A stretch of 54,297 bases of DNA from NCBI GenBank assembly GCA_902778325.1, contig CACYWZ010000016.1, positions 1 to 54,297 on the forward strand, given 5' to 3'. The stretch comes from an uncultured Spirochaetaceae bacterium (GTDB lineage Bacteria > Spirochaetota > Spirochaetia > Treponematales > Treponemataceae). Under the pieces are notes generated by a model. That model made no database searches. It was not told where the DNA came from and saw nothing but the letters and a program-made list of their open reading frames with translations. Below are positions 1 through 54,297 of this stretch, in pieces; within the stretch, counting starts at the first letter, position 1, and each line of letters opens with the position of its first letter. Made by a program: the position numbers and the translations under genes.

Positions 1-90
1 TCTACTTCACACAAAACCAAAGACATTATGAAAAATAAAAGCCAGATTCTTCGACTCCAAACGCCTACGCCGTTTTCCGCTCAGAATGAC
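1..90. mobile_element. Dispersed inverted-repeat element, right part (cut by window edge)
   Basis: The stretch from about base 21 to 97 is essentially identical to 10967-11045. It contains AGATTCTTCGAC and ends with CGCTCAGAATGAC, the right terminal repeat of the element seen complete at 10920-11038. The left end lies outside the window. As at 11.0 kb, it is followed directly by a 42-bp palindromic array of the same family, so element and array were duplicated as one composite. No coding capacity. Confidence 0.75.
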
Positions 91-255
91 ATTATAAACG
101 CCATTCCGAGTCACTGGCGGGCTTTGTAAGGTTTTACAAACGGCGTTCCGAGTCACCGGCGAGCTTTGTAAGGTTTTATAAACGCCATTCCGACTCACTG
201 GCGCTCTTTGTAAAGTCTTACAAACGCCATTCCGTGTTGCCGACGGCGTTTGTAA
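91..255. repeat. 42-bp tandem palindromic array (about 4 units)
   Basis: TTCCG recurs at 104, 146, 188 and 230, an exact 42-bp step. Each unit is a spacer (TTCCGAGTCACTGGCGG) plus a palindrome (TTTGTAAGGTTTTACAAA). It lies just after the 3' end of the minus-strand ABC operon. It is the same family as the array at 11041-11290 and shares its spacer with the array at 10371-10885. Because 42 is a multiple of 3, spurious open frames run through it; it is not considered coding. Confidence 0.9.
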
Positions 256-267
256 AACTTTTTTTGC

Positions 268-1071
268 TTATTGCAAAAGCATTTTGTCGCTTGAAAGGTC
301 TTGTTTTTTGATTTCGCGGAACTTTTTGATTAAATCGTCCATCGTAAGTTTTTCTTTTTCTTCCTTTCCGATATCGAAGAGGATTTTTCCGCCGTCCATC
401 ATCAAAAGACGGTTTCCGTACTCAAGCGCGTGGTTCATGTTGTGCGTAATCATCATTACTGTGAGGTTGTACTCTTTGGCGAACTGCTTTGTGAGCGCCA
501 TCACTGCGTCTGCGTTTGCAGGGTCGAGGGCGGCTGTGTGCTCGTCCAAAAGAAGAAGGGCAGGGCGCGAAAGAACCGCCATCAAGAGCGTTAAGGCCTG
601 TCGCTGTCCGCCTGAGAACTGCTCTACGTTGTCGCTGAGTCTGTCCTCAAGTCCCATCGAGAGTTTAGAGACTTCGCTTTTGAAGAACTCGCGCATTTTG
701 GCGTTCAAACTGATTTTTAGCGACTTGAAGCCTTTCTTTGCGCAAATCATCATGTTGTCTTCAAGCGTCATCTTTCCCGCTGTTCCCAAAAGTGGATTTT
801 GGAAGATGCGTCCGATGTAAAGCGCTCTTTTGTATTCTTTGTCGCTTGTGATGTCCCGCTCTTTGCCGTTTTCTTCGAGGAAAATCTTTCCTGTGGAAGG
901 CTGGAGCGTTCCTGCGATGATGTTGTAAAGCGTGGATTTTCCCGCGCCGTTAGAGCCGATGACTGTGATGAAATCGCCCTGATTTATCTTTAGGTTTATG
1001 TCGGTCAATGCGTGGTTTTCGTCTGGCGTTCCCTCGTTGAAAACTATGCTGATGTCTTTTAGCGTAAGCAT
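268..1071 (-). CDS. ABC transporter ATP-binding protein (TrpZ/COG1101-like)
   Basis: A 267-residue nucleotide-binding subunit that would energise the permease encoded just upstream. Walker A GSNGAGKST is at about residues 39-47, the Q-loop (FQNP) near 91, the signature SGGQRQ at about 153-158, Walker B LLLLDE at about 172-177 and the switch histidine (ITHNM) near 210. The start was chosen at MLTLKD because GAGGAGG precedes it and the ATG overlaps the permease stop codon (TAATG), which implies translational coupling. A longer open frame adds 17 residues without a ribosome site. Order binding protein, permease, ATPase matches the family typified by TrpXYZ, but the substrate cannot be read from sequence. 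It is the last gene of the operon. Confidence 0.9.
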   Translation of the reverse strand: MLTLKDISIVFNEGTPDENHALTDINLKINQGDFITVIGSNGAGKSTLYNIIAGTLQPSTGKIFLEENGKERDITSDKEYKRALYIGRIFQNPLLGTAGKMTLEDNMMICAKKGFKSLKISLNAKMREFFKSEVSKLSMGLEDRLSDNVEQFSGGQRQALTLLMAVLSRPALLLLDEHTAALDPANADAVMALTKQFAKEYNLTVMMITHNMNHALEYGNRLLMMDGGKILFDIGKEEKEKLTMDDLIKKFREIKKQDLSSDKMLLQ

Positions 1072-1949
1072 TATTTCCTCCTCGAAAACGCTTTTATTTT
1101 TGTTCTTGAAATTGCAAGGCAAAGTATAATCAATATGCCTGTGATGAGCTTGAGGTCGTCGCTTTTCATTCCGATTGCCCAGCCGTAGTTTCTGGCAAGG
1201 TACATCAATGCGCGATAAAGGATTGAGCCGATGAGAACTCGGAGCGTCTGAAAGCCGATTTTGTTTGATTTTAGGACGAACTCGCCAAGCATGAGGGAAG
1301 CAAGTCCAGAAACGACAACGCCTGAGCCCATTCCGACGTCCGCAAAGCCTTGATAAATCGTGAAGAGCGCTCCTGAAAGAGCAGCAAGGGCGTTCCCGAT
1401 GCAGATTCCGATTCCGCGCATTATTGTCGGGTTCACGCCTTGCGAAATGACCATTTGCTCGTTTGAGCCGAGCGCGCCCATGGTCAATCCCATGTCTGTG
1501 TGATAGAACAAATCGAGCGCGAGTTTTATGATTGCGGCAAAAATAAGTGTCAAAATAACGATTCCCCAGTCGCCAGGGAAAAGTGAGACAAAGTTTCCTG
1601 TGAAAATGGTTTCGGTGTCGAGCAGCGACTTGTTCGAGCAGCCCATGATGCGAAGATTCACAGAATAGAGCATTGTCATCATCAAAATGCCTGAAAGCAA
1701 GTCAGGAATGCGAAATTTTGTGTAGATAAATGTCGTCGCAAGTCCTGCAAGAATGCCCGCGGCCAATACCGCAAGAATTGAAAGCGTCGGGTTTATTCCA
1801 TTGAGGAGAAGCACTGCCATAATCGCGCCTCCCATCGGAAAACTGCCGTCAACGGTCATGTCGCAAAAATTAAGCACTCGGTACGTTGAGAAAACGCCGA
1901 GTACCATTATTCCAAATATTAGCCCTTCAATGAGCATTCCTTCTATCAT
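1071..1949 (-). CDS. ABC transporter permease (TrpY/COG4120-like)
   Basis: A 292-residue integral membrane protein with about eight to nine hydrophobic segments, of the same fold class as branched-chain amino acid permeases. Conserved-looking stretches include NFCDMTVDGSFPMGG near the N-terminus and GNALAALSGALFTIYQGF in the second half. The ATG (MIEGML) was chosen because AGGAAA lies about 6 bp upstream; a TTG nine codons earlier has no ribosome site. It forms the transport channel with the ATPase downstream, whose ATG overlaps its stop. An 11-bp hairpin separates it from the binding-protein gene. The transported solute is unknown; relatives move tryptophan or other small solutes. Confidence 0.88.
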   Translation of the reverse strand: MIEGMLIEGLIFGIMVLGVFSTYRVLNFCDMTVDGSFPMGGAIMAVLLLNGINPTLSILAVLAAGILAGLATTFIYTKFRIPDLLSGILMMTMLYSVNLRIMGCSNKSLLDTETIFTGNFVSLFPGDWGIVILTLIFAAIIKLALDLFYHTDMGLTMGALGSNEQMVISQGVNPTIMRGIGICIGNALAALSGALFTIYQGFADVGMGSGVVVSGLASLMLGEFVLKSNKIGFQTLRVLIGSILYRALMYLARNYGWAIGMKSDDLKLITGILIILCLAISRTKIKAFSRRK

Positions 1950-1973
1950 ATTTTTTCCTGCAAGATTAGTTTT

Positions 1974-2003
1974 CAAGACAATGGCGGTTTCACCATTGTC
2001 TTG
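1974..2003 (-). other. Intercistronic hairpin between binding protein and permease genes
   Basis: Perfect 11-bp stem (CAAGACAATGG with CCATTGTCTTG) and an 8-nt loop. It is not followed by a U-run on the minus strand, so it is more likely an RNA-stability or processing element. Such an element would keep the binding-protein message more abundant than the permease and ATPase message (inference). Confidence 0.65.
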
Positions 2004-2033
2004 TTATTTGTTGTGATTTGTGTTTTGTGAAGA

Positions 2034-3026
2034 TTATTTTTTTGTGAGCTTTCCGCCTTCAAAAATCATGTTCGCACTCTGCAAGTATATTGCTGGAATT
2101 GTGATTTTTGCGGCTTTTGCTGCGTCCAAGTCGAAGAGCAAATCGCTGTCGGAAGCGTCTGTCATAAAGCGGACTGGGATATTCTCAGGCTTTTCGCCTT
2201 TGAGGATTCTCACAACGAGCTCGCCTGTTGCGCGACCTGCTTTGTAATAGTTGAAACCGCTTGCCATAAAGATTCCGCCAGACATTGCGCCTGTTACATC
2301 GCCTGAGAAAATCGGCTTCTTTGCTTTGTTAAACACTTTTTTGACTGCTGGAAGAGCGCTGAAAATTGTGTTGTCTGTTGAAAGATAAAGTCCGTCAACG
2401 CGGCGCACAATCGCTTCTGCTGCCTGTCTGACTTCGCTTGAGTTTGAAATTGCCTGCGTTACAAGCTTGATTCCATACTTCTCGCAGCCTTCTTTGACGA
2501 GAGCGAGCGCGCTGATTGAGTTTGCTTCGTTGCTCGTGTAAATATAGCCGAGACGCTTGATGCCTGCGATTTCCTTGAAAAGCGCAATGTGCTGCACTGT
2601 TGGAATCGCGTCGCTCATTCCTGTGACGTTGCCTTTTCCGCTCTTTACGTCGTCAACAAGGCGAGCGCCAACTGGGTCGGTGACGGAGCTGAAAACAACT
2701 GGCGTATCTTTGAGCGTGTTTGCAAGCGAAACCGCGATTGGTGTTGCGATTCCGACTGCGACGTCAACTTTTTCGCCCTTGAACTTTGTTGCAATCTGAG
2801 AAGCCGTGTTAACGTCTCCGTTTGCGTTCTGCTGGTCGAAGGTGACTGTCACGCCTTCGTTTTTTGCGTATTCATTAAGAACGTCGATAACTCCCTGCTC
2901 TGCGCTGTCCAATGCAACGTGCTGAACGATTTTGGCAATGCCGATTTTTACTTCCTGTGCCTGTGCAAAACTAAGAGCAAGGAGCGCTAATGTTGCGCCC
3001 AAAAGTGCTTTTTTTCTTAAAATCAT
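2034..3026 (-). CDS. ABC transporter substrate-binding protein (PF04392 family, TrpX-like)
   Basis: A 330-residue secreted protein. Signal peptide 1-23 ends AQA before QEVKIGI. The mature protein has the two-lobe pattern of the family: GIAKIVQHVALD near the start, VGIATPIAVSLAN, the TDPVGARLVDD and GNVTGMSD region, and a DLDAAKAAKITIPA C-terminus. It would bind a small solute in the periplasm and deliver it to the permease and ATPase encoded downstream. AGGAGA lies upstream of the ATG, and a strong promoter is at 3068-3096. It is first in the operon, as is usual for the most highly expressed component. The ligand is unknown; characterised relatives bind aromatic amino acids, but PF04392 members vary. 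Confidence 0.9.
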   Translation of the reverse strand: MILRKKALLGATLALLALSFAQAQEVKIGIAKIVQHVALDSAEQGVIDVLNEYAKNEGVTVTFDQQNANGDVNTASQIATKFKGEKVDVAVGIATPIAVSLANTLKDTPVVFSSVTDPVGARLVDDVKSGKGNVTGMSDAIPTVQHIALFKEIAGIKRLGYIYTSNEANSISALALVKEGCEKYGIKLVTQAISNSSEVRQAAEAIVRRVDGLYLSTDNTIFSALPAVKKVFNKAKKPIFSGDVTGAMSGGIFMASGFNYYKAGRATGELVVRILKGEKPENIPVRFMTDASDSDLLFDLDAAKAAKITIPAIYLQSANMIFEGGKLTKK

Positions 3027-3067
3027 AATGTTCTCCTTTGTGTATCTTTTTGAAGTATTACTATGTA

Positions 3068-3096
3068 ACTTTAATAAAACAAAATGAGTCTGTCAA
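3068..3096 (-). promoter_or_regulatory. Sigma70-type promoter of the ABC operon
   Basis: On the minus strand TTGACA (3091-3096) is followed by a 17-bp spacer and TAAAGT (3068-3073). It lies about 42 bp before the ATG of the binding-protein gene, leaving room for a normal leader with a Shine-Dalgarno site. A divergent promoter for the amylase lies 27 bp away. Confidence 0.65.
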
Positions 3097-3122
3097 GTTT
3101 TTTTAGAAGTTTTTCGCTCAAA

Positions 3123-3151
3123 TTGACCAAAGAAAACAATATCGATATTCT
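3123..3151 (+). promoter_or_regulatory. Promoter abutting the GH13 start codon (leaderless candidate), with palindrome
   Basis: TTGACC (3123-3128), a 17-bp spacer, TATTCT (3146-3151), then only six bases to the ATG at 3158, so transcription would begin at or beside the start codon. No Shine-Dalgarno sequence is present. A perfect 12-bp palindrome AATATCGATATT (3138-3149) overlaps the -10 box and could be a repressor site (inference). Confidence 0.55.
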
Positions 3152-3157
3152 AAAAAT

Positions 3158-4708
3158 ATGAAACGGTATCTTATTCACAAAGCATTTTCAAAGAAGGTTA
3201 TATCAGTTTTTTCATCAGCGTGTTTGTTTTCGGCGCTTTTTTCTTGCAAAGTGTCATCTCCAATGCCAACCGAGCAGGATTTGCGCATCTATCAGATTAT
3301 GGTGTCAACGTTCCGCGATGGCGACCGAACAATCGGCTACAAAACGGCATGGGGACCAGAAGAAGAAACAAGCGGAGACCTTCAGGGCGTCATTGATTCG
3401 CTTGATTACATCGCGGAGATGGGCTTTAATGCGGTTTGGCTCACACCGATTTTTGATTCGAGCGGAGCAAACTCAAACGACAGCTCTGGCTTTGACGGTC
3501 GTCTTGATTCCACTGGCTATTACGCAAAGGATTTTTTCAGCATTGACCCGCATTTCGGAAGCGACGAGACTTTCCGCGCTTTTGTCAAAGCCTGCCACGA
3601 GCGCAATCTCTTCGTAATCCTTGACGGTGTTTTCGGTCACTGGGGCGACAGCGTTGCCGCTTCTCCGAGCGGAAATCTCCCCGTGAGAAATGGCGGCAAG
3701 TTCAACGGGGCTGCTTTCCCTGAGAGCCTTGATTTTTTCAAAGAAGTCGCGTCTTACTGGATTCGCGAGTACAAAATCGACGGCTGGCGACTTGACCAGT
3801 GCTACCAGCTTGGAACGGACGGCGAGGGCGTTAAGGACAAGCACGATTATTGGTACGATATCCGCCTTGCTGTTGAGAAGGCTTGCGAAGAGAACCGCGA
3901 AAAAGGCGAAAAGTGGGGAACGCTCGGCTATCTTGTCGGGGAGTGCTGGCGTGACACGGCAAAAGAAATCCAAAAGTCAGTCGTAGACCCAGGAAACGCT
4001 GACGGCTTCGGGCTTCCGTCGTGCTTTGATTTCCCATCACGAAACTACATCAACCGCATTATGACAAAATCCGGAATCAACGCGGGCGGCTTTCTCGATT
4101 ACGTTTTTTCAAGCGCCGAAAAGAAGGGCTACTCGCACCCGGAGGGCTTTAAGCCGAACCTCTTCGTGTCAAACCATGACCTTCCGCGCCTTGGAACAGC
4201 AATCAGCGAGGCGTTTCCGTCTGAGCGCCCTGACGGTGCAGACAAGTCGGTTTATTACAAAAAACACGAAGTTGCGATGGCGATTCTTGCGGCGTTCTCA
4301 GGACCTGTCACAGTCTATTACGGAGACGAGTGGGGAGCGTGGCTAGAGCCTTCCAGAATCGGAAAATTTCCGTGCTACGGCGACAATTCTTCGAGAACTG
4401 CGGGAAAGACATCTGATTTTTCAGCGGACGAAAAGAAGCTGATTGAATACACAACTGCGCTGATGAAAGCCCGCTCTTCGCACCCAGCGCTTTTTGAGGG
4501 GAAGGCGGAGACACTTTTTGAAAGCGACGGCGCGTACATTGGGCGAAAAACCGCGGGCAAAGAAGAAATCGTGTTTGTGATAAACTGCAGTAGTGACGAG
4601 TTTGAATACACGCTCGAAAAGGGCGGTCGCGACATTATCACTGGAAACCGCGTTCGAAAAAGCGGCGTTCTTCCGTCTTGGTCCGCGCTTTTTGTGAAAA
4701 CGAGATGA
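3158..4708 (+). CDS. Alpha-amylase family (GH13) lipoprotein
   Basis: A 516-residue exported glycoside hydrolase. The signal peptide ends at lipobox LFSC, so Cys30 would be lipidated. The (beta/alpha)8 domain runs from about 40 to 430. GH13 motifs are visible: region I DGVFGH (D156-H161), region II DGWRLDQ with nucleophile D213, region III GECW with acid/base E262, and region IV SNHD (H340, D341). A short beta-sandwich-like tail follows. All catalytic residues are intact. It would cleave alpha-1,4-glucans or oligosaccharides at the cell surface or in the periplasm; the exact specificity cannot be read. It stands alone, divergent from the ABC operon, and is followed by a palindromic array and a long hairpin. 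Confidence 0.92.
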   Translation: MKRYLIHKAFSKKVISVFSSACLFSALFSCKVSSPMPTEQDLRIYQIMVSTFRDGDRTIGYKTAWGPEEETSGDLQGVIDSLDYIAEMGFNAVWLTPIFDSSGANSNDSSGFDGRLDSTGYYAKDFFSIDPHFGSDETFRAFVKACHERNLFVILDGVFGHWGDSVAASPSGNLPVRNGGKFNGAAFPESLDFFKEVASYWIREYKIDGWRLDQCYQLGTDGEGVKDKHDYWYDIRLAVEKACEENREKGEKWGTLGYLVGECWRDTAKEIQKSVVDPGNADGFGLPSCFDFPSRNYINRIMTKSGINAGGFLDYVFSSAEKKGYSHPEGFKPNLFVSNHDLPRLGTAISEAFPSERPDGADKSVYYKKHEVAMAILAAFSGPVTVYYGDEWGAWLEPSRIGKFPCYGDNSSRTAGKTSDFSADEKKLIEYTTALMKARSSHPALFEGKAETLFESDGAYIGRKTAGKEEIVFVINCSSDEFEYTLEKGGRDIITGNRVRKSGVLPSWSALFVKTR

Positions 4709-4710
4709 TT

Positions 4711-4945
4711 TTGCGCTTTCCCGTTTTGGGAAAAGCCAAAAATAAAAAAGTTGAGCCTTTCCCGTTTTGGGAAAAGCCAAAAACAAAAAAATTTGGCCTT
4801 CCCCGTTCTGGGAAAAGTCAAAAACAAAAAAATTGAGCCTTTCCCGTTTTGGGAAAAGCCAAAAATAAAAAAGTCAGCCTTTTCCCGTTTCGGGAAGAGC
4901 CAAATTTTAAAAAAAGTTGATTTTCCCGTTTCGGGAAAGCGATTT
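4711..4945. repeat. 41-bp tandem palindromic array (6 units)
   Basis: CCCGTT recurs at 4720, 4761, 4802, 4843, 4884 and 4925, an exact 41-bp step. The palindrome is TTTCCCGTTTTGGGAAA and the spacer is A-rich (AAGCCAAAAA...AAGTTGAGC). It lies between the convergent 3' ends of the GH13 and araD genes. The hairpins could also act as terminators. Open frames across it are artefacts of low complexity. Confidence 0.9.
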
Positions 4946-4960
4946 TCGGACAAAACAAAA

Positions 4961-5020
4961 AACGCGCTTGGAAATGGGTAAATATCTCTCACAACAAAAA
5001 TCCCAAATCACAAGCGCGTT
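4961..5020. terminator. Long inverted repeat between convergent genes
   Basis: AACGCGCTTG (4961-4970) pairs perfectly with CAAGCGCGTT (5011-5020) across 40 bases. It sits between the 3' ends of the GH13 and araD genes. It may be a bidirectional transcription stop, although no long U-run follows immediately. Confidence 0.4.
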
Positions 5021-5063
5021 ATTGCTCTTGATAATCTTTTAAAGTTCCTCCTTTTTGAAAAAA

Positions 5064-5786
5064 TTATTTTCCTGGCTGACCGTAATAAGCATTAGGTCCG
5101 TGCTTTCTCTGATAATGCTTGTCGATGATGTACTCAGGAAGCGTCATTGCAGCAGGATTGACCGCTACTGTGAACGCTGCCATCTTTGCCACTTCTTCCA
5201 AGACAGCCGCATTGTAGACCGCCTTGTCAGCATTCTTTCCCCATGTGAAAGGCCCGTGCCCTGCCACAAGAACCATCGTTGTTTCGGCAGGATTTATGCC
5301 CTCGTCTGCAAAATGCTTGACGATGAGCTTTCCCGTCTCCAGCTCGTAGTTCGCCTTCAGCGCCTCGCGTGTGATGTAAGGCGTGCAAGGAACGGCTGTC
5401 TGAATGTGGTCAGCGTGTGTCGTTCCGAAAAGCGGGATTGAGCGGACAGCTTGCGCCCAGCTCACAGCGAATGTTGAGTGCGTGTGAACGATGCCGCCGA
5501 TGTCCGCGCCTTTTCCAACAGCCCACTCTTTGTAGAGAACGCAATGCGTGAGTGTGTCGCTTGACGGGTTCAAATCGCCTTCAACCTTGTTTCCGTCAAG
5601 GTCAACAACGACCATAGAATCCACGCTCAATTCAGGATAAGGCACTCCTGACGGCTTAATTGCGAAAACTCCCAAGTCCTTGTCGAACGCGCTGACGTTT
5701 CCCCATGTGTAAATCGCAAGATGCTGCTCAGGGATTTGCATATTCGCTTCATAAGCCTGTTCTTTGATTGACTGATATTTGCTCAT
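5064..5786 (-). CDS. araD: L-ribulose-5-phosphate 4-epimerase
   Basis: A 240-residue class II aldolase-fold enzyme that converts L-ribulose 5-phosphate to D-xylulose 5-phosphate, the last step of cytoplasmic L-arabinose catabolism. Zinc-ligand histidines are visible in IVHTHS (H101, H103) and VAGHGPF (H177), with the conserved Asp in SSDT (D77). The N-terminal TWGNVSAFD and KPSGVPY phosphate-binding motifs are intact. Length is close to the E. coli enzyme (231). The start at MSKYQ follows GGAG seven bases upstream; seven extra upstream codons are not supported. It is third after the kinase and isomerase genes, with a 13-bp hairpin before it. Confidence 0.95.
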   Translation of the reverse strand: MSKYQSIKEQAYEANMQIPEQHLAIYTWGNVSAFDKDLGVFAIKPSGVPYPELSVDSMVVVDLDGNKVEGDLNPSSDTLTHCVLYKEWAVGKGADIGGIVHTHSTFAVSWAQAVRSIPLFGTTHADHIQTAVPCTPYITREALKANYELETGKLIVKHFADEGINPAETTMVLVAGHGPFTWGKNADKAVYNAAVLEEVAKMAAFTVAVNPAAMTLPEYIIDKHYQRKHGPNAYYGQPGK

Positions 5787-5807
5787 TGTTTGCTCCAAAA
5801 ATATCAA

Positions 5808-5835
5808 TTAACAAGGGGAAGATTCCCCTTGTTAA
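5808..5835 (-). other. Perfect hairpin between araA and araD
   Basis: TTAACAAGGGGAA (5808-5820) pairs perfectly with TTCCCCTTGTTAA (5823-5835). A 13-bp stem with almost no loop lies nine bases after the araA stop and overlaps the region just before the araD ribosome site. No U-run follows on the minus strand, so an RNA processing or stability role is more likely than termination. Confidence 0.65.
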
Positions 5836-5843
5836 AAGCAGAT

Positions 5844-7364
5844 TTATCTTCTTGTGCTCCAGAACGCCGCGTTCCATCTCAATTCGTTTCGAATCTGAGG
5901 AATTGTCGTGTTCTTGTCGATTGCGACACATTCAATGCCGACCATCTCAGCCCAATCGCGAAGCTGTTCGGTTGTGATGATGTTGCTGAATGCTGTGTGG
6001 TGTCCGCCACCTGCCAAAATCCATGCTTCTGCGCTTGTCTCAAGATTTGGATATGGCTTCCAGAGCATGCGTGCGACAGGGAGCTTTGGAAGAGGCGCTT
6101 CTGGCGGAATGACGTTGATTTCGTTCACGACACAGCGGAATCTGTCGCCCATATCGACAACGGCCGCAACCAAGCCCTCGCCTTCGAGCGTGTTGAATAC
6201 CATGCGGGCAGGCGGCTCTTTGTCGCCAATTCCCAAGTGATGCACTTCGATTTTTGGCTTTGAAACTGCAATCTCTGGGTCGACTTCGAGCATATGGCTT
6301 CCCATGTTCGCTTCCTTTCCTGGAACGAGATTGTATGTGTAATCTTCCATGAAAGCATTGCCTTTCTTTCCTGCAACAGTCTGTCCTGCTGTCATCACCT
6401 TGAATGTGCGAACGAGAGCCGATGTCTTCCAGTCGCCTTCTGCTCCGAAACCGTAGCCGTCAGCGAGCAATCTCTGAATTGCCAAACCTGGAAGCTGCTT
6501 CATTCCGTGCAAATCCTGGAAGTTCGTGCAAAGCGCCTTTCCGTCGTTGTCCTTGAGGAAGCGGCGGAGTGCGATTTCAATTTTAGCCTGCTCTTTGATT
6601 TGACCGATAACGAAATCCTTTGTGAAGCCGTTTCCGCAGTCATAAACGATTTCGTATTTTGCATTGTACTCGTCGAAGAGAGCATTTACATCGCTTTCGC
6701 TGACGTCGTTCATATATGCAACGAGATCGCCGATTCCGTAATATGGAACGCTCCAGCCGAATTTAATCATTGCCTCAACTTTGTCGCCGTCTGTAACCGC
6801 AACTTCTCTCATATTGTCGCCAAAGCGAAGAACGCGCAAGGTCTTTCCGTCCGCCACAGCGCAAGCAGCGCGAATCCAGTCCGCAATGCGCTTTTGTGTG
6901 CGCTCAAGTGACCAGTGTCCGACAATGACCTTTCTTGGCAAGTCCATTCTACTCGTAATAAAGCCGAACTCGCGGTCGCCGTGTGCGCTCTGGTTGAGGT
7001 TCATAAAGTCCATATCCATCGTTGCATATGGGATTTCCATATTGAACTGAGTGTTCAACTGCAAAAGAGGCTTTTTGTATGCGTTCAAACCGCGAATCCA
7101 CATTTTTGCAGGGCTGAAAGTGTGGCACCAGATAATAACGCCAGCACATTTGTCGTCTGCGTTTGCGCACTCAAGCGTTTTGTGAATGCTATCTGGCGTC
7201 AAAAGCGTCTCTTTCCAAACGAGTTTGCAAGGAAAACCTGCTTTTGCGTTGAGCTCATCAACGATTTTCTTTGAATTGATAGCAACCTGCTTCAATGTTT
7301 CTTCGCCATACAAATCCTGACTTCCTGTCAAGAACCAAAACTCATACTGTGATAAGTCAATCAT
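5844..7364 (-). CDS. araA: L-arabinose isomerase
   Basis: A 506-residue enzyme that interconverts L-arabinose and L-ribulose in the cytoplasm using Mn2+. Metal-site residues align by motif with the E. coli enzyme: E309 (GAEGDWK), E340 (FMEDYTY), H357 (GSHMLEV) and H456 (GGGHHTAFS). The N-terminus FWFLTGSQDLYGEETL is characteristic. Length matches the usual 495-505. AGGAG precedes the ATG. It lies between the FGGY kinase gene (152 bp upstream, a gap with strong potential RNA structure) and araD (57 bp downstream). Confidence 0.97.
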   Translation of the reverse strand: MIDLSQYEFWFLTGSQDLYGEETLKQVAINSKKIVDELNAKAGFPCKLVWKETLLTPDSIHKTLECANADDKCAGVIIWCHTFSPAKMWIRGLNAYKKPLLQLNTQFNMEIPYATMDMDFMNLNQSAHGDREFGFITSRMDLPRKVIVGHWSLERTQKRIADWIRAACAVADGKTLRVLRFGDNMREVAVTDGDKVEAMIKFGWSVPYYGIGDLVAYMNDVSESDVNALFDEYNAKYEIVYDCGNGFTKDFVIGQIKEQAKIEIALRRFLKDNDGKALCTNFQDLHGMKQLPGLAIQRLLADGYGFGAEGDWKTSALVRTFKVMTAGQTVAGKKGNAFMEDYTYNLVPGKEANMGSHMLEVDPEIAVSKPKIEVHHLGIGDKEPPARMVFNTLEGEGLVAAVVDMGDRFRCVVNEINVIPPEAPLPKLPVARMLWKPYPNLETSAEAWILAGGGHHTAFSNIITTEQLRDWAEMVGIECVAIDKNTTIPQIRNELRWNAAFWSTRR

Positions 7365-7389
7365 ATTTATCTCCTAAAATATCCGTTCG

Positions 7390-7515
7390 TATTCCGTGCA
7401 AATAATTTGTTCATAACGTTTCTGCTGCCCTCGCTCTTATAGGGGGTAAGGCGTGCCTTTTGCAATTTTGTTGAAAAGGCAACGTCTTTAAAGGGAGAGG
7501 GCATTATCAAAAACG
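7390..7515 (-). promoter_or_regulatory. Structured gap between the kinase gene and araA
   Basis: The 151-bp gap holds nested complementary pairs on the minus strand: TGCCCTC near 7500 with GAGGGCA near 7428, and inside them GCCTTTT with AAAAGGC around 7455-7485. Together they could fold into a long hairpin before the araA leader. The part next to araA carries ATTTGCACG and CGAACGGAT, possibly one half of an arabinose-regulator site. It could be a processing site, an attenuator or an internal promoter region; none can be chosen from sequence alone. Confidence 0.4.
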
Positions 7516-9114
7516 CTAAATATTTTCTACAGCTGCTTTCAAAACTGGAAGACCCTTCTTGTAGTTTGCAAAGAAGCCGTTAAATCCTTCTACATCGCTC
7601 TTGTTTGGCTCGACAGTTGTCTTTTTCGCGCTTGCGAAAACTTCTTCTTCAAGCCACTTTCCAAGTTCTTTGCCCTTGCCGTTGATGAGATAAGACGCAA
7701 GAAGCGCCATTCCCCAAGGACCGCCTTCTCCCGCTGTCTCAAGTGCAGAAACGCTCGTGTGCATTGCTGCTGCCATGACGCGCAAGCCAACGTCAGCAGT
7801 CTTGAAGAATCCTCCATGTCCTGTGAGGCTGTCGATTTTGACCTTCTCATCGTCAAAAAGAATATCCATTCCTGTGCGGAGCGCTCCAAGAGCCGTGAAA
7901 AGCTGTGCGCGCATAAAATTGCTGAGCGTGAAGTTGTTGTTCTGAGTGCGGAGGAAAATCGTGCGTCCCTCGCTGAAGCCCGTCATGCTTTCGCCTGAGA
8001 TGTAGTTGTACGGAATGAGTCCGCCACAATCCGCGTCTCCCTTGAGCGCCTCAGAAAGAAGTTTGTCATAAAGTTCGCCCTTCTTCACATCAAAGCCCAA
8101 AGTCTTTGCAACCTCGCCGAAGAGCTTAATCCACTTGTCGTATTCGCCCGTGCAGTTGTTTGCGTGAGCCATTGCAACGAGTTTTCCGTCTGGAGTTGTA
8201 ACAAGGTCAATAAGACCGTTGTATGCCTTTGACAATTCTTTTTCAAGAACGACCATCGCAAACACAGAAGTTCCCGCAGAAACATTGCCGCTTCTTGCTG
8301 AAACGCTGTTTGTTGCCATCATACCAGTCTCAGCGTCGCCTTCACTTGCAGCCATCGGACAACCAGCTTCAAGGTCGCCCTCACAATCCAAGAGAGCAGC
8401 TCCCTCTTTTGTGAGATAGCCCGCGTTCTCTCCTGCAACAAGCACCTCTGGCAAAATCTCTTCCAACTTCCATGGCATCGCCTTGATTTCATCGAGAGCG
8501 TCGAACTTTTCAATCATCGTTTTGTTGAACTTGCGCGTTGCGATGTCAATCGGGAAAATACCAGAAGCATCTCCGACGCCAGTAATCTTCTTTCCAGAAA
8601 GACGCCAGTGGATAAAGCCGTCGAGCGTCGTGACGAACGCGACATCTTTGACGTGCGCTTCTTTCTTCAAAACCGCCTGATACAAATGCGCGATTGTCCA
8701 GCGCTCTGGAATTGGGTATCCGAAAAGCGCAGAGAGCTTCTCACTTGCCTCTCCCGTGATAGTGTTTCGCCAAGTGCGGAACGGAACGAGCAGATTGTCG
8801 CTCTTGTCAAAAGCCAAATATCCGTGCATCATTGCGCTCACGCCCAAAGCACCCAGCTTTTTGAGCGTAACGCCATATTTTTCCTGCACGTCTTTTTTCA
8901 TATCGTGATAGCAAGTCTTCAAGCCATTCAGAATCTCGTCCATCGAGTACGTCCAAATGCCGTCCACGAGAGAGTTTTCCCAGTCGAACGCGCCAGATGC
9001 GATTGGCTCGTTCTTTGAATTGATAAGGACAGCCTTAATACGCGTTGAGCCAAACTCAATGCCCAAGCAAGCCTTTCCTTCGCTAATTTCCGTAGTGATT
9101 TCGTTTTTTTCCAT
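7516..9114 (-). CDS. araB: FGGY-family carbohydrate kinase, probable L-ribulokinase
   Basis: A 532-residue kinase expected to phosphorylate L-ribulose with ATP. The N-terminal nucleotide fold begins CLGIEFGSTRIKAVLI (about 16-31). The substrate region has SAMMHGYLAFD and TWRNT, and the C-terminal domain contains TGHGGFF and ALETAGEGGPWG. It resembles the kinase type found beside araA and araD in Bacteroides and Clostridia more than enterobacterial AraB, so the role rests partly on the neighbourhood. GAAGGAG precedes the ATG. It is first of the three ara catalytic genes, 85 bp after the regulator gene. The gene symbol is by function and not by close homology to E. coli AraB. Confidence 0.85.
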   Translation of the reverse strand: MEKNEITTEISEGKACLGIEFGSTRIKAVLINSKNEPIASGAFDWENSLVDGIWTYSMDEILNGLKTCYHDMKKDVQEKYGVTLKKLGALGVSAMMHGYLAFDKSDNLLVPFRTWRNTITGEASEKLSALFGYPIPERWTIAHLYQAVLKKEAHVKDVAFVTTLDGFIHWRLSGKKITGVGDASGIFPIDIATRKFNKTMIEKFDALDEIKAMPWKLEEILPEVLVAGENAGYLTKEGAALLDCEGDLEAGCPMAASEGDAETGMMATNSVSARSGNVSAGTSVFAMVVLEKELSKAYNGLIDLVTTPDGKLVAMAHANNCTGEYDKWIKLFGEVAKTLGFDVKKGELYDKLLSEALKGDADCGGLIPYNYISGESMTGFSEGRTIFLRTQNNNFTLSNFMRAQLFTALGALRTGMDILFDDEKVKIDSLTGHGGFFKTADVGLRVMAAAMHTSVSALETAGEGGPWGMALLASYLINGKGKELGKWLEEEVFASAKKTTVEPNKSDVEGFNGFFANYKKGLPVLKAAVENI

Positions 9115-9158
9115 TACAAAAACTCCTTCTATGTTCTCTTAACAATTAACTTTGTATT

Positions 9159-9193
9159 TTTTTTGCAATGGACTTTGCGAGCATTGCAAAAAA
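9159..9193 (-). promoter_or_regulatory. Inverted repeat between regulator and kinase genes
   Basis: TTTTTTGCAATG (9159-9170) and CATTGCAAAAAA (9182-9193) form a perfect 12-bp inverted repeat around GACTTTGCGAG. It sits in the 85-bp gap before the kinase gene. It could be an operator for the adjacent LacI-type protein or an RNA hairpin. On the plus strand the arms are U- and A-rich, so it is not a clear terminator. Confidence 0.5.
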
Positions 9194-9199
9194 GCCGAA

Positions 9200-10261
9200 T
9201 TATGATTGAATTGGCAAATTCTCTTTGAAAAAAATATCAATCGGAATGTCGATTTTGCTCTTTGGCGTTTCCTCAAAAATCAAATGCCTGTAAATCTGAT
9301 ACATTGCAATTTTTCCCTGCTCCTCAGGCTCTTGGTCAATAAGACAACTGATTTTCTCCTCGCGCAAAAGACGCGCATTCTCGTCAATCAAATCGAATCC
9401 CGTGACAGCTACACCAGAAATGTTCTTGTCAGCAATATATTTTGCCACCATCTGAACTTCCACGCTTACAGTGCAAATCCCCGAAACGTCCTCGTGACTT
9501 TCAAAAAGAGAATCAAGCGCTTTTCGTATGATTTCATCTTTTTTGTCGCTCGAAGAGTTTTCAAGAATGATATGCTCAACATTGCACCTCTTTTTCTCTT
9601 CAAACCAAGCGCAAAACCCGCGCGCACGCTCGTTCTGGTTGTATGCGCCGCCATAGATTTCGATTACAGCATAAGTGCCGCTTTTTCCGCCCAAAAGCTC
9701 CGTGAGTTTTCCCGCAATAAAACCCGCACGATACGGATTTTGCGTAATCACAGAAAGCGGTTTGTTCTTTTTCACATCGCTGATTTCAAAAGCGTGAATC
9801 GAAGTGTCCACAAGACAATACGGCTTCAAGTTTTCCGCCTGCAAAAGAAGCTCGCACATCTTTTCCTGCATAACAGGCGCAATAACATAAGCGCTGCAGT
9901 CCGACTCCAAAAGCGAGCCGAACGCCGAAGAAAGCGCGTCGTTGTCGTATCGGTCAAAGAAAAAAGGGTGAAGCGAGAACGAAAACGCCGCAAGCTCTTG
10001 CTTAATGTAGTTTTCAGCGCCCTCGAACACCTTGTTCCAATAACCAGAGCCGCTTTTGAGCGACGGAAAAAGAACGCCAATCTTGTATTGCTTGTGCTTT
10101 TTCAAATGCCGGGCCAGCGGGTCAGGCTGATAGCCGTATTTTTTCGCAATCGCGCGCACCTTCGCTTCCGTCTCGCTTGAAACGCGCCCTCTGTCGTGCA
10201 GCACGCGGTCCACCGTACCGATTGAAACCCCTGCCAGTCTTGCAATTTCTGTTATTGTCAT
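9200..10261 (-). CDS. LacI-family transcriptional regulator
   Basis: A 353-residue repressor-type protein. An N-terminal helix-turn-helix (TITEIARLAGVSIGTVDRVLHDRG, about 2-25) and hinge are followed by a periplasmic-binding-protein-like sensor domain (about 60-353; KIGVLFPSLKSGSGYW at its start, GVAVTGFDLI late). The position immediately upstream of and codirectional with the kinase, isomerase and epimerase genes makes it the likely local regulator of arabinose use (inference). The sensor domain resembles the sugar-binding-protein type in which DNA binding responds to a free sugar. The ribosome site is weak (AGAGAGAAAG). A good promoter is at 10295-10324. Confidence 0.88.
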   Translation of the reverse strand: MTITEIARLAGVSIGTVDRVLHDRGRVSSETEAKVRAIAKKYGYQPDPLARHLKKHKQYKIGVLFPSLKSGSGYWNKVFEGAENYIKQELAAFSFSLHPFFFDRYDNDALSSAFGSLLESDCSAYVIAPVMQEKMCELLLQAENLKPYCLVDTSIHAFEISDVKKNKPLSVITQNPYRAGFIAGKLTELLGGKSGTYAVIEIYGGAYNQNERARGFCAWFEEKKRCNVEHIILENSSSDKKDEIIRKALDSLFESHEDVSGICTVSVEVQMVAKYIADKNISGVAVTGFDLIDENARLLREEKISCLIDQEPEEQGKIAMYQIYRHLIFEETPKSKIDIPIDIFFKENLPIQS

Positions 10262-10294
10262 TCACTTTCTCTCTTTTTGCGTGTACGATAACAT

Positions 10295-10324
10295 ATACTA
10301 ATATGAGAACGCTGTTTCTGTCAA
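10295..10324 (-). promoter_or_regulatory. Promoter of the LacI-type gene and ara operon
   Basis: On the minus strand TTGACA (10319-10324), an 18-bp spacer and TAGTAT (10295-10300) lie about 33 bp before the ATG. It is probably the main promoter of the ara operon. The segment GTTATCGTACAC just downstream could hold an operator, but its symmetry is weak. Confidence 0.5.
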
Positions 10325-10370
10325 ATTCTTTTTTTACTTTTTTCGATAAATATCGTTTTGGCTCAAAATG

Positions 10371-10885
10371 ACCATTCCAAAATTATGGAAAGAGCATTCC
10401 GATTCACTGGCGGCGTTTCCACGTTTATGGAAAGAGCATTCCGACTTCCCGACGACCTTTCCACATTTATGGAAAGCCCATTCCGACTCACTGGCGACGT
10501 TTCCATGTTTGTGGAAAGCCCGTTCCGAGTTCCCGACGGCGTTTCCACATTTGTGGAAAGAGCATTCCGACTCACTGGCGACGTTTCCACAGTTATGGAA
10601 AGAGCATTCCGACTCACTGGCGGGGTTTCCACGTTTATGGAAAGCCCGTTCCGACTCACTGGCGACCTTTCCACAGTTATGGAAAGCCCATTCCGACTCA
10701 CTGGCGAACTTTCCACATTTATGGAAAGCCCGTTCCGAGTCACTGGCGGCGTTTCCACATTTGTGGAAAGAGCATTCTGACTCACTGGCGGTGTTTCCAC
10801 GATTATGGAAAGCCCGTTCCAAGTCACTGGCGGCGTTTCCACACTTATGGAAAGAGCATTCCGACTCACCGACGGCGTTTCCCAA
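10371..10885. repeat. 42-bp tandem palindromic array (12 units)
   Basis: TTCCG begins at 10397, 10439, 10481 and so on to 10859, always a 42-bp step. Each unit is a spacer (ATTCCGACTCACTGGCGGCG or close) plus a palindrome TTTCCACGTTTATGGAAA. The spacer is the same as in the 91-255 and 11041-11290 arrays but the palindrome is different. Some units have TTCCCGACG instead of TCACTGGCG, as in the 35.4 kb array. It lies between divergent genes (regulator and PfkB kinase). Frames on both strands stay open through it because 42 is divisible by 3; none has a ribosome site or a plausible protein. Confidence 0.93.
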
Positions 10886-10919
10886 ATTTTTTTACGCAGA
10901 AAAAGAGCGCGTACAACCT

Positions 10920-11038
10920 GTCATTCTGAGCGTAGTGAGTGAAACGAACGAAGTCGAAGAATCTACTAAGACATTATGAAAAATAAAAGCCAGATTCTTC
11001 GACTCCAAACGCCTACGCCGTTTTCCGCTCAGAATGAC
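10920..11038. mobile_element. Dispersed inverted-repeat element (MITE-like), complete copy
   Basis: 119 bp bounded by GTCATTCTGAGCG and CGCTCAGAATGAC, a perfect 13-bp terminal inverted repeat. Inside is a second inverted pair, GTCGAAGAATCT and AGATTCTTCGAC. It has no coding capacity. Other copies are at 1-90 (partial), 15614-15746 and 49220-49350. Very similar motifs are, as I recall, common in many unrelated bacterial genomes. It separates two palindromic arrays. Confidence 0.75.
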
Positions 11039-11040
11039 AT

Positions 11041-11290
11041 TATAAACACCGTTCCGAGTTGCTGGCGGGCTTTATAAGGTTTTACAAACGACATTCCGAG
11101 TCGCTGGCGAGGTTTATAAGGTTTTATAAATGGCGTTCCGAGTCGCTGGCGGGCTTTATAAGGTTTTACAAACGGCGTTCCGAGTCACTGGCAGGCTTTA
11201 TAAGGTTTTACAAACGACATTCCGAGTCACTGGCGGGGTTTGTAAGGTTTTACAAACGGCGTTCCGAGTTGCCGGCGGGCTTTGTAAAAT
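11041..11290. repeat. 42-bp tandem palindromic array (6 units)
   Basis: TTCCGAG at 11052, 11094, 11136, 11178, 11220 and 11262, an exact 42-bp step. Palindrome TTTATAAGGTTTTACAAA or TTTGTAAGGTTTTACAAA; spacer TTCCGAGTCGCTGGCGGG. Same family as 91-255. It ends about 50 bp before the PfkB promoter. Confidence 0.92.
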
Positions 11291-11342
11291 TGTGAAAAGT
11301 GAAAAAAAATGCTCGGCATTCTTTGCAAATAGCGCTAAGCGA

Positions 11343-11371
11343 TTGAAAAGAGAAGCGTCGTCTGTTATATT
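11343..11371 (+). promoter_or_regulatory. Promoter abutting the PfkB kinase start codon
   Basis: TTGAAA (11343-11348), a 17-bp spacer, TATATT (11366-11371), then eight bases to the ATG at 11380. There is no Shine-Dalgarno sequence. Transcription would start about two bases before the ATG, a leaderless or near-leaderless message. Confidence 0.6.
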
Positions 11372-11379
11372 ATACGGAT

Positions 11380-12312
11380 ATGGTCCTCGAAAAATTCAAC
11401 AACAAAATTTTGTGCATCGGCAATGTGTCGGTGGACATCAAAGCGTACTCACCAGAATCCGACGGCACTGAAGCGTATCGGGAAGGCTCTATTGAGCTTG
11501 TTCCCGGCGGAGTGGCGCGCGGAATGGCTATTAACTTGAAGCATTTGGGCTTTGACACATCAGTTCTTTCTGTTGTCGGGCATGATATCTTCGGCGATTA
11601 TCTTCGCGGCGGTCTTAACGCGGAGGGCGTGAACACGCGGCTTTTGCGGACGAGCGAAAAGCGGGAGACTTCGCTGTTTTCTGTGATGGCGAGCGCGGGT
11701 AAAAGCGCGACTTGCGTTTATTCGACGGCGGTTTTGTCGGAAATCACTGTTGATAATGAGGTTCTGGAGTTCCTCAAAAGCGAAGATATTCGCGTTATCG
11801 TTCTTGACTCGAATATGAGCGAGGAAACGATTGCTGATATTTATGCGCTCAAGAAGGCAGACCCCGATTTGTTCATTTTTCAGAACGCAACTGCGCCCGA
11901 TATTTCAAAAAAGACTCTTCAATATGCGCCTCTCATCGACCTTTTCGCCTGCAACGAGTTTGAGGCGACTGCGATTTTGGGCGAGGAGGCGTTCCCTGAC
12001 TTGACGACGGCGGACAAGTTCCAATCTCTTGGTTTTTCTAATTTTATCATCACGTTCGGCGAGCGTGGCGTTATGGTCAGGATTGGAAAAGACACGTGGA
12101 ACTCTCTTCCTTACGCGCCTGCGCACATTGTCGACACAATCGGCGCGGGAGATGCTTTTGCGTCGGGCTTCTTGATGGGATTTTTGGCTGGGGAAAGCGT
12201 AAAGCGGTGCATGCACTACGGGCTTGCGAGCGCAAAGGAGACGCTTTTGACGAAGCAGACGGTCAGCAGCGTTCTTTCGCGCGATTTTCTTGAGCAATAT
12301 CAGTCAAAGTAA
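11380..12312 (+). CDS. PfkB-family carbohydrate/nucleoside kinase
   Basis: A 310-residue ribokinase-fold kinase. The N-terminal substrate region has ELVPGGVARGMAINLKHLG (about 39-57, the GG motif), and the C-terminal signature DTIGAGDAFASGF (252-264) supplies the catalytic base D258 and the anion hole. The overall pattern (NVSVDIKAYS, GGVARGMAINL, SNMSEET) resembles pseudouridine kinase (PsuK) and related nucleoside kinases more than ribokinase or fructokinase. The substrate is therefore uncertain. It is monocistronic, between a leaderless promoter and a strong terminator. Confidence 0.85.
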   Translation: MVLEKFNNKILCIGNVSVDIKAYSPESDGTEAYREGSIELVPGGVARGMAINLKHLGFDTSVLSVVGHDIFGDYLRGGLNAEGVNTRLLRTSEKRETSLFSVMASAGKSATCVYSTAVLSEITVDNEVLEFLKSEDIRVIVLDSNMSEETIADIYALKKADPDLFIFQNATAPDISKKTLQYAPLIDLFACNEFEATAILGEEAFPDLTTADKFQSLGFSNFIITFGERGVMVRIGKDTWNSLPYAPAHIVDTIGAGDAFASGFLMGFLAGESVKRCMHYGLASAKETLLTKQTVSSVLSRDFLEQYQSK

Positions 12313-12327
12313 AGCGGCGGAATAAAA

Positions 12328-12364
12328 AAAGCCTTGAGCATTGTTTTTGAGCGCTCAAGGCTTT
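12328..12364. terminator. Bidirectional rho-independent terminator
   Basis: AAAGCCTTGAGC (12328-12339) and GCTCAAGGCTTT (12353-12364) form a 12-bp perfect stem flanked by an A-run on one side and T-rich DNA on the other. It lies between the convergent 3' ends of the PfkB gene and the small minus-strand gene at 12398, so it can serve both. Confidence 0.85.
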
Positions 12365-12397
12365 GTATTTTATTTTGCATTATTAAAAAAAATAGTG

Positions 12398-12799
12398 TCA
12401 AACAACAAGAGAAAACACTGTGCCTGTCAGCGGCATTGCAGCGCCTGAAAGCCCGTAAGGAATAAAAGTCGCACTTTGCAATGCGTCCTTCATCTGCGTC
12501 TGAACATGAGAAATCATCGCGTCCAGCTGCGAGTCTGTAAGCCCACCTGTCTCATCTTTCGATACGAGTTCTGTGCCATTGCTCTTCAATGACAAGAATC
12601 TGTCAATAAGAGTATTCAAAATACTCAACTTGTTTAGCGGCACCCCCTGCTGACCTCTTCCAGCGCTTATACCGGAAACATGGTCAAACTGAGCATACCC
12701 GACATAATGACTGTTCACTGGAACGTACAATTTGCCTGAACCTTGCCCGACATAATTGCCGTATGACATCGGGTTCAGCGAACAAAGCGACGTAGTCAT
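12398..12799 (-). CDS. Hypothetical protein, 133 aa
   Basis: I do not recognise the family. The product starts MTTSLCSLNPMSYGNYVGQG, is rich in G, S and N near the N-terminus, then has an amphipathic helical stretch (NKLSILNTLIDRFLSLKS, about 58-75) and a charged segment around 80-110. There is no signal peptide or membrane segment. A very good ribosome site (GAAGGAGG) fixes the start; a longer open frame upstream is arginine-rich and unsupported. The 113-bp leader contains an inverted repeat (CGGCGAGAT with ATCGCCG). It lies downstream of, and codirectional with, the solute-binding lipoprotein gene. Its strong ribosome site suggests high expression. Confidence 0.75.
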   Translation of the reverse strand: MTTSLCSLNPMSYGNYVGQGSGKLYVPVNSHYVGYAQFDHVSGISAGRGQQGVPLNKLSILNTLIDRFLSLKSNGTELVSKDETGGLTDSQLDAMISHVQTQMKDALQSATFIPYGLSGAAMPLTGTVFSLVV

Positions 12800-12912
12800 A
12801 TAATGCCTCCTTCTTCTATGGAATATCCGACTGCGGCGATTTTTCCCCACTCATAATCTCGCCGTTGTCATAAATTTAATCGGCATCGTCCATAAAAATT
12901 TAAGCATTTATG

Positions 12913-14199
12913 CTAGTAATTTTGCTTGTTCCATTCCTCTAGCGCGTCTGAAAGCGTCTCGTCACTTTCTTTTGTTGTGTCACAGACTTTTTCAAGATAT
13001 GGGATTATTACGCGCTCTTTTATTTTCTCCCATCGAGGCGGCAAAATCGTGATTGTGTCCAAATATTCGCTCACAGGAAGTCGTCCAAGCAATGTTTCGT
13101 AGTACATCGGAAAGTCCTTTTCCGTCACATCGCGCAAAGCCGAGAACCCGCCCGCAATTCCAAAGACTGCGGTGTTCAAATTCATTGATTTTGTGCGCTC
13201 CAGAAGGTTTTTCTGTGTTTCTTCCTGCATAAGCCACACGATAAACTCTTCGGCTGCCGTTGTGTTTAGCGAATGTTTGTCGATTCCGACAGAAACGAGC
13301 GTGTCGGCAACAGGAATCTTTCTGTTTTGATGAATCCATCTAAAGTCGATGTCTTGCAAGACTTCTGAGCTCATTCCAAACAATTCGCCGCTCGAAGTAT
13401 ACGCAAAAAGGCATCTTCCAGAGGTAACCTGCTTGTATTTTGGTGTGTAAAGATATTTGAACGAGAAGTCTTTTTCGTCCTGCGTTGAGCTATTGCATTT
13501 TTCTGTCCAAAGGCGGAGATTTGAAACCGCCATCTTCACGGCATTCTCATTCCAAGAAAAGACCGTTCCGTCCTGACGATATTCAGCGCCATAAAGAAGA
13601 GTTGCCAAGTACAAAAAGTTTCCGTCCCAGCTCGGAGCAAAGCCCATCGCCGTTCGCTGTCCGCTTTTGTTTACGGTGTTGAACTTTATGGCGGCATCGC
13701 TAATCTGGCTCATCGTCAGCATATAAGAATCAGGAAGCAAATCATCGTTTTTCGCGTCGAACATGACGGCAGGCATATTGAAACTCAGCGGCAAAATATA
13801 TTGCTTGTCGTCTTGCTTTCCTGCTTCAAGAAGAGAAGGGTAAAAACGCGACGGATCCAAATGTCGCTCTGTAAAAAGAAAATCGAGAGGCAAGAAATGC
13901 GCTCTCGTTGTGTTGTTTTTCAAAGCCTTTCCGATAACGATATCCGGCAGTTCGGTATCAGAAGAATTGACAGTACCGAAAAAATCCAGCGATTCTGATG
14001 GATTTTCGCGGTACTGAACGACGGCTTTATATTTATCTTGGCTTTTGTTGAAAAGTTCCGCGCAGGAAGCAATCGCGCTGATGTCCGTCCAAATTACGAC
14101 AGGCGCGCTTGAAAGAACTGGCGGAACTGTGCGGCGCGCACAAGAAGAAAATGTGAGCGCCACAAGTGCAAACGCGATAAAACTGCCGCTTTTACGCAC
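12913..14199 (-). CDS. Extracellular solute-binding lipoprotein (ABC type, orphan)
   Basis: A 428-residue lipoprotein: a short signal peptide ends at FSSC, giving lipidated Cys20, followed by a type 1 extracellular binding domain (APVVIWTDISAIASCAELFN near 34-53; MGFAPSWDGNFLYLATLLYG mid-protein; AAEEFIVWLMQEETQ late). The predicted start is GTG: GAGGAA lies seven bases before it, and it overlaps the last codons of the upstream aminotransferase gene (stop at 14192-14194) by 8 bp. A longer ATG frame of 21 more codons would put a charged stretch before the signal peptide and is rejected. No permease or ATPase gene is adjacent, so the transporter partners are elsewhere or the protein acts as a sensor. 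Confidence 0.85.
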   Translation of the reverse strand: MRKSGSFIAFALVALTFSSCARRTVPPVLSSAPVVIWTDISAIASCAELFNKSQDKYKAVVQYRENPSESLDFFGTVNSSDTELPDIVIGKALKNNTTRAHFLPLDFLFTERHLDPSRFYPSLLEAGKQDDKQYILPLSFNMPAVMFDAKNDDLLPDSYMLTMSQISDAAIKFNTVNKSGQRTAMGFAPSWDGNFLYLATLLYGAEYRQDGTVFSWNENAVKMAVSNLRLWTEKCNSSTQDEKDFSFKYLYTPKYKQVTSGRCLFAYTSSGELFGMSSEVLQDIDFRWIHQNRKIPVADTLVSVGIDKHSLNTTAAEEFIVWLMQEETQKNLLERTKSMNLNTAVFGIAGGFSALRDVTEKDFPMYYETLLGRLPVSEYLDTITILPPRWEKIKERVIIPYLEKVCDTTKESDETLSDALEEWNKQNY

Positions 14200-15490
14200 G
14201 GGATAGTTCCTCGGCTGTGCGATAAATCGCCGAATACACAGCCTCGATTTTGTCTTCCTCAAGCGAAGAAAATGCTACGCGGAGAGTTGAAGAATCGATT
14301 GCAATCGTTCCGATGCCGTCGTTGTTCAAAAGCGACTGGCGCACCTTTTCTGCGTCTGCGCTGTTCAAGTGGAGCGACATGAAGTAGCCTGAGTTGAACG
14401 GAAGCGGGTAGAGGAATGCAGATTTGTGCGAATCCGTGAAAGCGCGAACCTTCTTGTAGCGGCGGCAAAGCAAATCGCGGAACTCCTTTTTTTGAGCGCT
14501 GATTTCGCTGTCTGAGAGCGCCTTGAGCAAAATCGACTGCGGCGGAGTTGACGCGCAGCTCACAGAAGAGCGGATTGTGCCCATAAGTTTTTTTATCAAT
14601 GCGTCGTAATGACTTTCGCTCATGCCTTTTGCGCCGAATGTCAAAAATCCTGCGCGGAATCCCCAGACAAAATCCTCTTTTGTCGGACCGTCGATTTTGA
14701 CAGCCAAAATATTCTCGCTTGCGTCTGAAAGATATGCAAAAAGCGATTGTTTTTCGATGTTTTCCTCGTAGTTGAGACCAAAATAAGCGTCGTCGCACCA
14801 GACAAGAACCTTCGTTCCCTCATCTGCAATCTTCGTGAGGAACTTCACGATTTTCGCCGCTTCATCTTGAGTCGGAGAGTAGCCGCTAGGGTTTTGCGGG
14901 AAGTTGAGAAGCACTCGGACTTTGCCGCTCTTTTTTGCCTCATCGCTCACAACCTCGCAGAATGAGTCGAAGTTGAACCCGCCGTCCTTGAACATCGGGA
15001 ACTGGCGGAAAGCAGACGCACGGCGTGTTTGCGCGATAAGCGAATAATTATCCCATGACGGGTCGCCTGCGATGAGCGTTGTCGTTTCGTCCAAAAACAA
15101 ATCCGAAAGATACGAGATTCCGGCAGTCAAGCCCGGAACAAGAACAGGAAGAGAGATGCTTTTCGTCGCAAGAGAAGGATTCTTTCTCACAATCTCAGCC
15201 TTCCAAGCCTCGCGAAGCTCAGGAAGTCCTGCAGTCGGCGCATAAGCGACAAGTTCTCGCGCCGTAAGACCAGGCGCACTTTTGTGCACAGCCGGCAAAA
15301 TTACAGGCGTTCCGTCTTTGACGGTCATACCGATTGTCGCGTTTGCGGTTTTTCCGAGTTTTTTTGCTTCTCCGCTCTGCGCGATAATACCTTTCGGAAA
15401 GAAAATGCGCTTTCCGAAATCTGACAGCAGGCTGCCCGCGGTTGTGCCTTCGAGGGCGGCGTTCAATTCTTGTGCTAACGGATTCATCAT
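14192..15490 (-). CDS. PLP-dependent aminotransferase (fold type I)
   Basis: A 432-residue class I/II aminotransferase-like enzyme. Visible motifs: APTAGLPELREAW (substrate and cofactor loop), NFPQNPSG (Asn200 for pyridine ring contact), VWCDDAYFGL (Asp at about 234) and the cofactor lysine in DGPTKEDF (K271), followed by WGFRAGF (Arg279). All cofactor residues are intact. The substrate is unclear; the DGPTKEDF and DDAYFGL pattern differs from ordinary aspartate aminotransferases. The start was chosen at the first of two adjacent ATGs, seven bases after a TTGACA/AATAAT promoter; the longer frame begins inside the -35 box. It shares an 8-bp overlap with the lipoprotein gene, so the two are co-translated. 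Confidence 0.87.
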   Translation of the reverse strand: MMNPLAQELNAALEGTTAGSLLSDFGKRIFFPKGIIAQSGEAKKLGKTANATIGMTVKDGTPVILPAVHKSAPGLTARELVAYAPTAGLPELREAWKAEIVRKNPSLATKSISLPVLVPGLTAGISYLSDLFLDETTTLIAGDPSWDNYSLIAQTRRASAFRQFPMFKDGGFNFDSFCEVVSDEAKKSGKVRVLLNFPQNPSGYSPTQDEAAKIVKFLTKIADEGTKVLVWCDDAYFGLNYEENIEKQSLFAYLSDASENILAVKIDGPTKEDFVWGFRAGFLTFGAKGMSESHYDALIKKLMGTIRSSVSCASTPPQSILLKALSDSEISAQKKEFRDLLCRRYKKVRAFTDSHKSAFLYPLPFNSGYFMSLHLNSADAEKVRQSLLNNDGIGTIAIDSSTLRVAFSSLEEDKIEAVYSAIYRTAEELSRA

Positions 15491-15497
15491 AGGCTTA

Positions 15498-15526
15498 ATT
15501 ATTGTGAAATCCGCCTTTTGTGTCAA
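15498..15526 (-). promoter_or_regulatory. Promoter abutting the aminotransferase start codon
   Basis: TTGACA (15521-15526), a 17-bp spacer and AATAAT (15498-15503), then seven bases to the ATG at 15490. No Shine-Dalgarno sequence is present. This is the clearest leaderless candidate in the window because the -35 is perfect, the spacer optimal and the -10 matches at 5 of 6. Confidence 0.7.
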
Positions 15527-15613
15527 TAAAGAATTGCATATTTATACATTTGTAATGCATATTTAATCTTTGATTTTTCGCTATTTGCTTCCTCGGAACG
15601 CAAAAAACATCGT

Positions 15614-15746
15614 GTCATTTTGAGCGGAAAACGGCGATTAGCCGTTTGAAGTCGAAAAATCTGCCAAAACATTGTCAGCAGCGTTTGTTTTGTGCGCAGT
15701 AGATTCTTCGACTTCGTTCACATACGTTCACTACGCTCAGAATGAC
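15614..15746. mobile_element. Dispersed inverted-repeat element, complete copy
   Basis: 133 bp. The left end GTCATTTTGAGCG and right end CGCTCAGAATGAC form the terminal repeats, with inner GTCGAAAAATCT and AGATTCTTCGAC. The left arm holds an extra small hairpin (AAACGGCGATTAGCCGTTT). The centre differs from the 10.9 kb copy, so only the ends and arms are conserved. Confidence 0.72.
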
Positions 15747-15780
15747 AAGAACTTATATCATACTTACTTGTAACTTTCAA

Positions 15781-15960
15781 AAACTACGAAGGTCGGTTTT
15801 AAAATCGACCCTCGTAGTTTAAACGATTGCCTTCCCGCATGCAAAACGAGCCTCGTAGTTTAAACGATTGCCTTCCCGCATGCAAAACGAGCTTCGTAGT
15901 TTAAACGATTGCTTTCCCGCATGCAAAACGTGCCTCGTAGTTTAAACGAGAGCCGTTCGG
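15781..15960. repeat. 41-bp tandem array with GTTTAAAC palindrome (4 units) and leading 40-bp hairpin
   Basis: TCGTAGTTT recurs at 15812, 15853, 15894 and 15935, a 41-bp step. Each unit contains GTTTAAAC and GCATGC palindromes. The array begins with a 40-bp hairpin (15781-15820) whose arms AAACTACGA and TCGTAGTTT plus GGTCG and CGACC pair with one mismatch. It is the first of two different 41-bp arrays in the same gap. Confidence 0.88.
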
Positions 15961-15984
15961 CTTGCGGGAGTGCGTTTTTCTTTC

Positions 15985-16150
15985 AGAATTGCTTCCTGCA
16001 CGGTGCGGGAGGCTTTTTTTGTTGCAAGATTGCTTCCTGCATGCTGCGGGAGGCTTTTTTTGTTGCAAAACGGCTTCCTGCACGCTGCGGGAGAGCGTTT
16101 TAGTTGCAAAACGGCTTCCTGCAAGGTGCAGGAGAGCGTTTTATTAGCTA
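15985..16150. repeat. 41-bp tandem array with CTTCCTGCA...TGCGGGAG hairpin (4 units)
   Basis: CTTCCTGCA recurs at 15992, 16033, 16074 and 16115, again a 41-bp step, but the palindrome and spacer are unrelated to the neighbouring array. Unit: CTTCCTGCACGCTGCGGGAG plus a T-rich, TTGCAAAACGG-containing spacer. It ends about 60 bp before the 3' end of the DUF2798-like gene. Confidence 0.88.
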
Positions 16151-16211
16151 CATTTAAGGAAACGGCGCTGGGGTCGTTTTTGGTTTAAGATTTCTTTAGG
16201 ATTTGGAGCAA

Positions 16212-16685
16212 TCAGGCTTTTTTCTGTGGGAAAATCAAAGAGAAAATCTTTCTGACGATTGGACCTGCAAAGAAGAGCTGCCAAAACGTCGCCATCGGAT
16301 AGTTGAAAGCGGTCGTCTGAAGCCATTTTGCGACGAATTCCTTTTGAAACAAGCCGCCTTTGAACAGAATTGTCGCGGCAGCGCTCATGAGCGGGCACAT
16401 AAACCAAATTGAGCAAATGGAAATGCCCAAAACAACAAAGATGATGTTGTCTTTTTTTGGGTCAAAAATGCTGAATGTTATCATTTTTGCAATATGCCCG
16501 ACGATGAAAAAGTCCAAAACGAACGCGATTGGCGCCATGATAGCGAGTTCTTTCAGCGCGCCGACAAAAACGAAGTTTGAAAGCCCTCCGAGTGCAAGCG
16601 ACATGTTGTAGCAAATCATTGCGTAAACCATAACGAGAACCATCAGAACCGTCATAACGATTTCTTGAAACAAAGACTTTGGCAT
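16212..16685 (-). CDS. Membrane protein with two DUF2798-like units
   Basis: A 157-residue integral membrane protein with four predicted transmembrane helices (about 8-30, 42-66, 80-105, 125-148). Two internal halves share the pattern of a helix, a Phe/Trp-rich connector and a Pro-containing helix (MAPIAFVLDFFIVGHIAKM and FNYPMATFWQLFFAGPIVRKI), which resembles a tandem DUF2798 protein. Function unknown. GGAG lies eight bases before the ATG. It is monocistronic, downstream of a decayed dispersed element. Confidence 0.75.
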   Translation of the reverse strand: MPKSLFQEIVMTVLMVLVMVYAMICYNMSLALGGLSNFVFVGALKELAIMAPIAFVLDFFIVGHIAKMITFSIFDPKKDNIIFVVLGISICSIWFMCPLMSAAATILFKGGLFQKEFVAKWLQTTAFNYPMATFWQLFFAGPIVRKIFSLIFPQKKA

Positions 16686-16716
16686 TTGTCTTCTCCAAGT
16701 TGAGTAAATTTTATTG

Positions 16717-16815
16717 TGTCATTTTGAGCGAAGTCGAAAAATCTGCTTTTTGGATTTTGCAGACAAATCAAAAACGAAAAATGACTTTTGTTAGAAAGAT
16801 TGTTTGTACTACGCT
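16717..16815. mobile_element. Decayed dispersed inverted-repeat element
   Basis: TGTCATTTTGAGCGAAGTCGAAAAATCTGC (split motifs GTCATTTTGAGCG and GTCGAAAAATCT) marks a left arm. About 80 bp later CTACGCTCA is a damaged right end. The rest of this 270-bp gap holds a short AAGAGG/CCTCTT hairpin (16839-16855) and the nudC promoter region. Confidence 0.5.
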
Positions 16816-16955
16816 CAAGACGTGAGCATATGAGCATGAAGAGGGCGAGCCTCTTTGATGATAGGCAATCTGAAAAGTGTTGTTACTATACTGTGAGAAA
16901 GCGGGTGTGTCAAGGCTCTATTGCATATTTGAAGGGCGGTATATAGAATTGGCGT

Positions 16956-17774
16956 ATGGCTTTTTTTAATGATTTTTCAACTGATATTGAATCTTTTATA
17001 AATGACGACACTCGCTTTTTTGTTTTTCGCGACAGGGATATTTTTGTGAAGAACGGAGAGAGTCTTTCAAGAAGCGATTTTTTTGCCTTGAAGGATGCGG
17101 GCGCTCTAAAAAGCGTGTTTTATGAGGACGGCTACAACTATTTTGGCGCTGTCTTAGCCGAAAACGCTCCTGCTGAAGGCAGTTCGCTCTCGATTGAGGC
17201 GATGAACTTGCGCGAGTATTTTTCGCTTCATGACAAAAAGGCGATTTTGCTTTCGTCGAGGGCAAAGGGGATTACGCAATGGCGGCACTCAACGCGGTTT
17301 TGCTCTTTTTGCGGCACGGCGACAGAGAATTCAAAGACGTTTTCGGCGCTTTATTGCCCGAAATGCAAAAAGGAGATTTTCCCGCGCATTGAGCCTGCGA
17401 CGATTACGCTTGTTACGCGCGGAGATGAGATTTTGCTTGCCCGTCACGAAAGGCGCATTCAGCATTTGTGGGCGTGTTTGTCGGGCTTTATCGAGATGGG
17501 CGAGACGGCGGAGCAGTGCGTGGAGAGGGAGATTATGGAGGAGGTGGGCTTGAGGGTGAAGAACATCAAGTATCGCGCTTCTCAGTCGTGGTCGTTCCCG
17601 AATCAGCTGATGCTTGCGTTCACGGCGGAGTATGAGAGCGGCGAAATCAGGGAGCAGGCGGGCGAAATTGCGAAGGCGAGGTGGTTTCATCGCGACGCTC
17701 TTCCCGAAATCCCGCCGAAAGGCTCTGTGGCGTACAATCTTATCACGAGTTATTGCGGCGGGAAGTTCGACTAA
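16956..17774 (+). CDS. nudC: NAD+/NADH pyrophosphatase (Nudix, NudC-type)
   Basis: A 272-residue Nudix hydrolase expected to cleave NAD(H), or NAD caps on RNA, to NMN and AMP. A zinc ribbon with four cysteines (C116, C119, C134, C137) is followed by the Nudix box (about 177-199: G, then E, then REIMEEVGL) and the NudC-specific SQSWSFP motif at 209-215. Length fits the family (about 260). No Shine-Dalgarno sequence precedes the ATG; TATAGA at 16942-16947 ends eight bases before it, so the message may be leaderless. Its stop codon overlaps the stop of the convergent gene by two bases. Confidence 0.93.
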   Translation: MAFFNDFSTDIESFINDDTRFFVFRDRDIFVKNGESLSRSDFFALKDAGALKSVFYEDGYNYFGAVLAENAPAEGSSLSIEAMNLREYFSLHDKKAILLSSRAKGITQWRHSTRFCSFCGTATENSKTFSALYCPKCKKEIFPRIEPATITLVTRGDEILLARHERRIQHLWACLSGFIEMGETAEQCVEREIMEEVGLRVKNIKYRASQSWSFPNQLMLAFTAEYESGEIREQAGEIAKARWFHRDALPEIPPKGSVAYNLITSYCGGKFD

Positions 17775-18067
17775 AACTTTACGGCGAAAGCTGCTACGAC
17801 GAAAAGCCAAGTTATGATGTTGAAGAGCATGGCGAGCATGTTTGAAAGGATGTTTTTTCTGTATATGAGCAAAATCACGATTGTCGCGATAAACATCGCG
17901 GGCAGAATGAAGAGCCAGCAGAATATTTGAAAGTAGTTCATCACTTTCCATGCGTCGTTGTTTTTGAATGGTCCAAAAAAGAAATCAAAAGAGTTGACCG
18001 CGCAAATGACGAGCAGGCAAATTGTGTGTGCTGTCGCAAAATATTTTGGTACTTTTGACTCTTTCAT
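17771..18067 (-). CDS. Small membrane protein, 98 aa
   Basis: Three predicted transmembrane helices (about 12-30, 45-68, 76-97) with an aromatic-rich loop SFDFFFGPFKNNDAW. Family not recognised. A good ribosome site (AAGGAG) lies about eight bases upstream of the ATG. It is last of three codirectional genes (19102 to 17771), 21 bp after the previous gene, so probably in the same transcript. It overlaps the nudC stop codon tail to tail. Confidence 0.7.
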   Translation of the reverse strand: MKESKVPKYFATAHTICLLVICAVNSFDFFFGPFKNNDAWKVMNYFQIFCWLFILPAMFIATIVILLIYRKNILSNMLAMLFNIITWLFVVAAFAVKF

Positions 18068-18088
18068 TTTTCACTCCTTTTACTTTGT

Positions 18089-18772
18089 TCAGTTTTCAGT
18101 TTCAAGGCTTAGAACATAGTCCAAATCTTTTATTTTCGCTTGGCTCATTTTTGAGTGCTGTTTGAGATAATCTTCAAAATACCGTTTCCCGGAAGCTTTG
18201 ATTGAAAATGCGTTTTGGTAAGAATTATAAAACTCACTGATGGAATATCCCCAAAGTCCGAAGAAATGGATTTTCTTGCCATCTGCATAAAGGTCAATGA
18301 ACTGCTTGTATTCGGTTCTGGAGTGTCTTGAAGATTTTCTTTGAAGCCCGATTTCTGCTTTCGCCACATCATTTTGAATGGAATAGATGCGGGCGGTTTT
18401 GTTCAAGATATTCACTTTGCGGATTTGTGTCGGTGTAAGCTCGAAGCGCGGAAAAAGATACAGGCTCGAAAGCAAAAGCAGCAAAATCAGATAGATGACA
18501 GGAGCAAAAATCGAGATAATCAAATCACGGCGGTAAAAAGGCGAATGTTCCTTTCGATACGAGCGTTTTTCCCAAAAATTTTGCTTGCTCTTCTTGTCAA
18601 AACTATATAAAAAGCCAATCAAACCAATTTCAAAGACTAAAAAATTGAGCAAAAGGATAATTTGGTTCGCTTCGGTAACGGCAACGATGTCTTTTGAAAC
18701 AAACTTGTCCCGAAAAAAAAGCAGGAAAATCATATAAAAAACAGCGAGAATGCCAGAAATAATATTTTTCAT
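18089..18772 (-). CDS. Hypothetical membrane protein, 227 aa
   Basis: Three predicted membrane segments (about 3-20, 38-58, 88-108), then a soluble C-terminal half containing NKTARIYSIQNDVAKAEIG and FFGLWGYSISEFYNSYQNAF. Family not recognised. It is the middle gene of a three-gene string, starting three bases after the stop of the upstream gene and therefore likely translationally coupled. The soluble part is charged and could face the periplasm or the cytoplasm. Confidence 0.7.
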   Translation of the reverse strand: MKNIISGILAVFYMIFLLFFRDKFVSKDIVAVTEANQIILLLNFLVFEIGLIGFLYSFDKKSKQNFWEKRSYRKEHSPFYRRDLIISIFAPVIYLILLLLLSSLYLFPRFELTPTQIRKVNILNKTARIYSIQNDVAKAEIGLQRKSSRHSRTEYKQFIDLYADGKKIHFFGLWGYSISEFYNSYQNAFSIKASGKRYFEDYLKQHSKMSQAKIKDLDYVLSLETEN

Positions 18773-18775
18773 TTT

Positions 18776-19102
18776 TCAGCCCGCCCGCTTCCATTCTTTT
18801 GTGTTTGAGTCATATTCAATCGATTCGCCGACGGAAAAGCCTTGCGTCCACAAAACAAATGAGCCGTCATCGTTTTTGCTGTAATAAAACTCGCTTTTTT
18901 TCTTTCCCTGAATTGTCTTGAAGTTTTCATCGGGAAAACTGCCGTTCTCGCACTTGTATTTGTAAATCTGCTCAACAATTTCGTTCCCTTCCGACACGAT
19001 TGAGCGAAAGTCTGCGGCTATCGACAATTTCAAAAGAGCAATCGCCAAAAACGGCAGGAGCAAAATCAGCGCGGCAATCAAAATCTTTTTGTGTGCTTTC
19101 AT
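18776..19102 (-). CDS. Exported or membrane-anchored hypothetical protein, 108 aa
   Basis: One N-terminal hydrophobic segment (about 6-25, KILIAALILLLPFLAIALLK), then a region like a pilin-type or prepilin-like globular tail: SIVSEGNEIVEQIYKYKCENGSFPDENF and a FYYSKNDDGSFVLWTQGFSVGESIEYDS stretch. Family uncertain. The start was chosen at MKAHKK after GAGGG; the longer frame runs into the 21-bp repeat array and is rejected. A promoter is at 19122-19150. It is first gene of a three-gene operon. Confidence 0.68.
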   Translation of the reverse strand: MKAHKKILIAALILLLPFLAIALLKLSIAADFRSIVSEGNEIVEQIYKYKCENGSFPDENFKTIQGKKKSEFYYSKNDDGSFVLWTQGFSVGESIEYDSNTKEWKRAG

Positions 19103-19121
19103 TTTTTCCCTCTCGCCAGAA

Positions 19122-19150
19122 ACTATATAAAAAATATTTCTTTGCCTCAA
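19122..19150 (-). promoter_or_regulatory. Promoter of the three-gene membrane-protein operon
   Basis: TTGAGG (19145-19150), a 17-bp spacer and TATAGT (19122-19127) on the minus strand, 20 bp before the ATG, leaving a short leader that carries the GAGGG ribosome site. The -35 box touches the first degenerate unit of the adjacent 21-bp array. Confidence 0.55.
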
Positions 19151-19510
19151 GAAGTCGGACGAACTCTGTCCCAAGTCGGACAAACGCTATCCCAAGTTGG
19201 ACGAAGAATTTCCCAAGTCGGACGAAGAGTATCCCAAGTTGGGGAAACAATATCCCAAGTCGGACGAACAATATCCCAAGTCGGACGAACAATATCCCAA
19301 GTTGGGGAAACAATATCCCAAGTTGGGGAAAGAATTTCCCAAGTTGGACGAAGAGTATCCCAAGTCGGACGAACAATATCCCAAGTTGGGGAAAGAATTT
19401 CCCATGTCGGACGAAGAGTATCCCAAGTTGGGGAAAGAATTTCCCATGTAGGACGAACAATATCCCATGTCGGACGAACAATTTCCCATGTAGGACGAAG
19501 AATTTCCGAG
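19149..19510. repeat. 21-bp tandem array (16-17 units)
   Basis: CCCAAGT or CCCATGT recurs at 19170, 19191, 19212 and so on to 19485 with no slip from a 21-bp step. Two unit types alternate irregularly: TCCCAAGTCGGACGAACAAT and TCCCAAGTTGGGGAAACAAT; the second holds the palindrome CCCAAGTTGGG. The period is exactly half that of the 42-bp arrays. It lies between the 5' end of the 108-aa gene and the 3' end of the SH3 gene. Peptide repeats in several frames are artefacts. Confidence 0.93.
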
Positions 19511-19626
19511 GTGCTACAAAAGGTACTCTGACAATAGGTTTTAAAGCATGCTTTTCAAAACATCTTCCGAGTTTCCCGCATCGGGGAAAGAAAACTGTTT
19601 AATGAAATCCATGACGATTTTCTTTG

Positions 19627-20673
19627 CTATTTGCATGTATCAAGATAGTCGAGGTAATCGAGATATTCTTGAGGAAAGTTGATTTCGATTTCTTTTTCCT
19701 CTTTTGAAAACGATTTTCCGTTCCAAGTGTAGCGTGTCTTTGTGCGCTCTGTTTCTTGATAGTGGCTGCTCCTGTTTTCTCCGTTTGAGTATTCACCTGC
19801 TTCTCTTTCTTTTTCGCTTTGCCACAATATCCAGCGATAAAAATCGACGACGATTGAGTTTTTGTCCGTGGATACCTCAAAGCCACTTCCGCCAGTGTCG
19901 CCGTCCCAATTGTCGCTATCGATTGAAAAAAGGGGGCTGAATTTGCCTCCAGCGTAATAAAAATAATTCTCGTGACTCGAGCCGCCGCCATAAGTTCTGA
20001 CTGCGCTTTCTAGTTTTATGACGCAAACATAAGGAAAGATAGATTTTGTGTTTAAGACTTCGTATGAACTGTAAAAGCCTTTTGCAAAATCAAGAGGAAA
20101 TGCTTTTTTGTCTTTGATGAGAATGTGGTGAGTGTCTTTGTTGTTACCCCCTGCCTCCCAATACTCGTGAAAATGGTTGTCGTCATAAAACTTGTCGTCA
20201 AACGCTAACATTCCTTTTTTCTGCGCTGTGGTAAGACTTGCAAGCACTTCCATTTTGCCATCGCCGTCCACGTCCAGCAAGAGTTCCTTGCACGACACAT
20301 ACCGACCGCAAACGTAGCCTTCGCCTTTGTTGCATTTTATCTTGTACCACGGCGAAAACAACCCATCTGCCAAAAGATACGGCTCATTTCCCGCTTTTGC
20401 TTTCAATTCTTCAAAAAACACCCAGTCATTGCTGTAATCAAAATCTGCAAGCGATTTGCTCAAAATCACCACTTTGTCGCCCGTGTTGAGCTTGAATTGC
20501 TTTTGACCGTCAAGACTCGGCTCTGAGCGCACATTCACGTTGTCGTCGATGATGAAATGCGTGCTGTTGTATGGCAGTTTCACAAGATATTCCTGCGCAG
20601 AACAAAATGAGCCGAGCAAAAATAGGACGAGCGCAACCAGAATATCTTTTCTAAAATTTACAAAATTCATCAT
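19627..20673 (-). CDS. Exported SH3-domain protein, about 348 aa
   Basis: The signal peptide ends near FCSAQ. A bacterial SH3-like domain follows (DNVNVRSEPSLDGQKQF at about 46-62, GYVCGRYVSCKEL at about 122-134). The next part has a short DVDGDGKMEVLAS calcium-loop-like or FG-GAP-like motif and an unassigned C-terminal domain. Probably periplasmic, perhaps binding peptidoglycan or protein partners (inference). The ATG at 20673 was chosen because AAGGAG is nine bases upstream; an ATG three codons earlier abuts the ribosome site. A second exported SH3 protein is at 28363-29097. Both sit beside palindromic arrays. Confidence 0.78.
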   Translation of the reverse strand: MMNFVNFRKDILVALVLFLLGSFCSAQEYLVKLPYNSTHFIIDDNVNVRSEPSLDGQKQFKLNTGDKVVILSKSLADFDYSNDWVFFEELKAKAGNEPYLLADGLFSPWYKIKCNKGEGYVCGRYVSCKELLLDVDGDGKMEVLASLTTAQKKGMLAFDDKFYDDNHFHEYWEAGGNNKDTHHILIKDKKAFPLDFAKGFYSSYEVLNTKSIFPYVCVIKLESAVRTYGGGSSHENYFYYAGGKFSPLFSIDSDNWDGDTGGSGFEVSTDKNSIVVDFYRWILWQSEKEREAGEYSNGENRSSHYQETERTKTRYTWNGKSFSKEEKEIEINFPQEYLDYLDYLDTCK

Positions 20674-20761
20674 TTTCTTCATCTCCTTATATTATGGGCG
20701 TGCGCTAAATATCAGTGCAACATAAATCCAAAAAGATAGCGTTTAAGAGTGACAAAATCCT

Positions 20762-21268
20762 CTATGTTTTCTGCTTCACGGTCATTTTGTAAACTTCAGC
20801 ATTTGAAATCGCGGCTTTCAAAATCTTGAGCATATCGCTTTTGACTGCTTCAAGTTGCCTCAGTTCGTCTGCGTCAAAAGTCGGCGTGTAGGTTTTGCCC
20901 GAAGTGTTCAGAGCAGGAAGATTTGAGCCACAGACGATTTTTTTGTAAAGAGGGTTCAGATTGTCATCGTTACCGATAAAATCCGTATCAAGTGAAATCG
21001 ACTTTGACAAATCACCGATGATGTTCCATTTGTTCAGAAAATCATTGCAGTCAGAAAAATCCATCTTGTCAAAATCATAGACCGTTTTGCAATTTACCTT
21101 TACATCTTTGTGATACAAATATTCGATGGCGGCTGCTTTGTTTTGAAACGCAACAACACGAGAATCAATGTTTTCAAAATAATCGCTGTTTTCCGAAGAG
21201 CACCAGATTAAAAAAATCTTTTTCGATTCAAGAATAAACTGCACGATTTCAAAATATGTTTCGCTCAT
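20762..21268 (-). CDS. Hypothetical protein, 168 aa
   Basis: A soluble acidic protein starting MSETYFEIVQFILESKK; no signal peptide or known motif. The size, acidity and alpha/beta pattern (IFLIWCSS, DSRVVAFQNKAAAIEYL) are reminiscent of small immunity or adaptor proteins, but I cannot assign it. GGAG lies about ten bases upstream of the ATG. It overlaps the 3' end of the RpiB-like gene by 20 bp. It is the third gene of a string starting at 22306. A longer frame that adds 59 residues lies wholly inside the upstream gene and is rejected. Confidence 0.7.
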   Translation of the reverse strand: MSETYFEIVQFILESKKIFLIWCSSENSDYFENIDSRVVAFQNKAAAIEYLYHKDVKVNCKTVYDFDKMDFSDCNDFLNKWNIIGDLSKSISLDTDFIGNDDNLNPLYKKIVCGSNLPALNTSGKTYTPTFDADELRQLEAVKSDMLKILKAAISNAEVYKMTVKQKT

Positions 21269-21857
21269 TTTCAGTTTTCTCCAAAATAGGCTTGAGCTTA
21301 TTACAAAACAGCCTGTGTCTGGCTTTAGCGAGAAGCTCGGGAGGAAGAAAAGAATAATCAGGGGATTTGGAAGCGTAGAGGGATTTGACGAGGGAAGAAT
21401 CTTTCTTTTTGCGCTCGGCGTCTTGTGCGGGGTAGCCTGTGCCAAAATCGCCCTCGAACAAGGCTTCTATCGTGTGGCGCAGATTGATTTCACCGCACCA
21501 GCCAAAGTTCAAGCCCAAGGGAAGAGAAACTGCATTGCCCGCGTTAATGCGACCGAAAAGAAATGCATCTTGCGCCGTCGGGCAATAACCGCACATAACG
21601 GCTGGAAGAGCGTTCAAGGCGAGCATCATTCCTTGCCCCGAAGAACAGCCTGTAACGATGAAATCCACCGCTTTCGTCAAAAGGAGCATACTTGCGCAGA
21701 CGGCAGTTTCAACATAAGAATAATTTTCGCTTTCGTCTGCAAACACGCCGAAGTTTACGACCTTATGCCCTTTAGCCTCCGCGACCTCTTTCGTAATCGA
21801 ATAAAGAAGAGCATTTTTGTCTTTCTGCGATGTCGCTTGTATCACGCCTATTGTCAT
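21249..21857 (-). CDS. RpiB/LacA/LacB-family sugar-phosphate isomerase-like protein
   Basis: A 202-residue protein with the Rossmann-like fold of ribose-5-phosphate isomerase B. The N-terminal MTIGVIQATSQKDKNALLY and the DFIVTGCSSGQGMMLALNALP segment (compare CGSGIGMSIAANK in RpiB) are clear, followed by GYCPTAQDAFLFGRINAGNAVSLPLG, where RpiB has the CWN..A..R.HN.AN.L motif. The catalytic Cys equivalent may be either TGCSSG or GYCP. It is longer than RpiB (about 150). The ATG overlaps the upstream GNAT stop (ATGA), so it is translationally coupled. The substrate is probably a pentose or hexose phosphate. Confidence 0.75.
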   Translation of the reverse strand: MTIGVIQATSQKDKNALLYSITKEVAEAKGHKVVNFGVFADESENYSYVETAVCASMLLLTKAVDFIVTGCSSGQGMMLALNALPAVMCGYCPTAQDAFLFGRINAGNAVSLPLGLNFGWCGEINLRHTIEALFEGDFGTGYPAQDAERKKKDSSLVKSLYASKSPDYSFLPPELLAKARHRLFCNKLKPILEKTENERNIF

Positions 21858-22306
21858 TTTTCTATCTCGATTAGGGTTTTGTTGCGGTAGTTGATGTCGC
21901 TTCGGAGGAGGAAGCCTTGCTTTTCCCAAAAGGCGTTGCCATCTTCGTTCGTCTTAAAGCATAAGAGCGCGACTTTGTGGATTTTCATCTCGCTGAGTTT
22001 TTCGAGGCATTTTGAAACGAGTGCTTTGCCGATGCCCTTGCCGCGAAAATCTTTGCTGACTGCTGTGTGATAGATATAGGCTCTTTTTCCGTCGCTGCCA
22101 GCCATAATCACGCCGATTATCTTTTTCTCATCATCATTATCTTTGTCATCGTCTTCGGCGACAAAGCATGTTTCAGGATTGCGCGCGAGAAACTTTGCTA
22201 CTCCATCTCGGCTGTCGTTTATCTCGTTCAAGCCCATGCCCTCTGTTTTCTTCCAAAGCGAATAAACTTTGTCATAATCGTTGATTGTCATTACTCTGAT
22301 TTTCAT
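21854..22306 (-). CDS. GNAT-family N-acetyltransferase
   Basis: A 150-residue acetyl-CoA-dependent transferase. The central acetyl-CoA site is YIYHTAVSKDFRGKGIGKALVSKCLEKL (RGKGIGKAL is the pyrophosphate loop at about 90-98), then NEDGNAFWEKQGF, the family's late motif. An acidic insert EDDDKDNDDEKK lies before the core. Substrate unknown. It is first gene of the string 22306 to 20762. The ribosome site is weak (AAAGAGAA). The gene is transcribed from a divergent promoter region shared with another GNAT gene. Confidence 0.88.
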   Translation of the reverse strand: MKIRVMTINDYDKVYSLWKKTEGMGLNEINDSRDGVAKFLARNPETCFVAEDDDKDNDDEKKIIGVIMAGSDGKRAYIYHTAVSKDFRGKGIGKALVSKCLEKLSEMKIHKVALLCFKTNEDGNAFWEKQGFLLRSDINYRNKTLIEIEK

Positions 22307-22320
22307 ATTCTCTTTACCTT

Positions 22321-22362
22321 ATGCCCGATTGTAGCAAATTAGACGAAAATAGGCTATAATCG
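22321..22362. promoter_or_regulatory. Dyad-symmetric divergent promoter region between two GNAT genes
   Basis: CCGATTGTAG (22326-22335) and CTATAATCGG (22353-22362) are inverted copies matching at 9 of 10. The left copy read on the minus strand contains TACAAT with an upstream TGC (extended -10), and the right copy read on the plus strand is TATAAT. Each -10 therefore lies in the -35 zone of the other, so the two promoters probably exclude each other. Confidence 0.5.
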
Positions 22363-22376
22363 GCGGCGGAGGAAGT

Positions 22377-22820
22377 ATGTATAATTTTAGACAACTTGGT
22401 TTTGATGATATGGAGAGCGTCAAAGCTCTTTTTAAAAGCGTGTTTACGGCAGAGCCTTGGAATGACGATTGGTCTGATGATGAGCAGCTAACGCTTTATC
22501 TTGGCGAGCTTTGTGGACAGACGAATTCGCTTTGCTTTGGGCTTTTTGAGGAAAATGAGCTGATCGGGCTTTCTATTGGAGAAGTGAAGCATTGGTATTC
22601 TGGCACGGAGTACAAAATCGAGGAGCTTTGCATTCGTCTCGACAAACAGGGAAAAGGCGCGGGGGCTTTCTTTTTGGGGGAAATCGAAAAGGAAGTGAAG
22701 GCGCGCGGCGTGAAAACTATTTATTTGCAGACGGGCAACGACGTTCCAGCTTACGAGTTTTACAAGAAAATGGGCTTTGAAGAAGAGAAAAACAATGTCT
22801 TTTTCGCAAAGGAGATTTAG
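22377..22820 (+). CDS. GNAT acetyltransferase, aminoglycoside 6'-acetyltransferase-like
   Basis: A 147-residue transferase. The N-terminal FKSVFTAEPWNDDW pattern is typical of AAC(6')-like GNAT proteins. The acetyl-CoA loop is RLDKQGKGAGAFFLGEIEKE (about 89-108), and DVPAYEFYKKMGFEEE closes the core. Whether it modifies aminoglycosides or an unrelated amine is unknown. A good ribosome site (GGAGGA) precedes the ATG, and TATAAT lies at 22355-22360. It is convergent with the P-loop kinase gene, with six bases between the stops. Confidence 0.85.
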   Translation: MYNFRQLGFDDMESVKALFKSVFTAEPWNDDWSDDEQLTLYLGELCGQTNSLCFGLFEENELIGLSIGEVKHWYSGTEYKIEELCIRLDKQGKGAGAFFLGEIEKEVKARGVKTIYLQTGNDVPAYEFYKKMGFEEEKNNVFFAKEI

Positions 22821-22826
22821 TAAGTT

Positions 22827-23318
22827 TTAGGCTTGAAGTTGTTCTATAAAAATTATGTTGCTTTCGTCTTTGTGCGGCTCTTGAAAAATCGAGCGGAATT
22901 TCTCAAAAAGTCCGTCGTCGATAAAATAGGCGTTTTCCCTGCCATCTTGAACGGCTTTGTTTCGCTTTTCTATTCGCTTCTTCCATTCTTCGCTTGAGAT
23001 TTTGAGGTAACGAAACTCGTAAGAAACATTGTGCGACTCGTAAAACTTTCGTGCAAAATCGCGCTCTTTCTTTGTCCAAAATCCCCAATCCAAAACGACA
23101 TTATGCCCCGCAGCGATTATCTCTAGCGATTTTTGATAAAAATATTCTTCTAGCTTTGCAACATAGAAATCGTGCTTCTCTCCTGCGTTCTGTCCGAACA
23201 AAGTAAGCGTAATGTCATCGACCGACAGCACAACAGCCTTTTTCTCTTTGCGCAACTTTGCCGCCGCCGTCGTTTTTCCGCAGCAAACAGGAGCGCACAT
23301 CATATATACTTTTGCCAT
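22827..23318 (-). CDS. P-loop kinase-like ATPase (AAA_33, zeta-toxin-like fold)
   Basis: A 163-residue nucleotide-binding protein. Walker A is APVCCGKTTAA (about 8-18), where the usual first Gly is Ala. SVDDI (about 32-36) and VLDWGFWTKKERDFARKF (about 75-92) form the acceptor and lid segments of small kinases related to polynucleotide kinase and zeta toxin, and KKRIEKRN supplies lid arginines. The substrate is unknown; no antitoxin partner is seen. GAGGTG is upstream of the ATG. It is the last gene of the ten-gene minus-strand string. Confidence 0.78.
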   Translation of the reverse strand: MAKVYMMCAPVCCGKTTAAAKLRKEKKAVVLSVDDITLTLFGQNAGEKHDFYVAKLEEYFYQKSLEIIAAGHNVVLDWGFWTKKERDFARKFYESHNVSYEFRYLKISSEEWKKRIEKRNKAVQDGRENAYFIDDGLFEKFRSIFQEPHKDESNIIFIEQLQA

Positions 23319-23336
23319 TTTTACACCTCAAAAATC

Positions 23337-23786
23337 TCACTTTCTTGTCTTTCTGTAAAAAACAAAGCCGTCCTCTTCTTTTATGATTTGATACCCTAAT
23401 TTTACATAAAAATTGTTTGTCCTCATATTCCAGCTTGGAGTGTCCAAATTAAACTCTGTGGCAAATGGGTAATTCTTTTCTATGCACTCCATTAAAAGAC
23501 TTCCGTAACCTTTTCTATGATAGACGCTGTCAATAAAAATTCTGCCAATGTACACACTATTTTTTGTTTCATCTGAGAATATGACGGCTGCACCCACAAT
23601 ATCTTTTCCTATCATTGCTTGATACAAATGCCCCTCTCGAGCCATATGCTTATGCCATTCAACCGAATCATATTCAGGCGGGCAGTCATCTTTTGCTCCG
23701 CCAACAGTTACGTCTGTTTCAAATGCTCTGACAGACATATCTACAATTGTTTTTATCTGCTTTTCTTCTGCTATGGCAATATACAT
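23337..23786 (-). CDS. GNAT-family N-acetyltransferase
   Basis: A 149-residue transferase with an acetyl-CoA motif IGRIFIDSVYHRKGYGSLLMECIEKN (HRKGYGSLL at about 92-100) and FNLDTPSWNMRTNNFYVKLGYQ as the late core. The WNMRTNNFY pattern is common in a clade of Firmicutes-like GNAT enzymes. Substrate unknown. It lies nine bases after a newly noticed 49-codon gene and 18 bases before the P-loop kinase gene. It shares little with the other GNAT proteins here apart from the core motif, so these are not recent tandem copies. Confidence 0.87.
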   Translation of the reverse strand: MYIAIAEEKQIKTIVDMSVRAFETDVTVGGAKDDCPPEYDSVEWHKHMAREGHLYQAMIGKDIVGAAVIFSDETKNSVYIGRIFIDSVYHRKGYGSLLMECIEKNYPFATEFNLDTPSWNMRTNNFYVKLGYQIIKEEDGFVFYRKTRK

Positions 23787-23795
23787 TCTCTTTCC

Positions 23796-23945
23796 CTACT
23801 TTTTCACAACTTGCCAAGTTTCGCCGTTGACGATGTATTGGAATTCGCTGTATTTGTCGCTCGTCATCACGTCGATGAGGTCAGCAAAATCGGCAACAAG
23901 ATTGACGCGCGAAAGCTCGGATTTTAAGATTTCAGCACAGCTCAT
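23796..23945 (-). CDS. Small protein, 49 aa, coupled to the isochorismatase gene
   Basis: Reading the minus strand from 23945 gives a 49-codon frame, MSCAEILKSELSRVNLVADF followed by ADLIDVMTSDKYSEFQYIVN and GETWQVVKK. Its ATG overlaps the isochorismatase stop codon (ATGA), the classic coupling arrangement, and its stop lies nine bases before the next gene. It thus fills exactly what would otherwise be a 155-bp hole in a tightly packed operon. It looks soluble, with one amphipathic helix and a short beta pair. No family recognised. It could be a true small protein or the remnant of a longer gene. Confidence 0.6.
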   Translation of the reverse strand: MSCAEILKSELSRVNLVADFADLIDVMTSDKYSEFQYIVNGETWQVVKK

Positions 23946-24484
23946 TGGTTTCTTTCCAAAAGCTCACACGCTTCGCTCATTGAAATGCACTTAGCAAATC
24001 GTCCGTTCCACAAAAACTCATTGTAGTAGCGGTAGGCACATTCTGCACTCATATATTCGCTGTCGAATGTGGAGTTCGTGTATTCGGGAACGAGCATTTC
24101 AAAGCCCAAATCAAAGCCCGTGTGTAGCGTTGCGTCAATGCAAAAGTTCGTCTGCAAGCCCACGGTGATAATCTTTTTCACGCCTTTGTTCGCAAGATAT
24201 TCCGAAAGTCCTACGGATTTATGAAGCGCGCTGTTCACAGTTTTGACAAAAATCTTTTCGCTTTCTTTTGGCTTGAACTCCTCAAAAATCTCAAAATCCT
24301 CATTGCCTGCCGAAAAGCCAGAGCCTTCTCCGTCATCGTGCTGGACAAAGACGACTTCAATGCCCGACTTTCGCGCCTTTTCGATAAGCGTCTTGATGTT
24401 GCTTTTAACGCGCTCGAAGGCAAAAAGACGAGAATCCGTGATGCCCTTTTGCGTGTCGATTACTAGTAAAACTATGTCTTTCAT
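23942..24484 (-). CDS. Isochorismatase-family cysteine hydrolase
   Basis: A 180-residue hydrolase of the isochorismatase/nicotinamidase fold. The catalytic triad is visible: D10 (LLVIDTQKG), K81 (IFVKTVNSA) and C115 (GLQTNFCIDATLHTG). Metal-site histidines of nicotinamidase are not obvious, so it is more likely an uncharacterised amidase-like hydrolase acting on a small amide or ester. AGGAG precedes the ATG. It lies 18 bases after the DUF952 gene, and its stop overlaps the ATG of the 49-aa gene. Confidence 0.9.
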   Translation of the reverse strand: MKDIVLLVIDTQKGITDSRLFAFERVKSNIKTLIEKARKSGIEVVFVQHDDGEGSGFSAGNEDFEIFEEFKPKESEKIFVKTVNSALHKSVGLSEYLANKGVKKIITVGLQTNFCIDATLHTGFDLGFEMLVPEYTNSTFDSEYMSAECAYRYYNEFLWNGRFAKCISMSEACELLERNQ

Positions 24485-24502
24485 ATTTTCTCCTAATGCG
24501 TT

Positions 24503-24847
24503 TTAGCAAATATTTTCTAGCTCTGGATTTTTAATCCACTCACGATTTTCACTCCACAAATGTGGCAAAACCTTGACGATTGCGCTCTTGCTCAATAAGC
24601 CGTAGATGTGCGGAAAATCAACTCCGCCACCGTCTTCCCATTTTATCGGCGCACTAACTTTGTCTGTGTCGATTACAAGAATAAGCCGCTCTGCTCTCTC
24701 GCTCTTGAAGTTTGGCGCAACAAGGGCGTAAGTGCTGATTTCAGAGCAATGAATAAAGCCGAACTTTTCAATGCTCTCTTTGCCGTAAAAGCCGCTTTTG
24801 ATTTCTTCTTCAAATGCGCTTTTGTTTACTGAATGAATTATATACAT
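24503..24847 (-). CDS. DUF952 family protein
   Basis: A 114-residue soluble protein starting MYIIHSVNKSAFEEEIKSGF. The FGFIHCSE motif and LILVIDTDKVSAPIKWEDGG, then FPHIYGLLSKSAIVKVLP, match the DUF952 pattern (distantly related to ADP-ribosyl-related folds; no biochemical role established to my knowledge). The ATG was chosen after GAGGAAGG; seven upstream codons are not supported. It sits 27 bases after the GrpB gene in the ten-gene string. Confidence 0.85.
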   Translation of the reverse strand: MYIIHSVNKSAFEEEIKSGFYGKESIEKFGFIHCSEISTYALVAPNFKSERAERLILVIDTDKVSAPIKWEDGGGVDFPHIYGLLSKSAIVKVLPHLWSENREWIKNPELENIC

Positions 24848-24874
24848 TTTACCTTCCTCAAAGTGCAATAGTTT

Positions 24875-25390
24875 TTACAGACCGAGTTCTTTGTAGATTT
24901 TTTCGATAACGCTCGCTTTGTGCGCAATGTAGCCCTCGATGTCATCGGGGAAAAGGCGAGCTGCTTCTGCTTTGACGCGGCTGTATTCTTCCCTCTCGGC
25001 TTCGTGTGTGCGAAGATAATCGCGGAAGGCAATGTGCCGCTTTAGCTCTGCGGAGTTCTCTGGACAAACATAGAGATGATGGACTTGCAAATGCTTCTTT
25101 TGCTCTTCATCGTAGCAAAAAGCCTCCCGCCCCGCAATGCCCAAATTGCCCTCGTGCTGATAGCCGATTTTAGAAAGCCGCGCTATTGCTTCAGAAACGT
25201 CCTCTTCTTTTACCACCACATCAATATCGATAATTGGCTTTGCGCTTAAATCCTCGACAGACGTGCTTCCGACGTGTTCTATCGATAGCGCGATTTTGCC
25301 TAATGCTTGAGCGACTTCGCTTTTTATCGCTTCAAAGTCTTCTTTCCACTTTGGATTATAGGGCTCAACAATGACATATTTCGTTCTCAT
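24875..25390 (-). CDS. GrpB-like nucleotidyltransferase-fold protein
   Basis: A 171-residue protein of the GrpB/UPF0157 family. Visible motifs: VEPYNPKWKEDFEAIKSEV (N-terminal), IEHVGSTSVEDLSAKPIIDIDVVV, where GSTSV and DIDV correspond to the nucleotidyltransferase GS and DxD residues, and HHLYVCPENSAELKRHIAFRDYLRTH. The family is often fused or linked to dephospho-CoA kinase, but its substrate is unknown. GGAGG precedes the ATG. It overlaps the upstream GNAT gene by 26 bp, so it is likely co-translated. Confidence 0.9.
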   Translation of the reverse strand: MRTKYVIVEPYNPKWKEDFEAIKSEVAQALGKIALSIEHVGSTSVEDLSAKPIIDIDVVVKEEDVSEAIARLSKIGYQHEGNLGIAGREAFCYDEEQKKHLQVHHLYVCPENSAELKRHIAFRDYLRTHEAEREEYSRVKAEAARLFPDDIEGYIAHKASVIEKIYKELGL

Positions 25391-25871
25391 TTTTCCTCCC
25401 GCAGTTGCAACAAATCTGCTTTGTCATTGTTTCCTCGCTTTCTTCAAAGCCTAAGGACTTGTAAAGCGGTCTGCCCGCCTCCGTTGCGTCAAGGATAATC
25501 TCGGAGCAACCGCGCGCTTTTGCTTCATCGATTAGCTGCTTTATCATATCACGCGCAATGCCTTTTCTGCGATATTCTGAACGAGTGTAGACGCTCATCA
25601 AAAAGGCTCTCTTTCCCGTCGGGTGAGAAAAAGTCGGCATAATCGTGATGTAGTTGATTGACGCCATACCTGCGATGTTTTTGCCGTCCTTTGCGAGAAT
25701 CGTCGTCTGATTGCCACTCAAAAAGTATTCGCGGGCGCACGTCTTTAGCTCTTCGCTAAACTCATAATCACTCGCCAAGTCGTTCACTTCACGAAGCATT
25801 TCAAGGCGAATCGCCATAAGCGTTTCAATATCTGCCGCCGTTGCCTTTACGATTTCGATATTCTTTTCCAT
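25365..25871 (-). CDS. GNAT-family N-acetyltransferase with Cys-rich tail
   Basis: A 168-residue transferase. The core has AFLMSVYTRSEYRRKGIARDMIKQLIDEAK (RRKGIARDM is the acetyl-CoA loop) and LDATEAGRPLYKSLGFEES. The last 17 residues, QICCNCGRKNENEICHC, contain five cysteines and a histidine, unlike typical GNAT proteins, and could bind a metal. This tail is encoded partly in the 26-bp overlap with the GrpB gene. Substrate unknown. It starts nine bases after the stop of the glycan-binding protein gene. Confidence 0.87.
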   Translation of the reverse strand: MEKNIEIVKATAADIETLMAIRLEMLREVNDLASDYEFSEELKTCAREYFLSGNQTTILAKDGKNIAGMASINYITIMPTFSHPTGKRAFLMSVYTRSEYRRKGIARDMIKQLIDEAKARGCSEIILDATEAGRPLYKSLGFEESEETMTKQICCNCGRKNENEICHC

Positions 25872-25880
25872 AGTTTCCCC

Positions 25881-27017
25881 CTATTCGTTGACTTCTTCAA
25901 TATCACCAAAAATCCATTCGCCACCACAAAAGAAATTGACTTCTGCAAGGCAAGTATCACTGTATTTTGAGCCGCCATAAATCGATGTAACTGCAATGTT
26001 TGAGCTTTTGCACGGAATGAACTGGTAGCCAAGTTCATCATCGCTCAAATCGAAATGAGCCAGAACCGATTTTATCCTGTTGTTCGCTTTGTACAAATCA
26101 GTATTTTTTGCATATCCGTTGATAAGAGCCGCTTTTTCTACGCTCTCTCCAATCCAAATATCAAGGCTCATCAAATCATTTTCCGTGTTCTCAACAAAGC
26201 TGGTTGCAGGATTTTGGTCAAAGGCATTCTGCAAGCCGTATTTCAGCGGATTTTTCAGCTCCCACAAAAACGCGCTCGCATTTATTGGGATTTTGTTCCA
26301 ATTCTTTGGGCGATAGATAAAATCAGGCAATTCGTCTTCTTTTTCAAACTCAACCGTGCTGGATTTCTCGTCAAAAAGATAATAATCGCCCATCACATAG
26401 CCTTCCGCCTGCTCTTTTGTCTTTCTGTAGGAAAATCCATTCCAATGATTGTTTGAATCACAAGTCAAATCATATCGAAGCAGATTTCTAAAGTGAATAA
26501 CGCCTTTGTTTTTGTTCTTGCCTTTGATAATCTCAAAAGTATTAATCGTGAAATGCACTGCGTCAAAAAAGCAAGTCGGAGCGATAAAAATCAAGTCGCT
26601 TTTATTTTCTTTTTGCCTGTGCTTAAAGAGCGCAAGAATGTATTGAAACTCCGTCGCCCAGTCTGTGTTTTTTACAGCCTCCGCTTCATCATTGTTTCGC
26701 GTTATAGGAAGCAATACCCAGATGTATTTTTCATAATTAACGTTCTCAAAAAACACTCGCGCATTGTCATACAGTATTTTCTGCTCAGGATACTCTCTGC
26801 CAGAAAGTACACGCGAATTGATGTACTCGCACTTTTTCAGAAACTCCTCTTTGCCTTTGATAAATCCCTGCGCGTCATTTTTGTAAAGCTCCGTCATCAA
26901 CTGATACTCTGTCGGCAGAAAATACTCCATATCCGCCGCTTCTGCAAAAGCAGAGGATAAACAAAGCAAAATCAGTGCAATAAAAATGCTTTTTCTCATA
27001 TTCACAAACTTATTCAT
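25881..27017 (-). CDS. Exported protein with NADase-type glycan-binding domain
   Basis: About 378 residues. A signal peptide (MRKSIFIALILLCLSSAFAEAA after a short lead) is followed by an uncharacterised alpha/beta region, then a C-terminal beta-sandwich with YGLQNAFDQNPATSFVENTE, SLDIWIGESVEKAALINGYAKN and NNRIKSVLAHFD. This matches the discoidin-like glycan-binding domain named after streptococcal NAD-glycohydrolase. The domain alone does not imply NADase activity. Start taken at MNKFVN (weak ribosome site); a second ATG six codons later is possible. It is the only secreted product in the ten-gene string. Confidence 0.75.
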   Translation of the reverse strand: MNKFVNMRKSIFIALILLCLSSAFAEAADMEYFLPTEYQLMTELYKNDAQGFIKGKEEFLKKCEYINSRVLSGREYPEQKILYDNARVFFENVNYEKYIWVLLPITRNNDEAEAVKNTDWATEFQYILALFKHRQKENKSDLIFIAPTCFFDAVHFTINTFEIIKGKNKNKGVIHFRNLLRYDLTCDSNNHWNGFSYRKTKEQAEGYVMGDYYLFDEKSSTVEFEKEDELPDFIYRPKNWNKIPINASAFLWELKNPLKYGLQNAFDQNPATSFVENTENDLMSLDIWIGESVEKAALINGYAKNTDLYKANNRIKSVLAHFDLSDDELGYQFIPCKSSNIAVTSIYGGSKYSDTCLAEVNFFCGGEWIFGDIEEVNE

Positions 27018-27024
27018 ATTTCGT

Positions 27025-27429
27025 TTAAGTCCATAAATCTGTGATAAACATCGCGCTTGCATCTTCTGCCCTCTTAAAGCCACAATGCTCGTAAAAGCCG
27101 ATTTCCTTGTTGTAAGCGACGATGACAAGGCGAAGATAATCGCTGTATTTTTCTTTTATCTTTGAGACGAGTGCCTCTCCAATACCCTTTCCTTGATACT
27201 CTGGGCGCACAAGAAGATAGTGCATATATGCGTTCATAATCCCGTCGTCCATTGCGCAAGCCATACCGATGAGCTTCTCGCCGTCCCAAGCAGAAATGAC
27301 TGTCTTGAAGTTCTGCATTGCAACTTTGAGCTTGTCAGGGAAATGCCCCGAAGACCATTCGACCGACAAAAACAGCTCTTCAAGCTCTTCTCGTGAAAAC
27401 TCGTGTGTGTCTTTGTATTTGATTTCCAT
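27025..27429 (-). CDS. GNAT-family N-acetyltransferase
   Basis: A 134-residue compact transferase. LIGMACAMDDGIMNAYMHYLLVRPEYQGKGIGEALVSKIKEKY carries the acetyl-CoA loop (YQGKGIGEAL at about 78-87), and YNKEIGFYEHCGFKR ends the core. It resembles the small GNAT enzymes of the YjcF or ElaA type with unknown substrate. A strong ribosome site (AGGAGG, eight bases upstream) precedes the ATG. It starts four bases after the TraX-family stop codon. Confidence 0.88.
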   Translation of the reverse strand: MEIKYKDTHEFSREELEELFLSVEWSSGHFPDKLKVAMQNFKTVISAWDGEKLIGMACAMDDGIMNAYMHYLLVRPEYQGKGIGEALVSKIKEKYSDYLRLVIVAYNKEIGFYEHCGFKRAEDASAMFITDLWT

Positions 27430-27433
27430 AAAT

Positions 27434-28186
27434 CTATCCTCCTATCATTACGCCGATATTGCCATGAAGTGCAATGCGGATTATGCCGCACAAAACAAGG
27501 TGCAGCGGATAATACCAATAGAAAAAGTACTTGCTGCCAATGCCAAAAAATGCCTGTCCGCGCTCTCCATTGTAGGCTCTTAACAGCGGAATCACCAGCA
27601 AAACGCCCATCTGAACAGCTCCATAAAGCGGATTTATAAAAATTGCGTAAATTGTAGCATAAAGAAAAATCCATAAGAACATATAAAGCATTTGCTTTTT
27701 GAAATTACCTCGGTTTTGACCGAAGTATATTACTGCTAAAAAGCCAGGACTTGACCAGTCTGCAGGAAATGCTAGGAATGATAGAAAAAAGATAAGAAAA
27801 GTTTTTTGCCATTGCTTTAGTTTTTGCGAATCCAGCACGCACAAGCCCAAAACGCCCAAGAAAAGAGGCAGAATTACGCTTGTTTGATTAAAAATGCTTG
27901 TTTTGAAAGGAATAAAGGGAATGCCGAAAGCAAAGTTGTAGGCAAAATGCCCGATTAGCGAAAAGAGTGCAAGACGGAAAAGATACTTTTTCACGTTCTT
28001 TGTGTGGTGATAGCCTTCTGCTGTCATATACCAAAAAATAGGAGCGGCAAGTCTGCCGAAGATATGGAGCAGAACAAGATACCAAGCTGTAGGATAATTG
28101 GGATAAATGACGGATACTAAATGGTCAGTCGTCATAGAAACAAGAGCAATTAGCTTTAATTGTGTGCCTGTAAGTTTTTTTTCCAT
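27434..28186 (-). CDS. TraX-family membrane protein
   Basis: A 250-residue integral membrane protein with seven to eight predicted helices. The N-terminal KLIALVSMTTDHLVSVIYPN and LHIFGRLAAPIFWYMTAEGYHHTKNVKKYLFRLALFSLIGHFAYN are diagnostic of TraX (PF05857), named for F-pilin N-acetylation; chromosomal homologues are probably acyltransferases of unknown target. The start is at MEKKLTG after GGAGG. A longer frame would add about 90 residues, mostly made of the 21-bp repeats at 28196-28360, and is rejected. It is first gene of the ten-gene string that ends at 22827. Confidence 0.87.
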   Translation of the reverse strand: MEKKLTGTQLKLIALVSMTTDHLVSVIYPNYPTAWYLVLLHIFGRLAAPIFWYMTAEGYHHTKNVKKYLFRLALFSLIGHFAYNFAFGIPFIPFKTSIFNQTSVILPLFLGVLGLCVLDSQKLKQWQKTFLIFFLSFLAFPADWSSPGFLAVIYFGQNRGNFKKQMLYMFLWIFLYATIYAIFINPLYGAVQMGVLLVIPLLRAYNGERGQAFFGIGSKYFFYWYYPLHLVLCGIIRIALHGNIGVMIGG

Positions 28187-28195
28187 TTCTTCCTC

Positions 28196-28360
28196 CAAAT
28201 CTTTTCCCTTGATGTCAAGGAACATCTCCTTAATCTCAAGGAAACTCTCCTTAATCTCAAGGAAACTCTCCTTAATGTCAAGGAACTTCTCCTTCACGTC
28301 AAGGAAGTCCTCCTTGATGTCAAGGAAACTCTCCTTAATCTCAAGGAACTCTTCCTTAAC
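28196..28360. repeat. 21-bp tandem array (7 units)
   Basis: TCAAGG at 28215, 28236, 28257, 28278, 28299, 28320 and 28341, an exact 21-bp step. Unit: CTCCTTAATCTCAAGGAAA, containing the palindrome TCCTTNNNNNNAAGGA. It lies between two minus-strand genes and runs to within two bases of the upstream gene's stop and about ten bases of the TraX start, so it forms the whole intergenic spacer. It would be the 5' leader or read-through region of the TraX operon. Confidence 0.92.
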
Positions 28361-28362
28361 AA

Positions 28363-29097
28363 TCAGCGTCCTTGCATGTTTGCGAGTGTGACTGCGCGAA
28401 TCTTGCCGTCTGCTTTGGAATATTCCACATTGAGAGCGACGTTTGTGCCGAACCACATCTCAATCTTGTTGCGCGTGTCGTAGGCGGGCGTCTCTGCCGA
28501 CTTTTCCCCGAAGACTTCGCGCACCTTTTTGATGTTGTCGCCCACGTCGAATGGCAAAATCCCCCTCGGATAATCCTCGCAGCCAGCTTCGTCGAACTCC
28601 AGCGCTGTCACGAAAAAGCCTTTCTTTTGCGTCTCAAAGTCGAGTGTCGAGAACATCACGGTCATTCCCGCTTTTGAGAACGGGCTTTCGTCCTGCTGCC
28701 AGTCGCGTATTCTTTTGAGACGGGAGCCAATCTCGCCAAGATAGCTCTCTGCCTCCCGAAGCTGCTCTTTGCAGCGGAACGCAGCCGCTTCCGAAAGCGT
28801 CTTTGAAAGATATGCGCCATAGACGTAGCCGACTCTTCCGCTTTGAGTCCGTATTTTTACCCACGGCATGTCAAAGATACCGATTCGGCTTTTCTCTTTT
28901 GTCTCTTCAAGGAACTCAACGCATTCGTTTGCCTTTAGCGCTCCTATTTTTCTTCCGTCAGGCTTGTCCCTCATGTTCACGCCGTCGAGTGTGTTCACAT
29001 AGCAGTAACTTTGCGCCATGCAAATCGCGTTCTGCAGAAGCAAAGCCAGAAAAAACAGAATGCTTTTTCTCAATATCAACATTCTCCCAAACTTCAT
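28363..29097 (-). CDS. Exported SH3-domain protein, 244 aa
   Basis: Signal peptide MKFGRMLILRKSILFFLALLLQNAICMAQ (two blocks), then a bacterial SH3-like domain: YVNTLDGVNMRDKPDGRKIGALKANECVEFLEE and VKIRTQSGRVGYVYGAYLSKTL. The remainder (about 110-244) has a helical charged segment and an alpha/beta region ending KIEMWFGTNVALNVEYSKADGKI. Likely periplasmic. GAGGAG precedes the ATG, which fixes the start. It is related in architecture to the SH3 protein at 19627-20673. Palindromic arrays flank it on both sides. Confidence 0.8.
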   Translation of the reverse strand: MKFGRMLILRKSILFFLALLLQNAICMAQSYCYVNTLDGVNMRDKPDGRKIGALKANECVEFLEETKEKSRIGIFDMPWVKIRTQSGRVGYVYGAYLSKTLSEAAAFRCKEQLREAESYLGEIGSRLKRIRDWQQDESPFSKAGMTVMFSTLDFETQKKGFFVTALEFDEAGCEDYPRGILPFDVGDNIKKVREVFGEKSAETPAYDTRNKIEMWFGTNVALNVEYSKADGKIRAVTLANMQGR

Positions 29098-29179
29098 AAA
29101 CTCCTCTCTCATTTTTTGTTTTTTCGCTGCTTTTTCAAAAAAATGGCGAAAAACAAATGTTGTCACCTCATTTTCTCGC

Positions 29180-29325
29180 AAAAATGAGCTTTAAACAAAT
29201 GTTTTTTCAATACTTTTTCAAGAAAACGCCCTTTAAACAAATGTTTTTTCAACACTTTTTTAAGAAAACGCCCTTTAAACAAATATTGTTTCAATACTTT
29301 CTTAAGAAAACGGCTCGACAACAAA
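29180..29325. repeat. 42-bp tandem palindromic array (3-4 units)
   Basis: TTAAAC at 29191, 29233 and 29275, a 42-bp step. Each unit holds TTTAAACAAATGTTTTTTCA and a second palindrome that is perfect in the last unit (TTTCTTAAGAAA). It lies between the 5' end of the SH3 gene and the 3' end of the lipoprotein gene at 29356, in a 258-bp gap with no other feature. Confidence 0.85.
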
Positions 29326-29355
29326 ATTATTCCTCGTTGCAAAATCTCCTGCGGC

Positions 29356-30213
29356 TCACTCCAGACCGTTGGCCTTTTTCCACGCTGTGATGAACGGTTC
29401 TTCATGAATACTTGCTATTTCTGATTCAATGTCATGTTCTGTCCAGTCAAGATAGTTATTGAATTTGCTTAAATCAAGACACACTAATACTGGATTTTTC
29501 TCCACTTTATGAACAAGATTATCCCAATCATTATTATTTTCATTTGTATGAATCATTCCTTTATCATATTCGTCTAAATAAAACTGAAGTGTCACATTAT
29601 ATTCTGGCTCAAGAGCTGAATACAATTTTTTTACCATAGGCAAGACTATAGGTGCATAATATTTTCTGTTATTTTCAAGTCCCATTTTTTCTTGTTTTGG
29701 AAGCTTAATGTAAATCCATGTCTCAAAATCATTTGTTCTCTTATATTCCTCATAACTTGAGTCTTTTGACCATTTGTTTATATTCCTGCTCATTCCACGG
29801 AATTCCAATATGTCATATTTCATTCCGATGTCGTCAAGGATTTTCTCAACATCAGCTTTGAGTTGCTTCTCAAACATACGGACATGTGCCTGTGTTTTGA
29901 AAGTTCCAGTTTCATTGCAGACTGTATAATCGGTATAGAGATTATATTTCTTATACTCCTCACTATAATCAACAGGACGCAAATTACCATAAAAACCGTA
30001 ATCCCAACCTAAAGCCATTGTTGCTTTACTTCCATCAAGCCCCTTTCCGATTTCAAACTGCATTCCGTATTGCTCGCTCACTGCGTTCACAATATCCTGC
30101 TGTAACTCTTCTTTTGTGTTGTATTCTCTTTTCAATTTTCTTCCTCCGCCAAAGCAGCCCGTGAAATAAAACAACGCAAAAACTCCAAAAATCGCCAAAA
30201 ACTTTTCTTTCAT
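29356..30213 (-). CDS. Lipoprotein, 285 aa, unknown function
   Basis: The signal peptide ends at YFTGC, giving lipidated Cys20, followed by FGGGRKLKREYNTKEELQQD. The mature part is soluble with many Tyr and Lys residues, a repeated-looking TDYTVCNETGTFKTQAHVRMFEKQLK helix and a C-terminal LDLSKFNNYLDWTEHDIESEI. I do not recognise the family. A strong ribosome site (GGAGGG) precedes the ATG. It appears monocistronic, preceded by a small dispersed element and followed by a palindromic array. Confidence 0.8.
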   Translation of the reverse strand: MKEKFLAIFGVFALFYFTGCFGGGRKLKREYNTKEELQQDIVNAVSEQYGMQFEIGKGLDGSKATMALGWDYGFYGNLRPVDYSEEYKKYNLYTDYTVCNETGTFKTQAHVRMFEKQLKADVEKILDDIGMKYDILEFRGMSRNINKWSKDSSYEEYKRTNDFETWIYIKLPKQEKMGLENNRKYYAPIVLPMVKKLYSALEPEYNVTLQFYLDEYDKGMIHTNENNNDWDNLVHKVEKNPVLVCLDLSKFNNYLDWTEHDIESEIASIHEEPFITAWKKANGLE

Positions 30214-30235
30214 CTTCTCCCTCCAAGGTCATACA

Positions 30236-30304
30236 TGTCATGCTGAACAAGTTTTCAGCATCTTGTTGCTCAATCGCAGATTCCGAAACAAGTTCGGAAT
30301 GACA
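30236..30304. mobile_element. Small inverted-repeat element (second dispersed family)
   Basis: 69 bp from TGTCATGCTGAAC to GTTCGGAATGACA. It has TGTCAT/ATGACA ends and two internal hairpins (GCTGAACAAGTTTTCAGC and TTCCGAAACAAGTTCGGAA). It resembles the GTCATTCTGAGCG family in its termini but has a different interior. No coding capacity. Confidence 0.55.
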
Positions 30305-30329
30305 AGCTTTCAAACAACGGTCTTATACT

Positions 30330-30365
30330 AAAAACAGCCACAGACTTTTTGCAATCCGTGGCTGT
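30330..30365 (-). terminator. Rho-independent terminator of purA
   Basis: Read on the minus strand, ACAGCCAC (complement of 30358-30365) pairs with GTGGCTGT (complement of 30334-30341), followed by a T-run. It lies about 50 bp after the purA stop. Confidence 0.75.
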
Positions 30366-30416
30366 CGATTATCTTGTTACTGCATTTTACAAAATAGGCT
30401 ATGCCTACAAATCAGG

Positions 30417-31688
30417 CTATGCCTGTTCAGAGTCTTCGCGGCTCATGGCGTCCAAATCCTCGTAGAATGTCCACGGATTTTCGCGCACAAAAGTCTCGTC
30501 GCGCTCGTAGCCCACGCTGATGATTCCGACAGGTGTGTTTGTGAACTCCTCGATGAAATCAACGTAAGCCTGTGCGTTCTCTGGCATTTCCTCAAAGCTG
30601 CGGCACTTTTTGAGGTCTGATTTCCAGCCCTTGAACTTCTTCAAAATCGGCTTTGCTTTGTTCAATGCAGGCACGCTTGCAGGGAAGTCCGTAACCGTCT
30701 TGCCGTCGATTTCGTAAGCAACGCAGGCTTCGATTTCGTCCATCGCGTCGTAGATGTCGAGGTGTGTCAAAACAAGGCTGTCGATTGAGTTCACGCGGCA
30801 AGCATAGCGGAGCGCCACGAGGTCAAGATATCCGCAGCGGCGGGCGCGTCCTGTTGTAACGCCGTACTCGCGACCAGTGTTGCGAACGTAATCGCAAAGC
30901 TCGCCCTCGCTTTCGTTGTTGAACTCGGTTGGCATTGGACCGTTTCCGACTCTTGTCTCATAAGCCTTGAACACGCCAAGAATATAATCGATGTCGTGAA
31001 CTCCGATTCCGCCGCCAGTTGAAGCACCAGCCGCACAGCTCGCTCCTGATGAAACATAAGGATATGTTCCTGAATCAATGTCGAGCATTGCTCCCTGCGC
31101 GCCCTCAAAAAGAATGTTCTCTTCCTGGTGCTTGTACATTTCGGCAGTGAGGTCAACTCTCATTTTCAAGAGCTGCTCTTTGTATTTGTTGATGTATTCG
31201 ATGTCTTCGCCGTCAAAGTCAGCGAGCTTTTCGTCCCAATCAAGGTCAGCCAAGCGCAATGAATCGCGCATTGCTTTTTCGCTGTAAGTGATACCGATTC
31301 CTCTTCCTGTAGTTCCAATCGGGCGCTTTCGGGCTGCGTCACGCTCCTTGTCCATCGTACGGTAGCGCGGCAAAATCAAGTGTGCGCGGTCAGAGATGAA
31401 CACGCGACCTTCCCAATTCACGCCGTTGTCTTTGAGCATTTGCAATTCGGCAAAAAGAGCCTCTGGGTCAATGACCATGCCCGCTCCAAGATAAACCGTC
31501 TGCTTCGGGTACAAAATCCCGCTTGGCACTTGATGAAGAGCGAACTGCTTGCCGTCAACCACGATAGTGTGTCCAGCGTTCGGGCCTCCTGCATAGCGTA
31601 CGACGTGAGCTGCGTTCTCTGCAAGATAATCAACAATCTTGCCCTTTCCTTCATCACCCCACTGGGCACCTATTACAACGACATTCAT
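30417..31688 (-). CDS. purA: Adenylosuccinate synthetase
   Basis: A 423-residue GTP-dependent enzyme that joins IMP and aspartate, the first committed step to AMP in the cytoplasm. The N-terminal GAQWGDEGKGK (about 7-17) is the GTP-binding and catalytic loop (Asp12), with the conserved His40 in NAGHT. Further motifs are IGTTGRGIG, EGAQGAMLDIDSGTYPYVSSG and TTGRARRCGYLD. Length is typical (about 430). A CATAAT -10-like box (31703-31708) is only 14 bases before the ATG and no clear ribosome site is present, so the leader is very short. Confidence 0.97.
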   Translation of the reverse strand: MNVVVIGAQWGDEGKGKIVDYLAENAAHVVRYAGGPNAGHTIVVDGKQFALHQVPSGILYPKQTVYLGAGMVIDPEALFAELQMLKDNGVNWEGRVFISDRAHLILPRYRTMDKERDAARKRPIGTTGRGIGITYSEKAMRDSLRLADLDWDEKLADFDGEDIEYINKYKEQLLKMRVDLTAEMYKHQEENILFEGAQGAMLDIDSGTYPYVSSGASCAAGASTGGGIGVHDIDYILGVFKAYETRVGNGPMPTEFNNESEGELCDYVRNTGREYGVTTGRARRCGYLDLVALRYACRVNSIDSLVLTHLDIYDAMDEIEACVAYEIDGKTVTDFPASVPALNKAKPILKKFKGWKSDLKKCRSFEEMPENAQAYVDFIEEFTNTPVGIISVGYERDETFVRENPWTFYEDLDAMSREDSEQA

Positions 31689-31846
31689 GGAAATAACCCC
31701 CGATTATGCCTATTAGAAAAAGTTTTATGCAAAGAATTTGCATAGCCGCGTTGATAATAGCATATTTATGCACTTTTATTCAACGATTCCCGTTTGTTTC
31801 TTTTGGGAAACATGAAAAACAAATGTTTCTCGCTCTTCCCAAAAAA

Positions 31847-33478
31847 TTACCACGCCTCAAGCGCTCTGAAAATGCGAAGTCCGAACGAAATGCCGAGGTT
31901 GTTGCTCTTTTCGCTGTCGTTGTAGCCCGAGTGGATAAACTCCACGCTGGCGGTCGGCGCAACTTGTCCCGCGTTGAAGGCAAGGTCAAGCCCGCAAAGA
32001 GAGCCGTAGTAAATGCGGGAGTTGTCGCCTTTTATGTCGTCCGGGTTTGAGATGCCCATTCTCAGTTCGCTGTACGGAACTATCATAAAGCGCCAAATAT
32101 CGAACGGAAGCTGAAAGCGGAGAGCCAAACCTGCGCTGTTCATGACGGTCGGCTCTGCGCTCTCGCGTGTGTCGAGCGCTATTTCTTCGCTTTGGTAAAA
32201 AAGCCCTATGCCCGCAAGATGGCACATCAAGAATGCGCTCGCGCTCGCTCCGCTTTTGCCTTCGTTTTCGGTCTGGAAAAGTTTTCCGCCTTTGACAAGG
32301 AATATATAAGCGTCTCCCATTGAAACAGGGTCTATATCGTCGCTCTTATTTTTCTTCTTCTTTTTTGAAAGCTCTTCAAGAGAGGAGAACTCGATGAGTT
32401 TCCATTCGCCGTTTTCGATTTGCCAGTCAGAAACAAAGCGCTTTTTTTCTGACACAAACGCGATTGTCGCGCTTTCGCTCTCTTTGCTGTCCGCGATTTC
32501 CTCTACGCTGATGTTTTTCGCTTTTTTTGCGCCCAATGTCTCACAAACCGCCCTTGAGACTGCATCGCGGAGAACTTCCACAGGCTTTGATTCAAACCTG
32601 TAGCTGTATGATGACTCATATGTCATAAAGGCCACGTCGCCCGCCTTCAGCGCCAATGAGTCTGAGACGAAATCCTTTGCTTTTCCTTCTTTCAGCGCTT
32701 TCAAAAATTGCTCAGTGTTTGGCTTTTCCTCTGTTTTTGCGCCATCTTTTTCATAAAAAGAATCGATGAGAGCGCGGATTTTTTTCGCGTTCACGACTTT
32801 TCGAACGTTGTATTCGTTTGATTCTTCTGCATAAAGCACCGTGCCTGCAATCTCGTATTTGTCGCCGCTCTTTTTCAAAAGCGGGCTTCCTGAATACGTT
32901 TTGTTTATTGGCACTGAAACAAAAAACTCGCCGTTTGAGTCTGTGTTTACGACAATTCCGCTTCTCCGCTCGTAGCGAGTGCCTTCTTCGTACAAAACAA
33001 AGCCCGCCGCTGTGATTTCCTCGCCCTCAACAACGCCTTTTTCTGAAAGCGAAAGCGCCTCTCCTGAAAAATCTTCGGGAAGAGCGATGAGGACAAGTCC
33101 GTTTTCTTTTTTCACGATTGGAAGAGAGGTGTATTCAAGAAGTGAATTGTCGTCGTTTTCAAATTGAACGTCAGCGCTCGTGTATTCGCTCAAAATGCTG
33201 TCGTCCGCGATAACGAAAAACTTTCCGTCGTTTCCTTTGACGACGAAACCTGTTGAGCCTTTTTTTGAAAGCAAGTTGTTTTCTATTCTTGAAGCCTCAT
33301 AGGAATAATTGTTGGCTCGGAACGATTTTGCGATTTCGCTTAGCGACTTTCGAACATTGTCGCTTTTTGCTCCGTTTGCAAGACACACGTTTTTCTTGAA
33401 CGATGTTTGCGAAAAAAGCGGGAGCGAGAAGAGCAGGGTGAGCAATAAAGCGAGGCTTTTTTTGAGAGTGTTTTTCAT
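31847..33478 (-). CDS. Exported trypsin-like-fold protein, probably catalytically degenerate
   Basis: A 543-residue secreted protein. Signal peptide MKNTLKKSLALLLTLLFSLPLFSQ. Residues about 60-250 look like a chymotrypsin-fold protease domain: GSTGFVVKGNDGKFFVIADDS aligns with the usual GSGFVI....LTNNHV segment but lacks the catalytic His, while NKTYSGSPLLKKSGDKYEIAGTVLY matches the GNSGSPL segment and keeps the Ser. A middle soluble region (about 270-390) ends in a KKKKKNKSDDID linker. The C-terminal part (about 400-543) is beta-rich and aromatic (LALRFQLPFDIWRFMIVPYSELRMG, GISFGLRIFRALEAW), as in small outer-membrane barrels. GGAG upstream of the ATG fixes the start. Confidence 0.68.
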   Translation of the reverse strand: MKNTLKKSLALLLTLLFSLPLFSQTSFKKNVCLANGAKSDNVRKSLSEIAKSFRANNYSYEASRIENNLLSKKGSTGFVVKGNDGKFFVIADDSILSEYTSADVQFENDDNSLLEYTSLPIVKKENGLVLIALPEDFSGEALSLSEKGVVEGEEITAAGFVLYEEGTRYERRSGIVVNTDSNGEFFVSVPINKTYSGSPLLKKSGDKYEIAGTVLYAEESNEYNVRKVVNAKKIRALIDSFYEKDGAKTEEKPNTEQFLKALKEGKAKDFVSDSLALKAGDVAFMTYESSYSYRFESKPVEVLRDAVSRAVCETLGAKKAKNISVEEIADSKESESATIAFVSEKKRFVSDWQIENGEWKLIEFSSLEELSKKKKKNKSDDIDPVSMGDAYIFLVKGGKLFQTENEGKSGASASAFLMCHLAGIGLFYQSEEIALDTRESAEPTVMNSAGLALRFQLPFDIWRFMIVPYSELRMGISNPDDIKGDNSRIYYGSLCGLDLAFNAGQVAPTASVEFIHSGYNDSEKSNNLGISFGLRIFRALEAW

Positions 33479-33497
33479 GTTTTGTCTCCGATTTGTC

Positions 33498-33540
33498 AAA
33501 AAAAAGTCCGTGCTGTTTTGAAAAAACAAACACGGCTTTT
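33498..33540 (-). terminator. Rho-independent terminator of adk
   Basis: On the minus strand GCCGTGTTTGTTTT pairs with AAAACAGCACGG (with small bulges), followed by eight Ts (plus-strand A-run 33498-33505). It begins about 17 bp after the adk stop and also overlaps the upstream region of the protease-like gene. Confidence 0.75.
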
Positions 33541-33556
33541 TGCATTCAATGCTTTT

Positions 33557-34189
33557 CTATGCGTTCGGGAAAAGGTTCTTGAACTGCGTCATTCCAGTTT
33601 TGAGCGTCTCGCGTGCGTCGATTGCCTTGAGGTTGCCCTTGTTCTTGTAGTAATCGATGAGAGGCGCTGTCTGCTCGCGGTAAACGTCGAGGCGGTGCTT
33701 GATTGCCTCGTCTGTGTCGTCGTCGCGTGTGTAAAGCTCTCCGCCGCACTTGTCGCAAACGCCTTCAACTTTCGGCGGTGCTGCTGTGATGTTGTACGGA
33801 GTTCCGCACTTTCGGCACATTCTTCTTCCGCCCAAGCGCTCAACAACATCAGCGTCCGGGATAGAAAAATCGACCGCCGCATCAATATGTGCGAACTTGT
33901 CGAGTGCTTCTGCCTGCGGAATTGTGCGAGGGAAGCCGTCGAGGATATAGCCGTTTTTTGTGTCGTCTTTTGAAAGACGGTCTTTCACGAGGTCAATCGT
34001 GATTTCATCGCTGACCAAACCGCCCGCGTCGATAATAGCCTTTGCTTTCTTTCCGAGTTCCGTGCCGTTCTTGATATTCTCGCGGAAAATATCGCCCGTT
34101 GAAATGTGCGGGATTTTGTAGGCTTCTGCAACCTGCTTTGCCAAAGTGCCTTTTCCTGCACCAGGCGGTCCTAAAAAGATTAAATTCAT
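33557..34189 (-). CDS. adk: Adenylate kinase
   Basis: A 210-residue enzyme that equilibrates ATP, AMP and ADP. P-loop GPPGAGKGT is at 7-15; the AMP-binding STGDIFREN and GYILDGFPRT motifs are present. The LID carries a four-cysteine zinc site (C125, C128, C145, C148), as in Gram-positive-type long adenylate kinases. GGAGG precedes the ATG. It is monocistronic, with a strong terminator downstream, and divergent from azlC. Confidence 0.97.
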   Translation of the reverse strand: MNLIFLGPPGAGKGTLAKQVAEAYKIPHISTGDIFRENIKNGTELGKKAKAIIDAGGLVSDEITIDLVKDRLSKDDTKNGYILDGFPRTIPQAEALDKFAHIDAAVDFSIPDADVVERLGGRRMCRKCGTPYNITAAPPKVEGVCDKCGGELYTRDDDTDEAIKHRLDVYREQTAPLIDYYKNKGNLKAIDARETLKTGMTQFKNLFPNA

Positions 34190-34331
34190 TTATTTCCTCC
34201 GAAATAATTACATTGCCCACGTTTTTCGGGCTTGCTTTATAATAGCCGATTCTCAGCATCGTCGCAAGGTTTTTCAGAATGTAGCATAAAAAAGTTTCTT
34301 GTGGTAAAATCGCGTCATTTGTGAGGAAGTT

Positions 34332-35039
34332 ATGAGCAAAAAATCGTTTGCACAAGGATTTCGCGACGGTATTCCGATTGCGCTCGGATACTTTGCGGTT
34401 AGTTTTTCACTTGGAATTTATGCCAGAAGAATCGGCTTTTCAGCTCTTCAGGGCTTTTGGGTCAGCATCTTGAACCTTGCGAGCGCCGGCGAATATGCGC
34501 TTTTTGAATGTGTGTCATCAAGCGCTCCTCTCCTTGAGACAGCGTTTGTCATTTTCGTGGTCAATGCCCGCTACATGCTCATGGGCTGCGCTTTGAGCCA
34601 AAAGTTCAGCCCTTCAACACCGTTTTTCCATCGCTTTCTTGTCGGCTTTCCATTGAGCGACGAGATTTTTGCCATCGCAATCGCCCGCGAAAACTACGAG
34701 CCTTCTTATTCCTATGGCGCTGCCTCAATCGCCGCTCCACTTTGGGCAATCGGGACTGCCGCCGGAGTCGTTGCGGGAAACATCTTGCCTGATTTCATCG
34801 TGACCGCGCTTGCGATGTCGCTTTACGGAATGTTTTTGGCGATAATCGTTCCGAGCGCAAAAAAAGACAAGACGCTCGCCTTCGCAATCCTCGTAAGCTT
34901 TGCCTCAAGCCTCCTGTTTTCAGTCCTTCCGCTTTTGAACTCTCTCTCTTCGGGAATGAAGACAATTATCCTCACAATCTCGATAAGCGCTGTCCTCGCC
35001 GTTGTGAAGCCCGTCGTCCCAAAAGAAGAAAAAAATTAA
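34332..35039 (+). CDS. azlC: AzlC-family branched-chain amino acid exporter subunit
   Basis: A 235-residue membrane protein with six to seven helices. The N-terminal FRDGIPIALGYFAVSFSLGIYARRIGFS and the NARYMLMGCALSQKF motif are diagnostic of AzlC. With the small AzlD partner encoded 13 bp downstream it forms a branched-chain amino acid (or azaleucine) efflux system in the cytoplasmic membrane. GAGGAAG precedes the ATG. A TAAAAT box with upstream TG lies about 40 bp before the start. It is divergent from adk. Confidence 0.93.
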   Translation: MSKKSFAQGFRDGIPIALGYFAVSFSLGIYARRIGFSALQGFWVSILNLASAGEYALFECVSSSAPLLETAFVIFVVNARYMLMGCALSQKFSPSTPFFHRFLVGFPLSDEIFAIAIARENYEPSYSYGAASIAAPLWAIGTAAGVVAGNILPDFIVTALAMSLYGMFLAIIVPSAKKDKTLAFAILVSFASSLLFSVLPLLNSLSSGMKTIILTISISAVLAVVKPVVPKEEKN

Positions 35040-35052
35040 GGAGTGAAGAAAA

Positions 35053-35352
35053 ATGAGCAACTATGCGTATATTTTCACAGGCGCAATCGTAACATATTTG
35101 ATTCGGGTTCTGCCGCTCACGCTCATCACGCGACCGATAAAGAACCGCTTTCTGCGCTCTTTTTTGTATTACGTTCCGTATATCACGCTTTCGGTGATGA
35201 CTTTTCCCGCAATCATAAATCAAAGCGACAACCTCGTCTCTGGCTTGATTGCGCTCGTTCTCGGCATCGTCCTCTCGTATGTCGGTGCGGGGCTTTTTCC
35301 TGTCGCGCTTTCCTGCTGCGCTGTCGTTCTAGCCTCTGAGCTTTTGTTCTAA
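35053..35352 (+). CDS. azlD: AzlD-family branched-chain amino acid exporter subunit
   Basis: A 99-residue membrane protein with three to four helices: YIFTGAIVTYLIRVLPLTLITRPIKNRFLRSFLYYVPYITLSVMTFP is the typical AzlD segment. It pairs with AzlC. AAGGAG lies upstream of the ATG, 13 bp after the azlC stop. The gene ends eight bases before a 42-bp array that may carry its transcription stop. Confidence 0.93.
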   Translation: MSNYAYIFTGAIVTYLIRVLPLTLITRPIKNRFLRSFLYYVPYITLSVMTFPAIINQSDNLVSGLIALVLGIVLSYVGAGLFPVALSCCAVVLASELLF

Positions 35353-35359
35353 AGCCGCC

Positions 35360-35790
35360 AGAACTTCCCGACAGCCTTTTTCCGTTTGGAAAATGCTTGC
35401 CCGAACGTCCCGACGGCATTTTTCCATTTGGAAAATCGTTGTCCGAGAGTCCCGACAGCATTTTTCCGTTTGGAAAATGCTTGTCCGAATGTCCCGACAG
35501 CCTTTTTCCGTTTGGAAAATGCTTGCCCGAATGTCCTGACAGCATTTTCCGTTTGGAAAATCGTTGTCCGAATGTCCCGACGGCATTTTCCGTTTGGAAA
35601 ATCGTTGTCCGAACGTCCCGACGACCTTTTTCCATTTCCCAATTGCTTGTCCGAACGTTCTGATGGCGTTTTGGGATTTCCCAATTGCTTGCCAGAGCGT
35701 CCCGACAGCGTTTTGGGATTTCACAATGACTTGTCCGAACGTTCCGACGGCGTTTTGGGATTTCCCAATTGACTGCCCGAACGTTCCGAC
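35360..35790. repeat. 42-bp tandem array with a switch of palindrome type (11 units)
   Basis: TCCCGAC or close at 35366, 35408, 35450, 35492, 35534, 35575, 35616, 35658, 35700, 35742 and 35784: steps of 42, with two of 41. The spacer GTCCGAACGTCCCGACGGC is constant. In the first units the palindrome is TTTTCCGTTTGGAAAA; in the last four it is TTGGGATTTCCCAA. Unit 35622-35647 is chimeric: its left arm (TTTTTCCATTT) is of the first type and its right arm (CCCAATTGCTT) of the second. The array lies between the convergent azlD and response regulator genes and ends next to the latter's stop. Confidence 0.93.
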
Positions 35791-35793
35791 GGC

Positions 35794-37365
35794 TTATGAG
35801 TTTTTGAAGTCGCGGGGGGAGACGCCCGTTGTCTTTTTGAAGATGAACGAAAAATAGTGAGGGTCTGAAAAACCGCATTCGTAGGCGATGTCTGCGCCTT
35901 TCATGTCTGTTGTTTTGAGGAGTTTTTTTGCCTCGTCGATTCTCACGTTCGTCAGGTATTCGATGAAGGTTGTGCCGCACTCCTGCGAGAATATTGTGGA
36001 AAAGTGGTTCGGGCTAAGGTTTACGGCATCGGCTACGACTTTCAGGCATGTGTCCTGGCTTTTGAAGTTTTCGCGGATATATTCTTTTGCTTTGAGGATT
36101 ACGTCGCCGTATTTTCCTTGTATTTTTGAGTCGCGGAAATCGAGGATTGCCGAAAGGATTTTTCGGATTTCGCTTTCAAAAATGTCTTCGCTTTTGACGG
36201 CGTTGTCGACGAATGAGTGCTGCAGGATTTCGGGCATGATGTCGCGGATGTTGCCGCCGAGGTTTTCGGCAAGGCTTGAGACTGCCATTATGACGTCGAC
36301 GAACAAATAGGAAGCGACGACGTGGAAATGTCCGGCGTTTCCTTCGAGGAGCGAAAGCTGCTGCGAGACGATTTCGTCGATTTCGCTTTTTTGCGCATAC
36401 TTTAATCGCTCGACGAGAGGGTCGTTTTCCTGCAATGACAAAAGCCCGTCGCTTGAGCCTTCGACGTCGTCTGAGCTGACGATGCGGCTTTTTGTCCAGA
36501 TGCGGCTTTTTTCCAAAACGCTGCAAGCATTCTCGTATGACGCGGCGATTTCGGAGGTGTGCGAAACGAGCGGTCCGATTGAGGTTACGACGGTGCAGTT
36601 CAAGGATTGTGAGACAACGTGCTCGACGGCTTCTGCGAATGTGTAGGCATTGTCGTCGACTTCGGAGGGAGAAGAGCCTTTGACGATTGAAACGAAGCGC
36701 TTGTCCGAGATGAAAAATGATATTGTGTCGCTTTTTTGCTTCGAGAGCGAAAGGAGCGAAAGGGAGGCTTCGTCAACGGAGGATTCGCCTTCTTTTGCAC
36801 GAATGTCCGAGATTACAACTTTGTAGCCGCGTGCGGCGAGCGAAAGGGAGAGCTCTTTTGACTTTGAAAATATTTCTGCCGCGTCGATTTCGCCTTTGAC
36901 AAGTTTTGTCAGAAACTCTTTTTTTAATATTATCGCTGAGGACTCAAGCTCTTCTTTGAGTCTTGCGACGTCGCGCTGCTGCTGTCTCTCGGCGTCGAGT
37001 GTGCGCGAGACTTTTTCAAGGCTTTGCAGAAGCTCTTCGTGTGTGAAGGGCTTCAGGATATAATCTTCAACGCCGATTGAGATTGCTTTTTTGGCGTATT
37101 CAAACTCATCGTGCCCTGAAAGGATTATGATTTTTATCCATGGCTGGATTTTTTTCAGAAGTCTGGACAGCTCAAGACCGTCCATAAACGGCATTTTGAT
37201 GTCGGTGATTAAGATGTCGGGCTTCATTTCCGAAATCATCGAAAAAGCAATCTCGCCGTCTGTGGCTTCTCCTGCAAACGAGAAGTTTGAGTTTTCCCAA
37301 TCGATTTTTTTTCTTATACCTTCAAGAACAATATGCTCGTCGTCTGCGATAAAAACGCTGTACAT
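35794..37365 (-). CDS. AraC-type response regulator (YesN-like)
   Basis: A 523-residue two-component regulator. The receiver domain (1-120) has acidic residues D8, D9 and E10, phosphoacceptor D55 (ILITDIKMP) and K105 (ILKPF). A long central region (about 130-400) is of the kind seen in YesN proteins. The C-terminal AraC double helix-turn-helix (about 415-520) includes VVADAVNLSPNHFSTIFSQE and ADIAYECGFSDPHYFSFIFKKTTG. It would act as an activator of sugar-use genes on phosphorylation by the kinase encoded just upstream. The ATG lies two bases after the kinase stop, with GGAG inside the kinase 3' end. It is last gene of a three-gene sensor operon. Confidence 0.93.
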   Translation of the reverse strand: MYSVFIADDEHIVLEGIRKKIDWENSNFSFAGEATDGEIAFSMISEMKPDILITDIKMPFMDGLELSRLLKKIQPWIKIIILSGHDEFEYAKKAISIGVEDYILKPFTHEELLQSLEKVSRTLDAERQQQRDVARLKEELESSAIILKKEFLTKLVKGEIDAAEIFSKSKELSLSLAARGYKVVISDIRAKEGESSVDEASLSLLSLSKQKSDTISFFISDKRFVSIVKGSSPSEVDDNAYTFAEAVEHVVSQSLNCTVVTSIGPLVSHTSEIAASYENACSVLEKSRIWTKSRIVSSDDVEGSSDGLLSLQENDPLVERLKYAQKSEIDEIVSQQLSLLEGNAGHFHVVASYLFVDVIMAVSSLAENLGGNIRDIMPEILQHSFVDNAVKSEDIFESEIRKILSAILDFRDSKIQGKYGDVILKAKEYIRENFKSQDTCLKVVADAVNLSPNHFSTIFSQECGTTFIEYLTNVRIDEAKKLLKTTDMKGADIAYECGFSDPHYFSFIFKKTTGVSPRDFKNS

Positions 37366-37367
37366 TT

Positions 37368-38801
37368 TTAGTCCATCTCCTTTTTTATGCAAGGCACAGA
37401 AAAACTGATTCTTGCGCCTTTTCCCGACTCGCTTTCAATTTTGAGAGCCGCCTTTTCATCATAATACAAAAGCAGTCTCTTGTTCACGTTGTAAAGCCCG
37501 TAAGTTTCCTGAACGTTTTCAGCGCTCTCTTTTTTCAGTTCCTCGTTTATCGCCTCGAGCCTCTCTTTTGAAAAGCCTGCGCCATCGTCCTCGACGCAAA
37601 AAAGCATTCGCGTCTTTGTCTCATCGAAGAACGACGCTTTCACTTTTATATGCCCGCGACCGCGCTTGTTCTTGATTCCGTGATAAATCGCGTTCTCAAC
37701 GAGCGGCTGGAGCGTGAGCTTCAGCATTTTGAAACCCAAAAGCTCTTCTGGCACGTCGATTTCGTAATTCAAGATTGACTCATAGCGGATTTTTTGAATC
37801 GTGAGGTAATTTGAAATGTGGCTCACTTCGTTTTCGACCGTAATCCATTCGTGTCCGCGCGAAAGCGAAATGCGCAAAAACTCGCTGAACGCTCTCGTGA
37901 CTTTCACGACGTCGCTTGTCTGAGAGCTTTCGGCAAGCCAAATGATTGTGTCGAACGTGTTGTAAAGGAAGTGCGGTGTTATTTGCGATTGAAGCAGTTT
38001 CATCTCCGCTTTTTGAAGATTTTTCTGCTCTTCGATGTTTTCGGCGATAAGGGCGCTGATTCTCTCCGCCATCGTGTTCAAATTTTTTCCGAGCGTCGTC
38101 AGCTCTTCGATTTCGGGCGGGGAGAGGCGTGCGGAAAGGTCTCCGCCCGCGATTTTCGTCGAAAGCGATTCCATTTCGGCAATTGGCTTTTTTATCGCGG
38201 CAAAAGTCGAAAGAAAGCGGCGCACTGAAAAAACAACAACAAGCGCGACAATGGCGATTTGGATAAGAGAGAGGCGGATTGATGTCGTTTTTATCGCCTC
38301 GTTCGTCTTTGCGGCTTCCTCAATTTCAATGATGATGTACTCTTGCAGAATGTCCGAAAGAAGAGCCGCAATCGAGCGGATTTCCTCCAGCTCTTCCTCG
38401 TTCTTCCGTACCGTCGAGCCTTTCTCGATTTGGATTCCGAGTTCGCTGATGTGGTTTTTCAGCGTCAGGCACGTTCTTTTTGCGACGAGAAGCTTTGTCT
38501 TTCCGTTCGCCGTCTCGGTTTTTTTTTCCATCTCCTCAATGCCGCGCTCTATTTCGTCAAGAAGAAAATACTGCTTTCCCTGAAAAAACTTCTTTTTTCC
38601 CGAAACGATGTCCCAAAGTTCCGTCGGAATGGCATTTCGGGCGACATTGTTTATATCGTTCGCTCTTCCTGTGTTCGAGATAATCGTGTCGTAACGGCGG
38701 CTGTGAATGCGATAGACAGCGACTGCGTAAACAGTCGGAATGACCATGACAAGAATGATAAACAAATAAGAGCGGTGCAGACTGCTTTTGAGGCTTTTCA
38801 T
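37368..38801 (-). CDS. Sensor histidine kinase (YesM-type)
   Basis: A 477-residue membrane kinase. Two membrane helices (about 13-31 and 176-195) bracket a helical periplasmic domain. HAMP (about 195-248) follows, then the His_kinase segment QSQITPHFLYNTFDTI with phosphoacceptor H277, and the ATPase domain with N-box PLVENAIYHGIKNK and G-box VEDDGAGFS. It phosphorylates the response regulator encoded downstream. The sugar-binding lipoprotein encoded 12 bp upstream is probably its periplasmic input partner (inference from context). Start taken at ATG 38801, with AAGG seven bases upstream; a GTG just before is possible. Confidence 0.93.
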   Translation of the reverse strand: MKSLKSSLHRSYLFIILVMVIPTVYAVAVYRIHSRRYDTIISNTGRANDINNVARNAIPTELWDIVSGKKKFFQGKQYFLLDEIERGIEEMEKKTETANGKTKLLVAKRTCLTLKNHISELGIQIEKGSTVRKNEEELEEIRSIAALLSDILQEYIIIEIEEAAKTNEAIKTTSIRLSLIQIAIVALVVVFSVRRFLSTFAAIKKPIAEMESLSTKIAGGDLSARLSPPEIEELTTLGKNLNTMAERISALIAENIEEQKNLQKAEMKLLQSQITPHFLYNTFDTIIWLAESSQTSDVVKVTRAFSEFLRISLSRGHEWITVENEVSHISNYLTIQKIRYESILNYEIDVPEELLGFKMLKLTLQPLVENAIYHGIKNKRGRGHIKVKASFFDETKTRMLFCVEDDGAGFSKERLEAINEELKKESAENVQETYGLYNVNKRLLLYYDEKAALKIESESGKGARISFSVPCIKKEMD

Positions 38802-38813
38802 CACAAGACCTTC

Positions 38814-39806
38814 TCAATATCCGCGCGGCTCAAGAAGCGAAAGATTGTCGTCTTCCGTGAAAAGAGTTTCGTCAACATAACTTTCTTCAGGGATTTTCTC
38901 GCCCGAAAGCACCTTTTTCACAAGTTCGATAAGAGCGTCCCCAGTTTTTGGATTGCACTCAACAACGCAGTTGAGGCGTCCCTTTTTCAATTCATTGACC
39001 GCGTTCTGCTCCCCGTCCACGCTCACAATCGCAACATCTTTTCCCGCCTTTATCCCGTAAGAATCCAGCGCGTCCAAAATGCCGAGCGTCATCGCGTCGT
39101 TGTGCGAGAAAATCACATCGACCTTCTTCGCTCCGATTTTCAGCTCCCCGCCGTTGTAAGCGATAATCTGCGAGATGATTTCCTGCCCGCGCGAGCGCAA
39201 AAAGTCGCCCGACTCGCTGTAAATCACCGAAAATTTTTGAGGAGCGTTCTCGCTCAAAGTGTCGCGGAACGCCTTCGCCCGCCCCTTTGCCGAAGACGAG
39301 TTCGTAGTGCCCGCAATCTCAAGAATATTTTTGTGCTCTTCAGTGTCAGCGTACTTTTTCAAGAGGAACTCCGCTGCCTTTTTCCCTTCCGAACACGAAT
39401 CCTCGCCGATATAGCCCTCAAAAAGATTCTTCGCCCTCGTCTTTATTTTCCTGTCCACCACGATAACAGGGATTCCCGCTTCCTTCGCCTCGCTCAGGAC
39501 GCCGTCCCAGCCCTCTTCGACGATAGGCGCGAGCAAAATGATGTCAACTTGATAAACAATGAAAGAGCGTATTGCGCGAATCTGCTTTTCCTGCTTTTGC
39601 TCCGCGTCGTCAAAGACAACCTGAAAGCCCTCGCGCTCGGCACTGGAGATAATCGAAGCCGTATTGCACGTTCTCCATGAACTTTCAGAGCCGATTTGCG
39701 AAAATCCGATAATCGCGCTTCTTTGCGCTTCGTCAGTTTTTTTGGAACGACAGGAAAAAAGAGCAAAAACAAGCAGCAAGACAGAAAAAGGCAGACGTTT
39801 TTTCAT
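38814..39806 (-). CDS. Periplasmic sugar-binding lipoprotein (YtfQ-like)
   Basis: A 330-residue lipoprotein; the signal peptide ends ALFSC, giving lipidated Cys19. The ribose-type binding domain has IIGFSQIGSESSWRTCNTASI, QKQEKQIRAIRSFIVYQVDIILLAPIVEEGWDGVL and AGIPVIVVDRKI, closely following the galactofuranose/arabinofuranose-binding protein YtfQ. DVIFSHNDAMTLGILDAL and AIVSVDGEQNAV are the later hinge motifs. No transport genes are adjacent. It heads a binding protein, kinase, regulator operon, so sensing is the likely role. The start is at MKKRLPF, seven bases after a TATAAT box, with no ribosome site. The longer upstream frame runs through AT-rich repeats and is rejected. Confidence 0.88.
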   Translation of the reverse strand: MKKRLPFSVLLLVFALFSCRSKKTDEAQRSAIIGFSQIGSESSWRTCNTASIISSAEREGFQVVFDDAEQKQEKQIRAIRSFIVYQVDIILLAPIVEEGWDGVLSEAKEAGIPVIVVDRKIKTRAKNLFEGYIGEDSCSEGKKAAEFLLKKYADTEEHKNILEIAGTTNSSSAKGRAKAFRDTLSENAPQKFSVIYSESGDFLRSRGQEIISQIIAYNGGELKIGAKKVDVIFSHNDAMTLGILDALDSYGIKAGKDVAIVSVDGEQNAVNELKKGRLNCVVECNPKTGDALIELVKKVLSGEKIPEESYVDETLFTEDDNLSLLEPRGY

Positions 39807-39813
39807 ATCGTCA

Positions 39814-39842
39814 ATTATACTCTGCATTTTTGTGAAATGCAA
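39814..39842 (-). promoter_or_regulatory. Promoter abutting the YtfQ-like gene (leaderless candidate)
   Basis: On the minus strand TTGCAT (39837-39842), a 17-bp spacer and a perfect TATAAT (39814-39819), then seven bases to the ATG at 39806. No Shine-Dalgarno sequence. This would start the three-gene sensor operon as a leaderless message. Confidence 0.6.
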
Positions 39843-39904
39843 ACTCCCTTTTCCAAGACGGAAAAAGAAAAATTTCACCTCGCGAAGAGCATTTTTCACT
39901 TTAT

Positions 39905-40175
39905 AAACACACTTTTCCACATTATCCACATACTTTTCCACATGCTTATCCACATTTTCAATGTTACAAAACATTTTTGCAACATAAAAAATCATTATTG
40001 CAACGTCAAATTTAATCAAAATCACATTGCAATACATTTTTGTAACGTCAAAAATATGTTTTTTGATGTTGCAAATTCAATTTTCCATATCAAAAAACAC
40101 ATTTTTTATGTAGCAAATTAAATTTGTGATGATGCAAATTTGTTTTGCAACGTTGAATTTTCAAAAAACAATGTG
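39905..40175. repeat. AT-rich region with motifs phased at 21 and 42 bp
   Basis: TTGCAAC or TTGTAAC at 39977, 39998 and 40040, and GCAAATT at 40071, 40113 and 40134, give steps of 21 and 42. TCCACA motifs at 39916 and 39937 are also 21 apart. Several short palindromes (ACATTTTTGTAACG, ACATTTTTTATGT) are present. It looks like a degenerate member of the phased palindromic arrays, in the gap between the sensor operon and ttcA. Confidence 0.55.
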
Positions 40176-40185
40176 GATATAACAA

Positions 40186-40222
40186 AAAAGCACGTCAAAA
40201 TATTGATTTTTGACGTGCTTTT
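40186..40222. terminator. Strong bidirectional terminator
   Basis: AAAAGCACGTCAAAA (40186-40200) and TTTTGACGTGCTTTT (40208-40222) form a 15-bp perfect stem with A- and T-rich flanks, 38 bp after the ttcA stop on the minus strand. Confidence 0.85.
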
Positions 40223-40259
40223 GATGAGTTTTGATGAAAAATAAAGCGGTTTTGATGTT

Positions 40260-40970
40260 CTAGGGCAAATATTCTTTGTTGATATTCTTCAATGACTGGA
40301 AAAGGTGCTCTTTTGCCTTGATGTCGCCCTTCGTCAGAGCCTCAAGGCGAGCTCGCGCGTCCTTTCGCCCAGAGTTGTCCTGATAGGTACAGGTGCAAGT
40401 CGTGCTGATATAGCCTTGAGCCTTCGCGTGCGCCTTTATTGTCTCAACGTCCGCGTAGCAAAGCGGGCGGATTATCGAGACGGGGTACTTCTGGTAATTG
40501 AGGCGCGGGGGCATCGTGCTCATCTCGCCTTTGACGAGCATATTCATCAACAGCGTTTCGAGAATATCGTCCAAATGATGACCGAGGGCAAGTTTGGTGT
40601 AGCCGTTTTGCACCGCGTAATGCAAAAGCTCGTTGCGGCGTTGCTGAGAGCACCAGTAGCAACTCATTTTGAAGCCGTCCTTGAGCCGATTTTGAACGTC
40701 GACAAAAAGGCTTTTCACCTCGACTCCCCAATCCGAAAGCTGCTTTCGGAGCTTCGGGCTCATTGTGCATGCCTCAAAGTCCGTCTCGACGTGAAGGGCA
40801 GTGAACGAAAAGTCCGCGCCCTTGCGCTTCATTCTGTTCGCAAGGTATTCGATAAGCGCTGTGGAGTCTTTTCCGCCAGAAGCGCCGACAAGGATTTTGT
40901 CTCCTTTCTCAATCATTTTGTAATCAAAAACTGCTTTGTCTATAAGGCTGTAAAGTTTTGGCTGTCCCAT
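40260..40970 (-). CDS. ttcA: tRNA 2-thiocytidine biosynthesis protein (TtcA-like PP-loop ATPase)
   Basis: A 236-residue ATP-pyrophosphatase of the TtcA/TilS superfamily. The PP-loop is VGASGGKDSTALIEYLA. CYWCSQQRR provides the CxxC that with a later Cys (TCTCTYQD) can hold an iron-sulfur cluster, and GHHLDDILETLLMNM is a further family motif. It would thiolate C32 of some tRNAs. It is shorter than E. coli TtcA (311), as in many anaerobes. A TAAAAT with upstream TG (extended -10, 40979-40984) ends eight bases before the ATG and there is no ribosome site, so it is another leaderless candidate. Confidence 0.85.
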   Translation of the reverse strand: MGQPKLYSLIDKAVFDYKMIEKGDKILVGASGGKDSTALIEYLANRMKRKGADFSFTALHVETDFEACTMSPKLRKQLSDWGVEVKSLFVDVQNRLKDGFKMSCYWCSQQRRNELLHYAVQNGYTKLALGHHLDDILETLLMNMLVKGEMSTMPPRLNYQKYPVSIIRPLCYADVETIKAHAKAQGYISTTCTCTYQDNSGRKDARARLEALTKGDIKAKEHLFQSLKNINKEYLP

Positions 40971-41013
40971 AATCGAGCATTTTAGCAAAAACGCGATTTT
41001 TTCGCCAGAAGAT

Positions 41014-41043
41014 AAAAAAATGCCCCGATTTTTGTCGGAGCAT
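41014..41043 (-). terminator. Rho-independent terminator after the RelB gene
   Basis: On the minus strand ATGCTCCGA pairs with TCGGGGCAT (one G-U pair) around a short A-rich loop, followed by seven Ts. It begins about ten bases after the antitoxin stop and precedes the ttcA promoter. Confidence 0.8.
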
Positions 41044-41053
41044 TTCGCTTTTT

Positions 41054-41329
41054 CTAGTCCTCTGTGCCCTCGCCGTTGGTTCCTGCAAGGAGGGCGTCGT
41101 CCATATCGCGGTTCATCTTGCCCGCGGCGGCAAGCGCGTTCATCTGTGAAACCATCGCTGATGGCGGTGGAGTTACAATTTCAAACGGAATGCGCTGTTG
41201 GTTTACCGCCTGCTTCAAAAAGAGCCTGATAGCAGTCGTGATGTCCAAACCTAAAGCATCGAAAAGAGATTCCGCCGCTTTTCGCGTTTCTCTGTCGATT
41301 TTGATTTGAATTGTTCCTGATGCTGCCAT
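41054..41329 (-). CDS. RelB/DinJ-family antitoxin, no adjacent toxin
   Basis: A 91-residue ribbon-helix-helix protein: TIQIKIDRETRKAAESLFDALGLDITTAIRLFLKQAVNQQRIPFEI is the typical DinJ dimerisation and DNA-binding unit, with an acidic flexible tail that would wrap a RelE/YafQ toxin. No toxin-like gene lies on either side: ttcA is downstream after a terminator and the GH53 gene upstream. It is thus an orphan antitoxin or a stand-alone repressor. GGGGG lies upstream of the ATG. Confidence 0.85.
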   Translation of the reverse strand: MAASGTIQIKIDRETRKAAESLFDALGLDITTAIRLFLKQAVNQQRIPFEIVTPPPSAMVSQMNALAAAGKMNRDMDDALLAGTNGEGTED

Positions 41330-41468
41330 ATTTTCCCCCTAATATGAAGAAGTCTACGCTTTATATTTTAATATGTTAGTCTTATTTTTCCAAAAATCAA
41401 GGGAAAAATCAATAAATCTATCATTTTTCATCTAAGATTTCTGATTTTTCCTTTCAATCCTGTGAGAA

Positions 41469-43415
41469 TCAATCGCCAATTCTGTTCAGGACAAAATCAT
41501 CGAATGTTCCCCAGCTCCTTGCGTTCGTTTTGGCGCGAATCCCAATCGTGAGCTTTCCGTCTGTGATGTGGAGAGCGCTGATTTCACTCTCTTTCCAGTT
41601 CGCCCAGCCCGAAAGCATGAAATGCTCCTCGCGCTCCTCGCTGCTTGTCTTTGCGAACAAAGCGAAATCCGCAGCGCTTTCCTTGACATCGCCTCCCTGT
41701 GCGTAAGCCTTGAGCCTGTACGTGCCGCTTTCAAGATTGGTGAGCGTTTGCTCGACAGCGAAATCCATGTCGCTTTCAGACCAGAAGTGAAGCGAGACGT
41801 CGCCTTGATGAGCGTCGTCAGTTTTGCGCTGAAAATCCGTCGGGTTCTTGTCGCCCTTGAACGAAATACGCCACATCGAGCGCTCATCGCCCTCAAAACT
41901 GCCGTTGACAGCGTGATTGAGGAATAACACCTTGACGTGCGCTAAAACCGCCGTGTTCTCGCAGACGCCCTTAATCTCGTATTCGCCTTCCGTGCTTGTA
42001 TCGACGGCGCTTAGAGCCTCAGCGTCCCAGACGACGCTTTGAGAGCAGTTTTTGTCGTGGTCGTTGTAAATGACAGCCATTTTCTCAGGCATCTTGAGCG
42101 GAGTTCCGACATCGCTTGAGACAAAAACGTCAGGAATCGCGTCAACAGCAAGCGGCGCAGTCGAGCCGTATTTTAGATACTTAAAGACATTGATTGACTC
42201 AAGCGCTTTTCCGTCGAAATCAAAGAAAGCCTGATTGTCCCAAGACGAGCCGCCATAGTAAAGCGCTCCGTCAGTCGGGTCGTAATCGGAGCAATAACTT
42301 GACGCCCAGCCAGAGCCGTATTTTTCCCAAATCGCAGCGTTTTTCTCCTTGTCTTTGCCCACAGGAATCCAAGCGCCCTCCCAGTAGAAAACGCCGATAG
42401 CGCCAGCGCTGTTTGCGTGCGCGATGACGTCGCGAATCATAGACGCCTGACCTTGCACCGTCGCAGGATAGCCTTCCATGATGTCGCCATTGCCCGAAAC
42501 GCTGTTGCCAAAGCCGTCCCCGTCTTCAGCCGTGTAGCAATACGAAGTTTCTGCAATCATCACTTCCTTTTTGTACTTTTCACGATAGGAGCGAAGCACA
42601 TTTTCCATATTTTCAAGAGAGCCATTCCAGAAAGAATAATACGAAAGCCCCATAACGTCATAATCAATCTTGAAGTTTTCGAGAATTGCGCCGATTCTGT
42701 CGATGTCATCGCTGTGGTGAATGTTCGTGTAGTGAAGAGCGACACGGACATTTTTTCTGTTCGACTTGGCGCTTTCCCTGATAGCGCTTGTTCCCGCCTT
42801 CAAGAGCTTCATCACGTTGATGACAGTCTTTTCGCCTGAAAGACCGTTGTTGATTTCGTTTCCGACTTGCACCATTCCAACGTTGACGCCCGCCTTAAAA
42901 AGTGCGTCGAGGCTTTCCTTCGTGAAGTTTGCCAAAGCGCTCGCCTTGTCGTCAATGCTCATTCCTTCCCACGCCTTCGGAGAAAGCTGCCGCTTCGGGT
43001 CTGCCCAAAAATCAGAGTAGTGGAAATCGATTAAGACCTTCATGCCGCATTTAGTTGCCCGCTTTCCAAGCTCTATCGCCGTCGCCAAATCGTTATTGCC
43101 GCCGCCGTAGCCGTTTCCGTCCTTGTCGAACGGGTCATTCCAAACACGAAGACGAACCCAGTTCACACCAGAGTCGGAAAACATCTTTATCGCGTCAACT
43201 TCCTTCCCGCCGAAGTCGTAAAACTTGACCCCACTTTTTTCCTCAACAAGAAGCGACGACAAATCCATTCCCCGAATAAAATCGTCGCTGATATTCGGGA
43301 CTGCCTTCACGACAATCCCAGATTCGACACTTCCCGCAGGCATTTTTTTGCCGCAAGAGATGAGGGAAAGAGTCGCGAGAAGCGAAAACGCCAAAAATTT
43401 GTGCTGAACTTTCAT
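41469..43415 (-). CDS. GH53 endo-beta-1,4-galactanase lipoprotein with Ig-like and CBM domains
   Basis: A 648-residue surface or periplasmic enzyme that would cut beta-1,4-galactan side chains of pectin (type I arabinogalactan). Lipobox LISC gives lipidated Cys21. The GH53 barrel (about 45-410) has catalytic acid E187 (QVGNEINNG) and nucleophile E289 (IAETSYCY), with FIRGMDLSSL and VRLRVWNDPFD as family markers. A bacterial Ig-like domain (about 425-500; GTPLKMPEKMAVIYND, VVWDAEAL) and a C-terminal galactan-binding-module-like domain (about 510-648; NGSFEGDERSMW, WANWKESEISALH) follow. AAGGAG precedes the ATG. A LacI-type operator lies at the transcription start. Confidence 0.93.
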   Translation of the reverse strand: MKVQHKFLAFSLLATLSLISCGKKMPAGSVESGIVVKAVPNISDDFIRGMDLSSLLVEEKSGVKFYDFGGKEVDAIKMFSDSGVNWVRLRVWNDPFDKDGNGYGGGNNDLATAIELGKRATKCGMKVLIDFHYSDFWADPKRQLSPKAWEGMSIDDKASALANFTKESLDALFKAGVNVGMVQVGNEINNGLSGEKTVINVMKLLKAGTSAIRESAKSNRKNVRVALHYTNIHHSDDIDRIGAILENFKIDYDVMGLSYYSFWNGSLENMENVLRSYREKYKKEVMIAETSYCYTAEDGDGFGNSVSGNGDIMEGYPATVQGQASMIRDVIAHANSAGAIGVFYWEGAWIPVGKDKEKNAAIWEKYGSGWASSYCSDYDPTDGALYYGGSSWDNQAFFDFDGKALESINVFKYLKYGSTAPLAVDAIPDVFVSSDVGTPLKMPEKMAVIYNDHDKNCSQSVVWDAEALSAVDTSTEGEYEIKGVCENTAVLAHVKVLFLNHAVNGSFEGDERSMWRISFKGDKNPTDFQRKTDDAHQGDVSLHFWSESDMDFAVEQTLTNLESGTYRLKAYAQGGDVKESAADFALFAKTSSEEREEHFMLSGWANWKESEISALHITDGKLTIGIRAKTNARSWGTFDDFVLNRIGD

Positions 43416-43442
43416 TATAACTCCTTAACGCGCAACTTTTTG

Positions 43443-43456
43443 CGCAAACGGTTGCG
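43443..43456. promoter_or_regulatory. LacI-family operator in the GH53 promoter
   Basis: CGCAAACGGTTGCG is a 14-bp near-perfect palindrome (12 of 14 positions) with the central CG of LacI/CcpA-type operators. It lies immediately after the -10 box, at the expected transcription start, an arrangement expected for repression. The adjacent GCGCAACTTTTTGCGC may be an additional half-site. The regulator is unknown; this sequence is not found upstream of the ara operon here. Confidence 0.65.
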
Positions 43457-43464
43457 TTATTTTC

Positions 43465-43492
43465 ATTTTAGCACTCATTTTCCATTTGTCAA
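43465..43492 (-). promoter_or_regulatory. Sigma70-type promoter of the GH53 gene
   Basis: TTGACA (43487-43492), a 16-bp spacer and TAAAAT (43465-43470) on the minus strand. The leader to the ATG is about 40 bp and contains the operator and the AAGGAG ribosome site. Confidence 0.7.
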
Positions 43493-43494
43493 CG

Positions 43495-43730
43495 CAATTA
43501 TTTTTCAATAATTCGTTCGCTGAAAAAAAAGAGAGGCGTTATTTTTTAATAATTCGCTCTCTTTTAAATTAGGATTGAAATTATTGGCTGATAATTGCTC
43601 GGCTGGAAAAAAAGAAGGGAATTATTAGCCAATAATTGCGTGCTTTTTTTTTGAGTTGACAATTATTGCGCAATAATTCCTTGGCTTTTTTAAAAAGTGG
43701 AGAATTATTAGTCAATAATTCAAAAAATCG
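43495..43730. repeat. 41/42-bp tandem palindromic array, AT-rich (6 units)
   Basis: AATAATT or GATAATT at 43507, 43548, 43590, 43631, 43672 and 43714: steps of 41, 42, 41, 41 and 42. Each unit centres on a palindrome such as GAATTATTNNNNAATAATTC, for example CAATTATTGCGCAATAATT. The spacers are poorly conserved, A-rich stretches. It fills the gap between the GH53 promoter and the fabF stop. Confidence 0.9.
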
Positions 43731-43734
43731 AGAA

Positions 43735-44997
43735 TCAGCGATTGTATGCGCCAAAAATAATGCAGCTGTTCTGACCGCCGAAGCCGAATGAGCCGCTTGC
43801 GGCGACGCTGATTTTGCACTCAGCGCCCTGTTTTGCGGTGTAATCGAGGTCAAGGGCGTTCTCGATGTCGGGGTTCTCAAGGTTGATTGTCGGCGGAATG
43901 AAGCCGTCTTGGATTGCCTTGACGCAAAAGAGTGCCTCAAGCGCGCCTGAAGCGCCTATCAAGTGCCCAGTCGCTCCCTTTGTCGAAGAGATGTGAAGAC
44001 TCTTTGCGTAATCGCCGAAAACGCTTTTTATCATTGCCGTTTCGCTGATGTCATTTGCAATCGTGCCTGTTCCGTGGGCGTTGTAGTATTGAATATCGCT
44101 TGTCTTTATGTGCGCGTCCTCGATTGCCGCCCTGACAGCCATCGCCGCGCCGCTTCCGTCTTTTTTGGGGCTTGCGATATGGTAGGCATCGCAAGAAGAG
44201 GCAGCTCCCAAGACTTCGGCATAGATTTTCGCGCCGCGCTCTTTTGCGTGTTCTTCTTCTTCAAGGATTAAAACTGCCGCGCCTTCTGAAAGCACAAAGC
44301 CTTTTCGGTCTCGGTCGAACGGTCGGCTCGCTTTTTCTGCATCGTCATTGAAGCCTCTGGCGAGCGCTCCTAGTTGCGAGAGGGCGGCAACGGTGAACTT
44401 TGTGATTGGTGTCTCCGTTCCGCCGGCGAACACGATGTCTGCGCGCCCTGAGCGGATTGTGTCGAGGGCAAGAGTGAGCGAATCTGTGCCTGAGGCGCAC
44501 GCATTCGAAAGCGTCCACGATGGTCCTGAAAGCGAAAAGTAAATGCTGACGGCGGAAGCGGCTTCGTTTGCGATGAACATCGGCACGGTTGCGCTTGAAA
44601 GGCGAGATGAGCCGAGCGAGCGGTCAAAAAGCGTCTTGTAAGAGTCTTCCACGATGTCAAAGCCGCCTATGCACGAGGCGGAACAGACTGCGCTTTTTGC
44701 TTTTGAAAGCACTTCTTTTGTGAGTCCTGCCTCTTTTGCCGCCTGGATAGCCGAGGCAAGAAAGAAGCGGGAGAAGCGCGCTGTTTTTCGCATTGAGCGC
44801 TCGCTGACACCGTATTCAGTGATGTCAAAGCCCTTGACTTCTCCCGCGATTTGAACGTCAAGCTCGGAGGCGTCAAAGTGCGTTATGCGAGCGATTCCGC
44901 TTTTTCCGCTCTTGACGCTTTCCCATGAGCTTTGAGCTGTATTTCCGACGGGAGAGACCGCTCCCAGTCCTGTAACAACGACACGTCTTGTTTGCAT
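43735..44997 (-). CDS. fabF: Beta-ketoacyl-ACP synthase II-like enzyme
   Basis: A 420-residue condensing enzyme that elongates acyl-ACP with malonyl-ACP. The catalytic triad is intact: C167 (SNACASGTD), H308 (YYNAHGTGT) and H345 (GATGHLIGASG), with K340. The N-terminal RRVVVTGLGAVSPVGN is characteristic. Length matches FabF (about 412). There is no acyl-carrier-protein gene beside it, so it may be either the main FabF or a specialised homologue. GAGGAAGGG precedes the ATG. It lies 38 bp after the S1-domain protein gene. Confidence 0.92.
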   Translation of the reverse strand: MQTRRVVVTGLGAVSPVGNTAQSSWESVKSGKSGIARITHFDASELDVQIAGEVKGFDITEYGVSERSMRKTARFSRFFLASAIQAAKEAGLTKEVLSKAKSAVCSASCIGGFDIVEDSYKTLFDRSLGSSRLSSATVPMFIANEAASAVSIYFSLSGPSWTLSNACASGTDSLTLALDTIRSGRADIVFAGGTETPITKFTVAALSQLGALARGFNDDAEKASRPFDRDRKGFVLSEGAAVLILEEEEHAKERGAKIYAEVLGAASSCDAYHIASPKKDGSGAAMAVRAAIEDAHIKTSDIQYYNAHGTGTIANDISETAMIKSVFGDYAKSLHISSTKGATGHLIGASGALEALFCVKAIQDGFIPPTINLENPDIENALDLDYTAKQGAECKISVAASGSFGFGGQNSCIIFGAYNR

Positions 44998-45035
44998 TGC
45001 CCTTCCTCAACTGAGAGCTTTCTCCCGATATGATT

Positions 45036-46139
45036 TTATTTTCTGTTCTTGAAATATGCCGCGAACGGATTGTATGTGTCTGCTGAATAAGAGTCGCTGC
45101 TCTGCTTTGCCATGTATGAAGCGGCCTCGTTATCCTGCTCGACACTTGAGGCGCTCTTCAAGGCGATTCTCTTCTCTTCTCTTGAGACGCTCAACACGAC
45201 GACGCTGAACTTGTCGCCGACTTTGAACTTCTTGCTAAGATTTGTGTTCTTGTCGACATTGAGCTCGGAGATGTGAACGAGACCGTCAATGCCTTCTTCA
45301 AGGTTGACGAAAATACCGAACGGAGCGATTCTTGCGATAGTTCCGTCGACTTTCGTTCCCGCTGTGTATTTTTCTGCGACGCTATCCCAAGGGTCTTTCT
45401 CAAGTGCCTTGAGGCTCAACGAGACACGCTCTTTTTCCCAGTCCGCCTTGATGACTTTTGCCTCGACTTCCTGTCCGACAGACAATACTTCATCGATTTT
45501 CTCGATGCGGCGGTGTGCGATTTCGCTGACAGGGAGCAATGCCTGAAAGCCATCGATGTCGACGAATGCGCCATAATCTTTGAGCGCCGTAATCTTTCCG
45601 CGAACAATCTTGCCTTCGCTTATTTGCTTTGAAAGCTCGCTCAAGTGCTCTTTTGCTTCTCTCTCGCGAACTGCGCGATTTGAAACTACGATGCTCTTTC
45701 CCTCGTTCTTGTACTCTTGAATGATGAATGTGAGGTGCTTTCCGACGAACTCAGAAGCCTCTGCCTTCTGGCGATAGCCCATCTGTGAGTATGGACAGAA
45801 TGCTCTTGTCGTTCCGATTGTGACCTCAAATCCGCCTTTGATTTCTTTTTCGACTTTGCCCTCAACTGGCATACCGCTCTTCCATGCGCTTTCAAGAACG
45901 CTGTTGTCAGCCTTCTCGCCTGAAAGACGCGTCGTGAAAAGCATTTCGCCTCTCTTCTCGCCAAGGAAGAACACGCTGATTTTGTCGCCCTCTTTGACGC
46001 TGACGTTTCCTTCTTTGTCTGTGAACTCTGCGACGCTGAGCATTCCCTCGCTCTTCAATCCGAGGTCAATGAAAACTGTGTCGCCTGAAACTGCAACAAC
46101 CGTAGTATCGATTTTCTGTCCGACTTGAAATCTTTCCAT
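45036..46139 (-). CDS. S1 RNA-binding domain protein (ribosomal protein S1-like, four domains)
   Basis: A 367-residue protein with four OB-fold S1 domains at about 4-70, 85-155, 175-245 and 258-330. The best conserved are domain 3 (GKIVRGKITALKDYGAFVDIDGFQALLPVSEI) and domain 4 (VDGTIARIAPFGIFVNLEEGIDGLVHISEL). The first two are divergent. The C-terminal 35 residues are polar and likely flexible. It is shorter than proteobacterial S1 (six domains) and may be the functional S1 of this organism or an accessory mRNA-binding factor. The ribosome site GGGAG is 11 bases from the ATG. Probably in an operon with the fabF-like gene. Confidence 0.88.
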   Translation of the reverse strand: MERFQVGQKIDTTVVAVSGDTVFIDLGLKSEGMLSVAEFTDKEGNVSVKEGDKISVFFLGEKRGEMLFTTRLSGEKADNSVLESAWKSGMPVEGKVEKEIKGGFEVTIGTTRAFCPYSQMGYRQKAEASEFVGKHLTFIIQEYKNEGKSIVVSNRAVREREAKEHLSELSKQISEGKIVRGKITALKDYGAFVDIDGFQALLPVSEIAHRRIEKIDEVLSVGQEVEAKVIKADWEKERVSLSLKALEKDPWDSVAEKYTAGTKVDGTIARIAPFGIFVNLEEGIDGLVHISELNVDKNTNLSKKFKVGDKFSVVVLSVSREEKRIALKSASSVEQDNEAASYMAKQSSDSYSADTYNPFAAYFKNRK

Positions 46140-46200
46140 AAGAAAAATGACTCCCTTAAATATATATTTTTGTCATATCCAGCAAAGTTAAAAGCATATT

Positions 46201-46229
46201 TGATTCTTCGACTACGCCATGAATGACAA
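46201..46229. mobile_element. Remnant of the dispersed inverted-repeat element
   Basis: GATTCTTCGACTAC followed by GCCATGAATGACA matches the inner and outer motifs of the right arm with the middle deleted. It lies in the 121-bp gap between the S1 gene and the operon ending at 46261. Confidence 0.4.
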
Positions 46230-46260
46230 GCAATTCTTTTTCAAAAAGCCTCTTTGCTCT

Positions 46261-46692
46261 TTACTCCGACATCACGACGAAGATTGAGCCAAAGACAAGA
46301 AGATGCGTCGTGAGCATCTTTAGGTATGCAAGCACTGAATCAATTGACTTGAACACACCGCCACCACAAAGACCCTTTTCTCCCAGCACGTCAATAATGA
46401 TGATGATGAAAAACCAGACAATCGTTATCAAAATCATCGATACGGCACTAAAGAGCGCTTTGTTGATGAACTTCTCAAGAATCAGCATAACACCAGAAGC
46501 CACTTCAACTGTGCAGATAATGAATGACAGCACTTTATCAATCTGTGAGTCAAGGTTAGTGAACTTGAGAAACAAAGCGGCTATGTGGTGCTCAGCAATA
46601 TCATGGGCGATAAGCCCGATAATGCCCGCAACCAGAAGATACACTGCAAGCGCGAACTGCAATGTGGTAATGCCGAAACTCTTCGTCTTCAT
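46261..46692 (-). CDS. Four-helix membrane protein, DoxX-like
   Basis: A 143-residue protein with four predicted transmembrane helices (about 9-30, 53-73, 80-103, 122-142) and a cytoplasmic or periplasmic loop DVLGEKGLCGGGVFKSIDS. The spacing of the helices recalls small DoxX/DoxD-type proteins, but no diagnostic residue is evident, so the name is tentative. GGGAG precedes the ATG, nine bases after the ASCH-domain gene. It is last gene of a four-gene operon (48312 to 46261). Confidence 0.65.
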   Translation of the reverse strand: MKTKSFGITTLQFALAVYLLVAGIIGLIAHDIAEHHIAALFLKFTNLDSQIDKVLSFIICTVEVASGVMLILEKFINKALFSAVSMILITIVWFFIIIIIDVLGEKGLCGGGVFKSIDSVLAYLKMLTTHLLVFGSIFVVMSE

Positions 46693-46701
46693 AAAAACTC
46701 C

Positions 46702-47208
46702 CTATGCGTGATAAACCACGCTGAATATTTCTGCGACAACTCTCATATTATCGCTAAACTCATATCCCATTATGTCGCCTTCTTCCTCAAACGCCTGCCG
46801 CTTTCGCTCCCGCCAGGCCTCAAGGTTCTCGTCCTCGCCTTCACGTGAGGCAAGCTCCCATGAAACGTCAGCGAAAGGAAGAACCGCCACGTTCTCAGTG
46901 CGGATAATGCAAGAAGGCTCTCCGTTGTAATCAAGCACAACAGAGTATTCGCCCGAAAGCGGCAATGGCTCTCGGTCTATCGAATACGCTTCAAAAGCGT
47001 TGAACATCACCGTCTTCTTTCCCGAAAGCACAAGCGACAATAGCGCTGCCTTGTCGTTGCCCTTGCCGTCGAACGTCAAGTCCCCGGCATAAAGCGCTTC
47101 TTCCTCCAGTCCTGCTTTCGCTTTGAATGTGTTCCAGAACTCGTCCACCTTGGAACTTTGCACAGCGTTAAGCTCCGAAGATTCTGCCATTGCTTCTTCA
47201 AAATCCAT
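46702..47208 (-). CDS. ASCH-domain protein
   Basis: A 168-residue soluble protein. After a helical N-terminus (VDEFWNTFKAKAGL) the ASCH fold runs from about 55 to 165: LVLSGKKTVMFNAFEAYSID, PLPLSGEYSVVLDYNGEPSCIIRTENVAVLPFADVSWELASREGE and WRERKRQAFEEEG. ASCH domains are PUA-like and bind RNA or modified nucleosides; some are amidohydrolases of N4-acetylcytidine. The role here is unproven. It is third gene of its operon, ten bases after the small membrane-protein gene. Confidence 0.88.
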   Translation of the reverse strand: MDFEEAMAESSELNAVQSSKVDEFWNTFKAKAGLEEEALYAGDLTFDGKGNDKAALLSLVLSGKKTVMFNAFEAYSIDREPLPLSGEYSVVLDYNGEPSCIIRTENVAVLPFADVSWELASREGEDENLEAWRERKRQAFEEEGDIMGYEFSDNMRVVAEIFSVVYHA

Positions 47209-47218
47209 ATTATTTACC

Positions 47219-47509
47219 TCACGAAGTAAAAATCACTGATATGAAAGCAGCGCCAAAAAGGAGAGAAGGTGCGAGCGTGAAAAACATGTCCAATGCGTTC
47301 AGATCGAACACCTTTGCTTCTGGAAGCGCTATCAAGCCCAAGACGCATAGCATTTGCGACAGCGTTCCTGCAAAGCGGATGACGACAGCAGCGCAAATGC
47401 ACGTCCATGAAAACTCCCGCGTCTTGCTCCATGCGAGTATCGCAAGAAACGTGACAAGAGCGCCCGTTGCGGCTTTTATCGCAAAAGGCAAAAGAGCGCT
47501 GAAAGTCAA
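47219..47509 (-). CDS. Small membrane protein with TTG start, 96 aa
   Basis: Three predicted helices (about 5-25, 33-60, 75-94) in a 96-residue protein with many small residues. Family not recognised. The start is predicted to be TTG: GGAG lies seven bases upstream, and the TTG overlaps the upstream stop codon (TTGA), so it is translationally coupled. No ATG occurs in a sensible place before residue 50. It is second gene of the 48312-46261 operon. Confidence 0.65.
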   Translation of the reverse strand: MTFSALLPFAIKAATGALVTFLAILAWSKTREFSWTCICAAVVIRFAGTLSQMLCVLGLIALPEAKVFDLNALDMFFTLAPSLLFGAAFISVIFTS

Positions 47510-48312
47510 TTAGACGCTCCAGAGACGAAAGGCGTGTTCTTCAGCTTGGAGAAAACGCCCTTGTCCGCTCCGAAAGGCACAATGCTCGGAACATCATAAA
47601 GCGGGCTTATAACGATTTCGCAGTCAAGACAGTGCCTGACGAACTCTTCGTAGTCCTCTCTCTTCACCTTCGGAAACAAGTAGCAGCCCTTTCTCGTCCA
47701 GTATTTCGTAAGCACGCTGTCATAGATGAAAAAGTCCTTCTCCTGCCATTCACGCTCTTCTTTGATGAGGTCAAAAAGAGAGCGGGCAACACCTGCCGCC
47801 ATCGGCGCGCTCAAGAAAACAGACGCGAAATCCTCTCCGATACAATCGCTCTTTTCTGCCTTCACGGCAATGAGCGTCACAGAAGAAAAGGCGCTGAGAG
47901 GAAGAGGCGGCTCAATAATCACAACGTCCTCAGTGCTATAATCAACGCGTTCTGGTGAAAATGGCGTGTATGTCTTTGCGCCCTTTGCAAAAGGCACATC
48001 GCTTGCACAGTGGCACACGAACACCTTGCGGCTTGGCTTTCCGCTTAATCTGTTGTCGATGAGGGCGCTTGCCGCTTTGTCGAGCTGATAGGCTTCGCGA
48101 GTGCAAAATGAGCCAGTGCTTCCTCGGTTAAGGGCGTTCTTCAGCATGGTAAAGGCGCTGGAGCCTCCCCAACCCAAGATTGCCCTTCCGCCCTCGCGGT
48201 ACATGTCGGTAAGTCTGATTGATTTTTCTGTATACAAAAAACAGCCACGAGCTCTTTTTATCGCTCCGTAGCGTTCAAAAATATCGTTTGAAAGGCTTAG
48301 TATTTCATTCAT
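47506..48312 (-). CDS. Hypothetical protein, 268 aa (aminotransferase-like N-terminus)
   Basis: A soluble protein starting MNEILSLSNDIFERYGAIKRARGCFLYTEKSIRLTDMYREGGRAILGWGGSSAF. The YTEKSIRLTDMYREGGRAILG run resembles the N-terminal segment of class III aminotransferases, which reads YLDFGAGIAVNALGH or similar, but no cofactor lysine or GTGS-type motif follows. It may be a degenerate or structurally related protein. The rest has FVCHCASD and VVIIEPPLPLSAFSSVTLIAVKAE strands. The ATG is eight bases after an extended -10 (TGCTATAAT) with no ribosome site. It is first gene of a four-gene operon. Confidence 0.7.
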   Translation of the reverse strand: MNEILSLSNDIFERYGAIKRARGCFLYTEKSIRLTDMYREGGRAILGWGGSSAFTMLKNALNRGSTGSFCTREAYQLDKAASALIDNRLSGKPSRKVFVCHCASDVPFAKGAKTYTPFSPERVDYSTEDVVIIEPPLPLSAFSSVTLIAVKAEKSDCIGEDFASVFLSAPMAAGVARSLFDLIKEEREWQEKDFFIYDSVLTKYWTRKGCYLFPKVKREDYEEFVRHCLDCEIVISPLYDVPSIVPFGADKGVFSKLKNTPFVSGASN

Positions 48313-48320
48313 TGATTTGC

Positions 48321-48329
48321 ATTATAGCA
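48321..48329 (-). promoter_or_regulatory. Extended -10 promoter abutting the 268-aa gene
   Basis: TGCTATAAT on the minus strand (TATAAT = 48321-48326), eight bases before the ATG at 48312. No good -35 at 17 bp, but the TGN extension compensates. Leaderless candidate for a four-gene operon. Confidence 0.55.
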
Positions 48330-48432
48330 AATATCTGTCAAAATAAAAAGTAGTGTGCTTAGTGAGAAAAAATAACACCATTTTTTTATTAACAAAGTGC
48401 TTGCAAAGTGATACACTTCATAATCGGTAAAT

Positions 48433-48458
48433 GAAGCGCAGCGATAAGATAGCGCTTC
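48433..48458 (+). promoter_or_regulatory. 5' leader hairpin before the HU-like gene
   Basis: GAAGCGC (48433-48439) and GCGCTTC (48452-48458) form a 7-bp GC-rich stem ending two bases before the AAGGAG ribosome site at 48460-48465. It could modulate translation. A second short inverted pair (AGTG and CACT, 48405-48420) lies just upstream. Confidence 0.45.
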
Positions 48459-48471
48459 TAAGGAGTTGCAC

Positions 48472-49209
48472 ATGGCAAGTTCTATGATTTGGGAGACTTA
48501 CCTTCGCCCAAATACATTGACTGCCGACAATGACCGCGACTGCATTGCCGAAGTTCATTCAAAGAATCCCACCCGACAAAACAGCGACATCGCCGACAGC
48601 ATCGTAAAAGGGCGAAGTGAGTTTAAGAGAGAAACAATCCTGAGTATCTTGAGCCAAAGAGACCAGATTGTCAAAGAGTACCTTTGCGAAGGCGATTCAT
48701 TCCGCGACGGCATCGTTCAAATCTCGCCTCGCATAACGGGTATCTGGGAAACAGAGTCGAGCCCGTTCGACCCTTCGATTCACCGCCGCACGCTCGATAT
48801 GGTGATGACAGGCGATATGAGAGCGACACTCGACAACGTGAGCGTGAAAGTGCTCGGAAAGAAAGAATTGTCTGCAAAGATTGCCTCTGTTAAAAACAGC
48901 CTCACAGGAAAGGAGGACGGCACTATCCCTGTCGGTGATGATGTCATTATCGAAGGGGATAAGATAAAGATTCAAGACGAGAACGATGTCGCACAAGGCG
49001 TTTTCTTTGTGGACGCAGAAGGAGCGGAACATCGCGTCGAGAGAAAGCTTACCGAGAACAAGCCTTCCCGCATTATCGCCCGCGTTCCTGCCGACATCAA
49101 CGAAGGCGACATCTCTCTCATCATCAGAACAAAGGCTGGAACAGGCTCATTCGTACTTAAGTCTGTTCGCGAAATCAAGTATGACTATTCTTTGAAAGCC
49201 GTTAAATAA
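48472..49209 (+). CDS. HU-like DNA-binding / DUF4469 protein
   Basis: A 245-residue protein. The N-terminal half (about 1-125) is an HU/IHF-like fold of the kind found in Bacteroidetes and Treponema: WETYLRPNTLTADNDRDCIAEV, NSDIADSIVKGRSEFKRETILSILSQRD and DGIVQISPRITGIWE. The C-terminal half (about 150-245) is an Ig-like DUF4469 domain (GVFFVDAEGAEHRVERKL, SRIIARVPADINEGD, YDYSLKAV). It could bind DNA and shape the nucleoid or an extracellular matrix. The start is fixed by AAGGAG; two upstream codons are unsupported. Monocistronic with its own terminator at 49452. Confidence 0.87.
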   Translation: MASSMIWETYLRPNTLTADNDRDCIAEVHSKNPTRQNSDIADSIVKGRSEFKRETILSILSQRDQIVKEYLCEGDSFRDGIVQISPRITGIWETESSPFDPSIHRRTLDMVMTGDMRATLDNVSVKVLGKKELSAKIASVKNSLTGKEDGTIPVGDDVIIEGDKIKIQDENDVAQGVFFVDAEGAEHRVERKLTENKPSRIIARVPADINEGDISLIIRTKAGTGSFVLKSVREIKYDYSLKAVK

Positions 49210-49219
49210 AAGAATTTGT

Positions 49220-49350
49220 GTCATTTTGAGCGGAAAACGGCGTTAGCCGTTTGGAGTCGAAAAATCTACTTGTGTTTTTCATAAACGCTTGTGGTTTGTG
49301 GTGCCAGATTCTTCGACTACATTCGCTTCGCTCATTCCGCTCAGAATGAC
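49220..49350. mobile_element. Dispersed inverted-repeat element, complete copy
   Basis: 131 bp with ends GTCATTTTGAGCG and CGCTCAGAATGAC and inner GTCGAAAAATCT and AGATTCTTCGAC. The left arm is nearly identical to that of the 15614-15746 copy (AACGGCGTTAGCCGTT hairpin), while the centre differs. Starts ten bases after the HU-like stop. Confidence 0.73.
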
Positions 49351-49358
49351 AGTCAGAA

Positions 49359-49445
49359 AATTGACTTCTAAGTCAACGATGTCTTGAGTCCTAAGTCAAC
49401 GATATCTTGAGTTCTAAGTCAACGATGTGTTGAGTTCTAAGTCGA
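49359..49445. repeat. 23-bp tandem array (4 units)
   Basis: CTAAGTCAAC at 49368, 49391 and 49414, with a variant at 49437, a 23-bp step. Unit: TTGAGTTCTAAGTCAACGAT. It opens with the palindrome TTGACTTCTAAGTCAA. It is the only array here whose period is not 21 or 41-42. It lies between the dispersed element and a terminator. Confidence 0.85.
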
Positions 49446-49451
49446 AGAAAT

Positions 49452-49490
49452 AAGAGCCTCTGCATTGATAGTGTAGAGGCTTAATTATTT
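49452..49490 (+). terminator. Rho-independent terminator of the HU-like gene
   Basis: AGCCTCT (49455-49461) and AGAGGCT (49475-49481) form the stem, followed by a T-rich tail (TAATTATTTT). It lies about 245 bp after the HU-like stop, beyond the dispersed element and the 23-bp array, so both may be part of its 3' untranslated region. Confidence 0.7.
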
Positions 49491-49628
49491 TGCGCTCTTT
49501 GACAACGAATAACATAAAATTACACTAAATGCGAAAGATTTTTCTCAATATTCCTTATTTTTTAAGACACTATAAGAGCATTTTTGTATAATAGTTCTTC
49601 CACTAAGGAACGAATAAGGGGTGATTAT

Positions 49629-51779
49629 ATGAGACAGAGAATGTCAATATCGAGCAAGTTCGCTATTGCGGTATTGTCAATTATCATTTTGCTGATTGTT
49701 GTGTTGCAGGCAGTTATAGGCACTTATTTTGAAAAGAGCGCTCTAAAAGACTTTTACAACTCTGCGGGCAATGTTCTTGCGGACTTTTCAAACTCAATCA
49801 CAATCTTTTTTAGGGCTAAAGAGGCAGAATTGAACATCTTTGCGTCTTCGCCATATGTGCAAGGTGCAGACGATACGCTTCATTCGTTTGTCAACGATCG
49901 AAGCACTATGATGGTCTCATCGTATCAAAAAAGCGAGATTGAGCAATTGATACGAAACGTTGCAAAGAATATTGCGAGCGCTGACAGCGATATTTCGGAG
50001 GTGTACATCGGAACGAAGTGGGGCGGATACGCCACGAGTTTTGACGGTCAGATGGACGGCGGATACGACCCAAGAAAGCGCTCTTGGTACGAGGAGGCGA
50101 AGGCTTCTAACGGCGACACGATTATCTCAAGCGCTTACGGAAGTACGAGCGGCTCTGTTGCGGTGAGCGTTGTGAAGAGCGTTTTTGATGAGAGAGGCTC
50201 TTTTGTGGGCAACGCTGGCGTTGAGATGACGCTCGACAGACTCACTAACATTCTTTCGACGCTCAACTTTGGTGAAGGCTCGTTTTTGCTTATGGTGCAA
50301 AAGGACGGCTATGTTCTTTGCGACACGGGAGCTAGAAAGACGAGACTGAAGAATATTGGCAGCATTGGTCTTCCAGAACTTGCGGACTTTGTCTCTTCGA
50401 CAGAGACTGACGGGTCTATCATGATTGACAAGACGAGATACTACACAAAGTCGATTCTTAACGACAAGACGCAGTACAAAATCGTTGTCTTGTCGCCAAA
50501 GTCAACGGTGAACGCAGCCTTTAAGCGCACTATGACTCACGCTTCCATTATCAGTTGCGTTCTTGGCTTGTTCTTCGCCGTCTCTGCGGCGGGCTTTGCC
50601 AGAAAGAAGCTCCACCCGCTAAAGTTCATGGCGCGCGACATCGGGCAGAACGCAAAGGAAATCGCTGAGGGACACGGCGATTTGTCTCGCCGTCTTGATA
50701 TTCACGACAGAAACGAAATCGGCGATGTTGCTGAGAGTTTCAATCTTTACAGCGAGAAGCTTCAGGAGATTATCGGCAGCATGAAAGAGTCCAAGGCTTC
50801 TCTTTCAAGCGCGGGCGAGAAGCTTGACGACACGACAGAGGACACTATGGCTGCCATTGACCAGATTACAGGCGGCATCAACGATCTTGGAGGAAACCTT
50901 CGCAATCAGATTTCTTGTGTTGAGCAGACAAGCTCTAGCGTGAACTCTATTCTTGGCAATATCGACAGTCTTGAGATGCTCGTGAGTGAGCAGACTCAGA
51001 GCGTGGAGGGTGCGTCCAGCGCTGTTGAGGAGATGGTGGGCAACATCAACGAGGTGAACCGCTCTGTTGACAAGATGGCGACATCATTCGCTCAACTTGC
51101 CGTTAACGCCGAGAACGGAGCGAGGACGCAGGAGGAGCTTCAGGCTCAGATTAGCCAGATTGAGAACCAGAGCAACCTTTTGAGTGAGGCTAATGCTGTT
51201 ATTGCGTCTATCGCAGAGCAGACGAACCTTCTTGCAATGAACGCGGCTATCGAGGCGGCGCATGCGGGGGAGGCGGGCAAGGGCTTTGCTGTTGTCGCTG
51301 ACGAAATCCGAAAGCTTTCTGAAACGTCAAGTTTGCAGTCAGCCACAATCGGTGAGCAGCTTTCTAGCATACAGACTGCGATTAACGCTGTTGTCGAGGC
51401 GACTGAAAGGGGAGTTGACGGCTACACGTCGCTTGCTAACGAGATAAAGGTGACGGACAATCTTGTGCATCAGATAAAGACGGCTATGCAGGAGCAGAGC
51501 GAAGGCTCTTCTCTTATCACGGACGCTCTCTCTCGGCTCAACGACAGCACTCATCACGTTCAGAAGGCTTCGAAGGATATGACGGAGAACAGCCGCACGA
51601 TTATCAGCGATGTGACGACATTGCAGCGTGAGACTGACACGATTAAGGACAGTATGGCTCAGATGGGAAAGAGCGCTTCAAAGATTAACGATGCAGGCTC
51701 TGCGCTTTCAGAGATTGCTCTTGTGATGAAGCAGTCCATTGGCGATATTGGCACTCAGGTTGACCGCTTCACTGTCTAG
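49629..51779 (+). CDS. Methyl-accepting chemotaxis protein
   Basis: A 716-residue transmembrane chemoreceptor. Membrane helices are at about 10-31 and 305-326, bracketing a periplasmic double-Cache sensor ([33 protein letters not shown] is the ligand-site signature). HAMP (about 326-390, ending [19 protein letters not shown]) leads to the long coiled-coil signalling domain. The hairpin tip [36 protein letters not shown] is intact. There is no CheR-binding pentapeptide at the C-terminus. AAGGGGTG precedes the ATG; an AAGACA/TATAAT promoter (49564-49592) lies upstream. A longer frame starts inside that promoter and is rejected. Ligand unknown; Cache sensors often bind amino acids, organic acids or sugars. 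Confidence 0.95.
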
Positions 51780-51801
51780 GCTTTGAACTATCGGTAATAT
51801 A

Positions 51802-51840
51802 GGCGCACTTGGTATTGAATGTATCAGGTGCGCTTTTTTT
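51802..51840 (+). terminator. Rho-independent terminator after the first chemoreceptor
   Basis: GCGCACTTG (51803-51811) pairs with CAGGTGCGC (51825-51833), one wobble, followed by seven Ts. Confidence 0.88.
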
Positions 51841-51951
51841 GTGCTGCGGGGATAGAAAATTGAAATTGCAAAGAAATGCGTTAAAATAACATTTTGTAAG
51901 CGTATGCTTTAAGTCTTTTGACTATACACTCCCTTCATTCATGGAAGATTT

Positions 51952-54018
51952 ATGCTAAAGCACAAAAAAACACTCGTTATTTCTGTTATCCTTTTCTTTG
52001 TTCTTATTATCGATTTAGTTGCCATCGGGATTATTGCACGAAACTCTTTCACCACTAAGGCTCGCGCCCACATGAAACTTCATGCCAGCGTGCGAACTGT
52101 CGAGTTCGAGGCGTCTATGAGTGAGCAGCTCACTCTTGTGCGCCAGATGGTGAAGACGCCTTCAATCATCAAGTTCCTTGTTGACCCTGATGACGAGGAG
52201 GCAAGAAGAGCGGCTTTCATTGATTTCAGCACGTTTCAGGACTCTTTTTTGAGCAAGTCGGTCTATTGGACGAGCGACAAGAACAAGGAGTTCTGGAGCG
52301 GAATGGAGTTCTCTTATGTTGTAGACCCTAACAATCCTTCGGATTACTGGTACAATATGACGCTTTATGAAACCGATGAATACAACTTCAACATCAACTA
52401 CAATGAGACGCTTAACTCAACTATGCTTTGGGTCAATGCTGTCGTTCGCGACAACGGAAAGCCTATTGGCATGGTCGGAACGGGAATCCCTCTTCAGAAC
52501 TTCATTGACACGATGTATAGAGGGCTTAGTGATGAGACTACGCTCTATCTTTTCAACGACAAAGATGAAATCACTGGTGCGGCAGATTCTTCTATATTAA
52601 AGGACAAGCTGAATCTCTTTGATGTGATGCCGTCTTTGAAGAACTGCGATTACAAGCCGACGACTATTTTGCCTCACACTCACAGAGAGGGCGAATATCT
52701 TTTTGCGCCTATTGAGCTTGTCAAATGGCACATGGTTTTGTACACGCCGTTCACTGCAAAGCTGCGCTTGCAATATTCTGTGACGCCTGCTCTTTGCAGC
52801 GTTGCGATTATCGTTGTGTTCATCTTGCTGACGGTTGTTATTTTGGCGATTATCGGGCAGCTCAGGGTACTGAAGGAGGCTGTCGCAGACCTCTCTAGCG
52901 GTAATGCTGATTTGACGCGTCGTGTTGATGTGAGGGGAATATCGTTCTTGAAGATATTCGGGGAGCTTGTCGAGGAGGAGAACCGCTTTATCCAGAAGCT
53001 TCAAGGCATTATCGGCACTGTCAAGGGCGGCACTGTCAATCTTGCGGCTGTCGGCGATGATATGTCCCGCTCTGCGGACAATACGGCTAGTGCTATTCGC
53101 GACATCATCGATAATATTCAGAGCGTTCATTCACAGATTCAAAGCCAGCTCGAAGGTGTTCAGAGCGCGGCTCTTACTGTCAGCGAGATTGCCGAGAGCA
53201 TTGAGGTTCTCGAAGAGATGATTCACAGCCAGAGCGACGGTGTGTCTTCTGCGTCTGGTGCTGTTGAGCAGATGATTGCTAACATCAGGAGCGTCAATAA
53301 CTCTGTTGATACGATGGCGTCTTCGTTCGCTTCTCTTGAAAGCGAGGCTAACAGCGGACGAAAGAAGCAAGAAGCCGTTAACGAAAAGATTGCCCAAATC
53401 GAAGAGAAGAGCATTATGCTTCAGGAAGCGAATTCGGCTATCAGCGCTATTGCAGAGCAGACGAACCTTCTTGCTATGAACGCGGCTATTGAGGCGGCGC
53501 ACGCAGGAGAAGCGGGTAAGGGATTCGCTGTTGTTGCTGATGAAATCCGAAAGCTCTCTGAAACCTCAAGCTCACAGTCAGCGACTATCGGAGAGCAGCT
53601 TTCTAGCATTCAGAACTCCATCGGTGAGGTTGTCAGCGCGTCGGCAGAGTCAAGCAAGTCGTTTGTTGCGGTTTCTGATGAAATTGAGCGCACTAACCAG
53701 CTGGTAAAGCAGATAAAAAGCGCAATGCAGGAGCAGAACGAAGGCTCAAAGCAGGTCATCGACACGTTGCGCGATATGAATGAGAGCACGGTTGAGGTTT
53801 CTTCTGCTGCAAAGAAGATGACGAGTTCAAGCCGTATGGTCTTGAGCAGCATGGACACTCTTCAAAGCTCCAGCGGCTCAATGAAAGACAGCGTTGACGA
53901 AATGGCGCGCAGTGCTGAGCGCGTGAGTTCGACCGGCGCTGAATTGACGGGCATCTCTGAGAAGATGAAGAGCTCTATCAACGAAATCGAGAGCCAGATG
54001 ACGCAGTTCACTGTATAG
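51952..54018 (+). CDS. Methyl-accepting chemotaxis protein
   Basis: A 688-residue chemoreceptor. Membrane helices at about 6-25 and 277-302 bracket a Cache-type sensor ([37 protein letters not shown]). The linker [18 protein letters not shown] is a HAMP-like but divergent segment. The signalling tip is intact and its coding DNA is unusually similar to the first receptor (53456-53620 against 51220-51385). The C-terminus ESQMTQFTV parallels DTQVDRFTV-like endings and has no CheR tether. GGAAG precedes the ATG. The sensor domain is unrelated in detail to the first receptor, so it probably detects another ligand. Confidence 0.95.
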
Positions 54019-54054
54019 CGCTTTTGATAGCAATTTTTTAGCTTTGTATTGTTT

Positions 54055-54100
54055 CCCCGCTCGTTTTATTGTGTGCTAAACGGGCGGGGGATTGTTTTGT
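54055..54100 (+). terminator. Rho-independent terminator after the second chemoreceptor
   Basis: CCCCGCTCGTTT (54055-54066) and AAACGGGCGGGG (54078-54089) form a 12-bp GC-rich stem (one wobble), followed by ATTGTTTTGT. Confidence 0.82.
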
Positions 54101-54212
54101 AATCGATGCTGTTATTTGTGGTGCTTAGGATGTTTTACTAGAAAATCAAGAAATTATCGAAAAAAGTCATTATAATAAGAGTTAAGTAGATTTTTATTGC
54201 GGAGTTATTGCT

Positions 54213-54297
54213 ATGAAAACTAAAAAAAGAATGTCGCTTTCGAGCAAGTTTGCGCTTGGTGAACTTATAATAATAATCTTGCTCATCGGCATTTCGC
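54213..54297 (+). CDS. Third chemoreceptor gene, 5' end only
   Basis: The 28 codons up to the window edge read MKTKKRMSLSSKFALGELII then IILLIGIS: a short basic lead, the SSKFA motif and a membrane helix, as in the first receptor here ([20 protein letters not shown]). GGAG lies upstream of the ATG and a TATAAT box is at 54171-54176. It is probably another methyl-accepting chemotaxis protein, cut by the end of the window. Confidence 0.75.
   Translation, partial: MKTKKRMSLSSKFALGELIIIILLIGIS

Follow-up and report, generated by a model that had tools for sequence, protein, structure and literature searches.

The window analysed here, a 54,297-nt stretch of DNA of an uncultured, Treponema-like Spirochaetaceae bacterium, carries thirteen arrays of short repeats, all present at approximately the positions listed in the preliminary description; eleven are clear in a tandem-repeat search with TRF and two are only partly caught. 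Directly preceded by a dispersed repeat (45-90), the array at 92..256 (42-bp period, 3.9 copies) combines a TTTGTAA/TTACAAA palindrome with a CATTCCGAGTCACTGGCG half-unit. Convergent genes, one of the alpha-amylase family, flank a 41-bp array at 4716..4938 (5.4 copies) with the palindrome TTTCCCGTTTTGGGAAA. Between divergent genes for a LacI-type regulator and a PfkB-type kinase lies a 42-bp array of 12.1 copies (10375..10882; TTTCCAnnnnnnTGGAAA palindrome and CATTCCGACTCACTGGCG half-unit), which matches 25 places in its own genome, counting itself; the 42-bp array at 11050..11287 (5.7 copies) joins the half-unit of the former to another palindrome, TTTATAAGGTTTTACAAA. Two 41-bp arrays occupy 15802..15949 (3.6 copies; CGTAGTTTAAACGA and GCATGC dyads) and 15963..16142 (4.4 copies; CTTCCTGCANNNTGCGGGAG dyad). 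The period is 21 bp at 19152..19507 (17 copies, with a 63-bp higher-order repeat, without a consensus stem at the threshold given below) and at 28207..28359 (7.3 copies, CCTTnnnnnCAAGG palindrome), where the array overlaps script-called genes by 59%. At 29189..29312 (42 bp, 3 copies) a AAACATTTGTTTAAAG half is fused to a CGTTTTCTTAAGAAAGTATTG half, each of which is found elsewhere with other partners. The 42-bp array at 35361..35793 (about 10 units, two overlapping TRF rows) switches its palindrome from TTTTCC/GGAAAA to TTGGGA/TCCCAA via one hybrid unit, and the other half stays in phase. Degenerate 21-bp repeats at 39892..40140 gave two short, weak TRF rows, one at 61% match, and only 43620-43721 is reported by TRF from the irregular array at 43495..43721, whose AATTATTnnnnAATAATT-like palindromes follow one another at about 42 bp across variable spacers. 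The last array (49361..49443, 23 bp, 3.6 copies) consists of a TTGACTTCTAAGTCAA dyad plus 7 bp, without a consensus stem at threshold. The window contains no tRNA and no Rfam match at the gathering threshold.

The genome was surveyed with TRF in a sample of 61 pieces (1.24 Mb taken, precisely 1.235 Mb, of which 1.14 Mb readable; about one third of the genome), counting period classes of 20-24, 40-43 and 82-84 bp. These classes held 177 arrays, which by extrapolation corresponds to several hundred in the whole genome. Sharp peaks had been predicted at 21 and 41-42 bp, and the 202 TRF rows indeed peaked at 41 (71 rows), 42 (39) and 21 bp (23), followed by 23 (22), 82-84 (8), 24 (6), 40 (5) and 43 bp (2). 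The 23-bp period, previously taken for a single case, was thus as common as that of 21 bp, and 22 bp was represented by one array. The remaining rows comprised 10 at period 69, which are probably coding repeats as judged without translation, and 16 at other periods. A control of 78 loci, mostly from other phyla (1,255,353 b), yielded 82 arrays with periods of at least 10, none of them at 40-43. Slippage, described earlier as almost absent, was low but not nil, with a deletion in 73 of 510 internal units.

Palindromic stems scoring at least 5.2 were found in 53.1% of units compared to 8.9% of shuffled units. Neither a broad distribution of periods nor a palindrome content at the level of shuffled sequence was seen in the survey. 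The excess is real, but the claim that every array is a palindrome with a spacer went too far: a stem at threshold was present in 132 of the 177 arrays. Within the window, 5 of 14 analysed TRF rows lacked one, two of which (starting at 92 and 11050) show a palindrome by eye. The palindromes are approximately 15-18 bp long and specific to an array or family. Stem positions were substituted less often than rotated positions (0.054 vs 0.092 ± 0.004), with the minimum at the fourth pair from the loop. Two dyads were present in 56 of 117 units of 41/42 bp (29.9 in shuffles), the second being weaker and often about half-way along; self-complementarity over whole units of this class was only slightly raised (0.526 vs 0.471).

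Nearly all arrays (165/177) were intergenic, and 134 of the 328 sampled gaps of at least 150 b held one. For all array classes together, convergent gaps were richest (43/112) and divergent gaps held arrays in 25 of 128 cases; the median distance of the 40-43/82-84 class was 80 b to gene 3' ends versus 166 b to gene starts. The counts per 20 kb (mean 3.08 in 50 unmasked pieces) gave no sign of even chromosomal spacing, as their variance/mean ratio of 0.69 compares with roughly 0.6 expected, by a hand estimate, for random filling of gaps.

The 41/42-bp units proved to be mosaics whose half-units recur with different partners. At score 13, the 117 units of 40-43 bp fell into 32 components, singletons included; the array sequences are not all different but form families with halves in common. 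A looser clustering, in which 117 of 125 units ended up in a single chained group at a threshold near the null maximum, was dropped. Only 1 of 52 units of 21-24 bp was shared with 41/42-bp units. Units were most alike at lag 2 in 24 of 61 arrays and at lag 1 in 14, and dyad position was retained in 25% of spacer-sharing ordered pairs (11/44; null 5.8%). Six aligned copies show one family to be dispersed as an element of approximately 268 b that has inverted ends (AAAAATTGTATACG...CGTATACAATTTTTT) and lies between unrelated flanks; spacer order is retained in the pair L188/L212, and for 194 of 421 intergenic segments a related stretch of 60 bp or more exists elsewhere in the sample. The half-palindrome ends of the six-copy family suggested a general rule that failed across 76 arrays, whose edges lay within 5 bp of a palindrome centre at a frequency of 0.23 (0.27 expected) and shared no terminal run. 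Immediately to the left of arrays, T was a little more frequent than to the right (p 0.027). The TCATTCTGAGCG...GAAGAATC repeat, also dispersed, was rejected as a driver, having only 21 clusters in the sample, 10 of them within 60 b of an array.

Palindromes of the same family keep their distance. Among 446 pairs 17-100 b apart, 378 were at 39-43 b, 66 at 80-85 b and 2 elsewhere, and shuffled motifs gave no pairs; in these counts a place may be registered twice when neighbouring motifs hit it, and dispersed copies lack independence. Spacers were called distinct when less than 55% alike to every other spacer of their gap. This left 340 pairs, the majority, outside the distinct set and 106 within it, of which 77 were at 39-43 b, 27 at 80-85 b and 2 elsewhere, in a test resting on 47 gaps that include single-spacer gaps and, in part, dispersed copies of one element. 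In the strictest set, gaps with at least two spacers, all 50 pairs were in register (45 at 40-43, 5 at 80-84 b). With three mismatches permitted, other distances accounted for 34 of the 170 distinct-spacer pairs; shuffled motifs then yielded 34 pairs and, since they still hit arrays, 24 of these likewise lay at 40-42 or 81-83 b. The dyad inside distinct spacers was not more central than in shuffles (0.60 vs 0.58). These data suggest that the spacing itself matters, as it holds where the intervening letters have changed.

A second species of the genus (G094) displayed the same periods and stem conservation (0.073 vs 0.117 ± 0.007 at rotated positions) in mostly unrelated sequences, so the view that arrays share spacing and dyad rather than sequence holds there as well. 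Ten of its arrays have a 22-bp period. It contributed a single distinct-spacer pair, and the spacing result was not replicated there; half-units common to both species were weakly indicated (8 of 1521 pairs at score 12 vs 1 in the null). The one array family tested had matches in 2 of 201 genomes of the genus, its own included, and the nearest relative shows 76% identity at purA DNA. Except for G094 and, to a lesser degree, G052, sampled congeners are array-poor; the genus therefore does not need the arrays.

Bacterial intergenic repeats are usually defined by their sequence. What stays constant here is the geometry: in both species, whose sequences are mostly unrelated, dyads lie some two or four turns from each other. 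The earlier statement that no counterpart has been described was too strong, as BIMEs, the non-coding satellites of Leptospira and sopC of the F plasmid are partial ones. BIMEs/REPs of enterobacteria, Pseudomonas and Xanthomonas occur in many, mostly extragenic copies that bind several proteins, and share with the present arrays regularly spaced palindromes in intergenic composite structures (PMC2817692, in the part cited); REPs carry a GTAG or CGTC tag adjoining the palindrome (PMC3733652, in the part cited). They differ from our arrays, which have many unrelated palindromes at fixed steps of 41/42 and 21-23 bp, and for which no RAYT-type Y1 transposase was found. The non-coding satellites of Leptospira interrogans (repeat lengths 37, 46 and 69; two thirds of 42 satellites intergenic) are also chromosome-spread tandem families of a spirochaete, without known function; our arrays differ in that the portions of that survey drawn on here do not describe a palindromic unit, a period common to families or half-unit exchange (PMC6749651). 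The same portions give 23.0 satellites per Mb for the densest bacterial replicon, 9.68 for L. interrogans chromosome I and 89, mostly short repeats, for the archaeon Methanosarcina vacuolata. By the survey's definition, four or more tandem repeats of 10-200 nt, applied without its regularity score, 91 arrays of the 1.235-Mb sample count as satellites, including 87 from the period classes; an array whose spacers are unlike would fall outside this definition. The resulting 74 arrays of at least four copies per Mb (80 per Mb of readable letters) exceed any bacterial replicon in those portions, some archaea being equally dense and the software (TRF here) being different. The many recent, independently arisen and partly intergenic tandem repeats of Borgs resemble ours in number and location, but Borgs are archaeal and extrachromosomal, and the abstract mentions neither palindrome nor fixed period (PMC9879509). 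As a functional model for palindromes spaced by about four turns, sopC (parS of F) comes nearest: its twelve 43-bp tandem repeats come with ten 16-bp inverted repeats bound by the ParB of F, and ParB binds parS as dimers (PMC6238139, in the part cited). Its architecture is comparable to ours at 41-42 bp, where the sequences are different and the families many. There, one locus, sequence and protein are involved; here there are many loci and palindromes, the only ParB_N match in the own assembly (94% complete) was below cut-off (21.2 bits), and a search with the G070 ParB gave no match in it.

We tentatively favour, a little short of an even balance, intergenic arrays of phased dyads acting at the DNA level, with dimeric proteins bound in register and the arrays shaped by local amplification and shuffling. 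The palindromes, which repeat every four helical turns or so (41-42 bp; two turns for the 21-bp class), would be occupied by one dimeric DNA-binding protein or by a few related ones; constraint would act on the half-sites and the centre-to-centre distance rather than on the spacer. Arrays would grow and shrink in whole units by unequal exchange or slippage, half-units may be exchanged between arrays, which would explain the mosaic families, and the function might be nucleoid- or insulator-like. The 32 components count against this reading, being many palindromes for one sequence-specific protein, and so do the 23-bp class, the missing AT helical signal, the lack of even spacing along the chromosome, the small sense-strand GC skew of the units, the sub-cut-off ParB_N match, the array-poor congeners, the single distinct-spacer pair in G094, dyad positions retained in no more than a quarter of spacer-sharing pairs and the dyad placement inside distinct spacers. 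The phased platform of the preliminary description fits the spacing kept without spacer likeness, but leaves the 23-bp class (2.2 turns) unexplained and is further weakened by the missing 10.25-bp AT signal, the rarity of 22 bp in this genome and the two dyads in about half of the 41/42 units; its alternative, local amplification by a fixed length step, may also apply. We consider possible, with greater reserve, that spacing and within-array dyad identity are under selection and palindrome and spacer are free to differ between loci, the arrays forming a chromosome-wide class of element that is coded by architecture and not by sequence, built of interchangeable 20-21 bp half-units and shared, with different sequences, by two or more well-separated species of a single spirochaete genus. 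If spacing is selected, this would indicate a protein that organises DNA, or else copying by a process that itself measures length.

Alternatively, the arrays may do nothing for the host. A selfish satellite, in which fold-back single strands are amplified during replication at a preferred step, would let any sequence serve, and its stems would look conserved as units losing the palindrome stop amplifying. The constant architecture of diverse sequences, the restriction of the tested family to 2 of 201 genomes, the higher-order repeats, the likeness of units at lag 2 (24/61 arrays) and the intergenic location, farther from gene starts than from gene ends, agree with this explanation. We nevertheless think it unlikely, if worth serious weight: neutral decay should lose the spacing through indels, and spacing stays at 40-43 despite unlike spacers. 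A step of 41 bp is not known to us from replication. Spacers might instead be acquired, by an integrase-like activity that inserts spacer-sized DNA at the palindrome and duplicates the latter in a CRISPR-like manner. The gap L193:18671-19021, with a constant palindrome and four different spacers, looks as expected from such fixed-length insertion, the stretch between 15-base cores at 40-43 bp being 25-28 bp. Most neighbouring pairs, however, have like spacers, the AT content shared by distinct spacers runs roughly symmetrically along them, with minima in the second and eighth ninths, which is unexpected for random DNA, and Cas1 (PF01867) was found in none of three array-bearing genomes (G000, the own genome; G094; G052) and in four of five array-poor ones. 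We therefore judge this explanation improbable.

Similarly low probability is given to miniature mobile elements. Arrays within MITE- or BIME-like elements moved by a transposase in trans would inherit their period by descent, yet the same period would have to recur in many unrelated families if they did not all go back to one ancestor. The Y1 (RAYT) transposase PF01797 and reverse transcriptase had no match in the own genome (94% complete); across eight genomes PF01797 was above cut-off only in G070, with a weak partial match in G094. Array edges are not generally at a palindrome centre and have no terminal run in common, and it is the six-copy family with inverted ends, the relatives of intergenic segments and the L188/L212 spacer order that speak for mobility. 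A role at the RNA level, with transcribed hairpin strings as terminators or 3' stabilisers, appears very improbable, as no sense-strand preference was detected in wobble mismatches (sense strand G.T 49, A.C 54), in fold z-scores (p 0.37) or in T-runs after the stem in 61 tandem-gap arrays (0.31 vs 0.32, p 0.83). Within-array covariation was not in excess (12 vs 9.4 ± 2.4), a result more in keeping with half-sites read as sequence than with a need for pairing; arrays are also present in divergent gaps, and the window lacks Rfam matches. The stable folds (z about -4), the nearness of the 40-43/82-84 class to 3' ends and the abundance of arrays in convergent gaps are on the side of such a role.

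The base composition of the units has further regularities. In 41/42-bp units, AT harmonics 1, 2, 5, 6 and 7 were raised (z 5.8, 2.2, 3.8, 5.5 and 3.5, respectively), and A-tract bending was rejected with AT power at a quarter of the period below that of shuffles (z -1.6). The units also have a small sense-strand GC skew of 0.021 (p 0.011).

Tandem arrays were surveyed with TRF in 61 pieces of the genome that carries the window as the whole of its contig C16 (G000; 1,235,446 b including 96,006 b masked as N, from an assembly of 3.35 Mb in 173 contigs, 94% complete). The arrays listed in the preliminary description were recovered in the window, and the sample as a whole yielded 202 merged arrays. 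Their periods were 41 bp (71 arrays), 42 (39), 21 (23), 23 (22), 24 (6), 40 (5), 43 (2), 82-84 (8), 69 (ten) and others (16), and the classes 20-24, 40-43 and 82-84 held 177 of the 202, a density of about 155 per Mb of letters. Extrapolation from the sample gives about 520 arrays for the whole genome. An array began within 400 b of 7 of 26 sampled contig starts, indicating that the assembly tends to break at arrays and that long arrays may have more units than were counted. In 78 control loci, mostly from other phyla (1,255,353 b; seven, L075-L081, are spirochaete loci), 82 arrays of period ≥10 were found, none of them at 40-43. In the genomes of 31 congeners (775,796 b) there were 19 arrays, 8 with at least 2.8 copies, and seven of those 8 had periods of 21-23 or 44. 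The 69- and 138-bp repeats at L190:1477-4775, L199:7029-11591 and L187:12069-13663 (sampled loci) resembled, by eye, coding leucine-rich (BspA-like) repeats.

From gene content and purA relatives, the host is probably a Treponema-like spirochaete. The closest named purA relatives were a Spirochaetales MAG (82%) and a Treponema MAG (76%), in a comparison that may lack records very close to the window. In purA DNA the closest genus genome was only 76% identical, in a search of 201 genomes (G000 among them) of which 174 gave a match. The window has a GC content of 46% and carries a gene set at 268-3026, where the protein at 2034-3026 matches ABC_sub_bind.

By our own gene caller, a simple one that overlooks some genes, 165 of the 177 arrays were intergenic. 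An array was present in 110 of 192 gaps of 250-700 b, and in 43 of 112 convergent, 73 of 529 tandem and 25 of 128 divergent gaps. Arrays of the 40-43/82-84 class lay at a median of 80 b from gene ends and 166 b from gene starts. Summed, all arrays come to 28,199 b, a length equal to 17% of the sequence separating called genes.

The preliminary description had put forward palindrome excess over shuffled sequence as a check, and this excess was borne out: the best stem score reached 5.2 in 53.1% of the 177 arrays versus 8.9% of column-shuffled units. An earlier folding measure had given p≤0.05 in 74 of 139 arrays. In 123 arrays with a stem and at least three rows, differences from the consensus amounted to 5.4% at stem, 14.3% at loop and 11.0% at other positions; rotated control positions differed at 9.2±0.4%, compared with 5.4% for the true stem positions. 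Truncating stems at variable columns may enlarge the contrast. Two non-overlapping dyads were found in 56 of 117 units of the 41/42 class (29.9 in shuffles), and in 57% of these two-dyad units the dyads were 18.5-21.5 bp apart, versus 31% in shuffles.

Spacing was evaluated by searching gaps with 92 motifs, the 15-base dyad of each array, for neighbours 17-100 b apart. With ≤2 mismatches, 446 neighbouring pairs were obtained, 378 at 39-43, 66 at 80-85 and 2 elsewhere, while shuffled motifs gave none. In 106 pairs the spacer was <55% like every other spacer of its gap, and 77 of these were at 39-43, 27 at 80-85 and 2 elsewhere; without single-spacer gaps, 50 remained (45 at 40-43, 5 at 80-84). 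Removing redundancy reduced the 77 distinct spacers to 54, from 47 gaps. Their AT profile was roughly symmetric, and 28% held a weak dyad versus 13% of shuffles, no more central than in shuffles. At 3 mismatches there were 631 pairs (504 at 39-43, 87 at 80-85) against 34 with shuffled motifs, and 170 distinct-spacer pairs (96 at 39-43, 40 at 80-85, 34 elsewhere). That spacing is held despite unlike spacers is our main ground for favouring selection acting on geometry rather than the decay of a satellite. Spacing without spacer likeness is a result for G000; in G094, a second array-bearing species of the genus, 58 of 62 pairs were at 39-42 and only one had a distinct spacer, so that the distinct-spacer part is not replicated there.

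G094 came to light through one weakly matching locus. Its 498,431 b contained 58 arrays of period ≥10, 27 at 21-24, 13 at 40-42 and three at 25-39. A stem score ≥5.2 was reached by 21 of 41 arrays versus 4.9% of shuffles, and stem substitution (0.073) was about half that elsewhere (0.159). The units of the two species were mostly unrelated (8 of 1521 pairs at score 12; null 1). In G052, a congener bearing arrays to a lesser degree, periods were 22, 41, 81 and 250 bp, with arrays of 81, 41 and 250 bp at L069:234-544, L069:7225-7731 and L221:3343-4885; another congener, G028, has a 94-bp array at L057:7500-8041. Given the periods in G094 and G052 and the mostly unrelated G094 sequences, the architecture is shared by part of the genus, whereas sequences are species-specific. 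In the congener 81-bp unit a GTAGA/TCTAC palindrome occurs twice, at a distance of about 41 b.

Within G000, 189 of 6786 pairs among 117 units had a common segment at score ≥13 (null 2), many about half a unit long. Midpoints of half-matches lay ≤6 bp or ≥15 bp from the main dyad in 60 of 76 examined, and 103 of 152 ends fell 6-15 bp from the dyad centre. The half-unit AAACATTTGTTTAAAG occurs with two partners and CGTTTTCTTAAGAAAGTATTG with at least five, while CGCCAGTGACTCGGAA is combined with two different palindromes. In the window array at 35361-35793 the palindrome switches via one hybrid unit, with phase retained.

Whether the dyads are read as DNA or RNA was addressed in tandem gaps, where the sense strand is known. 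Stem mismatches showed no strand preference (G.T 49, A.C 54), and the strands were alike in T after stems (0.31 versus 0.32) and in fold z (-4.5 versus -4.2; 45 arrays); the one strand difference was a small GC skew (p 0.011). Within arrays, compensatory changes were not in excess (12 versus 9.4±2.4). When full-length related arrays were compared, 15 of 25 double changes retained pairing, a modest sign of compensation. Strand neutrality and the lack of a compensatory excess within arrays thus favour dyads that act at the DNA level and are read by sequence. The arrays are a real, unusual genome feature and belong with palindromic intergenic repeat arrays, in a new form; as the mechanism, a phased dyad platform has roughly an even chance of being correct. 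The open-access literature, to which our search was largely confined, yielded no description of intergenic palindrome arrays with a fixed 21/41-42 bp period.

Zero matches to Y1 transposase, reverse transcriptase or Cas1 were obtained in the 94% complete G000 assembly. Cas1 had no match in the array-bearing G000, G094 and G052 and a match in 4 of 5 array-poor genomes (G028, G044, G049, G070, G001), a comparison of few genomes. ParB_N matched strongly in 7 of 7 other genomes tested, while the best G000 match reached only 21.2 bits, which may reflect a gap in the assembly; this match lies at C1:20218-20469, near a frame that is integrase-like by eye. One array family takes the form of a dispersed element, about 268 b long and bounded by the inverted ends AAAAATTGTATACG...CGTATACAATTTTTT, of which six copies were aligned (L028:7056-7427, L028:12028-13146, L204:19438-19815, L193:14483-15197, L191:8045-8439 and L181:2343-2812). 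Its GTATAC palindromes number about seven, including two half palindromes at the ends; they recur about every 41 b, and the spacers between them are unlike. Such inverted ends are not general among the arrays. L188:357-854 and L212:3619-4156 share their palindromes and the order of their unlike spacers (83% identity over 371 b). Another dispersed repeat has TCATTCTGAGCG and AGTCGAAGAATC as its ends and occurs in the window at 45-90, 10921-11038, 15615-15746 and 49221-49350; of its 21 clusters in the sample, 10 lie no more than 60 b from an array.
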